NCBI RefSeq assembly: GCF_009193185.1
Contig: NZ_VUKF01000034.1
Coordinates: 1 to 51,955, forward strand
Source of the DNA: Georgenia thermotolerans
Lineage (GTDB): Bacteria; Actinomycetota; Actinomycetes; Actinomycetales; Actinomycetaceae
Direction: 5' to 3'
Length of the DNA: 51,955 nt
The notes under the pieces were generated by a model. That model did not search any database and was not told where the DNA came from. It worked only from the letters and a program-made list of their open reading frames with translations. The translations under genes and the position numbers were made by a program. This document shows positions 1 through 51,955 of this stretch, in pieces (position 1 is the stretch's first letter; each line of letters begins with the position of its first letter).

Positions 1-135
1 CAAACCAGACCGGCCGGCACGACGACGCCCACGAATCCATATGGCATCAAAAACTTGGCACACTGTTGAGTTCTCAAAGAACAGACACACACCATCAGCA
101 GCCAGGAACCCAGTTCCCAACCCCTCCGGGGCAAC
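1..135 (-). other. rrn leader: 5' leader of an rRNA operon (16S gene lies off the left edge)
   Basis: Read on the minus strand, the stretch contains GTTCTTTGAGAAC (70-82) followed by TCAACAGTGTGCC, the conserved actinobacterial pre-rRNA leader motif found upstream of 16S and 23S genes. GTTCT and AGAAC can pair as a small stem. The leader is preceded on the same strand by two sigma70-like promoters, so this is the start of the operon rather than the internal spacer. No mature 16S sequence is inside the window. Confidence 0.8.
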
Positions 136-141
136 CTCTCA

Positions 142-170
142 ATCTTAACCAACCCGGCCCGGCCTGTCAA
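142..170 (-). promoter_or_regulatory. rRNA operon promoter, proximal
   Basis: Minus strand: -35 TTGACA (170-165), 17-bp spacer, -10 TAAGAT (147-142). The -35 is a perfect consensus and the -10 has one or two deviations, with transcription expected to start near 135. A perfect 17-bp palindrome, CGCCACTC-T-GAGTGGCG (173-189), lies two bases upstream of the -35, where a regulator or UP-like element would act. Confidence 0.85.
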
Positions 171-321
171 CCCGCCACTCTGAGTGGCGAACCATCACGC
201 ACTGGTTCCGAACTGGCCACCCCACCAGCAGACACGGCAACGCCATGACCACTAGATCCGGGGGCTTCCCGCGGGACCGGCCACCATCTCGGTGTCCGTG
301 CCTCCCTGGCGGGACTCCGAA

Positions 322-351
322 ATATTAGGCAGACCCCGAACCGACGGTCAA
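322..351 (-). promoter_or_regulatory. rRNA operon promoter, distal
   Basis: Minus strand: -35 TTGACC (351-346), 18-bp spacer, -10 TAATAT (327-322). It fires toward the proximal rrn promoter about 180 bp downstream. Tandem promoters are usual for rRNA operons. Confidence 0.65.
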
Positions 352-803
352 ACCACCGGCACATGGCCTGCGCCACACCACGGCCACCCCCACCGGCGCG
401 GCGGTGACCCGGACCAGCTCCAGGCGCCACAACCTCCACACCCCACCTGGCGCCGTCCCAGGGCACCGACGGCGGCGGTGCCGGTGAGGGCGGGACCGCC
501 CGGCGGACGCATCGCCCGCACCCTCGCCGAGCCGCGGTCGGGCTCCGCACCGCCCGAGAGAACGTCGTGGGCACCGGCGGCGTACGACGGAGGAGCGGCT
601 CTCGGGGAGAGCCAGCGGCTCGCGCTGGTCCCGGGACGCCGGCTGGGTCCGGGAGGAGTTCGTCTGGGAGACGCCGTCAAGGGATTCGTGTGTCGGCGCC
701 CGCCGGCAGGCGCCTCCCAGACATTGGGGGTCGCCAGATAGAAGGCCTGTCCCATATGTCCGAATACCAGTACGGTGCTGTCCCGATAGGCGTGGACTGA
801 TTA
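352..803. other. intergenic, no gene seen
   Basis: Between the distal rrn promoter and the permease operator I find no coding stretch with a ribosome binding site or recognisable product. The open frames here are high-GC shadows. No tRNA-like cloverleaf was seen. Confidence 0.6.
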
Positions 804-839
804 TTCCGTGACGTGAAAATCCGTTCGACCCGGCAACGA
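804..839 (+). promoter_or_regulatory. candidate AllR/IclR-type operator upstream of the lactate/glycolate permease
   Basis: TTCCGTGACGTGAAA (804-818) fits TTYC-N7-GRAA, the half-operator shared by seven promoters of this window. It ends 41 bp before the permease start codon. The right half of the 36-bp composite (819-839) is degenerate here, so this is the weakest full match. Confidence 0.55.
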
Positions 840-859
840 CGCCGGCACCAGGGGGGCCC

Positions 860-2674
860 ATGGACAACCTCGCCGTACTCGCATTTTTCGCCCTGCTGCC
901 CATCCTCGTGGTGGGTGCACTTCTTCTCTGGCTGCGTTGGCCGGCCAAGTACGCCATGCCAGTCGGTCTGGCCGTGGTGGTTGCCGTCGCCACCGCCGTG
1001 TGGCAGATGAGCTGGAACACGATCGCGGCCTCGGTGGTCCAAGGCCTGCTCATCGCCGTCGGGCTGTTGTGGATCGTCTTCGGCGCTCTCCTGCTTCTCG
1101 AGACGATCACCAAGAGCGGCGCGCTGCAGTCGATCCGCGCGGGGTTCACCACCATCAGCCCCGACCGCCGCGTCCAGGTCGTCATCGTCGCCTGGCTCTT
1201 CGGTTCCTTCATCGAGGGAGCGGCGGGGTTCGGCACGCCGGCGGCCGTCGTGGCGCCCCTGCTGCTGGCGCTCGGCTTCCCTGCCATGGCGGCGGTCATG
1301 GCAGGCCTGATCATCCAGTCCACACCCGTGAGCTTCGGCGCCGTCGGCACGCCGATGATCACCGGCGTCGGCACCGGCCTCTCGGGCACGGACGGGAGCT
1401 TCGTCCCGAGCGTTCAGGCCCGGGCGGACGCGCTGGACCTGGACCGCGCCGGCTTCATCGCGCACACCGCGACCCAGGTGGCCACCGTCCACGCCCTCGT
1501 CGGCGTCCTCGTGCCGCTGTTCCTCGTGTGCCTCATGACCGGATTCTTCGGGGAACGGCGCAGCTTCCGTGCCGGGCTCGCCGTTGCCCCGTTCGCGCTG
1601 TACGCGGCCCTGGCGATGATCGTTCCCTACCTGGCGGTTGCCTACCTGCTCGGCCCCGAGTTCCCGTCGATGATCGGCGGTTTCGTCGGGCTCGTCGTCG
1701 TCATGTACACGTCCTCCAGGGGCTTCCTCATGCCCAAGGACGTCTGGGACTTTCCGCCACGGGAACGCTGGAGCCACCGCTGGTCCGGTTCGGTCAATCC
1801 CGACGCCGAGATGGCGCCGGGGGCCAGGATGCCGCTCGCCCTCGCCTGGAGCCCCTACGTCATCGTCGCGGCACTGCTGCTCCTGACGCGCAATGTCCCC
1901 GCCCTCAAGACGTTCCTCACGGGCCCGGCGGTCATCAAGGTCAACAACATCTTCGGGTCCGAGATCTCCCAGAACATGGACCTGCTCTACTCCCCCGGCG
2001 CGATCTTCCTCCTGGCGTGCCTGGCCACCTACGTCCTGCACCGGATGACCGGCCGGCAGATCGGCGCCTCGTGGAAGGTGGCGAGCGGTCAGCTCGCGGG
2101 TGCGGCGTTCGCGCTGCTGTGCGCGCTGCCGCTGGTGCGGATCTTCATCAACTCGGGCGGCGCCAACAACGCCGCCGGGCTCGACTCCATGCCCATCACC
2201 CTCGCCGAGGCCGCGGCCAACGTGACCGGCGAGGGCTGGCCGGTCCTGGCTCCGTTCATCGGGGCGCTCGGGGCGTTCGTCGCCGGCTCCAACACGGTCT
2301 CGAACATGATGTTCGCCCTCTTCCAGTACTCCACCGGTGAGGGCATCGGCGCCACCAGCCCCGAGACGGTCGTGGCCATCCAGGCTGTCGGCGGCGCGGC
2401 GGGCAACATGGTGGCGGTGCACAACGTCGTGGCTGCGGCGGCCACCGTGGGTCTGCTCGGGCGGGAGGGCGACCTCATCCGCAAGACGGTCATCCCGATG
2501 ACCTACTACTGCCTGGCGGCCGGCTCCATCGGGTACATGTGGATCTTCGGGATCGGGCTGAACGTGGGAACCATCGTGTTCGTGCTCGTGCTCGCCGCCC
2601 TGGCGGTCACGGCCTGGCAGATCACCACGAAGAGGGACGCCGTCAACCCCGAGCTGGAGCTCGCGAAGATCTGA
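860..2674 (+). CDS. lldP: L-lactate permease family transporter (LctP/LldP/GlcA), probably glycolate/lactate uptake
   Basis: A 604-residue polytopic membrane protein of the lactate permease family, proton symporters for L-lactate, D-lactate and glycolate. Family hallmarks are visible: [14 protein letters not shown] at about residues 117-130 and [10 protein letters not shown] at 157-166, with a related re-entrant repeat near the C-terminus ([22 protein letters not shown]). Length is near the family norm (about 550-600). The start has a G-rich Shine-Dalgarno (AGGGGG) just upstream. Lying convergent to glcDEF and preceded by the island's operator motif, it is more likely the glycolate carrier (GlcA role) than a lactate-only one. 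Substrate is inferred from context. Confidence 0.88.
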
Positions 2675-2680
2675 CGTGAC

Positions 2681-2716
2681 GGTCGGGGCCCTGCCCGCGG
2701 GACGGGGCCCCCGACC
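2681..2716. terminator. bidirectional hairpin between the permease and glcF
   Basis: Arms GGTCGGGGCCC (2681-2691) and GGGCCCC-c-GACC (2705-2716) form an 11-bp stem with one bulge, starting 7 bp after the permease stop. There is no U-tract, as is common in high-GC actinobacteria. Confidence 0.5.
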
Positions 2717-2750
2717 GGCGCCGCTCTCGCGCAGCGGGCGCCAGGCGGAT

Positions 2751-2861
2751 GGGTGCACCACCGCGGGCCAGGTGGGCGGCGGGTGCACCGCGGGCCAGGT
2801 GGGCGGCGGGTGCACCGCGGGCCAGGTGGGCGGCGGGTGCACCGCGGGCCAGGTGGGCGGG
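2751..2861. repeat. tandem repeat, four units of about 27 bp
   Basis: Four head-to-tail copies of a 27-bp unit beginning GGGTGCACC (2751, 2781, 2808, 2835). The first copy carries a 3-bp insertion; otherwise the copies are almost identical. It lies in the convergent gap between permease and glcF and is probably a non-coding slippage-prone minisatellite. Confidence 0.85.
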
Positions 2862-2894
2862 CGCCGGTGGTCCGCCTGTGGCTACGTGCCGGTC

Positions 2895-2940
2895 GCCCGT
2901 CAGGCGGGTGCGTGCCCGTCAGGCGGGTGCGTGCCCGTCA
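2895..2940. repeat. 19-bp tandem repeat running into the glcF stop codon
   Basis: The unit GCCCGTCAGGCGGGTGCGT occurs at 2895-2913 and 2914-2932. A third partial copy (2933-2940) includes the glcF stop codon. Each unit contains a small GCCCGTCAGGCGGG-like fold-back. Confidence 0.75.
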
Positions 2941-4578
2941 GCCGCCGCAGCCGCCCGGCTGCCCACAGGCGCAGGTGCCCTTCGCCAGGCTCACCGCGGT
3001 CGCCGCTGCCGCCGCCGCAGCCACCGGGGCGGCGGAGCGGGTCGCCTGCGGCGCCTCCTGCAGCAGGGTGTCGACGCTCTTGCCCAGCAGCGAGGCGTCG
3101 AGGACGCGGACCATGTGCGCCGTCGACATGTGCAGGCCGCGCCGGCCGAGGGCGTCGGTGATCTGCAGCAGGCAGCCCGGGTTGGACGTCACCAGCAGCT
3201 GGGCCCCCGTGGCCGCCACGTTGGCCGCCTTGCGGTCGCCGAGCTCACGCGCCGGCTCCGGCTTGACGAGGTTGTAGATCCCCGCAGAGCCGCAGCACAG
3301 GTCCCCCTCGGCGATCTCCTTGATGGTCAGGCCCGGGATGGCGCCCAGCAGCTGGCGCGGTTGCGACCGGACCCCCTGGGCGTGCGCGAGGTGACAGGCG
3401 TCGTGGTAGGCGACCGTCACCGGCAACGGGTGCCGCGTGGCCACGGGGCCCAGCTCGACGAGGACCTCGGCGATGTCCCGCACCCTGGCGGCGAAGTCGC
3501 GGGCCCGGTCGGCGTACTCGGGGTCGTCGGCGAGCAGGTGGGCGTAGTCCTTCATCGTCGAGCCACAGCCGGCGGAGTTGACGACGATGCGCTCCACCCC
3601 CGCCTCGGTGAACGCGTCGATCAGGGCCCGCGCGTACCGCAGCCCCTCCTCCTCCCGCCCGGCGTGCACCGACAGCGCGCCGCAGCAGCCCTGCGCGGGC
3701 GGGGTGACGACGTCGCAGCCCTCCATGTTGAGGACGCGGACGGTGGCGGCGTTGACGCCGGGGTAGAACTCCCGCTGCACGCAGCCCAGGAGCAGCCCGA
3801 CCGTCATCCGCCGCGGGCCCTTGGCGGGCGAGAGCGGCGGAATGCGGACCTGCCGCTCGATGGGCGGGGCGATGGCCGCCATCGTGGCCAGGCTCGGGGA
3901 GATCTTCTCGAGGACCCGCGTGCGGCGCACCGCCCGGCTGAGCCCGCTGCGCTGGTACAGCGCCAGCGGGCCGCGCATGAGCCGCAGCCGCTCCGGGTGC
4001 GGGAAGAGGGCGAAGATGGCCTCGCGCAGGGCCCGGTCGCCGAGCGACCGGTGCTGCGCCCCGCGCCGCTCGACCTGCTGGCGGGTGGCCTCGATGAGCT
4101 TGTCGTACTGCACGCCCGAGGGGCACGCCGTCACGCACGCCATGCAGCCCAGGCACCGGTCGATGTGCTGCACCAGGGACGGGCTCATCGGCTCGCCCTC
4201 GAGCCCCTCCTTCATGAGGTAGATGCGGCCGCGCGGGGAGTCCATCTCCTCGCCCCACAGGTTGTACGTCGGGCAGGCGGGCAGGCAGAACCCGCAGTGC
4301 ACGCAGTCGTCGATGAGGTCACGCGAGGGCGGGTGGTGGTCGTCGAACGCGGCCATGCCGAGCACGTCGGGCAGGGTGGTGGTCGCCTGTGCGGGCGCCG
4401 CCTCACCCATCTGGCCCTTCGGGCTGGCGACGGCGCCCATGTCGCCCGCGCCGGTGGTGGCCGCGTCCCGCGGCGTGCCCCTCGTGCCCTCGGGGCGCCC
4501 GTCCCCGGCGGAGCGCCCGCCGGTCGCCCCGTTCCCCGAGCGTGCGCCGGTCGACCCGTTCCCGATGTCTCCGCGCAT
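2938..4578 (-). CDS. glcF: glycolate oxidase iron-sulfur subunit GlcF
   Basis: A 546-residue electron-transfer subunit of glycolate oxidase (glycolate to glyoxylate). Two ferredoxin-type 4Fe-4S motifs are seen: C92/C95/C98/C102 and C142/C145/C148/C152. They are followed by two CCG domains (GCCGAL and CCGSAG contexts) typical of GlcF, LutA and GlpC. Start is the ATG in a TGATG overlap with the glcE stop, with Shine-Dalgarno GGGAGGG upstream. Two features are unusual: an N-terminal Gly/Ala-rich extension of about 70 residues before the first cluster, and a short C-terminal tail CACGQPGGCGG with three cysteines. Last gene of aceB-glcDEF. Confidence 0.9.
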   Translation of the reverse strand: MRGDIGNGSTGARSGNGATGGRSAGDGRPEGTRGTPRDAATTGAGDMGAVASPKGQMGEAAPAQATTTLPDVLGMAAFDDHHPPSRDLIDDCVHCGFCLPACPTYNLWGEEMDSPRGRIYLMKEGLEGEPMSPSLVQHIDRCLGCMACVTACPSGVQYDKLIEATRQQVERRGAQHRSLGDRALREAIFALFPHPERLRLMRGPLALYQRSGLSRAVRRTRVLEKISPSLATMAAIAPPIERQVRIPPLSPAKGPRRMTVGLLLGCVQREFYPGVNAATVRVLNMEGCDVVTPPAQGCCGALSVHAGREEEGLRYARALIDAFTEAGVERIVVNSAGCGSTMKDYAHLLADDPEYADRARDFAARVRDIAEVLVELGPVATRHPLPVTVAYHDACHLAHAQGVRSQPRQLLGAIPGLTIKEIAEGDLCCGSAGIYNLVKPEPARELGDRKAANVAATGAQLLVTSNPGCLLQITDALGRRGLHMSTAHMVRVLDASLLGKSVDTLLQEAPQATRSAAPVAAAAAAATAVSLAKGTCACGQPGGCGG

Positions 4579-5834
4579 CAGATCCCTCCCACGAAGCGCC
4601 CGGGCGCGAGGTGGCGTCCGGGATCCAGCCGCTGCTTGACCGCCCGCATGAGCTCCAGCCCGCCCACCGGGCCCCACACGTCGAGCCCCTCCCGCAGCGC
4701 GGCGGGCGCGGAGAGCACGGTGACGGTGCCCTCCCGGGGGCTCGGGGCGGCGGCGCGCAGACCGGCGACGACGCCGGCGAGGGCGGCCGCGTCCGGCGCG
4801 GTGATCCCGGCGTGCAGCACCCCGGCCGCCGTGCCGCGCAGCGCCACGCCGGCCCCGTGCGCCTGCTCGGCCGCGCGCGCCGCGGCCAGCAGGTCCGCCA
4901 CGCCCGTCAGGGTGGCGGTGGCCTTGGCGAGGACGTCGCCGTCGGGCAGGCGGGCCCACCAGGCGGGTTCCTCCCCCACCGTGCCGCCGACCAGCGTCGC
5001 GGCGTCCGCGGCCCGGGCGGCGACGGCGTCGTCGGTGCCCTCGAGCAGGACGGCGAGGGTCGCCTCGTCGGCGCCGGCGGGCCGGTCGATCTCGACCGCG
5101 GCCGGGGCCAGCTGGGAGGCGACCACCGCCCGGGCGCGCTCGGCCACCTCCGCCAGCGGGCCGGTCCAGAGCACGTACGCCCGGGCCGGGCGCATCGGGT
5201 GCAGCCGGAACGCGGCGCGCACGATCACGCCGAGGGTGCCGTAGGCGCCGGTCATGAGCTTGGCCAGGTCGTACCCGGCGACGTTCTTGACGACCTTGCC
5301 GCCCGAGGAGGCGACCGTGCCGTCGGCGAGCACCACGGTGGTGCCCAGGACGAGGTCGCGCAGCGCCAGGCGCTGGAGCCGGCGCACCCCGCTGGCCCCG
5401 GTGGCCAGGGCGCCGCCGACCGTCGACCCGCCCTCCAGGCGCTGGCGCGGGACGTCGGCGACCAGCTCCTGCTCGGCGCGGCCGACGTGGGCCTGCAGGT
5501 CCCGCAGCGCCAGCCCGGCCTCGGCGACGACGACGAGGTCGCCGGACTCGTGCTCGACGAGCCGGTCGAGCCCGCGGGTGTCGAGCAGCAGGTCGACCCG
5601 TTCGGGCGGGCAGCCCCAGCCCAGGGCGGTGCCCGCGCCGCGGGCGACGGTGACCAGCCCCTGCCCGGTGGCGGTGCGCAGCAGGGCCGAGACCGCCTCG
5701 ACCGTGGTCGGGCGGGCCACCACGGCGGCGGGGACGCCGTCGACCGTGTCCTCGGGGCCGGCCTCGCGGACCTCGCCGGCACCGTCGAGGCTACGGACCA
5801 GCGCGCTCAGATCGGGTGCGGTGACCGACGACAT
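4578..5834 (-). CDS. glcE: glycolate oxidase FAD-binding subunit GlcE
   Basis: A 418-residue protein with an N-terminal PCMH-type FAD-binding fold (GGSTVGGALATG and GGKVVKNVAGYDL motifs in the first 200 residues) and a shortened C-terminal oxidase domain, as in GlcE rather than GlcD. It partners GlcD and GlcF in the membrane-associated glycolate oxidase. The ATG start overlaps the glcD stop (TGATG) and follows GGAGGTG, so translation of the three subunits is likely coupled. Confidence 0.88.
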   Translation of the reverse strand: MSSVTAPDLSALVRSLDGAGEVREAGPEDTVDGVPAAVVARPTTVEAVSALLRTATGQGLVTVARGAGTALGWGCPPERVDLLLDTRGLDRLVEHESGDLVVVAEAGLALRDLQAHVGRAEQELVADVPRQRLEGGSTVGGALATGASGVRRLQRLALRDLVLGTTVVLADGTVASSGGKVVKNVAGYDLAKLMTGAYGTLGVIVRAAFRLHPMRPARAYVLWTGPLAEVAERARAVVASQLAPAAVEIDRPAGADEATLAVLLEGTDDAVAARAADAATLVGGTVGEEPAWWARLPDGDVLAKATATLTGVADLLAAARAAEQAHGAGVALRGTAAGVLHAGITAPDAAALAGVVAGLRAAAPSPREGTVTVLSAPAALREGLDVWGPVGGLELMRAVKQRLDPGRHLAPGRFVGGI

Positions 5835-7294
5835 CAGAACACCTCCGCCAGTCCGGCCTCCTGCAGCGGGTGGGCGCCCTGCCGCCGCCCGGGCCGCTCG
5901 CCGCACAGCCGCGGCGTGGGGAAGACCTTGCCCGGGTTGGAGATGTTGTCGGGGTCGAACGCGCACCGGACCGCCTGCATGGTCTCGAGGTCCGCGGCGG
6001 TGAACATCTTGGGCATGTACCGGGCCTTGTCCGCGCCCACGCCGTGCTCGCCGGTGATCGAGCCGCCGTTGGCGATGCACAGCTCGAGGATGCCGCCGGC
6101 GACGTCCTCGGCGCGCTCGGCCGCCCCCTCCTCGGCGTCGTCGAAGAGCACCAGCGGGTGGAGGTTGCCGTCCCCGGCGTGGAAGACGTTGGCCACCCGC
6201 ACGTCCCGCTCGGCGGCGAGGTCGGCGATCTGGCGCAGCACCTGGGGCAGGGCGGTGCGCGGGATGACCCCGTCCTGGACGAGGTAGTCGGGGCTGATCC
6301 GCCCGACGGCGGCGAAGGCGGACTTGCGGCCCTTCCAGATCAGGGCCCGCTCGACGTCGTCGGCCGCGATGCGCGTCTCGAACGCCCCGTTGGCCTCGCA
6401 GTGGCGCAGCACCTCGGCGAGCTCCCCGGCGACGTCCGCCGCGGCGCCGTCGAGCTCGACGACGAGCACCGCGCCTGCGCCGGCGGGGTACCCGCACGCC
6501 ACCGCCTTCTCGGCGGCCTCGATGGCCAGCGCGTCCATCATCTCGATGGCGGCGGGGATGACCCCGGCGGCGATGATCGCCGAGGTCGCCGCCCCGGCGT
6601 CGTCGGTGGAGCGGAACCCGGCGAGCACGGTCTGGACCTCCTGCGGCAGCCGGGTCAGGCGCACGGTCACGGCCGTGACGATCCCGAGCGTGCCCTCGGA
6701 GCCGACCAGGGCGCCGAGCAGGTCGTAGCCGGGCGGGTCGGGCGCCTTGCCCCCGATCTCCACCCGCTCCCCGGCCGGGGTGACGACGTCGAGGCCGACG
6801 ACGTGGTTGGTGGTGAAGCCGTACTTCAGGCAGTGCGCGCCGCCGGAGTTCTCCGCGACGTTGCCGCCGATGGAGCACACGGACTGGCTGGAGGGGTCGG
6901 GGGCGAAGTAGTAGCCGTCGGGCGTCGTGGCGCGGGTGAGCGCGAGGTTGATGACGCCCGGGTCCACGACCGCGCGCTGGTTGGCGGCGTCGATCTCGCG
7001 GATCTGGCGCATCTGCGACATCACGATGAGCACGCCCTCGGCCCGGGGCAGGGCGCCGCCGGACAGGCCGGTGCCCGAGCCGCGCGCCACGAAGGGCACC
7101 TGCCCCGCGGCGCACGCAGCCACCGCCGTGGCGACGTCGTCGGCGTCCCGGGCGAGCACGACGAGCCCGGGCACCACCTTGTACTGGGCGAGACCGTCGC
7201 ACTCGTACGTGCGCAGGCGGTGGCGGTCGGTGATCACCTGCTCGGGCCCCAGGGCCGCGAGCAGGGTCTCGGTGACGCGGGAGAGCGGTGACAC
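5834..7294 (-). CDS. glcD: glycolate oxidase catalytic FAD subunit GlcD
   Basis: A 486-residue FAD-linked oxidase (FAD_binding_4 then FAD-oxidase C domain). Seen: RGSGTGLSGG and CSIGGNVAENSGG in the FAD domain, HAGDGNLHP and TGEHGVG in the C-terminal domain, all typical of GlcD and D-lactate dehydrogenase relatives. I chose the GTG start because GAGGAGG lies 8 bases upstream; the open frame extends further but without a ribosome site. It follows aceB by 64 bp. D-lactate could be an alternative substrate, but the separate glcE and glcF argue for glycolate. Confidence 0.9.
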   Translation of the reverse strand: MSPLSRVTETLLAALGPEQVITDRHRLRTYECDGLAQYKVVPGLVVLARDADDVATAVAACAAGQVPFVARGSGTGLSGGALPRAEGVLIVMSQMRQIREIDAANQRAVVDPGVINLALTRATTPDGYYFAPDPSSQSVCSIGGNVAENSGGAHCLKYGFTTNHVVGLDVVTPAGERVEIGGKAPDPPGYDLLGALVGSEGTLGIVTAVTVRLTRLPQEVQTVLAGFRSTDDAGAATSAIIAAGVIPAAIEMMDALAIEAAEKAVACGYPAGAGAVLVVELDGAAADVAGELAEVLRHCEANGAFETRIAADDVERALIWKGRKSAFAAVGRISPDYLVQDGVIPRTALPQVLRQIADLAAERDVRVANVFHAGDGNLHPLVLFDDAEEGAAERAEDVAGGILELCIANGGSITGEHGVGADKARYMPKMFTAADLETMQAVRCAFDPDNISNPGKVFPTPRLCGERPGRRQGAHPLQEAGLAEVF

Positions 7295-7358
7295 GACGGC
7301 AACCTCCTCGTTGACGACGCCGGCGGCCGGGGCCCGGAGGTCCGGGCCCCGGTTCGTG

Positions 7359-8945
7359 TCAGGACATGCGCTGGTACGCCGGGAGCGTGAGGAAGTCGGC
7401 GTAGTCGTCGGCGACGGCGACCTCGAGGAACGTCTGGCGCGCCTCCTCGTAGTCGGCCGGATCGCCGGGCAGCTTGGCGATCTCCTCGTCGGCGATGCGC
7501 TCGACCAGCTCACGCGTGACCCGGTGGCCCGTGTCAGCAAGCGTGACATCGTTGTGCAGCCACTGCCAGACCTGCGAGCGGGAGATCTCCGCCGTCGCGG
7601 CGTCCTCCATGAGGTTGAAGATCGCCACCGCGCCGAGCCCGCCGAGCCAGGCCTTGAGGTACTGGATGCCGACCGAGACGTTGTTGCGCAGCCCGGCCTC
7701 GGTGACCTCGCCGGGGGTGGAGGCGACGTCGAGGAGCTGGGCGGCCGTGACGTGGACGTCCTCGCGCTTGTTCTCGATCTGGTTGGGCCGGTCGCCGAGG
7801 ACGGAGGTGAAGACCTCCTTGCACACCTCGACCATGCCGGGGTGGGCCACCCAGGAGCCGTCGAAGCCGTCGTTGGCCTCGCGGGTCTTGTCGTCGCGGA
7901 CCTTGGCGAAGGCCACCTCGTTGACGGCCTCGTCCCGGCTGGGGATGAACGCGGCCATGCCGCCGATGGCGTGCGCGCCGCGCTTGTGGCAGGTGCGCAC
8001 GAGCAGCTCGGTGTAGGCGCGCATGAACGGCACGGTCATCGTCACGGAGTTGCGGTCGGGCAGGAGGAAGTCCTTGCCGCGGGTCCGGAAGGACTTGATG
8101 ACGGAGAACATGTAGTCCCAGCGCCCGGCGTTCAGCCCCGAGGAGTGCTCGCGCAGCTCGTAGAGGATCTCCTCCATCTCGAAGGCGGCCGGGTAGGTCT
8201 CGATGAGCACGGTGGCCCGGATGGTGCCGCGCGGGATGCCGAGGAAGTCCTGGGCGAGGACGAACGCGTCGTTCCACAGCCGCGCCTCGAGGTGAGACTC
8301 CATCTTGGGCAGGTAGAAGTACGGGCCCAGGCCCTTCTCGATCTGGCGCAGCCCGGCGGTGGCGAGGTAGAGCGCGAAGTCGACCAGGGAGCCGGAGGTC
8401 TCCTCGCCGTCGACGAGGATGTGCTTCTCGGGCAGGTGCCAGCCGCGGGGGCGCACGATGATCGTGGCCAGCTCCTCGTCCGGCTTGAGCGCGTAGGTCT
8501 TGCCGTTCTCGGCGGTGAAGTCGATGGTGCGGTTGATGGCGTCGAGCAGGTTCAGCTGCCCGCCCACGACCGAGGTCCACTGCGGGGTGTTGGCGTCCTC
8601 GTGGTCGGCCAGCCACGCCTTCGCGCCGGAGTTCAGCGCGTTGATGGTCATCTTCTTGTCGGTGGGGCCGGTGATCTCCACGCGCCGGTCCACCAGGCCG
8701 GGCGCCGGCGGGGCGACCTGCCAGGAGTCGTCCTCCCGGATGTGCGCCGTCTCGGGCAGGAAGTCGAGGGTGCCGCCGTTGGCGAGGTCCTCCACCCGGC
8801 GCCGCCGGGCCTCCAGCAGCTCCAGGCGGCGGCCGTTGAGCTCGCGGTGGAGGCGGGCGATGAGGTCGAGCGCGCGGGGGGTGAGGACCTCCTCGTAGCG
8901 CTCGCCCAGCTCGCCGGTGATGCTGAGCCCGTCCGGAGTCTGCAC
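7359..8945 (-). CDS. aceB: malate synthase A
   Basis: A 528-residue cytosolic enzyme condensing glyoxylate with acetyl-CoA to malate. The family signature [17 protein letters not shown] is present, as are [15 protein letters not shown] and the catalytic region around [12 protein letters not shown]. The GTG start is supported by GAGGGAG six bases upstream. It leads an operon with glcDEF and is preceded by the shared operator, which ties it to disposal of glyoxylate from ureides and glycolate. No isocitrate lyase gene is nearby, consistent with a ureide/glycolate role rather than the glyoxylate shunt. Confidence 0.95.
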
Positions 8946-8960
8946 GATAGTCTCCCTCGA

Positions 8961-8996
8961 TTTCGTGATGCGGAATTGCAGATCTTCTATGCGAAA
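8961..8996 (-). promoter_or_regulatory. candidate AllR/IclR-type operator of aceB-glcDEF
   Basis: TTTCGTGATGCGGAA (8961-8975) is a full half-operator. The symmetric outer arm GAAA (8993-8996) is kept at exactly the spacing of the 36-bp composite, while the inner right arm (ATCT) is degenerate. The site begins 16 bp upstream of the aceB start codon, a position suited to repression. From 8997 to 9218 I see no further feature. Confidence 0.65.
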
Positions 8997-9218
8997 ACCC
9001 TACGTGACGCGCTTCACGACGGTCAACGGCGCGCGACGGCGCCTGACGAGGGCTCCGGCGGGCCTCGCGGAGGGGCCGCCGGCGCCCCCGGCACCAACCT
9101 CTGCCGGTATCTCAGGGTCGCTCATGCCCGGGCCGTTGTCAGCCCGTCCGCCGAACCTCGTCGCCCCTGCCTCGGCCCTCCTGCCGCCCCGGCGGAGCCC
9201 GCGCCGGCTCCCCAGCAC

Positions 9219-9259
9219 GCCGAGGACCTCGCCCGGCACGGCCGGACGAGGTCTTCGGC
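9219..9259 (-). terminator. terminator-like hairpin after bcp
   Basis: GCCGAGGACCTCG (9219-9231) pairs with CGAGGTCTTCGGC (9247-9259), 12 of 13 positions, and the loop can fold again. It lies 18 bp past the bcp stop. No U-run. Confidence 0.55.
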
Positions 9260-9277
9260 GAGGCGAGCGTCGTGGCG

Positions 9278-9754
9278 TCAGGCGCCCACGAGCGCCTCGC
9301 GCAGCTCCGCGACGTGCCCGCGCGCCTCGACGTCGTAGCGGGCCAGGCGGACGGTGCCGTCGGGCGCGACGACCACCGTGGAGCGGCGGACGCCGTCGAA
9401 CGTGCGCCCGTCCCGGGTCTTCGGCCCCCACGCGCCGTAGGCGTCGGCCACGGCGTGGTCGGCGTCGGAACCGAGCGGGTAGGTGAGGTGCTGCTCGGCG
9501 GCGAAGGACGCGAGGTCCTCCACGGGGTCGGGCGAGACCCCGACGACGGCGTAGCCGGCGCCCTGCAGGGAGGCCAGGTTGTCCCGGAAGTCGCAGGCCT
9601 CCGTCGTGCACCCGGGGGTGCCCGCCTGGGGGTAGAAGTACACGATCACGCCGGCCGGGCTGGCGGCGCGCAGGTCGGCGAGGGACACCGACCCGCCGTC
9701 GGCGGTGGTCAGGGTGAAGTCCGGGGCCGGGTGCCCGGGGGTCAGGGCGGCCAT
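9278..9754 (-). CDS. bcp: thioredoxin-dependent peroxiredoxin (Bcp/PrxQ)
   Basis: A 158-residue AhpC/TSA-fold peroxiredoxin that reduces hydrogen peroxide and organic peroxides. The active site TPGCT carries the peroxidatic cysteine C49, with the resolving cysteine five residues on (C54), the classic PrxQ arrangement. ATG with AAAGGAG upstream. It lies 65 bp downstream of allantoicase in the same direction and may be read through from the allantoin operon, which would fit the peroxide made by uricase. That link is inferred. Confidence 0.9.
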   Translation of the reverse strand: MAALTPGHPAPDFTLTTADGGSVSLADLRAASPAGVIVYFYPQAGTPGCTTEACDFRDNLASLQGAGYAVVGVSPDPVEDLASFAAEQHLTYPLGSDADHAVADAYGAWGPKTRDGRTFDGVRRSTVVVAPDGTVRLARYDVEARGHVAELREALVGA

Positions 9755-9819
9755 GGGGTTCTCCTTTCGCTGGCTCGTGCCGCCGGGGACGGCACGACGG
9801 GGATCCGGGGACGACGGCG

Positions 9820-10929
9820 TCACGGCAGCGCGCGCTGCCACCGCTCCTCCGCGAGCGCGCGGCCGGACGCGCTGGCCTCGCCCCACAGCCGCAGCCGGCT
9901 CAGCCCGCCGTCGGGGTAGACGTCGAGACGCACGTGGGTGGCCTCCACGGCCCGCTCGACGAGGAGGCGGTGACGGGTGTCGGGCACCACCGGGCGGCGC
10001 GCGACGATGTCGGTCCACGCGGCGGGGTCGTCGAGGTCGGCGGTGCGGGCGTCGGCCACGGACAGGCGCACCCAGCCCGGCGCGTTGCCCACGTAGTAGC
10101 CGGTGTCGACCTCGACGTGGCGCACGGTGCCGGGCAGGGCGAGCGCGAAGACGGCGAAGTCGTTGCCCTCTCCGCGCCGGCGGGCGTTCTCCCAGCCCTC
10201 CCCCATGTTCCGGGCGCGCCCGGGCAGGATGACGTGGGCGGGCGAGGAGTAGAACGCGTCGGAGGTGCGCTCGAGCCGGCCGCCGTTCTCGGCGGCGACG
10301 AGGTCGACGGTGCCGTCCAGGAAGCGCGGGTCGGCCACGACCTCGCCGTGCACCCGCAGCCGGGCGACGCCGCCGTCGGGGTAGATGGACAGGCGCACGT
10401 GCGTCCAGCAGCGCTCGTCGATGACGGTGTAGTAGTTCTTCGTGTCCCCGGCGCAGTCGGCCTTGGCCACCAGGGTCGTCCACTCGGCGTCGGCCAGCTG
10501 GGCCGCCGAGGGGTAGTCGGGCACGTGGGCGGCCTCGACGGAGACGAAGGGCGGGTAGTTCCCCCGGAACCAGGCGGTGTCGACGACCACGCCGCGGACG
10601 ATCCCCGGCGCGCCCAGGCGCACGATCGCCCAGTCGTGGCCGGGCTCGCGCCGGCGGCGGGTCTCCCAGCCGTCGTACACCTTGCCCTTGTGGCCGAAGT
10701 CGGCGGGGTCGAAGGCCGGCTCGCCGACGGTGATGAGGTTCTCCCGCTGGGCGAACAGCTCGTCGCTGGCCGAGACCACCGAGGCGCCCAGGGCGCGGGA
10801 GGCCAGGTCGGTCAGGGTGGTGAAGGCGGCGCCGGCCGCGGCGGTGCTCGCGGTCGCGCCGTCCGCGGTGGCGGCGGGCGCGCCGGTCGCGCCGGTGGTG
10901 GGGGTGGCCGGGTCTACGTGGGTGCTCAT
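9820..10929 (-). CDS. alc: allantoicase
   Basis: A 369-residue allantoate amidinohydrolase (allantoate to ureidoglycolate plus urea). Two homologous allantoicase repeats are visible, each with a [13 protein letters not shown] / [13 protein letters not shown] strand, a [11 protein letters not shown] / [11 protein letters not shown] strand and a closing [14 protein letters not shown] / [14 protein letters not shown] block. The ATG overlaps the allB stop (ATGA) and follows AGGAG. The first 40 residues are a low-complexity Ala/Thr extension. Because it yields ureidoglycolate, a ureidoglycolate lyase is expected, but none is recognised here. Confidence 0.93.
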
Positions 10930-12299
10930 GCCTCTCCTCGTCGCAGCAGCGTCCCGTGCGGGACGTCGGTGATCGCGCGGCCGCGCAGGAGGGTGCTCCT
11001 GACGACGCCGTTGAGGCGGCGGCCGGCGTAGGGGGTGATCGGGTTCTTGTGGTGCAGGCGGGTGGGGTCGACGACGAACTCCTCCTCGGGCGCGAACACC
11101 GCCAGGTCGGCGTGCCGCCCGACGGCGATGGCGCCCTTGCGCTCCAGGCCGACCAGCGCGGCCGGTCCCGTGGACATCCAGCGCACGACGTCGGCGAGGG
11201 GCACGCCCCGCCGGCGGGCCTCGGACCACACGGCGGCCAGGCCGAGCTGGAGGGAGGCGACCCCGCCCCAGGCCTCGCCGAAGTCGCCGGTGTCCAGGGC
11301 CTTGAGGTCGACGGTGGAGGGCGAGTGGTCGGTGACGACGATGTCGATGGTGCCCTCGGCCAGCCCCTGCCACAGCCGGTCGCGGTTGCCCTCGTCCCGG
11401 ATGGGCGGGCAGCACTTGAAGGCGGTGGCGCCGTCGGGGACCTGCTCGGCGGCGAGGGTGAGGTAGTGCGGGCAGGTCTCGACGGTGAGCCGGACGCCCT
11501 CGGCGCGGGCAGCGGCGATCAGCGGCAGGGCGCCGGCGTCGGAGAGGTGCAGGATGTGCGCCCGGGCGCCGGTGCGGCGGGCGGCCTCGATGACGGTGGC
11601 GATGGCCGCCGCCTCGGCCCCCGCGGGGCGGGAGGCGAGGAAGTCGGCGTACCGGGGTCCGTGGGGATGGGGGGCGCCGGCGACGACCCGGGGGTCCTCG
11701 GCGTGGACGATCATGAGGGCGTCCAGGGCGGCGAGCTCGCGCAGGTCGCGCTCGAGCTCCTCGGGCTCGAGGTGGCCGAACTCCGGCACCCCGGAGTCGA
11801 TGAGGAAGCACTTGAAGCCGAACACGCCGGCCTCGTGCAGGGGCCGGAGCTGCCCGGTGTTGCCGGGGACGGCGCCGCCCCAGAAGCCGACGTCGACGTA
11901 GGCGGCGGCGCGGGCCCGCTCCTGCTTGACCTCGAGCGCGGCGACGTCGGTGGTCGGCGGGACGGAGTTGAGCGGCATGTCGACGATGGTGGTCACCCCG
12001 CCCGCGGCGGCGGCGCGGGTGGCCGAGGCGAACCCCTCCCAGTCGGTGCGGCCGGGCTCGTTGACGTGCACGTGGGAGTCGACCAGGCCGGGCAGGAGCA
12101 CCTCGTCGGGGTCCAGGTCGACGGTGCGCGCGCCCGGAAGGCCCGCCCCGAGGGGGGCGACCTGGGCGATGACGCCGTCGGCGACGGCGACCTCGGCGGG
12201 CGCGAACCCGTCGGGGAGGAGGACGCGCTCGCCGCGCAGGACGAGGTCGTGGCGCGGCCCGGGCTTGGCGGTGGCGTGGGCGGGGGCGGGACTGGTCAT
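10926..12299 (-). CDS. allB: allantoinase
   Basis: A 457-residue amidohydrolase opening allantoin to allantoate. Binuclear metal ligands are visible: HVH (H76, H78), the carboxylated lysine in FKCFL (K163), H199 in IVHAED, H251 in HILHLSD, and D324 in VTDHSPS. ATG start overlaps the glxK stop (ATGA) with AGAGGAC upstream. Dihydropyrimidinase-like relatives exist, but the neighbours allantoicase and gcl support allantoinase. Confidence 0.95.
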
Positions 12300-13513
12300 C
12301 GGTGTCCTCTCGGGGCGAGATCCGCGACGATGCGGGGGGCGAGCTGCTCGAGGAGGGGGCCGGCCTCGGCGATGCACCGGGCGGGGTCGGGCTCGAGGTC
12401 GGTCAGGGCGTGCACGGCGAGCAGGCCGGCGGCGCGCGCCCGCTCGGGGGCGAGGGTGGTGCGTCCGCACACCGCGACGGTGCCCACGCCCAGCGCGGCC
12501 GCGGCGGCGGCGACGCCGACGGGGGCCTTGCCGTGCAGGGACTGCGCGTCCAGGCTGCCCTCGCCGGTGACGACCAGGTCGGCGCCGGCGGCCCGGCGGG
12601 CGAAGCCGGCGAGCTCGAGGACGACGTCGATCCCGGGGCGGCGCTGGGCGCCGAGGAGCAGGCAGGCGAAGCCCACTCCCCCGGCGGCGCCGGCCCCGGG
12701 GCGGCCGGCGAGCTCGCGGGCCGCGGCGGCCGTGGCGGTGCCGGTGCCCGCGGTGCCGGTGCCCGCGGTGCCCGCCGCTGGGGCGCTGCCGGCCGCGGGG
12801 CGGGCGGCGGGGACGGGCGTGTGGGCCAGGGCGGCCACCCAGGTCGTCAGCCCGTCCTCGAGCAGCGCCACGGTGGCCGGGTCGGCGCCCTTCTGCGGGC
12901 CGTAGACCGCGGCGGCGCCGCGCGGGCCGAGCAGCGGGTTGTCGACGTCGCTGGCCAGCACGAGGCGGGCGGCGGCCAGGCCCGGGTGCAGGCCGGCGAG
13001 GTCCACGGCGAGGAGGTCGCGCAGGGCGGCCCCGCCGTCGGGCAGGTCCCCGCCCTCCCCCACCAGGCGGGCACCCAGAGCGGCGAGCATGCCCGCCCCG
13101 CCGTCGGTGCTGGCCGACCCGCCCACGCCGACCACGACCGTGGTGGCGCCGCCGTCCAGGGCGTGGGCGACGAGCTCGCCCACGCCGCGGGAGGTGGCGC
13201 GCCGGGCGGTGCCGGGGTCGGGGGTGAGCATCTCCAGCCCCGACACCGCGGCCATCTCCACCACCGCCGTCGTCCCCCGCACGGCGTAGCGGGTGGCGAC
13301 CGGCGCGCCCAGCGGGCCGGTGGCGCGGAGGCGGACCTCGGTGAACCCGGCGGCCAGCGCCGCCGCCACGGTGCCCTCCCCGCCGTCCGCCACGGGCAGC
13401 TGGTCCACCTCGACCGCGGGCGCGGCGGCGCGCAGGCCGGCGGCGAGGTGGGCGGCGACGTCGGCGGCGGGCAGGGACCCCTTGAACTTGTCGGGGGCGA
13501 GGAGGACCATCAT
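12296..13513 (-). CDS. glxK: glycerate kinase (GlxK/GarK family)
   Basis: A 405-residue kinase phosphorylating D-glycerate, the last step bringing glyoxylate carbon into glycolysis. The N-terminal APDKFKGSL and PVADGGEGT motifs are typical of the GlxK/GarK family, which in characterised members makes 2-phosphoglycerate. The start lies four bases after the gcl stop with a weak ribosome site (GGAC), suggesting coupling. An in-frame 15-bp repeat (2.6 copies, 12735-12773) creates an Ala/Gly/Thr stretch, probably a surface loop. Confidence 0.92.
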
Positions 13514-13517
13514 GCGC

Positions 13518-15293
<1,776 letters not shown>

Positions 15294-15310
15294 GGTGGCC
15301 TCCAGGGTGG

Positions 15311-16192
15311 TCAGGAGGCGCGGCCGGAGAGCCGCGCGAGGGTGCGGAAGAGCGCGGAGTGGTCCAGGGAACCGTCGCCGTTCGCGCGGGCGGCGCCCAT
15401 GAGCTGGGCGACGGTGGCGCCCAGCGGGATGGTCACACCGGCCTCGCGGGCGGCCGAGGTGACGATGCCGAGATCCTTGTGGTGCAGGTCGATGCGGAAG
15501 CCCGGCTCGAAGGAGCGGTCGAGCATCTTCTGCGCCTTCTGGTCCAGGACCGCCGAGCCGGCCAGCCCGCCGCCGAGCACCCGCACCGCGGCGGCGGTGT
15601 CGACGCCGTAGGCCTCGAGGAAGAGGATCGCCTCGGCGAGCAGGCCGATGTTGCCGGCCACGATGAGCTGGTTGGCCGCCTTGACCGTCTGGCCGGAGCC
15701 GGAGGGGCCCACATGCACGATGGTCTTCCCCACGGCCTCGAGGTAGGGGGTGGCGGCCTCGAAGTCCTCCGCGCTGCCGCCGACCATGATCGACAGGGCG
15801 GCGTTCTTCGCGCCGGCCTCCCCGCCCGAGACGGGGGCGTCCAGGAGGCGGAAGCCGCGCTCCGTGGCCTGCCCGGCGAGCTCGGTGGTGACGTCGGGGC
15901 GGATGGTCGAGAAGTCGATGACGAGCGTGCCGGGCCGGGCGTGCGCGAAGACGCCGTCCTCGCCGGCGAGGACGTCCACGACGTCCGGGGAGTCCGGGAC
16001 CATGGTGGCGACGACGTCGGCCTCGGCGACGGCCTCGGCCACCGAGCCGGCCGCGCTGCCGCCCGCGGCGACCAGCGGCTGGGTCTTCTCGGGGCTGCGG
16101 TTGTAGCCGATGACGCGGTGGCCGGCGTTCTGCAGGTGGACGGCCATGGGGCTGCCCATGATCCCGAGGCCGATGAACGCGATGGTGCTCAT
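15311..16192 (-). CDS. glxR: 2-hydroxy-3-oxopropionate (tartronate semialdehyde) reductase
   Basis: A 293-residue beta-hydroxyacid dehydrogenase reducing tartronate semialdehyde to D-glycerate. The NAD(P) motif GLGIMG (8-13), the substrate loop [11 protein letters not shown] (118-128) and the catalytic lysine K171 in [10 protein letters not shown] are visible. ATG with AAGGAC upstream. Seventeen bases separate it from gcl. Confidence 0.94.
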
Positions 16193-16292
16193 GTCAGTCC
16201 TTCCGTAGGGCGGTGCGGCGGGCGCGGGTCGCGCGGCGTCCGGCGTTGCGGGCGCGGGGCGCGCGGTGCCCGGGCCCGCGAGCCGGGTGCGG

Positions 16293-17111
16293 TCAGCGGG
16301 TGGGGACGCCGGAGCGCTGCTCGAGCGGCAGCCAGGCGAAGGGGTCGGCGTCGTCGGTCTTGTACTCCAGCGCCACGGGCCCGCCGTAGCCGCCGCCGCG
16401 CAGGTCGTCGATCCAGGCCTGGAGGGGCAGCTCGCCGCTGCCCGGCGCGCCGCGCCCGGGCGCGTCGGCGATCTGGACGTGGGCCACGCGCTCGCGGTAG
16501 GCGGCGATCTCGGCCGGGACGTCGGCGCCGTTGACGGCGAGGTGGTAGACGTCGAGCAGCAGGCCGAGGTTCGTCTCGCCGTGCTCGGCCGCGACGCGGT
16601 CGAGCACGGCCACGACGTCGGCGGAGGTCTTCAGCGGGTAGGCCGGGGTGCCGGAGACCGGCTCGAGCAGGACGGTGCCGCCGATGCGGGCGACGGCGCG
16701 CGCGGCGCGGGCGAGGTTCTCCGCGCCGAGCTCGTCCTGGGCGGCCGGGTCGACGCCGTCGACGCGGTTGCCGTACAGGGCGTTGAAGGCCCGGCACCCG
16801 GTGCGCTCCCCGATGGCGGTGACGACGTCGAGGTTGGCGCGCAGCTCCTCGGAGCGCTCCGGCCAGGACACCAGGCCCCGGTCGCCGGCCGGCATGTCGC
16901 CGGCGGCGAAGTTCAGCCCGGTCAGCTGCACGCCCGCGGCCTCCAGGGCGCCGACGAAGGCGTCCACCTCGCCGGCGTCAGGCGTGGCGGAGGGGAAGGG
17001 CCACCAGAACTCCACGCCCGCGAAGCCGGCGGCCGCGGCGGCGGCCGGCCGCTCGAGCAGCGGCAGGTGGGTCAGCAGGATGGAGCAGTTCACCGCGTAC
17101 GGCACGGACAT
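16293..17111 (-). CDS. hyi: hydroxypyruvate isomerase
   Basis: A 272-residue TIM-barrel protein of the xylose-isomerase-like family that interconverts hydroxypyruvate and tartronate semialdehyde. Seen: NCSILLTHLPLLER at the N-terminus, GVEFWWPF, VLLEPVSG, LLLDVYHLAVNG, HVQIADAPGRGAPGSGEL and ALEYK, the metal-site strands of Hyi. ATG chosen as the start of the NCS motif; the ribosome site is weak. First gene of the glyoxylate/allantoin operon. The 100-bp gap to glxR has only imperfect GC-rich direct repeats. Confidence 0.92.
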   Translation of the reverse strand: MSVPYAVNCSILLTHLPLLERPAAAAAAGFAGVEFWWPFPSATPDAGEVDAFVGALEAAGVQLTGLNFAAGDMPAGDRGLVSWPERSEELRANLDVVTAIGERTGCRAFNALYGNRVDGVDPAAQDELGAENLARAARAVARIGGTVLLEPVSGTPAYPLKTSADVVAVLDRVAAEHGETNLGLLLDVYHLAVNGADVPAEIAAYRERVAHVQIADAPGRGAPGSGELPLQAWIDDLRGGGYGGPVALEYKTDDADPFAWLPLEQRSGVPTR

Positions 17112-17122
17112 CGGCGTCTCGC

Positions 17123-17158
17123 TTTCACCATTCGGAATCTTACTTCCTTGTACTGAAA
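17123..17158 (-). promoter_or_regulatory. candidate AllR/IclR-type operator with embedded -10 box, hyi operon
   Basis: Almost perfect 36-bp composite: TTTC-N7-GGAA (17123-17137), six bases, then TTCC-N7-GAAA (17144-17158). Read on the minus strand, a -10-like TAAGAT (17142-17137) sits in the central six bases and would start transcription about 20 nt before hyi. No good -35 is seen. Binding here would directly block the polymerase. Confidence 0.72.
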
Positions 17159-17167
17159 GATTAGAGA

Positions 17168-17202
17168 AGAGCCCGGCCGGGGTCAACCCCCGGCCGGGCT
17201 CT
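17168..17202 (-). terminator. strong terminator of the malic enzyme/DUF6986 operon
   Basis: A perfect 15-bp stem AGAGCCCGGCCGGGG / CCCCGGCCGGGCTCT with a 5-nt loop, followed on the minus strand by a pyrimidine-rich stretch (TCTTCTCTAATCTTTC). It ends the upstream operon just before the hyi promoter. Confidence 0.85.
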
Positions 17203-17239
17203 GGTTTCGCTGCGTGCGGAGGGGCGCTCTCCGCGCCGC

Positions 17240-17641
17240 CTACGGGGTCACGGCCGCGTCCGGCCGCGTCGCCCGGTAGGCGCGCCAGCCGCCGTGGTCG
17301 GTGATGTCGCGGTGGCGGTCCCGCTCCGCCGGGCGCAGGGCCATGGCCAGCGCGGCCGAGCCGTCCTCGAGCTCGACCACGCTGAGCTCGAGCTCGCCCG
17401 GCTCGTCCGGCAGGAACCAGCGCAGCAGCGTCGTCAGCGGCACGTCGTACAGCTCTCCGGGCACCTGGGCGCCGGGGGCGCCGACGGCGTCGGCCTCGAC
17501 CATGCCGGGGAACTCGTCGCGCACCGAGTACAGCCGGTAGCGGGCGGCGGTGCGCACTTCGCCGAGGAAGGGGTGCGCGGCGATGTTGTGGTGCACGGCC
17601 CCGCCGCGCATGCCCTCGCCGTTGACGAACAGGACGGGCAC
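17240..17641 (-). CDS. stand-alone allophanate-hydrolase C-terminal-domain-like protein
   Basis: A 133-residue protein that I recognise as the gamma-glutamylcyclotransferase-like fold otherwise found as the C-terminal domain of allophanate hydrolase (AtzF). Visible family blocks are VNGEGMRGGAVHHNI near the start, RYRLYSVRDEFPGM, PGELYDVPLTTL, LSVVELEDGS and ITDHGGWRAYRA at the end. The amidase domain is absent. GTG start lies directly after the TGA of the upstream DUF6986-like gene, so the two are almost certainly co-translated. No reaction is established for such free-standing copies; the neighbourhood suggests ureidoglycolate or urea/allophanate chemistry. Family call fairly firm, function unknown. 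Confidence 0.62.
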   Translation of the reverse strand: MPVLFVNGEGMRGGAVHHNIAAHPFLGEVRTAARYRLYSVRDEFPGMVEADAVGAPGAQVPGELYDVPLTTLLRWFLPDEPGELELSVVELEDGSAALAMALRPAERDRHRDITDHGGWRAYRATRPDAAVTP

Positions 17642-18898
17642 TCAGACCACCGCCCCGGGACGGCGCAGCAGGTCGCCCAGCGCGGCGGGGTCCACGCCGG
17701 CCGCGTCGAGCTCGGCGTCGTCCACGGCCCCGCAGTCCAGGCCCCGGCTGAGGAACCAGGCCAGCGCCCGGGCCGTGGCCGGCTCGTCCAGGACGGCACC
17801 CTCGACCCGGCCGAGGTAGTTCCGCAGCCGGCCGGTCGCCTCCGCCAGGCCCTGACGGTAGAAGGCGTACGTCGCGGCGAAGCGGGTGGGCAGCTGGGCC
17901 GGGTGGAGGTCCCAGCCCTGGTAGAAGCCGCGCTCGAGGGAGCGACGCACCAGGCGGGCGTGCAGTGCCCAGGCGGAGCGCACCTGCTCCGGCGCGCCGA
18001 CGGGCAGGACGTTGGTGGACCCGTCCGACAGCCGCACGCCGGTGCCGGCCGCGGCGACCTGCATGACGGCCTTGGCGTGGTCGGCGGCCGGGTGCTCCAT
18101 GCTCTGATAGGCGGCGGCGATGCCGAGGGAGGCGGAGTAGTCGTACGTGCCGTAGTGCAGCGCGCTGACCCGCCCCTCCCCCGCCCGGATCATGCGGGCG
18201 ACCCCGGCGGTGCCGTCGGGGCCGACGATGGCCTGGGGCGTCTCGACCTGCACCTCGAAGCGCAGCCGGCCGGCCGGCAGGCCGTGGGCGCGCTCGAGCG
18301 CGCCGCACACTGAGGCCATCGCGGCGACCTGCTCGACGGCGGTGACCTTGGGCAGGGTCAGCTGCAGCCCGTCGGGCACGTCGCCGCCGTCGAGGAGCGC
18401 GGCGAGGAAGAGGTCGAGGGTGCGCAGGCCCCGGGCGCGGGTCGCCGCCTCCAGGCTCTTGAAGCGGATGCCGGCGAACGGGGTGGCCACCCCGGTGACC
18501 AGCTCCTCGCGCAGCGCCCGGGCGGCGGCCACGGCGACGTCGTCCTCGGCGTCGCCGTGGTCGCCGTAGCCGTCCTCGAGGTCGATGCGCAGGTCCTCGA
18601 TCGGCTCCCGGTCGAGCTTGGCCAGCACGCGTTCGCCGACGGCCGCCCGGAGCGGGGCCGGCACGGCGGCGGCGTCGAGGACCGCCTCGATGCCGCCGAC
18701 AGCCTCGACCGCGGCGCGAGCCTGCGCGCCCCACTCCCGGGCCAGCCCGGCCCGGTAGCGGTCGGCGGGGACGTAGACGGTGTGCACCGGCTGGCGGGAG
18801 GTGTCCTCCCCGGGGTAGTCGCGCTCGAGGCGCGCGTCGACGGGAGCGAGGGCGTCCTCGACCGCGCGGCGCGTGGCCTCGTCCAGCCCGGCCCTCAT
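17642..18898 (-). CDS. DUF6986-type CitE/HpcH-like aldolase-fold protein
   Basis: A 418-residue protein resembling the CitE/malyl-CoA lyase superfamily (TIM barrel, Mg-dependent C-C lyases). Seen: RIDLEDGYG near residue 110, GIRFKS, FEVQVETPQAI and HYGTYDYSASLGI, equivalent to the Arg/Glu/Asp substrate and metal positions of CitE. The length exceeds CitE (about 290) and fits the DUF6986 group annotated only as aldolase in actinobacteria. ATG overlaps the malic enzyme stop (ATGA) with GGAG seven bases upstream. Being inside an AllR-type operon suggests it acts on glyoxylate or ureidoglycolate. That is inference. Confidence 0.6.
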   Translation of the reverse strand: MRAGLDEATRRAVEDALAPVDARLERDYPGEDTSRQPVHTVYVPADRYRAGLAREWGAQARAAVEAVGGIEAVLDAAAVPAPLRAAVGERVLAKLDREPIEDLRIDLEDGYGDHGDAEDDVAVAAARALREELVTGVATPFAGIRFKSLEAATRARGLRTLDLFLAALLDGGDVPDGLQLTLPKVTAVEQVAAMASVCGALERAHGLPAGRLRFEVQVETPQAIVGPDGTAGVARMIRAGEGRVSALHYGTYDYSASLGIAAAYQSMEHPAADHAKAVMQVAAAGTGVRLSDGSTNVLPVGAPEQVRSAWALHARLVRRSLERGFYQGWDLHPAQLPTRFAATYAFYRQGLAEATGRLRNYLGRVEGAVLDEPATARALAWFLSRGLDCGAVDDAELDAAGVDPAALGDLLRRPGAVV

Positions 18899-20352
18899 CG
18901 CCCGGCTCCGACGACGCCGGCCTCACCGCGGACGGCGGGCGGCGCGGCGTCGGCGGCACGGCGCTCGCCGTCGCGCTGGGCCTGCTGGCGCACCGCCTCG
19001 GCGACGGCCTCGGCGACGCGGTGGTCGAAGACGCCGGGGATGACGAAGGCGCTGTTGAGCTCCTCCGGGCTGACCACCTCCGCGATCGCGACCGCGGCCA
19101 CGCGCAGCATCTCGTCGGAGATGTGCGAGGCCCCGGCGTCCAGCAGCCCGCGGAACAGCCCCGGGAAGGCCAGGACGTTGTTGATCTGGTTCGGGTAGTC
19201 GCTGCGCCCGGTGGCCACCACCGCCGCCGTCTGCCCCGCCTCGATCGGGTCGACCTCCGGGGTGGGGTTGGCCAGCGCGAACACGATCGCCCCCTCGGCC
19301 ATCCTCGCCACGTCCGCCCCGGTCAGGATGTTGCCCGCGGAGACCCCGATGAACACGTCCGCCCCCACCAGGCCCTCGCGGAGGGAGCCGGTGAGCTGGT
19401 CGGGGTTGGTGTGCTCGATGATCCAGCTGCGGTGCGGGTCGCCGTTGCCGACCCCGCGGTGCAGCGCGCCGTGCCGGTCGAAGCCGATGATGTTGCGGGC
19501 GCCCTGGGCCTTGAGCAGCTTGATGATCGCCGACCCCGCCGCCCCCACGCCCGAGACGACGATGCGCACGTCCTCCATCTTCTTGTCCACCACCTTCAGC
19601 GCGTTCAGCAACGCCGCCAGCACCACGATCGCCGTGCCGTGCTGATCGTCGTGGAACACCGGGATGTCCAGCTCCTCACGCAACCGCGCCTCGATCTCGA
19701 AGCACCGCGGCGCCGAGATGTCCTCCAGGTTCACACCCCCGTACACCGGCGCCAGCGCCTTGACGATGGAGATGATCTCCTCGGTGTCCTTGGTGTCCAG
19801 GCACACCGGCCACGCATCGACGTTGGCGAACTGCTTGAACAACGCCGCCTTGCCCTCCATCACCGGCAACGCCGCCGCCGGGCCGATGTCCCCCAGCCCC
19901 AGCACCGCCGTGCCGTCGGTGACCACCGCCACCGTGTTCCGCTTGATCGTCAGCCGCCGCGCGTCCTCCGGCTTCTCCGCGATCGCCAGGCACACCCGCG
20001 CCACCCCCGGCGTGTACGCCCGCGACAGGTCCCGCCGCGTCTTCAGCGGCACCTTGGCGTTGACCTCGATCTTCCCGCCCAGGTGCAGCAGGAACGTCGA
20101 GTCGCTCATCTTCAGCACCCGCACACCCTCCAGGGCGTTGAGGGCGGCGACCACCTGGTCGCCGTGCTCGGCGTCGACCGTGTCGCACGTGACGTCCACG
20201 ACGAGCTGGCTGGTGGCGGAGTGGGCGATGTCCACCCCGGTCACCGCCGCGCCGGCCTCGGCCACGGCCGCGACGAGCATGCTCGTGGCGCGCTGAGAGG
20301 CGGGCACCTCCACGCGGAGGGTGATGGTGTAGCTGGGACTGGGCATGGCCAT
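18895..20352 (-). CDS. NAD-dependent malic enzyme with N-terminal ACT domain, copy A
   Basis: A 485-residue enzyme decarboxylating malate to pyruvate. The N-terminal ~85 residues form an ACT-like domain (TITLRVEVPASQRATSML start). Catalytic and dinucleotide motifs are visible: TDGTAVLGLGDIGP, VFHDDQHGTAIV and SGVGAAGSAI. Start is the ATG behind AAAGGAC; a second ATG two codons on is possible. Its product pyruvate is the exit for malate made by AceB. Operator in its promoter and DUF6986 downstream place it in the ureide regulon. Its core DNA is almost identical to the second copy at 27670-29097; the C-terminal tail is longer and different. Confidence 0.93.
   Translation of the reverse strand: MAMPSPSYTITLRVEVPASQRATSMLVAAVAEAGAAVTGVDIAHSATSQLVVDVTCDTVDAEHGDQVVAALNALEGVRVLKMSDSTFLLHLGGKIEVNAKVPLKTRRDLSRAYTPGVARVCLAIAEKPEDARRLTIKRNTVAVVTDGTAVLGLGDIGPAAALPVMEGKAALFKQFANVDAWPVCLDTKDTEEIISIVKALAPVYGGVNLEDISAPRCFEIEARLREELDIPVFHDDQHGTAIVVLAALLNALKVVDKKMEDVRIVVSGVGAAGSAIIKLLKAQGARNIIGFDRHGALHRGVGNGDPHRSWIIEHTNPDQLTGSLREGLVGADVFIGVSAGNILTGADVARMAEGAIVFALANPTPEVDPIEAGQTAAVVATGRSDYPNQINNVLAFPGLFRGLLDAGASHISDEMLRVAAVAIAEVVSPEELNSAFVIPGVFDHRVAEAVAEAVRQQAQRDGERRAADAAPPAVRGEAGVVGAGR
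19082..20055. repeat. near-identical tract shared with 27827-28800 (direct repeat, copy 1)
   Basis: Aligned by eye with offset 8,745 and no gaps, the tract differs from its partner only at 19963 (G here, A in the other copy). Differences appear immediately outside it (19081, 20056). Both copies lie in malic enzyme genes in the same orientation. Confidence 0.85.
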
Positions 20353-20370
20353 GACGGGCCGTCCTTTCGG

Positions 20371-20417
20371 CTGACAGCGACTTTCGTTATGTGGAAGAAT
20401 ATTTCTGCGCGCCTCGA
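20371..20417. promoter_or_regulatory. iclR/malic enzyme A divergent promoter with candidate operator
   Basis: TTTCGTTATGTGGAA (20382-20396) is a full half-operator, and TTCT follows at the inner right arm position (20403-20406). On the plus strand CTGACA (20371-20376), 18 bp, AAGAAT (20395-20400) forms a promoter for the regulator gene, with the operator in the spacer. This predicts autorepression together with control of the divergent malic enzyme operon. Confidence 0.62.
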
Positions 20418-20464
20418 ACGGCGTGCAGGCCCGCCGGGCGCACCCGGCACGAGGGAGGCGAAGC

Positions 20465-21211
20465 ATGGCGGATGGCGTGCAGTCCGTGGACCGGGCGATC
20501 GACCTGCTCGAGATCATGACCGACCTCGGCGGCGACGCGGCGCTCAGCGAGCTGGCGACCAGCTCGGGCCTGCCGCTGCCGACGATCCACCGCCTCATGC
20601 GGACGCTGGTCATGCGCGGCTACGCCCGCCAGCTCCCCTCGCGCCGCTACACCCTGGGCCCCCGGCTCATCCGGCTGGGCGAGAGCGCCGGCCGCCAGCT
20701 CGGCGCCGGGGCCCGCCCCCACCTCGAGCGCCTGGTCCGCGAGCTCGGCGAGTCCGCGAACCTGGCGATGATCGACCGCGACATGGCCGTCTACGTCGCC
20801 CAGGCATCCTCGCAGCACTCGATGCGCACGTTCACCGAGGTCGGGCGGCGGGTCTACTGCAGCTGCACGGGCGTCGGCAAGGCGGTGCTCGCCCAGCTGC
20901 CCGACACCACCGTGCGCGAGATCGTCGGGCGCACCGGCATGCCGGCGGCCACCGACCGGTCCATCACCAGCGTCGACGCGCTCCTGGAGGAGATGGCGAA
21001 GGTGCGGGACCAGGGGTACGCCGTCGACGACGGCGAGCAGGAGATCGGCGTGCGGTGCTTCGCGGTGCCCGTCCCCCACGCCCCGACGCCGTCGGCGCTG
21101 TCCATCTCCGGGCCGGCGGCCCGGGTGTCCTTCGAGTTCGGCGAGCAGGCCCTGCCGCTGCTGCACGAGATCGCCGGCAAGATCTCCGAGGAGCTGATCA
21201 CCGCCCGCTGA
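20465..21211 (+). CDS. allR: IclR-family transcriptional regulator, AllR-like
   Basis: A 248-residue regulator: N-terminal winged helix-turn-helix (VQSVDRAIDLLEIM, ALSELATSSGLPLPTIHRLMRTL) and a C-terminal IclR effector domain (GRRVYCSCTGVGKAVLA, GYAVDDGEQEIGVRCFAVPV). AllR of E. coli and streptomycetes, in this family, controls allantoin and glyoxylate genes; glyoxylate or allantoin is the usual effector. ATG chosen because GGGAGG lies six bases upstream and the HTH starts at once; the frame extends 14 codons further. Position in the middle of the island and the shared operators make it the likely local repressor. The AllR assignment is inferred. Confidence 0.85.
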   Translation: MADGVQSVDRAIDLLEIMTDLGGDAALSELATSSGLPLPTIHRLMRTLVMRGYARQLPSRRYTLGPRLIRLGESAGRQLGAGARPHLERLVRELGESANLAMIDRDMAVYVAQASSQHSMRTFTEVGRRVYCSCTGVGKAVLAQLPDTTVREIVGRTGMPAATDRSITSVDALLEEMAKVRDQGYAVDDGEQEIGVRCFAVPVPHAPTPSALSISGPAARVSFEFGEQALPLLHEIAGKISEELITAR

Positions 21212-21248
21212 GGCGGCGCGGGCACCGGGGACCGCCGCCCGCGCCGCC
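21212..21248. terminator. bidirectional hairpin between iclR and the NCS2 permease
   Basis: GGCGGCGCGGGC (21212-21223) pairs perfectly with GCCCGCGCCGCC (21237-21248), loop 13. It starts directly after the regulator stop and ends four bases before the permease stop on the other strand. Confidence 0.65.
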
Positions 21249-21252
21249 GGGC

Positions 21253-22920
21253 TCATGACGCCCGCCGGCCGGGACGGTTCTCCGTCGCGCCCGCGGGGCT
21301 GAGGTCGGACCCCGTGGCCGGCGCCCCCGGGGCGTCAGCGGGCACGGTGCCCGGGCGAACCGGGAGGACGTCCGCCACGCCGTCGCCGTGGAGGTCGAGC
21401 GCCTCGAGAGACCCCGACCGCCGGCCGTGCCCGGAGCGGACGCGGGCGCGCCGCTCGGCGCTGCGGCGGGCCTCCTGCTCCGCCCGCAGCCGCTCGTCGA
21501 GGCGGGCGAAGTAGTCCGCGCGCCGGCGCTCCTGCTCCTCGGCCACGACCAGGCGGGCGGAGGAGCCGGCGGTGAAGACCGACGGTTGCCTGCTCCGCCC
21601 CCACCGCAGCTCGTTGAACAGCAGGTTGAGCACGACGGCGACGACCGCGGCAGCCGAGATGCCCGAGTGGAAGACCATGCCCACCCACTGCGGGAAGCCG
21701 TCGTAGAACGTCGGGGCGACGATCGGGATGATCCCGAAGGAGACCGCGACGGCGACCAGCACGAGGTTGAGGGTGTTGTCGTACTCGACCTTCGACAGGG
21801 TGCGGATGCCCGAGGCGGCGACCGAGCCGAACAGGACGATCCCCGCCCCACCCAGGACCGGCGGCGGGATGGCGGCGACGACGCGGCCCAGGACCGGCAG
21901 CAGGCCCAGGACGAAGAGCACCGACCCGCCGGCCGCCACGGCCCACCGGGACTTGATGCCGGTGATCGCCACCAGCCCGACGTTCTGGGCGAAGGCCGAG
22001 GCGGGGAAGGAATTGAGCAGCGGCGCGAGGGTGGTCGCGGCCATGTCCGCCCGCACGCCGTCGCCCACCCGCCGGGGGTCGACCTTGGTGCCGACGATCT
22101 CGCCGACGGCGATGATGTCGGCGGTCGTCTCGGTCATGATGACGACGACGACGATCGTCATCGAGATGATCGCGCCGGCCTGGAACACCGGGGTCCCGAA
22201 GGCGAACGGCGTGGGCAGCGCCGCGACGGGGCCGTTGCCCACGGCGGAGAAGTCCGCCATGCCCAGCGCCGCGGCGAGCACCGTCCCGGCCACGATGCCC
22301 AGCAGGATCGACAGCCGGGAGATCGTGCCCTGCAGGAACCGGCTGAGGAGCAGGACGACGACCAGCGTGACGATCGCGAGGGCGATGTTGGCCACCGAGC
22401 CGTAGCCGGGCGCCTGGGCGGCGCCGCCCATCATCCAGTTCACCGCCACCGGCAGCAGCGACAGGCCGATGACCGTGATGATGGTGCCGGTGACCACCGG
22501 CGGGAAGAACCGGATGATCTGGGCGAAGAACGGGCTGATGATCAGCCCGATCGCCCCGGCGACGATGATCGAGCCGAAGACGGCCGGCAGGCCGCCGTTG
22601 TTCGTCACGATGGCGACCATCGTCGAGACCGAGGCGAACGAGGTGCCCTGGATGAGCGGCAGCTGGGAGCCGAAGAAGGGGATCCCGACCGTCTGCAGGA
22701 GCGTGGCCGCGCCGCTGACCAGGAGGGCGGCGGAGACGAGGATGCCGACCTGGGCCCCGTGGAGCCCGGCCGCCTGGCCGATGATGAGCGGCGGCGCGAT
22801 GACGCCGCCGTACATCGTCATGATGTGCTGGAGGCCGTAGAGGAACGTTCGCCCGACGGAGTACTTCTCGTCCTCGGGCCGGTGGCCCTTCGCGAGGACG
22901 GGAGCCGCGATGGTGGTCAT
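21253..22920 (-). CDS. NCS2-family urate/xanthine permease with long charged C-terminal tail
   Basis: A 555-residue nucleobase-cation symporter-2 protein of the xanthine/uric acid group (UacT/PucJ-like). Seen: YGLQHIMTMYGG, SQLPLIQGTSFA, MTETTADIIAVGE, NSFPASAFAQNVGLV and the C-terminal hydrophobic helices. The membrane core ends near residue 440. About 115 further residues follow, first Arg/Glu-rich and coiled-coil-like, then Pro/Ala-rich, which is unusual. ATG with AAGGAG six bases upstream. Last gene of uraD-hiuH-uox, 28 bp after uricase, so urate is the likely cargo. Confidence 0.92.
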   Translation of the reverse strand: MTTIAAPVLAKGHRPEDEKYSVGRTFLYGLQHIMTMYGGVIAPPLIIGQAAGLHGAQVGILVSAALLVSGAATLLQTVGIPFFGSQLPLIQGTSFASVSTMVAIVTNNGGLPAVFGSIIVAGAIGLIISPFFAQIIRFFPPVVTGTIITVIGLSLLPVAVNWMMGGAAQAPGYGSVANIALAIVTLVVVLLLSRFLQGTISRLSILLGIVAGTVLAAALGMADFSAVGNGPVAALPTPFAFGTPVFQAGAIISMTIVVVVIMTETTADIIAVGEIVGTKVDPRRVGDGVRADMAATTLAPLLNSFPASAFAQNVGLVAITGIKSRWAVAAGGSVLFVLGLLPVLGRVVAAIPPPVLGGAGIVLFGSVAASGIRTLSKVEYDNTLNLVLVAVAVSFGIIPIVAPTFYDGFPQWVGMVFHSGISAAAVVAVVLNLLFNELRWGRSRQPSVFTAGSSARLVVAEEQERRRADYFARLDERLRAEQEARRSAERRARVRSGHGRRSGSLEALDLHGDGVADVLPVRPGTVPADAPGAPATGSDLSPAGATENRPGRRAS

Positions 22921-22948
22921 GTCGTGCTCCTTGGTGGGGTGGCTCCGG

Positions 22949-23908
22949 TCAGCAGAAGCCCGTCACGGTCGCCCAGGCCCGCGGCTCGGGGGTGACGTCG
23001 GAACGCTTCACCTCCGCCTCGATGAGCCCGTACGGCCGGTCCGCGGCGTAGAAGACCTCGTTCGGGTTCTCCAGCCCGAACGGCGTGAAGTCGACGAGGA
23101 AGTGGTGCAGGTTCGGCATGGAGAACTTGATCTCGCCGATCTCCGGGTGGGTCTCCAGGACCCGCTTGCCCATCTGGTACAGCGTCTGCTGCAGCGCCAG
23201 GGAGTGCACGTCCGCGAAGGTCTCGAGCATCACCCGGCGCACGTCGTCGTAGGCGGCGTTGAAGTCGATGTCCGTGGTGGTGTAGCGCCAGCGGGCGGTG
23301 ACGGAGGTGGCGAGGATCCGGTCGTCCGTCTCCACCAGGGTGGTGTAGCGGTCGCGCGGGAAGCCGTGGAACTCCGAGCCGGTGGACTTCAGCACCGACA
23401 GGTCCTCGAGCCCGGCGACGACGAAGACCTCGTCGCCGTCGCGCTGGACGACGGCGGTGCGGGTCTCGGTGCCGGCCTTGACGAAGGCGTGGTTGTGCTC
23501 GCCGTCGGAGGCGTTGTTGGCCAGCGAGGTCGGGATGTGCTCCCAGGTGTACTCCTTGACCTCCCAGCGCCCGCCGGTGACCCAGTCGAAGGAGGAGGTG
23601 AAGTGCTCGGCCAGGCGCATCGCGAACAGCTCCGGGGAGCCGATGCCGTCCTTGGCGAACGCGAAGATCGTGTTCTTCTGCGTGTCCGTGGCCACCACCG
23701 GGGAGTTGTCGCCCTGGGTGTGGGCGACGGTGAAGTCCCCGCGCAGCTGGGAGGTCACCGACAGGTCGGTGATGCAGTGGCGGGGCTTGTCCCGGTCGAC
23801 CTTGACGACCCGGACCTCGGCCTTGCCGTACTGGTTGTCGCCCAGGACGATCGTGCCGTCCTGGCCCGCCGCGGCGGCGTGGGCGGGGGTGGCGATGGTG
23901 TCGCTCAT
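22949..23908 (-). CDS. uox: urate oxidase (uricase)
   Basis: A 319-residue cofactor-free oxidase converting urate and O2 to 5-hydroxyisourate and H2O2. Seen: YGKAEVRVVKV with the catalytic lysine, VVATDTQKNTIF with the catalytic threonine, SFDWVTGGRWEVKEYTW, and NLHHFLVDF near the C-terminus. ATG with AAGGAG seven bases upstream. It lies 65 bp after hiuH. Length is typical. Confidence 0.96.
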   Translation of the reverse strand: MSDTIATPAHAAAAGQDGTIVLGDNQYGKAEVRVVKVDRDKPRHCITDLSVTSQLRGDFTVAHTQGDNSPVVATDTQKNTIFAFAKDGIGSPELFAMRLAEHFTSSFDWVTGGRWEVKEYTWEHIPTSLANNASDGEHNHAFVKAGTETRTAVVQRDGDEVFVVAGLEDLSVLKSTGSEFHGFPRDRYTTLVETDDRILATSVTARWRYTTTDIDFNAAYDDVRRVMLETFADVHSLALQQTLYQMGKRVLETHPEIGEIKFSMPNLHHFLVDFTPFGLENPNEVFYAADRPYGLIEAEVKRSDVTPEPRAWATVTGFC

Positions 23909-23973
23909 TGTCTAGCTCCTTCGATAGGTCGTGCGACGGTGCAGGGGTCGGTGGGCTGGGTGTGAGGTGCCGG

Positions 23974-24312
23974 TCAGCTGCCCCGATAGGTGGAGTAGGC
24001 GAACGGGCTGAGCAGGATGGGGACGTGGTAGTGGCCCTGCCCCTCCTCCACGCGGAAGTCGATGGTGACCTCGGGGTAGAACGTCGGGCGGCCGGCGGCC
24101 GCGAAGTACTCGCCGGTGGCGAAGACGAGGCGGTAGGTGCCCGGCTCGAGGACGGCGGGGCCGAGCTCGCGGTTGCGGCCGTCGGCGTCGGTGCGGCCGG
24201 TGGCCACCTCCGCCAGCCCGTCACCGGCGTGGCGGGACAGCGTCAGCCCCACGCCGGCGGCCGGGACCCCGGCGACGGCGTCGAGGACGTGGGTGGTGAT
24301 GTGCGAGGTCAT
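23974..24312 (-). CDS. hiuH: 5-hydroxyisourate hydrolase (transthyretin-like)
   Basis: A 112-residue hydrolase turning 5-hydroxyisourate into OHCU. The N-terminal HITTHVLDAVAG, internal TYRLVFATGEYF, and C-terminal HYHVPILLSPFAYSTYRGS signature (YRGS end) are diagnostic. The ATG overlaps the uraD stop (ATGA) with AAGGAG upstream. Confidence 0.96.
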   Translation of the reverse strand: MTSHITTHVLDAVAGVPAAGVGLTLSRHAGDGLAEVATGRTDADGRNRELGPAVLEPGTYRLVFATGEYFAAAGRPTFYPEVTIDFRVEEGQGHYHVPILLSPFAYSTYRGS

Positions 24313-24812
24313 GCGAGCTCCTTCTGCAGGCGGAGGACGGCGATCTCCCGCAGCTGCTCGGCGGCGATGCGCCGCTCGGTCGCGGGGTCGTGGGTGAGGC
24401 GCTCCTCGAGCGCGGCGAGGATCTCCGCGGCGCTGCGGCCGGCGGCGCGGATGAGGAAGACGTGGCCGAACCGCTCCTCGTAGGCGGCGTTGCCCTCGCG
24501 CAGCCGGCGGGCGGTCTCCGGGTCGACGCCGTCGACGGCGGCCTGCTCGCGGCGGGAGTGCGCGGCGTCGGCGTCCGCGCCCTGCGGGCGCTCGCCGATG
24601 CGGGGGTGGCGCGCCAGGGCGGCGTCGACCTCCTCCTCGCTCCAAGGGCGGGCGGCGGCGCGGGCGGCGGTCAGGGCGGTCTCGACGTCGGCGTAGGGTC
24701 GGCCCTGGACGATCTGCTCCGCCCAGCGCGGCACCGCGGCGCAGGCGAGCAGCAGCGCCCGGGCCTCCCGGGCGTCGGCTTCGTTGAGCCGCGCCAGGCC
24801 GGTGAGCGTCAT
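24309..24812 (-). CDS. uraD: 2-oxo-4-hydroxy-4-carboxy-5-ureidoimidazoline decarboxylase
   Basis: A 167-residue all-helical decarboxylase giving S-allantoin. The catalytic histidine lies in RHPRIGERP (H69, with E74), and YEERFGHVFLIRAAGRSAAEIL is the conserved substrate-binding helix. ATG with AAGGAG six bases upstream. First gene of the urate operon, directly below the best-conserved operator of the island. Confidence 0.95.
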   Translation of the reverse strand: MTLTGLARLNEADAREARALLLACAAVPRWAEQIVQGRPYADVETALTAARAAARPWSEEEVDAALARHPRIGERPQGADADAAHSRREQAAVDGVDPETARRLREGNAAYEERFGHVFLIRAAGRSAAEILAALEERLTHDPATERRIAAEQLREIAVLRLQKELA

Positions 24813-24832
24813 TCTCGACTCCTTCGTCGCTG

Positions 24833-24868
24833 TTCCATATTGTGGAAGTGGATTTCCGTTCTAGAAAA
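24833..24868 (-). promoter_or_regulatory. candidate AllR/IclR-type operator of the urate operon
   Basis: Full 36-bp composite: TTCCATATTGTGGAA (24833-24847), six bases, TTCCGTTCTAGAAAA (24854-24868). Three of the four arms are perfect. It begins 20 bp upstream of the uraD start codon. Confidence 0.72.
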
Positions 24869-24934
24869 GTAGACCCTGCGCCGCGGAGGCTGTCAAGACG
24901 CTTCGGCGACATTCGCGGCGGCCGGCGCGGGTGC

Positions 24935-24956
24935 GCCCGCCGCCCAAGCGGCGGGC
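24935..24956 (-). terminator. hairpin downstream of the second NCS2 permease
   Basis: GCCCGCCGC-CCAA-GCGGCGGGC is a perfect 9-bp stem with a 4-nt loop, roughly 90 bp past the permease stop. The rest of 24869-25048 is GC-rich non-coding sequence with smaller fold-backs. Confidence 0.55.
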
Positions 24957-25048
24957 ACGGCGGCGGCACGGCCACAGGCATGGCGACGGGCGCCGCCCGC
25001 GGGTCGAGACCCGGGGCGACGCCCGCGCGATCCGGCGCGCCGGCGGGG

Positions 25049-26545
25049 TTAGACCTGCTCGGGCGCGGCCACCCGGCCCGTCCCGCCGGCGGGCGCCAGC
25101 GGGACCTCGCGGCCCTGGGCGTCGACGAGGCGGCCGCCCTCGACGCGGTCCCCGTCCTCGAGCGCCTCGAGCAGCTCGGGGCTGACGTAGCGCGTCCCGC
25201 GCGCGACGAAGACCGAGGACTGTGGGGCGTTGCCGGTGCGGAACACGTTGAACACGAGGTTGAGCAGGACCGCCATGATCGCCGCGGAGCTGATGCCGGA
25301 GTGGAAGATCGTCACGAACCACGCCGGGAAGCCGTCGTAGAAGTTCGGGGCGACGATCGGGATCATGCCGAAGGCGAGCGAGCTGGCGACGATGACGAGG
25401 TTCATGTTGCCCTCGTAGTCGACCTTGGCCAGCGTCCGGATCCCGCTGGCGGCCACCGTGCCGAACAGGACGATCCCGGCGCCGCCGAGCACCGGCGTGG
25501 GGACCGCCGCCACCAGCCGGCCGAGGACCGGCAGCAGGCCGAGGACGACCATGATCACGCCGCCGGCGCTGACGACGAAGCGGCTGCGGATCCCGGTGAT
25601 GGCGACCAGGCCGACGTTCTGGGCGAACGCCGTCTGGGTGAAGGAGTTGAACACCGGCGCCACGGCGCTGGAGAGCATGTCCGCCCGCAGGCCGTCGGCG
25701 ATACGGCGGGAGCCGACCTTGCTGCGCACGATCTCGCCGACGGCGAGGATGTCGGCGGTCGTCTCGGTCATCGTCACGAGCACGACGATGGTCATCGAGA
25801 TGATCGCGGCGATCTCGAAGTGCGGCATGCCGAAGGCGAAGGGCGTGGGCAGGGCCACCACCGCGCCGTCGCCGACGCCGGAGAAGTCGGCCATGCCGAG
25901 CGCCGCCGCCACCAGGGTGCCGATGACGATGGCCAGGAGGATCGACAGCCGCGAGACGGCCGCGATGCCGACCTTGCTCAGCACGAGGACGACGAGGAAC
26001 GTCAGGGCGGCCAGCCCGATGTTCGCGGGGCTGCCGTACCCCTCGGCCTCCGGGTTGCCGCCCAGGGTCCAGTTGGCCGCGACCGGCATGAGCGTCAGGC
26101 CGATGGTGGTGATGACGACGCCGGTGACCACCGGCGGGAAGAACCGGATGACCTTGGCGAAGAAGGGGGCGAGCACGAGGCCGATGAGGCCGGCGACGAG
26201 CACGGCGCCGAAGACCGCCGGCAGCCCGCCGCCGCTCGAGAGGATGGCGAGCATGGTCGCCACCCCGGCGAAGGAGACGCCCTGGACGAGCGGCAGCTGG
26301 GAGCCGAAGAACGGCACGCCCCAGCTCTGCAGGATCGTCGCGGCACCGCCCACGAACAGCGCCGAGGCGATGAGGACGGCGATGTCGGGGCCCTGGAGGC
26401 CGGCCGCCGTCCCGACGATGAGCGGCACGGCGATGATCCCGCCGTACATGGTCAGCACGTGCTGGAGCCCGTACACGAAGGAGCGGGCCACGGGCAGCCG
26501 CTCGTCCTCCGGGCGCGCCGCCGTGGTGGTGGTTCCTCTTGCCAT
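25049..26545 (-). CDS. NCS2-family urate/xanthine permease, second paralogue
   Basis: A 498-residue NCS2 symporter closely related to the permease at 21253 (same YGLQHVLTMYGG, SQLPLVQGVSFAG, MTETTADILAVGE and FAQNVGLVAITG blocks) but with a shorter tail and without the Arg/Glu-rich extension. ATG with GAGGAGG seven bases upstream. It is a single-gene unit with its own operator. Whether the two carriers split xanthine and urate cannot be told from sequence. Confidence 0.92.
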   Translation of the reverse strand: MARGTTTTAARPEDERLPVARSFVYGLQHVLTMYGGIIAVPLIVGTAAGLQGPDIAVLIASALFVGGAATILQSWGVPFFGSQLPLVQGVSFAGVATMLAILSSGGGLPAVFGAVLVAGLIGLVLAPFFAKVIRFFPPVVTGVVITTIGLTLMPVAANWTLGGNPEAEGYGSPANIGLAALTFLVVLVLSKVGIAAVSRLSILLAIVIGTLVAAALGMADFSGVGDGAVVALPTPFAFGMPHFEIAAIISMTIVVLVTMTETTADILAVGEIVRSKVGSRRIADGLRADMLSSAVAPVFNSFTQTAFAQNVGLVAITGIRSRFVVSAGGVIMVVLGLLPVLGRLVAAVPTPVLGGAGIVLFGTVAASGIRTLAKVDYEGNMNLVIVASSLAFGMIPIVAPNFYDGFPAWFVTIFHSGISSAAIMAVLLNLVFNVFRTGNAPQSSVFVARGTRYVSPELLEALEDGDRVEGGRLVDAQGREVPLAPAGGTGRVAAPEQV

Positions 26546-26678
26546 CCGTTGACCTCCTCGTCAACCGGCCGTGTGGCCGTATCGATGCGCGACTGCCGCG
26601 CCGCAGGAAGGCCGATGCCCCCGCTGCCTGGTCCGCCTCGGGAGGGCCCGCGTCACGCCCGACACCTCTGCCGGAGAC

Positions 26679-26714
26679 TTCCGTGATGTGGAACACAACT
26701 TCCGAGGGAGCGGC
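26679..26714 (-). promoter_or_regulatory. candidate AllR/IclR-type operator between the second permease and doxX
   Basis: TTCCGTGATGTGGAA (26679-26693) matches the best consensus exactly. The inner right arm TTCC (26700-26703) is kept and the outer arm is lost. A minus-strand -35-like TTGACG (26719-26714) abuts it. The divergent gene doxX starts about 250 bp away, so control of doxX is uncertain. No other gene was seen in 26546-26963. Confidence 0.65.
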
Positions 26715-26963
26715 GTCAACGTAACCGGCTCCGCGCCCCCCGTCAAGGGTCCCGGGAGGCGCCGGGGCTCCGCGGACGTCACGCGTGGGACCTTCGCCCC
26801 AGCGCCGCCCCGAACCGACGCGAACCCGCCGAAAAGAGGCTCGACGGTCGGGACGTTAGCCCCAGGAACCGGACATTGCGGGCGGCCATGCTGGTGCCCA
26901 AGGAGCTCAACCAGAGCTCGAGCGGAGCGAGGTAGCTCCACCACTGCTCACAAGGAGAGCATG

Positions 26964-27524
26964 ATGGCCACGTCATTCGAGAACCGCACCGCCGGCACCA
27001 CCCCTCGCCCGGCGCCCCGGTACCAGGAAGAGCTGGTCACCACCCCTGCGGCGCGCAAGGTGCTCGCCGCCGGCCGCATCATCATCGGCTGGGTCTTCCT
27101 CTGGGCCTTCATCGACAAGCTGTTCGGCCTGGGCTTCATGACCACGGCCGACAAGGCCTGGATCAACGGCGGAACTCCCGCCCAGGGCTTCATCAAGGGC
27201 ATCGAGGGCCCGTTCCACAGCGTCTTCCAGGTCTTCGTCAACCCGTTCGGCGACGCGCTCTTCATGCTCGGCCTGCTCGGCATCGGCGTCGCGATGATGC
27301 TCGGCGCCGGCCTGCGCATCGCGGCCGTGACCGGCACGCTGCTCATGCTGTTCATGTACCTCGCCGAGCTGCCCCTGGCGCTGGGCGGCACCAACCCGAT
27401 CGTCGACTCCCACTGGATCGAGGCGATGCTGCTCATCATCTCCGCGGTGACCCTCTCGGGTGACACCTGGGGCGTGGGCAAGTGGTGGGCCGGCGTGATC
27501 GGCAAGAACACCTGGCTGCGCTGA
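26964..27524 (+). CDS. DoxX-family membrane protein
   Basis: A 186-residue protein with about four hydrophobic helices (IIIGWVFLWAFIDKLFGLGF first) and a soluble N-terminus of about 35 residues, like DoxX/DoxD-type subunits of quinone-linked oxidoreductases. Two ATGs are adjacent; the second is preferred because AAGGAG then lies six bases away. It is monocistronic, ending at a strong terminator. Its role beside purine genes is unknown. Confidence 0.75.
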   Translation: MATSFENRTAGTTPRPAPRYQEELVTTPAARKVLAAGRIIIGWVFLWAFIDKLFGLGFMTTADKAWINGGTPAQGFIKGIEGPFHSVFQVFVNPFGDALFMLGLLGIGVAMMLGAGLRIAAVTGTLLMLFMYLAELPLALGGTNPIVDSHWIEAMLLIISAVTLSGDTWGVGKWWAGVIGKNTWLR

Positions 27525-27563
27525 GCGAACCGACGGGCGCGGCGCACCCGCCGCCCGTCACGA

Positions 27564-27603
27564 CCACAGAGGCCCTGGTCCACTCGGACCAGGGCCTCTG
27601 TGG
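27564..27603. terminator. strong terminator after doxX
   Basis: A perfect 18-bp stem CCACAGAGGCCCTGGTCC / GGACCAGGGCCTCTGTGG with loop ACTC, lying between convergent doxX and malic enzyme B. It is probably bidirectional. Confidence 0.88.
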
Positions 27604-27669
27604 TGCCGGTGGTGCGCCGTCCGCACGTCCCCGTCGACGGCGTGCGGCCGGTGGCCGCCGGTGCCGGCG

Positions 27670-29097
27670 TCAGGCCGTGACCGCCTCCTCGGCGGCGCCG
27701 GCCTGCTCGGCGAGGTACTTCTCGGCCTCCGCGCGCACCGCCTCGGCGACGGCCTCGGCGACGCGGTGGTCGAAGACGCCGGGGATGACGAAGGCGCTGT
27801 TGAGCTCCTCGGGGCTGACCACCTCGGCGATCGCGACCGCGGCCACGCGCAGCATCTCGTCGGAGATGTGCGAGGCCCCGGCGTCCAGCAGCCCGCGGAA
27901 CAGCCCCGGGAAGGCCAGGACGTTGTTGATCTGGTTCGGGTAGTCGCTGCGCCCGGTGGCCACCACCGCCGCCGTCTGCCCCGCCTCGATCGGGTCGACC
28001 TCCGGGGTGGGGTTGGCCAGCGCGAACACGATCGCCCCCTCGGCCATCCTCGCCACGTCCGCCCCGGTCAGGATGTTGCCCGCGGAGACCCCGATGAACA
28101 CGTCCGCCCCCACCAGGCCCTCGCGGAGGGAGCCGGTGAGCTGGTCGGGGTTGGTGTGCTCGATGATCCAGCTGCGGTGCGGGTCGCCGTTGCCGACCCC
28201 GCGGTGCAGCGCGCCGTGCCGGTCGAAGCCGATGATGTTGCGGGCGCCCTGGGCCTTGAGCAGCTTGATGATCGCCGACCCCGCCGCCCCCACGCCCGAG
28301 ACGACGATGCGCACGTCCTCCATCTTCTTGTCCACCACCTTCAGCGCGTTCAGCAACGCCGCCAGCACCACGATCGCCGTGCCGTGCTGATCGTCGTGGA
28401 ACACCGGGATGTCCAGCTCCTCACGCAACCGCGCCTCGATCTCGAAGCACCGCGGCGCCGAGATGTCCTCCAGGTTCACACCCCCGTACACCGGCGCCAG
28501 CGCCTTGACGATGGAGATGATCTCCTCGGTGTCCTTGGTGTCCAGGCACACCGGCCACGCATCGACGTTGGCGAACTGCTTGAACAACGCCGCCTTGCCC
28601 TCCATCACCGGCAACGCCGCCGCCGGGCCGATGTCCCCCAGCCCCAGCACCGCCGTGCCGTCGGTGACCACCGCCACCGTGTTCCGCTTGATCGTCAGCC
28701 GCCGCGCATCCTCCGGCTTCTCCGCGATCGCCAGGCACACCCGCGCCACCCCCGGCGTGTACGCCCGCGACAGGTCCCGCCGCGTCTTCAGCGGCACCTT
28801 CGCGTTCACCTCGATCTTCCCGCCCAGGTGCAGCAGGAACGTCGAGTCGCTCATCTTCAGCACCCGCACACCCTCCAGGGCGTTCAGGGCCTCGACGATG
28901 CGCTCGCCGTGCTCGGCGTCGACCGTGTCGCACGTGACGTCCACGACGAGCTTCGTCGTGGTCGAGTGGGCGATGTCGACGCCCATGACCGCCCCGCCGG
29001 CCTCGGCCACGGCCGCGACGAGCATGCTCGTGGCGCGCTGGGAGGCCGGGACCTCCACGCGCATCGTGATGGTGTAGCTGGGACTGGGCATGGCCAT
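27670..29097 (-). CDS. NAD-dependent malic enzyme with N-terminal ACT domain, copy B
   Basis: A 475-residue malic enzyme with the same ACT domain and catalytic motifs as the copy at 18895-20352. The amino acid sequences match almost completely from residue ~100 to ~460 and diverge in the ACT domain (TITMRVEV, SWASTSPTR-region changes at the DNA level) and the last ~20 residues (AEKYLAEQAGAAEEAVTA). Homology stops at the start codon. The promoter region shows no TTYC-N7-GRAA site; a -10-like TACGAT (29151-29146) is the only candidate element. Probably the constitutive copy. Confidence 0.93.
   Translation of the reverse strand: MAMPSPSYTITMRVEVPASQRATSMLVAAVAEAGGAVMGVDIAHSTTTKLVVDVTCDTVDAEHGERIVEALNALEGVRVLKMSDSTFLLHLGGKIEVNAKVPLKTRRDLSRAYTPGVARVCLAIAEKPEDARRLTIKRNTVAVVTDGTAVLGLGDIGPAAALPVMEGKAALFKQFANVDAWPVCLDTKDTEEIISIVKALAPVYGGVNLEDISAPRCFEIEARLREELDIPVFHDDQHGTAIVVLAALLNALKVVDKKMEDVRIVVSGVGAAGSAIIKLLKAQGARNIIGFDRHGALHRGVGNGDPHRSWIIEHTNPDQLTGSLREGLVGADVFIGVSAGNILTGADVARMAEGAIVFALANPTPEVDPIEAGQTAAVVATGRSDYPNQINNVLAFPGLFRGLLDAGASHISDEMLRVAAVAIAEVVSPEELNSAFVIPGVFDHRVAEAVAEAVRAEAEKYLAEQAGAAEEAVTA
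27827..28800. repeat. near-identical tract shared with 19082-20055 (direct repeat, copy 2)
   Basis: Partner of the tract in malic enzyme A, same orientation, one mismatch by eye (28708). The two copies bracket the regulator, uricase operon, second permease and doxX. Confidence 0.85.
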
Positions 29098-29207
29098 GGG
29101 AGCGGGCCTTTCAAAGGTGGGACGAATCACGTTGAGCGGCATGAATCGTAACCCCCCGCACACCCCGGCCCCGACCAGGCCGGTCCAGGCCGGGCCGGGG
29201 ACGCCGA

Positions 29208-29277
29208 ACGGCCCCCTCCGGTGGGAAGGGGGCCGTCTGCCGGGCCACCGCGCCGAGAAGCTGGCGTCTCGGCGCGG
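29208..29277 (-). terminator. two successive hairpins downstream of gatB
   Basis: First on the minus strand is CCGCGCCGAGA / TCTCGGCGCGG (29248-29258, 29267-29277), an 11-bp perfect stem. Then comes ACGGCCCCCT / AGGGGGCCGT (29208-29217, 29227-29236). Together they end the gatCAB operon. The rest of 29098-29207 is the malic enzyme B promoter region. Confidence 0.75.
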
Positions 29278-29285
29278 AGGGCGGG

Positions 29286-30791
29286 TCAGCCGATGCGCTG
29301 CATGAGCAGCTCGCGCACGCGGGCCGCGTCGGCCTTGCCGCGGGTGGCCTTCATGACCGCGCCGACGATGGCGCCGGCGGCCTGGACCTTGCCGCCGCGG
29401 ATCTTCTCCACCACGTCGGGGTTGGCGGCCAGCGCCTCGTCGATGGCCGCCTCGAGCGCGCCGTCGTCGGAGACCACCTCGAGGCCGCGGGCGACGACGA
29501 CCTGCTCCGGGGAGCCCTCCCCCGCGAGCACGCCCTCCAGCACCTGCCGGGCCAGCTTGTCGGTAATCCGGCCGGCGTCGACGAGCCCGGCGAGCTCGGC
29601 GACCTGCTGGGGCGTGATCGCCAGCTCCTCCAGCGCCACGCCGTCGGCCTTGGCGGTGCGGGCCAGCTCGCCCATCCACCACTTGCGGGCGGCGGCCGGG
29701 CTGGCGCCCGCGGCGACGGTGGCCTCGACGAGGTCCCCGGCGCCGGCGTTGACCAGGTCGCGCATCTCCGCGTCGGAGTAGCCCCACTCGGCCTGGAGGC
29801 GGCGGCGCCGTACGGCCGGCAGCTCGGGCAGGGTCGCCCGCAGCTCCTCGACCCACTCGCGCGGCGGGGCGAGCGGGACGAGGTCCGGCTCGGGGAAGTA
29901 GCGGTAGTCCTCCGCGTCGGACTTCACGCGCCCGGGCGAGGTGGTGCCGTCGTCCTCGTGCCAGTGCCGGGTCTCCTGGACCACCTGCTCGCCGGCGTCG
30001 AGCACGGCGGCCTGGCGGGAGATCTCGTAGCGCACCGCCCGCTCGACCGAGCGGAAGGAGTTGACGTTCTTCGTCTCCGTGCGGGTGCCCAGCGGCGAGG
30101 TCGGCGTGGGGCGCAGGGAGACGTTGACGTCGGCGCGCACGTTGCCGCGCTCCATGCGGGCCTCGGAGACGCCGAGGGCCCGGAAGATGTCGCGCAGGGT
30201 GTTGACGTAGGCGCGGGCGACCTCCGGCGCCCGGGCACCGGCACCCTCGATGGGGCGGGTGACGATCTCCACCAGCGGGATGCCCGCCCGGTTGTAGTCG
30301 ACCAGGGAGTACTCCGCGCCCTGGATGCGGCCCGCGGCGCCGCCGACGTGGGTGTTCTTCCCGGCGTCCTCCTCCATGTGGGCGCGCTCGATCTCCACGC
30401 GGAAGACCGTGCCGTCCTCGAGCTCGACGTCAAGGTGGCCGTCGTGGGCGATCGGCTCGTCGTACTGGGAGGTCTGGAAGTTCTTCGGCACGTCCGGGTA
30501 GAAGTAGTTCTTCCGGGCGAACCGGCAGCTCTCTGCGATGGAGCAGTTCAGCGCCAGGCCGATCTTCACGGCGTACTCGACGGCGGTGGCGTTGACCACG
30601 GGCAGCGCGCCGGGCAGGCCGAGGGAGACGGGTGTGACGGCCGTGTTGGGCTCGGCGCCGAAGGTCTGCGGGGCGCCGTCGAACATCTTGGACTTCGTGC
30701 CCAGCTCGACGTGGACCTCGATGCCCAGGACGGGGTCGTACCGGGCGACGGCGTCGTCGAAGTCGACGAGATCAACGGTCTGCGTGCTCAT
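29286..30791 (-). CDS. gatB: Asp-tRNA(Asn)/Glu-tRNA(Gln) amidotransferase subunit B
   Basis: A 501-residue subunit that phosphorylates the misacylated tRNA-bound Asp/Glu. The GatB cradle domain ([52 protein letters not shown]) is followed by the helical and YqeY-like tail domains ending [15 protein letters not shown] overlaps the gatA stop (ATGA). Housekeeping in actinobacteria, which lack GlnRS. Confidence 0.96.
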
Positions 30792-32296
30792 CGGGAGGCC
30801 ACCTCCAGCTCGGGGGCCTGGGCCAGCAACGGGCCGCCCCACTTCTCGGTGAGCAGGCGCTCGAGCACGCCGCCCACCCGGTACAGACGGGCGTCCTCGC
30901 GAGCGGGCGCGAGGACCTGGAAGCCGACCGGCAGGCCGTCGTCGCTCAGGCCCGAGGGCAGCGAGAGCCCGGGGATCCCGGCCAGGTTCGCCGGGATGGT
31001 CGCGACGTCGTTGAGGTACATCGCCATGGGGTCGTCCAGCTTCTCGCCGAACTTGAACGCCGTGGTCGGCGCCGTGGGCGAGACGAGCACGTCGGCCCGG
31101 GCGAAGGCGGCGGCGAAGTCGCGCTGGATGAGGGTGCGGACCTTCTGCGCCGAGCCGTAGTAGGCGTCGTAGTACCCGGCGGAGAGGGCGTACGTGCCCA
31201 GGATGATGCGGCGCTTGACCTCGTCGCCGAACCCGGCGCCGCGGGTGGCGGCCATGACGCGCTCGGCGGTGACGGGGCCGTCCGTCGGCTCCACGCGCAG
31301 ACCGAAGCGCATGCCGTCGAACTTGGCGAGGTTGGAGGACGCCTCCGCCGGCAGGATCAGGTAGTAGGCCGCGAGCGCGTACTCGAAGCTGGGGCATGAG
31401 ACCTCGACGACCTCGGCGCCCGCCTGCTGCAGCAGCGCGACGGACTGCTCAAAGCTGCGCCGGACACCCTCCTGGTACCCCTCGCCGCCGAGCTCCTTGA
31501 CGATGCCCACCCGCACGCCCTTGAGGTCGCGGGACCGGGCGGCCGCGACGTACCCGGTGGCCGGGTCCGGCAGCGAGGTCGAGTCCAGCGGGTCGTGCCC
31601 GCCGATGACCTCGTGCAGCAACGCGGAGTCCAGCACGGTGCGCGAGACGGGGCCGGCCTGGTCCAGCGACGAGGCCAGCGCGATGAGCCCGTAGCGCGAG
31701 ACGCCGCCGTAGGTCGGCTTGGTGCCGACCGTGCCGGTGACGGCCGCTGGCTGACGGATCGAGCCGCCGGTGTCGGTGCCGATCGCCAGCGGCGCCTCGA
31801 AGGCGGCGACGGCGGCCGCGGAGCCGCCGCCGGACCCGCCCGGGATGCGCTCCAGGTCCCACGGGTTGCGGGTGGCGCCGTACGCGGAGTGCTCCGTGCT
31901 CGACCCCATGGCGAACTCGTCGAGGTTGGTCTTGCCGAGGATCGGCATGCCGGCGGCCCGCAGCTTCGTCACGAGGGTCGCGTCGTAGGGCGGGACCCAG
32001 TTCTCGAGGATCTTCGAGGCGGCGGTGGTGACCTGGCCCTTGGTGACGATGATGTCCTTGACGGCGATCGGCACGCCGGCCAGCTCGGCGAGCTCCTCGC
32101 CGGCGGCGCGGCGGGCGTCGACGGCGGCCGCGGCGGCTAGCGCCTCGTCCGTGTTGACGTGGAGGAAGGCGTGGACGTCGCCGTCGACGGCGGCCATGCG
32201 GTCCAGGTGGGCCTGCGTCACCTCGACCGAGGAGACCTCCTTGGCGGCGAGCAGCGCGGCGAGCTCAGCGGCGGTGCGGCGGGTCAGGTCGCTCAT
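30788..32296 (-). CDS. gatA: Asp-tRNA(Asn)/Glu-tRNA(Gln) amidotransferase subunit A
   Basis: A 502-residue amidase-signature glutaminase subunit. The Ser-cisSer-Lys triad is visible: K80 in AVKDI, S155 in PGGSGGGS, S179 in [12 protein letters not shown] overlaps the gatC stop (ATGA). Works with GatB and GatC. Confidence 0.97.
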
Positions 32297-32592
32297 GCGT
32301 CCTCCCCGAGGATCTGCGGGACGGCGAAGCGGCCCTCGATGGCGGCGGGGGCCGCGGCCAGCACCTCGTCGGCGTCGAGCGTGGCCACCACCTCGTCCGG
32401 GCGCATGACGTTGGTCAGCGGCAGGGGGTGGGAGGTGGCGGGCACGTCGGGCGTGGCGACCTCGTTGACCCGAGCCACCGCGGAGGCGATGACGTCGAGC
32501 TCGCCGGCCAGGCGCTCGACCTCCTCGGGCTTCAGCTCGATGCGGGCGAGCGCCGCGACGCGCGCGACCTCGTCGGAAGAGATGGTGGACAT
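32293..32592 (-). CDS. gatC: Asp-tRNA(Asn)/Glu-tRNA(Gln) amidotransferase subunit C
   Basis: A 99-residue GatC ([16 protein letters not shown] start, MRPDEV and GRFAVPQIL near the end). The ATG is chosen over a GTG two codons upstream because a -10-like TAGACT (32605-32600) ends seven bases before it and no Shine-Dalgarno is visible, suggesting a leaderless mRNA starting at the codon. First gene of gatCAB. Confidence 0.93.
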
Positions 32593-32599
32593 GCGCACG

Positions 32600-32605
32600 A
32601 GTCTA
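32600..32605 (-). promoter_or_regulatory. -10 box of leaderless gatCAB promoter
   Basis: TAGACT on the minus strand, seven bases from the gatC ATG. No clear -35 lies in the GC-rich upstream sequence. The same start-adjacent -10 arrangement recurs at several neighbouring genes. Confidence 0.5.
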
Positions 32606-32659
32606 AACGCCCGGCGCCTCGCGGCGGCGGGCCGGTCCGGGCGCCCGGCGGCCCCTCCC

Positions 32660-33070
32660 TCAGCCGGTCGCGGGCCCGATGAGCTCGAGCAGCGCCCGGG
32701 CGTAGGCGTCCGCCGCGCCCGGCGCGCGGTGCTCGGCGGCGCCCCGGCCGGGCACCGTGGTGGTCACGAGGAAGGCGTCGTCCTCGCGGCGCAGCGAGCG
32801 GAACGTGCCGCCGAGCAGCTCGCGCAGCTGGTCCTCGCGCGGCAGCCAGACCGTCTGGTCGAGGGTGACCGCGTCCAGCGCCCACTCGACGGTGCCGTTG
32901 AACCCCAGCACGGTGCCGGTCGGGAAGCGGTGGGTCTCGATGCTCATCTCGGCCACCGTGAACACCTCCCCGACCAGCTCGGGCTGGTCGATGGTGAACC
33001 GGTCGCCGGGTGCGGGGCGCCACCGCAGCCCGGCGCCACGCAACGCGCGGGCGAGCTCGAGGGAGATCAC
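32660..33070 (-). CDS. conserved hypothetical protein (actinobacterial, 136 aa)
   Basis: A soluble protein of 136 residues without catalytic motifs I can name. Blocks such as GDRFTI, TVLGFNGTVEWALDAV and VWLPREDQLRELLG resemble a small family seen in Micrococcales, sometimes labelled pilus assembly protein CpaE without evidence. The GTG start is preferred: GATACT (33082-33077) lies six bases upstream, consistent with leaderless initiation. Function unknown. Confidence 0.7.
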   Translation of the reverse strand: MISLELARALRGAGLRWRPAPGDRFTIDQPELVGEVFTVAEMSIETHRFPTGTVLGFNGTVEWALDAVTLDQTVWLPREDQLRELLGGTFRSLRREDDAFLVTTTVPGRGAAEHRAPGAADAYARALLELIGPATG

Positions 33071-33155
33071 CCGGCCAGTATCACGGGCCCGCCCGCCCGG
33101 CGGCACGGGATCGGGCTGCCGGGTCCGGCGGCTCCGCAGCCGTTAGGTTGGCGCC

Positions 33156-34445
33156 ATGCCGATCAGATCACGCCTGGGGTACGCCCTCCTCCGGGCGCAG
33201 CGCATCCAGGGCCGCGACGTCTGGCGCGCCATGCGGTGGTACGTGACGGGGACGGTCGCGGTCCAGGCCGCGGCGGCCTCCGCCGTCGTGCTCGTGGACC
33301 GGGTGCGCAAGCGGCGCCAGCCGCCCACCGGAGAGTTCCCGCGCACCGAGCCGGCGACGCTGCCGGTGGCCCACTCGAAGGTGACGACCTACACCTTCGG
33401 CGCGGACCTCTACGCCGACATGCTCGCGGCCATCCGCGGCGCCCGCCGCACCGTCTACTTCGAGACCTTCATCTGGAAGTCCGACGAGGTCGGCAAGCAG
33501 TTCAAGAACGCGCTCCTGGCCGCCGCACGCCGGGGCGTGGAGGTGTACGTCGTCTTCGACAGCTGGGCGAACCTGGTGGTGCCCCCGGGGTTCAAGTCCT
33601 TCCCGAACCTGCCGACGCTGCACGTGCTGCGCTTCCCTCTGTTCCGCCCGGGCCTGCTCACCCTCAACGTGCGCAAGACCGGCCGCGACCACCGCAAGAT
33701 CCTCGTCGTCGACGGCGAGGTGGGCTTCGTCGGCGGGTACAACATCGGCTCGCTGTACGCCACGCAGTGGCGCGACACCCACGTGCGGGTGGAGGGCCCC
33801 AGCGCCTGGGAGCTGGAGAACGCCTTCGTCGACTTCTGGAACGACCACCGCAGGCGCCGCCACCCCGAGATCCCCGACCGCGGCGCGCGGGCGTGGGAGG
33901 CGCGCATCCGCGCCGCGCAGAACGCCCCGAACCGGCTGAGCTTCCCCGTGCGCGGGCTCTACCTCGAGGCGATCGACCGGGCCGAGCACCACATCTACAT
34001 CACCCAGGGGTACTTCATCCCCGACCGGGACATCCTGCGCGGCCTCGTCAGCGCCGCCCACCGCGGGGTCGAGGTCAAGGTGCTCATCCCGGAGGTCTCC
34101 AACCACGTCCTGGCCGACTGGGCCGCCCGCGCCTACTACACCCAGCTGCTCGAGTCCGGGGTGCAGCTGTGGCTGTTCCAGGACGCGATGGTGCACGCCA
34201 AGACGATGACGGTCGACGGGCGCTGGACCACGGTGGGCACGACCAACATCGACCGCATGTCGATGACGGGGAACTTCGAGGTCAACCTCGAGATCTACGA
34301 CGACGACCTGGCCGAGCAGATGGAGAAGATCTTCGCCACCGACCTCACCAACTCCCGCCAGCTCACCCTGCGCGAGTGGGAGTCGCGCGGGCTGCTGTCG
34401 AAGCTCGGCGAGCGGATCCTGCGCCGGCTCGGCCCGCTGCTGTAG
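33156..34445 (+). CDS. phospholipase D-like protein, cardiolipin synthase type
   Basis: A 429-residue protein with one N-terminal hydrophobic segment (about residues 30-47) and two HKD motifs, HRKILVVDGEVGFVGG and HAKTMTVDGRWTTVGTTN, as in bacterial cardiolipin synthases that transfer phosphatidyl groups at the membrane. Length is slightly below the usual ~480 because only one transmembrane segment is present. TAGGTT (33144-33149) lies six bases before the ATG, indicating a leaderless transcript. Confidence 0.88.
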   Translation: MPIRSRLGYALLRAQRIQGRDVWRAMRWYVTGTVAVQAAAASAVVLVDRVRKRRQPPTGEFPRTEPATLPVAHSKVTTYTFGADLYADMLAAIRGARRTVYFETFIWKSDEVGKQFKNALLAAARRGVEVYVVFDSWANLVVPPGFKSFPNLPTLHVLRFPLFRPGLLTLNVRKTGRDHRKILVVDGEVGFVGGYNIGSLYATQWRDTHVRVEGPSAWELENAFVDFWNDHRRRRHPEIPDRGARAWEARIRAAQNAPNRLSFPVRGLYLEAIDRAEHHIYITQGYFIPDRDILRGLVSAAHRGVEVKVLIPEVSNHVLADWAARAYYTQLLESGVQLWLFQDAMVHAKTMTVDGRWTTVGTTNIDRMSMTGNFEVNLEIYDDDLAEQMEKIFATDLTNSRQLTLREWESRGLLSKLGERILRRLGPLL

Positions 34446-34454
34446 CGGCCCGGC

Positions 34455-34967
34455 TCAGACCTCCAGCGCGTAGAACCACATGACCGCCGAGGGGTCCCAG
34501 GAGCCGACGTAGTCGCGGCCCGGGTCGCGCCGGTACCCCACGCGCTCGTAGAGGCGGTGCGGGACGGCCGGGCCGTCCACCGAGAGCACCGACAGCACCA
34601 GCCGCGGGTAGCCCTGCTCCGCCGCCCACTCCTGGGCGGCGCGCAGCAGGACCTCGGCGACGCCGCGGCGCTGGGCGGCGGGGTCGACGGCGAGCATCCG
34701 CACCTCCAGCTCGTCGTCGCGGGCCAGGTCGGCGTAGGCCGTGCCGGCCGCGGCGAGCGTGAGGGTGCCGAGCACCTCCCGCCCGGCGCGGGCGACCAGG
34801 ACGATGGCCTCGGCCGCCCGGCGGGCCACGTCGCGCAGGGCGACGGCGTACCCGTCGTCCTCCTCGGCCATGCCGCCCGCGCGGTAGGCGGCCACGCACA
34901 GCTCCCCGACGCGGTCGAGCTCCTCGGGGCGGACGGTGGAGACGGTGATCGAGGCGGTCTGCGGCAC
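34455..34967 (-). CDS. GNAT-family N-acetyltransferase
   Basis: A 170-residue acetyltransferase with the acetyl-CoA pyrophosphate loop region VRMLAVDPAAQRRGVAEVLL and a C-terminal LYERVGYRR motif. Substrate unknown. I take the GTG start because GATAAT (34979-34974), a near-perfect -10, lies six bases upstream. The longer open frame upstream has actinobacterial intergenic character. Convergent with the PLD gene. Confidence 0.85.
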   Translation of the reverse strand: MPQTASITVSTVRPEELDRVGELCVAAYRAGGMAEEDDGYAVALRDVARRAAEAIVLVARAGREVLGTLTLAAAGTAYADLARDDELEVRMLAVDPAAQRRGVAEVLLRAAQEWAAEQGYPRLVLSVLSVDGPAVPHRLYERVGYRRDPGRDYVGSWDPSAVMWFYALEV

Positions 34968-35114
34968 GGCGTCATTATCGCGCGGCGGACGCCGCGTCCC
35001 GGACGCCGCTGGGGAACCGGGCGGCGCCCCGGGGGCCGCACCGACACCGGCTGCGGAGACCACGCCGACACCCGCACGACGGACCGCGCCGATACCGGCC
35101 GAGGGGCGCCCGAA

Positions 35115-35150
35115 CTCCGGCACGCGGAAAACCTCTTCCGAAGTTGTGGA
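35115..35150 (+). promoter_or_regulatory. candidate AllR/IclR-type operator of xdhABC
   Basis: CTCCGGCACGCGGAA (35115-35129), six bases, TTCCGAAGTTGTGGA (35136-35150): the inner arms GGAA-N6-TTCC are perfect and the outer arms imperfect. A possible -10 TATGGT lies at 35171-35176, giving a 5' leader of about 125 nt. The remaining 34980-35114 is GC-rich non-coding sequence. Confidence 0.62.
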
Positions 35151-35308
35151 GCTGGAGGGCGCTCGGCATGTATGGTCCGTGTCACACCGAGCCGCTGTTC
35201 GGCATGGATAACCAGGGGTTCGGGCCGGCTCCCAACCATGCCCCCGCACGCCCGCGCGCAATGGCGCCGCCGTGGCGAGGCGAGGACAGTAGATGAGGAG
35301 TGAGTGCC

Positions 35309-39276
<3,968 letters not shown>

Positions 39277-39277
39277 G

Positions 39278-40123
39278 GTGGACTGGCTCGCGGCCCTGGA
39301 GCACCTGCGCGAGCAGGGCCGCTCCGGCGTGCTCGTGACCGTCACCACCGTGCGCGGGCACGCCCCGCGGGAGGCCGGCGCGAAGATGGTGGTCGCCGCC
39401 GACGCCACGTGGGACAGCATCGGCGGCGGCAACCTCGAGGCCACGGCGATCGACCGGGCGCGGGCGATGCTCCGCGACGGCGACGACGCGCCCGAGACGC
39501 TGCTGCTGGCGCTGAACGAGCACGTGGCCAACCGGCACGGGCAGCAGTGCTGCGGCGGGGAGGTGACCGTCCTGCTCGAGCCGCTGCGGGCGCGGCCCAC
39601 GGTGGCCGTCTTCGGGGTCGGGCACGTCGGCCGCGAGCTCGCCCGGATCCTGTCCCGGCTCCCGCTCGACCTCCACCTCGTCGACAGCCGGCCCGCTCGG
39701 CTCACCGACGACGCGCTGGCCGACGTCCGCGGCGGCCGGGCCCGGGTGCACGTCCATCCCGCGCCCGCCCCCGAGGCGGTGCTGCGCACCCTGCCCACCG
39801 GCGCGCACGTGCTCATCATGAGCCACGACCACGCCGAGGACTTCCTCCTGTGCGACGCCGCGCTGCGCCGCGGCGACCTCGAGGTGGGTCTCATCGGCTC
39901 GCGGGCGAAGTGGACCCGGTTCCGCCACCGGCTGCGCGGCGAGGGGCACGCCGACGCCGCGGTCGACCGCATCGTGTGCCCCATCGGGCTGCCGGGCCTC
40001 GGCGGGAAGGACCCGGCCGTCATCGCCGTCAGCGTCGCCGCCCGCCTGCTGCAGGACCTCGAGGGGGCGCCGGCGGCGGCCGTGCCGGAGACCCGGCGCC
40101 ACGCGGCGGCGCCGCCCGCCTGA
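39278..40123 (+). CDS. xdhC: xanthine dehydrogenase accessory protein XdhC
   Basis: A 281-residue chaperone that inserts sulfurated molybdenum cofactor into XdhB. N-terminal XdhC/CoxI domain (GHAPREAGAKMVV, GGGNLE, GQQCCGGEV) and C-terminal Rossmann-like domain (VAVFGVGHVGRELARIL). The GTG start follows the xdhB stop by one base with GAGGAG upstream. XdhC is needed for active enzyme in characterised systems. Confidence 0.94.
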   Translation: MDWLAALEHLREQGRSGVLVTVTTVRGHAPREAGAKMVVAADATWDSIGGGNLEATAIDRARAMLRDGDDAPETLLLALNEHVANRHGQQCCGGEVTVLLEPLRARPTVAVFGVGHVGRELARILSRLPLDLHLVDSRPARLTDDALADVRGGRARVHVHPAPAPEAVLRTLPTGAHVLIMSHDHAEDFLLCDAALRRGDLEVGLIGSRAKWTRFRHRLRGEGHADAAVDRIVCPIGLPGLGGKDPAVIAVSVAARLLQDLEGAPAAAVPETRRHAAAPPA

Positions 40124-40145
40124 CGCCACCGGCCTGACGCCACCG

Positions 40146-43464
<3,319 letters not shown>

Positions 43465-43470
43465 GCCGCC

Positions 43471-43551
43471 CGCCGTCGTCCTCCGGGCCGACCCGCCCGC
43501 CGTCGTCCCCCGGGCTGACCCGCCCGCCGTCGTCCTCCGGGCTGACCCGCC
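43471..43551. repeat. 27-bp tandem repeat, three units, between the SRAP and kinase genes
   Basis: Units start at 43471, 43498 and 43525, each beginning CGCCGTCGTC, with one or two mismatches. Non-coding, directly after the SRAP stop. Same period as the repeat at 2751 but a different sequence. Confidence 0.85.
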
Positions 43552-43614
43552 CACCCGCGCCGTCCCCCTCCCGGTGGATCCGGACGGTGCCGTCACGCTC
43601 GTAGGCTGAGCCAT

Positions 43615-44898
43615 ATGGGACGGACAGGGCTGCGCGCACGCCTGCGCGACCCCGCGCTGCGCCGGGCCACCGTCGATTCCCTGATCGCCCTCGGCCTCGT
43701 CCTCGTGGTCGGGCTGATGTCCGCCGGCGTGGCGCTGCAGGCCGCGGCGGGCCCCTCGGCCGTCGTCGTGGCGGCCGTGGTGATCGCCATGCCGGCCGCG
43801 CTCGCGTGGCGCCGCACCCACCCGGTCGCCTCGGCGGTGACCGTCTACCTGTGCGCGCTGCTGCACCTGGTGCTCGGCGTCGTGGCCTTCTCGTCGGACC
43901 AGATGGTCATCGTCCCCACCGACGTCCTCGTCCTGGTCGCGCTGTACTCGGTCACCGTCTACGGCCCACCCTGGGCCCGCCGGGCCGCCCTGGCCGGCGC
44001 GCTCCTCGGCGCCTTGCTGCTCGCGGTCGTCACGGCCACCTGGTTCGGCGGCGCGAGCCTCTGGAACTTCCTGGCCACGCTCCTCGGCGTGGCCGGGATG
44101 GTCCTGGCGACCTGGGGGTACGCCCAGTTCCGCCGCGGGCGCATCGAGCGGCTGGAGAGCCTGCTCGAGCGCGCGCGCCGCCTGGAGATCGAACGCGACC
44201 AGCAGGCCCAGCTCGCCACCGCCGCCGAGCGGGCGCGCATCGCGCGGGAGATGCACGACGTCGTCGCGCACACCCTCTCCGTCGTCATCGCCCAGGCCGA
44301 CGGCGGGCGCTACGCCGCGCGCACGGACCCGGTGGCCGCCGAGCGGGCGCTGACGACGATCGCCGAGATGGGCCGCGACGCCCTCGCCGACATCCGCCGC
44401 ATCCTCGGCGTGCTGCGCGACGGCGACGCCCAGGCGGGCACCGCCCTGCTCCCCCAGCCGGTGGACGCCGACCTCGACGCCCTGGTCGGGCAGATCCGCA
44501 CCTCCGGCGTCGCCGTGTCCCTGGTGCGGATGGGCGAGGCGCGCCCGCTGCCGCCCGGCGCCGGCCTGACGATCTACCGCGTCTGCCAGGAGGCGCTGAC
44601 CAACGCCCTCAAGCACGCCGGCCCCGGGGCGCGCATCACCGTGCTGCTGCAGTGGCTGCCCGGCGCGCTGACGCTCCAGGTCGACGACGACGGCCGCGGC
44701 GCCGCCGCCCCGAGCGACGGCAAGGGGCAGGGCCTGGTCGGCATGCGCGAGCGCGCTGCGCTGTTCGGCGGCACGGTCCAGGCCGGCCCGCGCCCCGGCG
44801 GCGGCTACCGCGTGCGCGTCCAGCTGCCCCTGCCCGAGCTCGGCGCCGCGAGCGCCGTCCCCGCGCCGCTCTCACCCCCGACCCAAGGAGCCCGATGA
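43615..44898 (+). CDS. sensor histidine kinase (NarL/DesK-type, HPK7)
   Basis: A 427-residue membrane kinase with about five to six N-terminal transmembrane helices (residues 20-170), a short coiled linker, the HisKA_3 dimerisation motif EMHDVVAHTLSVV with phospho-accepting H214, and a C-terminal HATPase (QEALTNALKHAG, VDDDGRG, GLVGMRERA). No extracellular sensor domain. TAGGCT (43602-43607) lies seven bases before the ATG, suggesting leaderless translation. Pairs with the downstream regulator. Signal unknown. Confidence 0.93.
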   Translation: MGRTGLRARLRDPALRRATVDSLIALGLVLVVGLMSAGVALQAAAGPSAVVVAAVVIAMPAALAWRRTHPVASAVTVYLCALLHLVLGVVAFSSDQMVIVPTDVLVLVALYSVTVYGPPWARRAALAGALLGALLLAVVTATWFGGASLWNFLATLLGVAGMVLATWGYAQFRRGRIERLESLLERARRLEIERDQQAQLATAAERARIAREMHDVVAHTLSVVIAQADGGRYAARTDPVAAERALTTIAEMGRDALADIRRILGVLRDGDAQAGTALLPQPVDADLDALVGQIRTSGVAVSLVRMGEARPLPPGAGLTIYRVCQEALTNALKHAGPGARITVLLQWLPGALTLQVDDDGRGAAAPSDGKGQGLVGMRERAALFGGTVQAGPRPGGGYRVRVQLPLPELGAASAVPAPLSPPTQGAR

Positions 44899-45587
44899 CC
44901 GCCCCGACCACCGACCCGGCCGCCATCCGCGTGGCGCTGGTCGACGACCAGCAGCTCGTGCGCGCGGGCTTCGCCATGGTCATCGGCTCCCAGCCCGACA
45001 TGGAGGTGGTCCTCGAGGCCGGCGACGGCGCCCAGGCGGTGCGCCTGCTCGGCAGCCACCGCGCCGACGTCGTCCTCATGGACGTGCGCATGCCCACCAT
45101 GGACGGGCTCGCGGCGACCGCCGAGGTCACGGGCGGCGGCGACGGCGAGGGCCCGCGGGTGATCATCCTGACCACCTTCGACGTCGACGAGTACGTGCTC
45201 AAGGCCATCAAGGCGGGGGCGAGCGGGTTCCTCCTCAAGGACGCCCCGCCCGAGGAGATGCTCGCGGCCATCCGGACCGTCCACGCCGGCGACGCCGTCA
45301 TCGCGCCGTCGTCGACGAAGCGCCTCATCGGCCACCTCGCCCAGGTGCTGCCGGAGACGGAGAAGGCCCCGCCGGCGGTGCTCGACGCCCTGACCGACCG
45401 CGAGCGCGAGGTGCTCGTGCTCATGGCGCGGGGGCGGTCCAACACCGAGATCGCCGGCGAGCTGTACGTGGCGGAGGCGACGGTGAAGACCCACGTGGGG
45501 CGGGTGCTGGCCAAGCTCGGCGCGCGCGACCGGGTCCAGGCGGTGGTGCTCGCCTACGAGACCGGCCTGGTCACCCCCGGCTCGTAG
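44895..45587 (+). CDS. LuxR/NarL-family response regulator
   Basis: A 230-residue regulator: receiver domain with acidic pair D17/D18, phospho-accepting D63 in VVLMDVRMPTMDG and K in LLKDAPPEE, then a LuxR HTH (LTDREREVLVLMARGRSN, VKTHVGRVLAKL). ATG overlaps the kinase stop (ATGA) and follows AAGGAG. Targets unknown; the two-component system is unlinked in direction to gadB beyond it. Confidence 0.94.
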   Translation: MTAPTTDPAAIRVALVDDQQLVRAGFAMVIGSQPDMEVVLEAGDGAQAVRLLGSHRADVVLMDVRMPTMDGLAATAEVTGGGDGEGPRVIILTTFDVDEYVLKAIKAGASGFLLKDAPPEEMLAAIRTVHAGDAVIAPSSTKRLIGHLAQVLPETEKAPPAVLDALTDREREVLVLMARGRSNTEIAGELYVAEATVKTHVGRVLAKLGARDRVQAVVLAYETGLVTPGS

Positions 45588-45602
45588 GGTCCGGGCCGGC
45601 GC

Positions 45603-46976
45603 TCAGTGGCCGCTGCCGGTGACGATCTTCCGGCGCTCGGACTCGTGGGCGCCGCCCTTCTTGGCCAGGGTCGCGCACGCCTCCTCGAGGTCACGCGCCA
45701 GGGTGTCGACGTGCTCACGGCTCAGGGTCTGCTTGACCAGCGCCCGCATGATCGTCACGTCCTGCGCGTCCGGCGGGAGGGTGTAGGCCGGGACCATCCA
45801 GCCCCGCTCGGCCGCGAGCTGCCAGGCGATGTCGAACTCGTCGTAGGGCTGGTCCCCCGTGAGCCGGAACGCCACCAGCGGCAGCTGCTCCTCGTCGGCG
45901 CCGATGAGCTCGAAGCGGCCCATGGCCTGCAGCTTCTCCGCCAGGACCCGCGCGTTGGTCTGCATGTTGCGCATGATGTAGGCGTAGCCGGCCCGGCCGT
46001 AGCGCACGAAGTTGTAGTACTGGGCCAGGACCATCGCCGAACCCGTGGAGAAGTTCAGCGTGAACGTCGCGTCGGTCTTGCCGAGGTAGTTCTCCTCGAA
46101 CACGAGCTCGGGCGCCAGGGCGGCCCGGTCGCGGAAGATCAGCCACCCGATGCCGGGATAGACGAGCCCGAACTTGTGACCGGAGACGTTGATGGAGTGC
46201 ACCTGCTCGAGGCGGAAGTCCCAGGGGGTGTCGGGGTAGAGGAACGGCCAGACGAAGCCACCGCTCGCGGCGTCGACGTGCAGGGGGACGTCGAGGCCGC
46301 GCTCGCCCTTGAGGCGCACGAGCAGGTCGTTGATGCCCACGATGTCGTCCTTGTGCCCGGTGAAGGTCGTGCCGAGGACGGCCGCCACGCCGATCGTGTT
46401 CTCGTCGACGTGCGGGGCGACGTCCTCGGGACCGATCGTGTATTTCCCCGGCCGCAGCGGCACGATCCGCGGCTCGACGTCGAAGTAGCGGCAGAACTTC
46501 TCCCACACGACGTGGACGTCGCCGCCGAACACCAGGTTCGGGCTCGACGTCGAGCCCCCGGCGGCCTCGCGGGCCTTCCGCCACCGCCACTTCAGCGACA
46601 GCGCGCCGAGCATGATCGCCTCGGACGAGCCCTGGGTGCGCGCGCCGGTCGTGTCCCCGGGCGCGTGGAACAGGTCGGCGAGCATGCGGATGCAGCGCTG
46701 CTCGATCTCCGCCGTCCGCGGGTACTCGGCGTGGTCGATGAAGTTCCGGTGCAGGTTCTCGGCGATGACGCGCTGCGCCTCCGGCTCCATCCACGTGGTC
46801 ACGAAGGTCGCGAGGTTGCGCGCCGGGTCGCCCTCCAGCGCCAGGTCCTCGGAGACGAGCCGCATGGCGTCCACGGCGGTCATGCCGTCGACGGGAAACT
46901 CCTTGGTGGGCACCTCCTCGATGGCGAAGCGGTTGCCGAACAGGGCCGCGTCGGCGGCGCGGGGCAGGACGCTCAT
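45603..46976 (-). CDS. gadB: glutamate decarboxylase
   Basis: A 457-residue PLP enzyme converting glutamate to GABA, consuming a proton (acid resistance). PLP lysine K268 in SINVSGHKFGL and D235 in HVDAASGG are visible, as are GTTFTGHKDD and NYLGKTDATFTLNFS. Start is the second of two in-frame ATGs, because GAAGGAG is only well spaced for it. The C-terminus ends in His, as in GadB. No GadC antiporter adjacent; a small membrane protein precedes it in the same direction. Confidence 0.94.
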   Translation of the reverse strand: MSVLPRAADAALFGNRFAIEEVPTKEFPVDGMTAVDAMRLVSEDLALEGDPARNLATFVTTWMEPEAQRVIAENLHRNFIDHAEYPRTAEIEQRCIRMLADLFHAPGDTTGARTQGSSEAIMLGALSLKWRWRKAREAAGGSTSSPNLVFGGDVHVVWEKFCRYFDVEPRIVPLRPGKYTIGPEDVAPHVDENTIGVAAVLGTTFTGHKDDIVGINDLLVRLKGERGLDVPLHVDAASGGFVWPFLYPDTPWDFRLEQVHSINVSGHKFGLVYPGIGWLIFRDRAALAPELVFEENYLGKTDATFTLNFSTGSAMVLAQYYNFVRYGRAGYAYIMRNMQTNARVLAEKLQAMGRFELIGADEEQLPLVAFRLTGDQPYDEFDIAWQLAAERGWMVPAYTLPPDAQDVTIMRALVKQTLSREHVDTLARDLEEACATLAKKGGAHESERRKIVTGSGH

Positions 46977-47030
46977 GGACATCTCCTTCGGTTGAGGGCG
47001 AGGCGGCGTGATGCCCCATCCCGTGACGTG

Positions 47031-47753
47031 TCACCCGGGGTCGGTCCGCGGGCCGGCGAAATCAGCGCGCTGCCGCGACTGCACGGCGGACCGCCAGGCG
47101 GTGAACATGAGGCTCGCGCCGGCCAGGAAGCACAGCGCTCCCAGCAGGGTCCCGACGCCGGAGACCTTCGGGCCGAGGTCCTCGGCCGTGCTGGGCAGCA
47201 CGTAGCTCGCGATCGCCGACGCCATGAAGAAGACGGACCCGATCATGTTCAGCCACGCGATGCCCCGCGGCGCGAGAGCGGGTCGGGCGCCCAGGAACCG
47301 GGCGCTGACGGCGTAGATGGCGAAGCCGCTCGCCACGAGGAAGAGCGTCGACCCCACGAAGTCCGGGCGCCAGACGCGCCGGTCCTCCTCGGCGACGGTG
47401 GCGTTGTGCGCGAGGGAGGCGAAGGTGCTGACGTTGAAGTAGAGGGTCCCCAGGAACTGGGTGACAGCGCCGAGCCAGCCCGGGTCGTGCGGCCGCCAGG
47501 CCCGGAACCGCAGCGGCCGCGCCACGTGCTCGCTGGTGAGGTCGACGTCGGTCATCGCCGGCGTCTGCGCCTGGAGCAGCTGGGCGAACGAGGCGGAGGT
47601 GAAGAAGATCGAGCCGACGAAGAAGGTCACGGAGTCGGCCGCCGTGCCCACGGCGCCGGCGTAGGCCGGCATCGCCCCCAGCGCGAAGCACGCCGCTCCG
47701 ACGATGAACAGCCAGGCGATGGCCCGGTTGAGCGCGGCCGGTCGCACCCTCAT
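47031..47753 (-). CDS. multi-pass membrane protein with YrhK-like repeats
   Basis: A 240-residue protein with about six hydrophobic helices arranged in related pairs (FFVGSIFFTSASFAQLL, FVGSTLFLVASGFAIY, NMIGSVFFMASAIASY), resembling the YrhK-like fold. ATG with AGGGG about ten bases upstream. It lies 54 bp upstream of gadB in the same direction, so the two may be co-transcribed. No transport or enzymatic function is recognisable. Confidence 0.75.
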   Translation of the reverse strand: MRVRPAALNRAIAWLFIVGAACFALGAMPAYAGAVGTAADSVTFFVGSIFFTSASFAQLLQAQTPAMTDVDLTSEHVARPLRFRAWRPHDPGWLGAVTQFLGTLYFNVSTFASLAHNATVAEEDRRVWRPDFVGSTLFLVASGFAIYAVSARFLGARPALAPRGIAWLNMIGSVFFMASAIASYVLPSTAEDLGPKVSGVGTLLGALCFLAGASLMFTAWRSAVQSRQRADFAGPRTDPG

Positions 47754-47919
47754 GCTGGCGATCCCCTCTGCCGGGTCCTCACATGCTGCGCCCCGCCCCT
47801 CGCCGGGAAACTCATCCCGGTCGGGTGAGAGCCGCACCCCGGTGCCCCTCCCCGGCCCGCCGTGCGGCGGTGTCCCCCCACGGGATGACCCCGGGGCCGT
47901 CCCTGGGCCGACGACGCCA

Positions 47920-47946
47920 CCACCCGGCGTCCGTAACGTCGGGTGG
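47920..47946 (+). promoter_or_regulatory. inverted repeat in the divergent promoter region before the ABC genes
   Basis: CCACCCG (47920-47926) and CGGGTGG (47940-47946) flank a -10-like TAACGT, about 70 bp before the ATPase start. Possible operator of the ABC operon. No gene was seen in 47754-48013. Confidence 0.35.
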
Positions 47947-48013
47947 GCCGGCACGTCTCCGGCGACGGCGCGCGCCCCGGCCGCGCCGTCCCGCACCACC
48001 CAGGAGCTTCCCC

Positions 48014-48786
<773 letters not shown>

Positions 48787-48787
<1 letters not shown>

Positions 48788-51465
48788 TGCTCCGCCTGAC
48801 CCTGGCGCAGATGCGCCGGTCGGCCGGCCGGCTCGCCGCCGCCGGCGTCGCCATCGTGGTCGGCACGGCGTTCGTCGCCGCCACCCTGCTGGCGGGGGCC
48901 CTCATCCGCGACACGACCTACCGCACGGTGACCGCCTCCTTGGGCGACGCCGACGTGGTGGTGCGCCCGGCGGACGGGCCGCTGACCCCGGAGACCGTCG
49001 CGTCGATCGCCGCGCTCGACGGCGTCGCCGCCGCCGACGGCGTCACCGAGCTTTTCGGGCAGCTGCGGGCGGCGGGCCGGCAGGACGCCGCGCTGCTCAC
49101 CGCGACGGCGTCGACGGCGCGGCTCGACCCGTTCACGGTCGTCGAGGGCCACATGCCCACCACCGACACCGAGGTCGCGGTCACCGCGGCCAGCGCCGAG
49201 CGGCTCGGCGTGGCGGTGGGCGACACGGTGCGGGCGGAGTGGGACGTCTTCACCTCCGACCCGGCCGCCGAGGGCGGCGGGACCTGGACCACCGCCGGCG
49301 CCGACCTCGTCCTCAGCGCCGTCCTCGCCGACCCGCCCGCGATCGCCGCCTCCGGGTCCGCGGCGGTGGTGAGCCGGGCGAACCTCGAGCGCTGGCGGGC
49401 CCCCGACGACACGGCGGGCTACGACCGGGTGCTCGTCGCCACCGACGCGGACCCGGAGACCGTGGCGCAGGAGATCGCCGCGCTCGGCCCCGTGGTGCGC
49501 ACCGCCCAGCAGGAGGCCGAGGAGCAGACCCGCATGCTCACCGGCGACACGCAGACCCTGACCTACCTCGTGCTCGGCTTCGCCGCGGTGGCGATGTTCG
49601 TCGCGGGCCTGGTCATCGCCAACACCTTCCAGGTCCTCGTCGCCCAGCGCACCCGCTTCCTCGCGCTGCTGCGCTGCGTGGGCGCCACGACCGGCCAGGT
49701 GCACCGCTCCGTGCTGCTCGAGGCACTCGCCCTGGGCGTGGTGGCCAGCGTGGTCGGCCTCGTGGCCGGGCTGGCGCTGGGGCAGGGGGCCCTGTGGGTG
49801 CTGCAGCGGGCCGACCTCGGCCTGGAGGTCGCCCCCACGATCACGGTGACCCCCGCCGTCGTCGCGGTCCCGCTCCTGACCGGCACGGTGGTCACGGTGC
49901 TGGCGGCGCTCGCCCCGGCCCGTTCGGCCACCCGGGTGCGGCCGCTGGCGGCGCTGCGCCCGGCCGCCGCGCCGACGGTGCGCCGCGGGGGGCGCGGGCG
50001 GCTGTGGACGGCCGTGGCGCTGACCACGGTGGGCGCGGTCCTGCTCGGCGCCGGCGTCGCGGTGCCCCACCTCCCCGGGCTCGACGAGGTGTCGACGATC
50101 GGGCCGGCGCTGCTCGTCGGCGTGCTCGGCGGCATCCTCTCCTTCGCCGGGGTCATGGTGGGCGCGGTGTTCCTCGTCCCGCGGGCGCTGCGCGCCCTCG
50201 GCCACGCCCTGGCGGCCCTGACGCCCCGGCCCTGGCGGCCCACCGTGCGCCTCGCCACCGTCAACGCGACCCGCAACCCCCGGCGGACCTCGGCGACGGC
50301 GTCGGCGCTGCTCATCGGCGTGGCCCTGGTGACCATGATGAGCACCGGCGCGGCCGGGGCCCGGGCCAGCCTCGGCGCCGCGCTCACCGCGCAGTTCCCG
50401 GTGGACGTGGCGGTCGTGGCCGGCGAGGGCCCCGACGTCACCCTCTCCGCGGTGCAGCTGGAGGCGGTCGCGGCCACGTCCGGCGTGGCCGAGGCGGTCC
50501 CCGCGCACATCGCCAGGGCGTGGCTGGCCTCGGGAGCGATGCTCACCGACGCCTCCGTCGTCGCGATGGGGGCGGACGACGCCGCGACCGTCGTGCGCGA
50601 CCCCGCGGCCTTCGCCGCGCTCGGGGACGGCGTGATCCTTCTCGGCGAGCACCTCGCGGACCAGCTCGACGTCGCCGACGGGGAGCCGGTCACCCTGTCC
50701 GCCGAGCCGCCTGCGGGCGCCGGCGACCCGGCCGCGACCGAGCCCGCCGCGGGCGACCCGGCCGCGACCGAGCCCGCCGCAGGTGACCTGGCCGGCGCCG
50801 GGGGCCCCGCCACGGGCGAACCGCTCACCGCGCGGGTGATCGCCGACGGCGGCTACCTGGCCGTCGTGGAGCCCCCGACGCTGACCCGCGCGGGGCTGGC
50901 CCCGCCGGTCAACGGCGTGTGGGCGCGGCTGGACGGCGGCGACGCGGCGGCCACGGTGGTCGCGGTCCAGGACGCCCTGGCCGCCGCGACGACAGCGGCC
51001 GACCCGGTGCCGCACGTCGTGGGCGCCGCCGCCGAGCGCCAGCAGTACGAGCAGATCATCGACACGCTCCTGGCGATCGTCGTCGGGCTGCTCGGCGTGG
51101 CGGTGGTCATCGCGCTCATCGGCGTGGCCAACACCTTGTCGCTGTCGGTGATCGAGCGACGCCGCGAGCACGCCCTGCTGCGCGCCACCGGTCTGACCCG
51201 CGGCCAGCTGCGCGGCGTGCTGGCCACCGAGGGGTTGCTCATCGCCGGCGTCGGGGCGCTGCTCGGCGCCCTGCTCGGGCTGGTGTACGGCTGGGCCGGC
51301 ACCGCGGTGATCCTCGGCGGCACCGGCGACGTGGTCCTGGCGGTCCCGTGGCTCTCCCTCCTCGGCGTCGGCGCCGTCGCGGCGCTGGCCGGGCTACTCG
51401 CCTCGGTGCTGCCGGCCCGCTCGGCCGTCCGCACCCCGCCGGTGGCCGCGCTGGCGGCGGAGTAG
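48787..51465 (+). CDS. FtsX-type ABC permease (two MacB/FtsX domains)
   Basis: An 892-residue protein with an N-terminal helix, a MacB-like periplasmic domain, a first FtsX core (about residues 255-395: YLVLGFAAVAMFVAGLVIANTFQVL), a second MacB-like external part and a C-terminal FtsX core (LGVAVVIALIGVANTLSLSVIERRREHALLRATG). ATG overlaps the ATPase stop (TGATG). A 30-bp in-frame duplication (50722-50781) doubles a ten-residue Ala/Pro/Thr segment in the external part. Cargo unknown: export of peptides, lipids or drugs, or mechanotransmission. Confidence 0.93.
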
Positions 51466-51491
51466 GCCCACGCCCGGGCGCCCGGCGCTGC

Positions 51492-51524
51492 GGACACGTC
51501 CACGCCCGGGCGTCCGGCGTGTCC
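51492..51524 (+). terminator. terminator-like hairpin after the ABC permease
   Basis: GGACACG (51492-51498) pairs with CGTGTCC (51518-51524) around a 12-bp perfect palindrome ACGCCCGGGCGT (51502-51513). It lies about 25 bp past the permease stop. Confidence 0.5.
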
Positions 51525-51570
51525 ACAGGGCCGCGGCACGGCCCGGCGCGGGTCCGGCACGCTGGCCGGT

Positions 51571-51955
51571 GTGCGCAGCGATGCCCGCGGTGGCGACGGT
51601 GACGCGGCGGGCCGGGAGGGTCTCGCCACGGCGACGCTGCGCGCCGCGTGGCACCTCGCCGTCGTCGGGGGCCCGGACACCGGGTGGTGCCTGCCGCTGG
51701 GACCGGACGCGACGACCATCGGGCGCGGCGGCGGGACCCTGACGGATCCCTCCGTGTCCCGTCGCCACCTGCAGGCCCGCACCCGCCGCGGCGGGGTGCA
51801 GGTCCGGGACGCCGGCTCGGCCAACGGGACCCGGTGGCGCCCGCCGGGCCGGCTTCGCCCGGCGCGCCGGCTGGGGCGCCGCTGGCGCACCGTGCCCGCC
51901 GGCGCGCGGCTGGCCGTCGGCGCCAGCGTGCTGGAGGTGCGCCCGCGTCCGGCCC
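51571..51955 (+). CDS. FHA-domain protein, N-terminal fragment (runs off the window)
   Basis: From a GTG the frame stays open to the right edge (128 codons). After a ~30-residue leader comes an FHA fold: HLAVVGGPDTGW, TIGRGGGTLTDPSVSRRHL and DAGSANGTRW, matching the GR...SRxH...NGT signature that binds phosphothreonine. The Arg/Pro-rich loop and VPAGARLAVGASVLEV strand complete the domain. Similar N-termini occur on FtsK/SpoIIIE-type ATPases of Micrococcales, but the C-terminal part is not in view. No clear ribosome site, so the exact start is uncertain. Confidence 0.75.
   Translation, partial: MRSDARGGDGDAAGREGLATATLRAAWHLAVVGGPDTGWCLPLGPDATTIGRGGGTLTDPSVSRRHLQARTRRGGVQVRDAGSANGTRWRPPGRLRPARRLGRRWRTVPAGARLAVGASVLEVRPRPA

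What the first reader, a model, noticed from the sequence alone, without database searches (positions are those of the whole stretch)
804..35150. A seven-site regulon with a 36-bp four-arm operator linking purine, glycolate and glyoxylate genes
Seven promoter regions carry TTYC-N7-GRAA (or a one-base variant), and six show further arms at exactly +21 bp, giving TTYC-N7-GGAA-N6-TTCC-N7-GRAA: 804-839 (permease, right side weak), 8961-8996 (aceB-glcDEF), 17123-17158 (hyi to alc), 20382-20417 (iclR/malic enzyme A), 24833-24868 (urate operon), 26679-26714 (second NCS2), 35115-35150 (xdhABC). The left half converges on TTYCGTGATGTGGAA. IclR proteins bind as dimers or dimers of dimers, and AllR/IclR sites have GGAA...TTCC cores, which fits the inner arms. 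An iclR gene lies in the middle with a copy in its own promoter. That one AllR-like repressor controls xanthine dehydrogenase, uricase, both permeases, glycolate oxidase and malic enzyme is inferred.
Basis: partly seen in the sequence, partly recalled or inferred. Interest (0 to 1): 0.82.

Follow-up and report, generated by a model that had tools for sequence, protein, structure and literature searches.

The report
AllR-like repressor's purine–glyoxylate–glycolate regulon
In this actinobacterium (Georgenia) one repressor, probably sensing glyoxylate, most likely switches on together the genes that break down purines and those that use glycolate and glyoxylate, through a conserved palindromic DNA tag; regulator and tag are of a known kind, but the set of genes tied together is wider than I found described.

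Summary
The sites are real. TTYC-N7-GRAA occurs 9 times in the window against 0.28 expected, and 9 of its 32 places in the genome fall in these 52 kb. In 28 loci of named relatives, 89 of 92 such palindromes lie just upstream of the same operons (iclR/malic enzyme, hyi-gcl, uraD, aceB, permeases), none before the internal genes uox, gcl, glxR. The "four-arm" form is overstated: 1 of 7 window sites has all four arms exactly. A second palindrome at +20/+21 is nevertheless real, complete at hyi; tandem palindromes two helical turns apart are a published feature of IclR-family operators. The central IclR protein is the best candidate: the one of 9 Georgenia genomes without it has no model hits and an operator-free aceB. 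A model of 36 sites hit 33 distinct places in the other 8 genomes, all before purine, glyoxylate or glycolate genes, including four genes outside its training set (guanine deaminase, ureidoglycine aminohydrolase, malate synthase G, glycolate/lactate permease). The pocket resembles glyoxylate-binding IclR/BhcR. Best reading: an AllR-like, autoregulated repressor released by glyoxylate. The core reaches Streptomyces-like genomes; xdh control is seen mainly in some Georgenia. New member of a known kind with an extended regulon.

The parts
804..818 (.). operator upstream of the LctP/GlcA-type permease; single palindrome, arms 3 and 4 absent
   Evidence: similar sites before lctP in G005 (L110) and Myceligenerans pegani (L036)
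860..2674 (+). LctP-family lactate/glycolate permease
   Evidence: TIGR00795 361.4 bits, cut-off 341.15
2938..4959 (-). glcF-like glycolate oxidase Fe-S subunit (ORF; true start later)
   Evidence: NF008434 337.2 bits, cut-off 333
5834..7549 (-). glcD-like glycolate oxidase subunit (ORF; true start later). The gene between it and glcF was not identified by any search
   Evidence: NF008408 and TIGR00387, both below cut-off
7359..8945 (-). aceB, malate synthase A, first gene of the presumed aceB-glc operon
   Evidence: TIGR01344 754 bits, cut-off 594.5
8961..8996 (.). operator 15 bp before aceB; left palindrome exact, arm 3 poor, arm 4 GAAA exact
   Evidence: exact palindrome 27-31 bp before the aligned aceB start in 7 of 9 Georgenia genomes, own included
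9820..10926 (-). alc, allantoicase
   Evidence: TIGR02961 389.8 bits, cut-off 277.9
10926..12470 (-). allB, allantoinase (ORF)
   Evidence: TIGR03178 556.5 bits, cut-off 357.85
12296..13513 (-). glycerate kinase
   Evidence: TIGR00045 above cut-off
13518..15293 (-). gcl, glyoxylate carboligase
   Evidence: TIGR01504 1105.4 bits, cut-off 711.2
15311..16192 (-). glxR, tartronate semialdehyde reductase
   Evidence: TIGR01505 366.5 bits, cut-off 340.75
16293..17099 (-). hyi-like gene (xylose-isomerase-like TIM barrel); named hyi by its place beside glxR and gcl
   Evidence: PF01261
17123..17158 (.). full four-arm operator before hyi-glxR-gcl-glxK-allB-alc
   Evidence: both palindromes exact; site upstream of hyi in 20 of 20 relatives' loci; arm 4 exact and arm 3 exact or TTCT in 14 of 14 relatives' hyi sites laid out
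17240..17641 (-). AH_C (allophanate hydrolase C-terminal-like) protein
   Evidence: PF21986
17642..18898 (-). DUF6986 / HpcH-HpaI aldolase-like protein
   Evidence: PF22484 E=1e-173
18895..20353 (-). malic enzyme; start read at 20353 from the sequence
   Evidence: (NF009501 358.1 bits, below its cut-off)
20382..20417 (.). operator shared by divergent malic enzyme and iclR; arms 1-2 exact, arm 3 TTCT, no arm 4
   Evidence: site upstream of iclR in 28 of 28 relatives' loci
20465..21211 (+). IclR-family regulator (AllR-like); ATG at 20465 preferred over the GTG at 20423
   Evidence: PF09339 and PF01614 above cut-offs; pocket residues; start
21253..22920 (-). NCS2 xanthine/urate permease, last gene of the urate operon
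   Evidence: TIGR03173 493.3 bits, cut-off 414.15
22949..23908 (-). urate oxidase
   Evidence: TIGR03383 above cut-off
23974..24309 (-). hydroxyisourate hydrolase
   Evidence: TIGR02962 above cut-off
24309..24812 (-). uraD, OHCU decarboxylase, first gene of the urate operon
   Evidence: TIGR03180 above cut-off
24833..24868 (.). double-palindrome operator before uraD (second palindrome exact at +20; 4/4 and 3/4 arms at +21)
   Evidence: site before uraD in 22 of 23 relatives' loci
25049..26545 (-). second NCS2 permease
   Evidence: TIGR03173 498.4 bits, cut-off 414.15
26679..26703 (.). three-arm operator 134 bp upstream of the second NCS2 gene
   Evidence: same in Georgenia ruanii L009; 1 of 10 NCS2 genes of the relatives' loci has a site
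35115..35139 (.). three-arm operator (first arm CTCC) before xdhABC
   Evidence: one-mismatch sites also in G002, G003, G007; not in the other 4 of 8 Georgenia xdhA genes
35300..36808 (+). xdhA, xanthine dehydrogenase small subunit
   Evidence: TIGR02963 453.8 bits, just under the cut-off of 467
36805..39276 (+). xdhB, molybdopterin subunit (inside ORF 35293-39276; start approximate)
   Evidence: TIGR02965 959.8 bits, cut-off 849.5
38984..40123 (+). xdhC, accessory protein
   Evidence: TIGR02964 267.3 bits, cut-off 161.6

Best explanation
The IclR-family protein at 20465-21211 is an autoregulated, AllR-like repressor. As a dimer it binds one TTYC-N7-GRAA palindrome; as a dimer of dimers it binds two palindromes whose centres lie 20-21 bp (two helical turns) apart. 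The operators lie just before hyi-gcl-allB-alc, uraD-hiuH-uox-permease, aceB-glc, malic enzyme/iclR and a permease and, further upstream, before the second NCS2 gene and xdhABC. Glyoxylate, the shared product of allantoin breakdown and glycolate oxidation, is the most likely inducer and releases the protein. SHOWN: sites, statistics, conservation, co-occurrence of regulator and operators, pocket residues. INFERRED: binding by this protein, repression, glyoxylate as effector, tetramer binding.
For: Enrichment. Spacing control in 28 loci: TTYC-N7-GRAA 92, other spacings from 2 to 15 between 0 and 20 (the 20 at N8). 89 of 92 palindromes lie within 300 bp upstream of target operons; iclR 28 of 28, hyi 20 of 20, uraD 22 of 23; internal genes uox 0 of 23, gcl 0 of 19, glxR 0 of 20. 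Ortholog in 8 of 9 Georgenia genomes, model R2 hits in the same 8; G004 lacks both and its 88%-identical aceB has no site with 0-1 mismatch in 400 bp, while 7 of the other 8 have the exact palindrome 27-31 bp before aceB and 0 of 9 aceB paralogs have a site. The 35 rows of R2 hits are 33 distinct places, all beside purine, glyoxylate or glycolate genes; four genes were not in the training set: lctP in G005, (S)-ureidoglycine aminohydrolase in G003, guanine deaminase in G003, malate synthase G in G008. Pocket: residues binding glyoxylate oxygens in E. coli IclR (G160, A161, D212, S239, S241; PMC11323563 Table 1) correspond to G, V, D, S, S, invariant in 64 aligned sequences.
Against: No binding or expression data. 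R2 was trained partly on sites of G000, G002, G003, G005 and G007 (L009, L010, L013 are G002, G007, G005), so only the hits in G001, G006, G008, most of those in G003 and the lctP hit in G005 are independent of training. The genome has 16 IclR_C genes over the cut-off (17 matches) and TTYC-N7-GRAA is a generic IclR-family skeleton; 3 other places lie within about 1 kb of other iclR genes. G008 has the regulator but its intact aceB lacks the site. xdhA has the site in 4 of 8 Georgenia genomes and in 1 of 7 loci elsewhere. In 29 loci from across the class the exact palindrome lies within 400 bp upstream of iclR in only 12. Relatives are not independent, so counts overstate the number of events. 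NCBIfam cut-offs for E. coli AllR and IclR and for BhcR are not reached.
Confidence: 0.85

Rival explanations
1. Same operators and regulator, but it acts as an activator (or both) at distal sites such as xdh and the second NCS2 gene, as BhcR activates its cluster in Paracoccus although glyoxylate weakens its binding in vitro.
For: Sites at 26679 and 35115 lie about 134 and 150 bp upstream of the genes, unlike the proximal sites; closest NCBIfam model is BhcR; residues of the hydrophobic patch in the window protein (S, T, V, V) are not those of IclR or AllR, as in BhcR, though position 146 is M in 61 of 64 relatives, as in IclR and AllR; BhcR is an activator in vivo (PMC11323563, section read).
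Against: Most sites lie close before the start codon (aceB, hyi, uraD, malic enzyme), a repressor position.
Confidence: 0.15
2. A different IclR-family paralog, or several, bind these sites, since the motif skeleton is shared by the family and the genome holds 16 IclR_C genes over the cut-off.
For: Three other TTYC-N7-GRAA places lie within about 1 kb of other iclR genes.
Against: A site lies upstream of this particular iclR in 28 of 28 relatives' loci; regulator and operators are absent together in G004. G004 was not tested for the other paralogs.
Confidence: 0.04
3. The 36-bp unit is an artefact: only the 15-bp palindrome matters and the second set of arms reflects promoter sequence such as a -35 element.
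For: Arms 3/4 are missing at the window's 804 site, at the iclR sites of Cellulosimicrobium, Occultella and Actinotalea, and downstream of the aceB sites of Myceligenerans.
Against: The peak is at +20/+21 and includes both arms of the second palindrome, complete at hyi; GRAA-N5-TTYC and GRAA-N6-TTYC (22 and 41) stand out among inverse spacings, the next being 8; family precedent for tandem sites 18-22 nt apart.
Confidence: 0.08

Closest known systems
AllR of Streptomyces coelicolor (Navone et al. 2015, Appl Environ Microbiol 81:6649; not held, seen only as a citation and its title in passages of PMC12772271)
   Same: Its title says that it controls the allantoin pathway genes, and the citing paper calls the family member a repressor. 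In unnamed Streptomyces-like genomes (f26/g31) the 61-64% identical protein lies beside allB in 7 of 9 loci, with the exact palindrome within 400 bp before iclR in 7 of 9, before gcl in 9 of 10 and before hyi in 7 of 7 loci where hyi was seen
   Different: Here the sites also precede the urate operon, aceB-glc, permeases and xdh; in the g31 loci no site lies within 300 bp before uraD (0 of 10) and 1 of 3 xdhA loci has one. Whether the 2015 paper lists some of these genes could not be checked
AllR and IclR of Escherichia coli
   Same: Glyoxylate-responsive repressors of allantoin/glyoxylate genes (PMC11323563); same family and mostly the same pocket residues
   Different: Below the NCBIfam AllR and IclR cut-offs; their motifs KTTGGAAWAWTWTTCCAAC and TGGAAATNATTTCCA (PMC8222616 Table 1 passage) have the reverse arm order
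IclR-family tandem operators, class WTTYCRYW3RYGRAAW with 18-22 nt between centres (Suvorova and Gelfand 2021, PMC8222616; abstract, passages and Results read)
   Same: Palindrome consensus, two-turn tandem spacing and three-box sites are described there for many IclR-family groups
   Different: 'Glycolate oxidase' does not occur in its main text; its supplementary regulon tables could not be opened here
BhcR of Paracoccus denitrificans
   Same: Best NCBIfam match (174.5 bits); glyoxylate-type pocket with a changed residue 161 (V here, I in BhcR)
   Different: Below the equivalog cut-off of 350; glycolate oxidase in Paracoccus is under GlcR of the GntR family. BHAC genes were not searched for here

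Membership tests
IclR family of transcription factors | IclR-type HTH plus IclR C-terminal effector domain | tested here: met
   PF09339 60.7 bits (cut-off 22), PF01614 123.9 bits (cut-off 24)
IclR family of transcription factors | Operator of the TTYC...GRAA class, tandem sites 18-22 nt apart (described for many groups) | tested here: met
   that this protein binds them is inferred
AllR (E. coli equivalog, NF007548) | Curated score cut-off 406 bits | tested here: not met
   90.8 bits
BhcR (equivalog NF045644) | Curated score cut-off 350 bits | tested here: not met
   174.5 bits
IclR (equivalog NF008601) | Curated score cut-off 380 bits | tested here: not met
   135.5 bits
AllR of Streptomyces coelicolor | Orthology to that protein | tested here: inconclusive
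   61-64% identical proteins in unnamed g31 genomes, beside allB in 7 of 9 loci; no named Streptomyces protein was at hand and no tree was built
Glyoxylate-responsive IclR regulators | Glyoxylate-binding residues G160, A161, D212, S239, S241 | tested here: met
   G, V, D, S, S in the window protein: 4 of 5 identical; position 161 differs, as it does in BhcR
Glyoxylate-responsive IclR regulators | Release from DNA by glyoxylate | not testable with these tools
   needs purified protein

The most novel reading that the evidence does not exclude
One product-sensing repressor couples two unrelated sources of glyoxylate, purines and glycolate, from uptake, guanine deamination and xanthine oxidation to glycerate, malate and pyruvate, and grades them through operator form: full two-dimer operators at the glyoxylate-salvage and urate operons, one-dimer or three-arm operators at its own gene, permeases and xdh, so that targets are induced in a set order as glyoxylate rises. 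Individual targets (xdh, guanine deaminase, ureidoglycine aminohydrolase, lctP, malate synthase G in place of A) are recruited or lost between species.
Probability: 0.4. Interest if true: 0.55.

Novelty: new member of a known kind. Interest (0 to 1): 0.43.

Why it matters
It gives a clear, testable operator and gene list for a regulator that appears widespread in actinobacteria, indicates that glycolate oxidation and purine breakdown can share one switch through their common product glyoxylate, and puts a gene of unknown function (DUF6986) next to glyoxylate metabolism. Operators with one, one and a half or two palindromes in one genome make a natural set for testing how IclR tetramers use half-sites, and the change of targets between close species shows a regulon being rewired.

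Tried and rejected
Chance repeat of an AT-rich word in GC-rich DNA: rejected. Four exact arms as the rule: rejected for most window sites, kept for hyi and, in a looser form, uraD. General xdh membership: not supported outside part of Georgenia. Two further own-genome places close to the consensus (C41:24844/24861 and C116:110332) were inspected: the four neighbouring ORFs tested match no Pfam family and two of them no NCBIfam family, so I do not count them as targets. The R1 search of the own genome returned 6 places at E<=10, all training sites (the 804 site is not among them), so it shows only that nothing else scores as well. Papers: the S. coelicolor AllR paper could not be read; searches for a published purine-glycolate IclR regulon listed nothing whose title or abstract describes it, in an open-licence library only. 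No structure prediction, tree or Rfam search was run. Alignment A2 leaves out most single-palindrome iclR sites of the Cellulosimicrobium type, the Myceligenerans aceB sites and the lctP sites, so arm conservation in A2 and R2 is biased; the offset test includes such sites, but its 69 sites were picked by me and near-duplicate Cellulosimicrobium loci were dropped.

Full report
WHAT WAS CHECKED. The window is one whole contig (C44) of a 4.64-Mb, 116-contig draft genome, 74% G+C; the nearest named relative of its IclR protein is from Georgenia ruanii (96%). The seven reported 36-mers are present at the stated coordinates. TTYC-N7-GRAA occurs 9 times in the window; shuffles give 0.28 on average and 0 of 100 reach 9. 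In the whole genome it occurs at 32 places, 9 of them in this contig; the reversed pattern gives 15.

ARMS. Of the seven window sites, 6 have an exact left palindrome and 35115 has one mismatch. A third arm TTYC at +21 is exact in 4 of 7 and a fourth arm GRAA in 2 of 7; all four arms in that register occur only at 17123, and 24833 has an exact second palindrome at +20. The chance of 4 of 7 third arms at the window frequency of TTYC is about 3e-10, assuming independence. So the tandem is real but not uniform: two palindromes at hyi and uraD; three arms at malic enzyme/iclR, the second NCS2 gene and xdh; one palindrome at lctP; a poor third arm with an exact fourth at aceB.

GENES. Profile searches give: an LctP/GlcA-type permease; glcF- and glcD-like genes and malate synthase A; allantoicase, allantoinase, glycerate kinase, glyoxylate carboligase, tartronate semialdehyde reductase and a hyi-like gene; an AH_C protein, a DUF6986 protein and a malic enzyme; the IclR regulator; two NCS2 permeases, urate oxidase, hydroxyisourate hydrolase, OHCU decarboxylase; xdhABC. 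GlcE was not identified. The ATG at 20465 of iclR follows a GAGGGAGG stretch, and the malic enzyme probably starts at 20353, so the shared operator 20382-20417 lies between them.

FOOTPRINTING IN NAMED RELATIVES. A search with the IclR protein found 28 loci. All 28 have TTYC-N7-GRAA upstream of iclR. Over the 28 loci (474 kb) there are 92 exact palindromes; other spacings from 2 to 15 give 0 to 20, the 20 being N8. 89 of the 92 lie within 300 bp upstream of iclR (with malic enzyme in 23, citE in 1), hyi, uraD, aceB, an NCS2 gene or lctP; the other three are L020:20224, L029:20532 and L036:2334. By gene: iclR 28 of 28, hyi 20 of 20, uraD 22 of 23, malic enzyme 22 of 24, aceB 7 of 20, NCS2 1 of 10, lctP 1 of 1, citE 1 of 22; internal genes uox 0 of 23, gcl 0 of 19, glxR 0 of 20; xdhA 0 of 1. 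Twelve of the 13 aceB misses are loci (Cellulosimicrobium type) where aceB sits behind the malic enzyme and so may use its operator; the other is L032. In an offset test on 69 sites that I selected, 37 have a second palindrome with at least 3 of 4 matches in both arms at +21 and 18 at +20; the next highest is 8, at -21.

TEST OF THE REGULATOR. Among 9 Georgenia genomes the ortholog is present in 8 and the model R2 (36 sites, A2) finds places in the same 8 at E<=2; G004 has neither. R2's training sites come partly from these genomes: L009, L010 and L013 are G002, G007 and G005, and L040 and L043 are G007 and G003. G004 keeps an aceB 88% identical to the window's, without a site of 0-1 mismatch in 400 bp upstream, whereas 7 of the other 8 genomes have the exact palindrome 27-31 bp before the aligned aceB start. 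The exception is G008, which has the regulator but no such site at its intact aceB. Nine more distant aceB paralogs, one per genome, have none. xdhA carries a one-mismatch site with TTCC as third arm in 4 of 8 Georgenia genomes that have a full-length XdhA match.

WHERE THE MODEL HITS FALL. The 35 rows are 33 distinct places (two are listed on both strands). They lie before hyi, uraD, iclR, aceB, the second NCS2 gene, xdhA and lctP and before three genes that are not in the window's set: (S)-ureidoglycine aminohydrolase in G003 (NF008376 460.5 bits, cut-off 338), guanine deaminase in G003 (NF006679 479.8 bits, cut-off 351; TIGR02967 385, cut-off 375.4; E of the site 0.65) and malate synthase G in G008 (NF002825 586.9 bits, cut-off 565, on the part of the gene inside the locus; the four-arm site lies about 240 bp before it). 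These three and lctP were not among the training sites, and all are pathway enzymes or a transporter of the same substrates. G008 thus has the operator on a different malate synthase, which may explain why its aceB lacks it (inference).

WIDER DISTRIBUTION. In 296 genomes of the class, own included, 97 have a match at 1e-40 or better. Of 29 returned loci other than the window's, 12 have the exact palindrome within 400 bp upstream of iclR. Over 21 uraD loci 5 have it, all five of the window's own order; over 7 xdhA loci outside Georgenia, 1. So the core looks old, and the urate, glycolate and xanthine parts vary by lineage.

MECHANISM. The protein has the IclR HTH and effector domains. By alignment to the E. 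coli IclR effector domain, the residues that contact glyoxylate oxygens there (G160, A161, D212, S239, S241, listed in PMC11323563 Table 1) are G, V, D, S, S, invariant in 64 aligned sequences, some from the same genome twice. [quoted passage not shown] in the relatives 146 is M in 61 of 64. That favours glyoxylate as effector, as in IclR, AllR and BhcR, but does not prove it. Operators close before start codons (aceB, hyi, uraD, malic enzyme) suggest repression; the distal sites at xdh and the second NCS2 gene leave room for another mode.

KNOWN OR NEW. Suvorova and Gelfand (PMC8222616; abstract, passages and Results read) describe the WTTYCRYW3RYGRAAW class, tandem sites 18-22 nt apart in 94 groups, and three-box sites in 32 groups. 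This is the same architecture, so the operator is not a new kind. A Streptomyces AllR controlling allantoin genes is published; I saw only its citation. My searches listed no paper whose title or abstract links xanthine, urate and glycolate genes under such a regulator, but the library holds open-licence papers only. I therefore file it as a new member of a known kind with an extended regulon.

Noticed in passing
window 17642-18898 (-) and 17240-17641 (-): A DUF6986 (HpcH/HpaI aldolase-like) gene sits between the malic enzyme and hyi operons; 22 of the 28 named-relative loci have a homolog that could be counted, with an AH_C protein beside it in some. A candidate unknown enzyme of glyoxylate metabolism.
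   Followed up: partly
L108:1518 and L215:1500 (genome G003): Operator-like sites just before (S)-ureidoglycine aminohydrolase and guanine deaminase, extending the predicted regulon in that species.
   Followed up: yes
L084:1500-1535 (genome G008): A full four-arm site about 240 bp before a malate synthase G gene, beside an iclR copy with two stop codons and malic-enzyme fragments; an aceB fragment with sites lies near the other iclR (L214).
   Followed up: partly
own genome C28:195526, C30:9886, C50:84391: TTYC-N7-GRAA places within about 1 kb of other iclR-family genes; two of them appear to lie on the 3' side of the gene. They may be sites of other IclR regulators; not tested.
   Followed up: no
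own genome C41:24844 and 24861 (L003): Two exact palindromes 17 bp apart; the three neighbouring ORFs tested had no Pfam match.
   Followed up: partly
L020 (record QAPD01000007.1, titled Sphaerisporangium cinnabarinum ATCC 31213): Gene order and operators are nearly the same as in the Cellulosimicrobium loci, so the record may be mislabelled or contaminated.
   Followed up: no
window 26948-27583 (-): ORF of 211 aa with no Pfam or NCBIfam match, with a homolog beside the malic enzyme in several Georgenia loci.
   Followed up: partly
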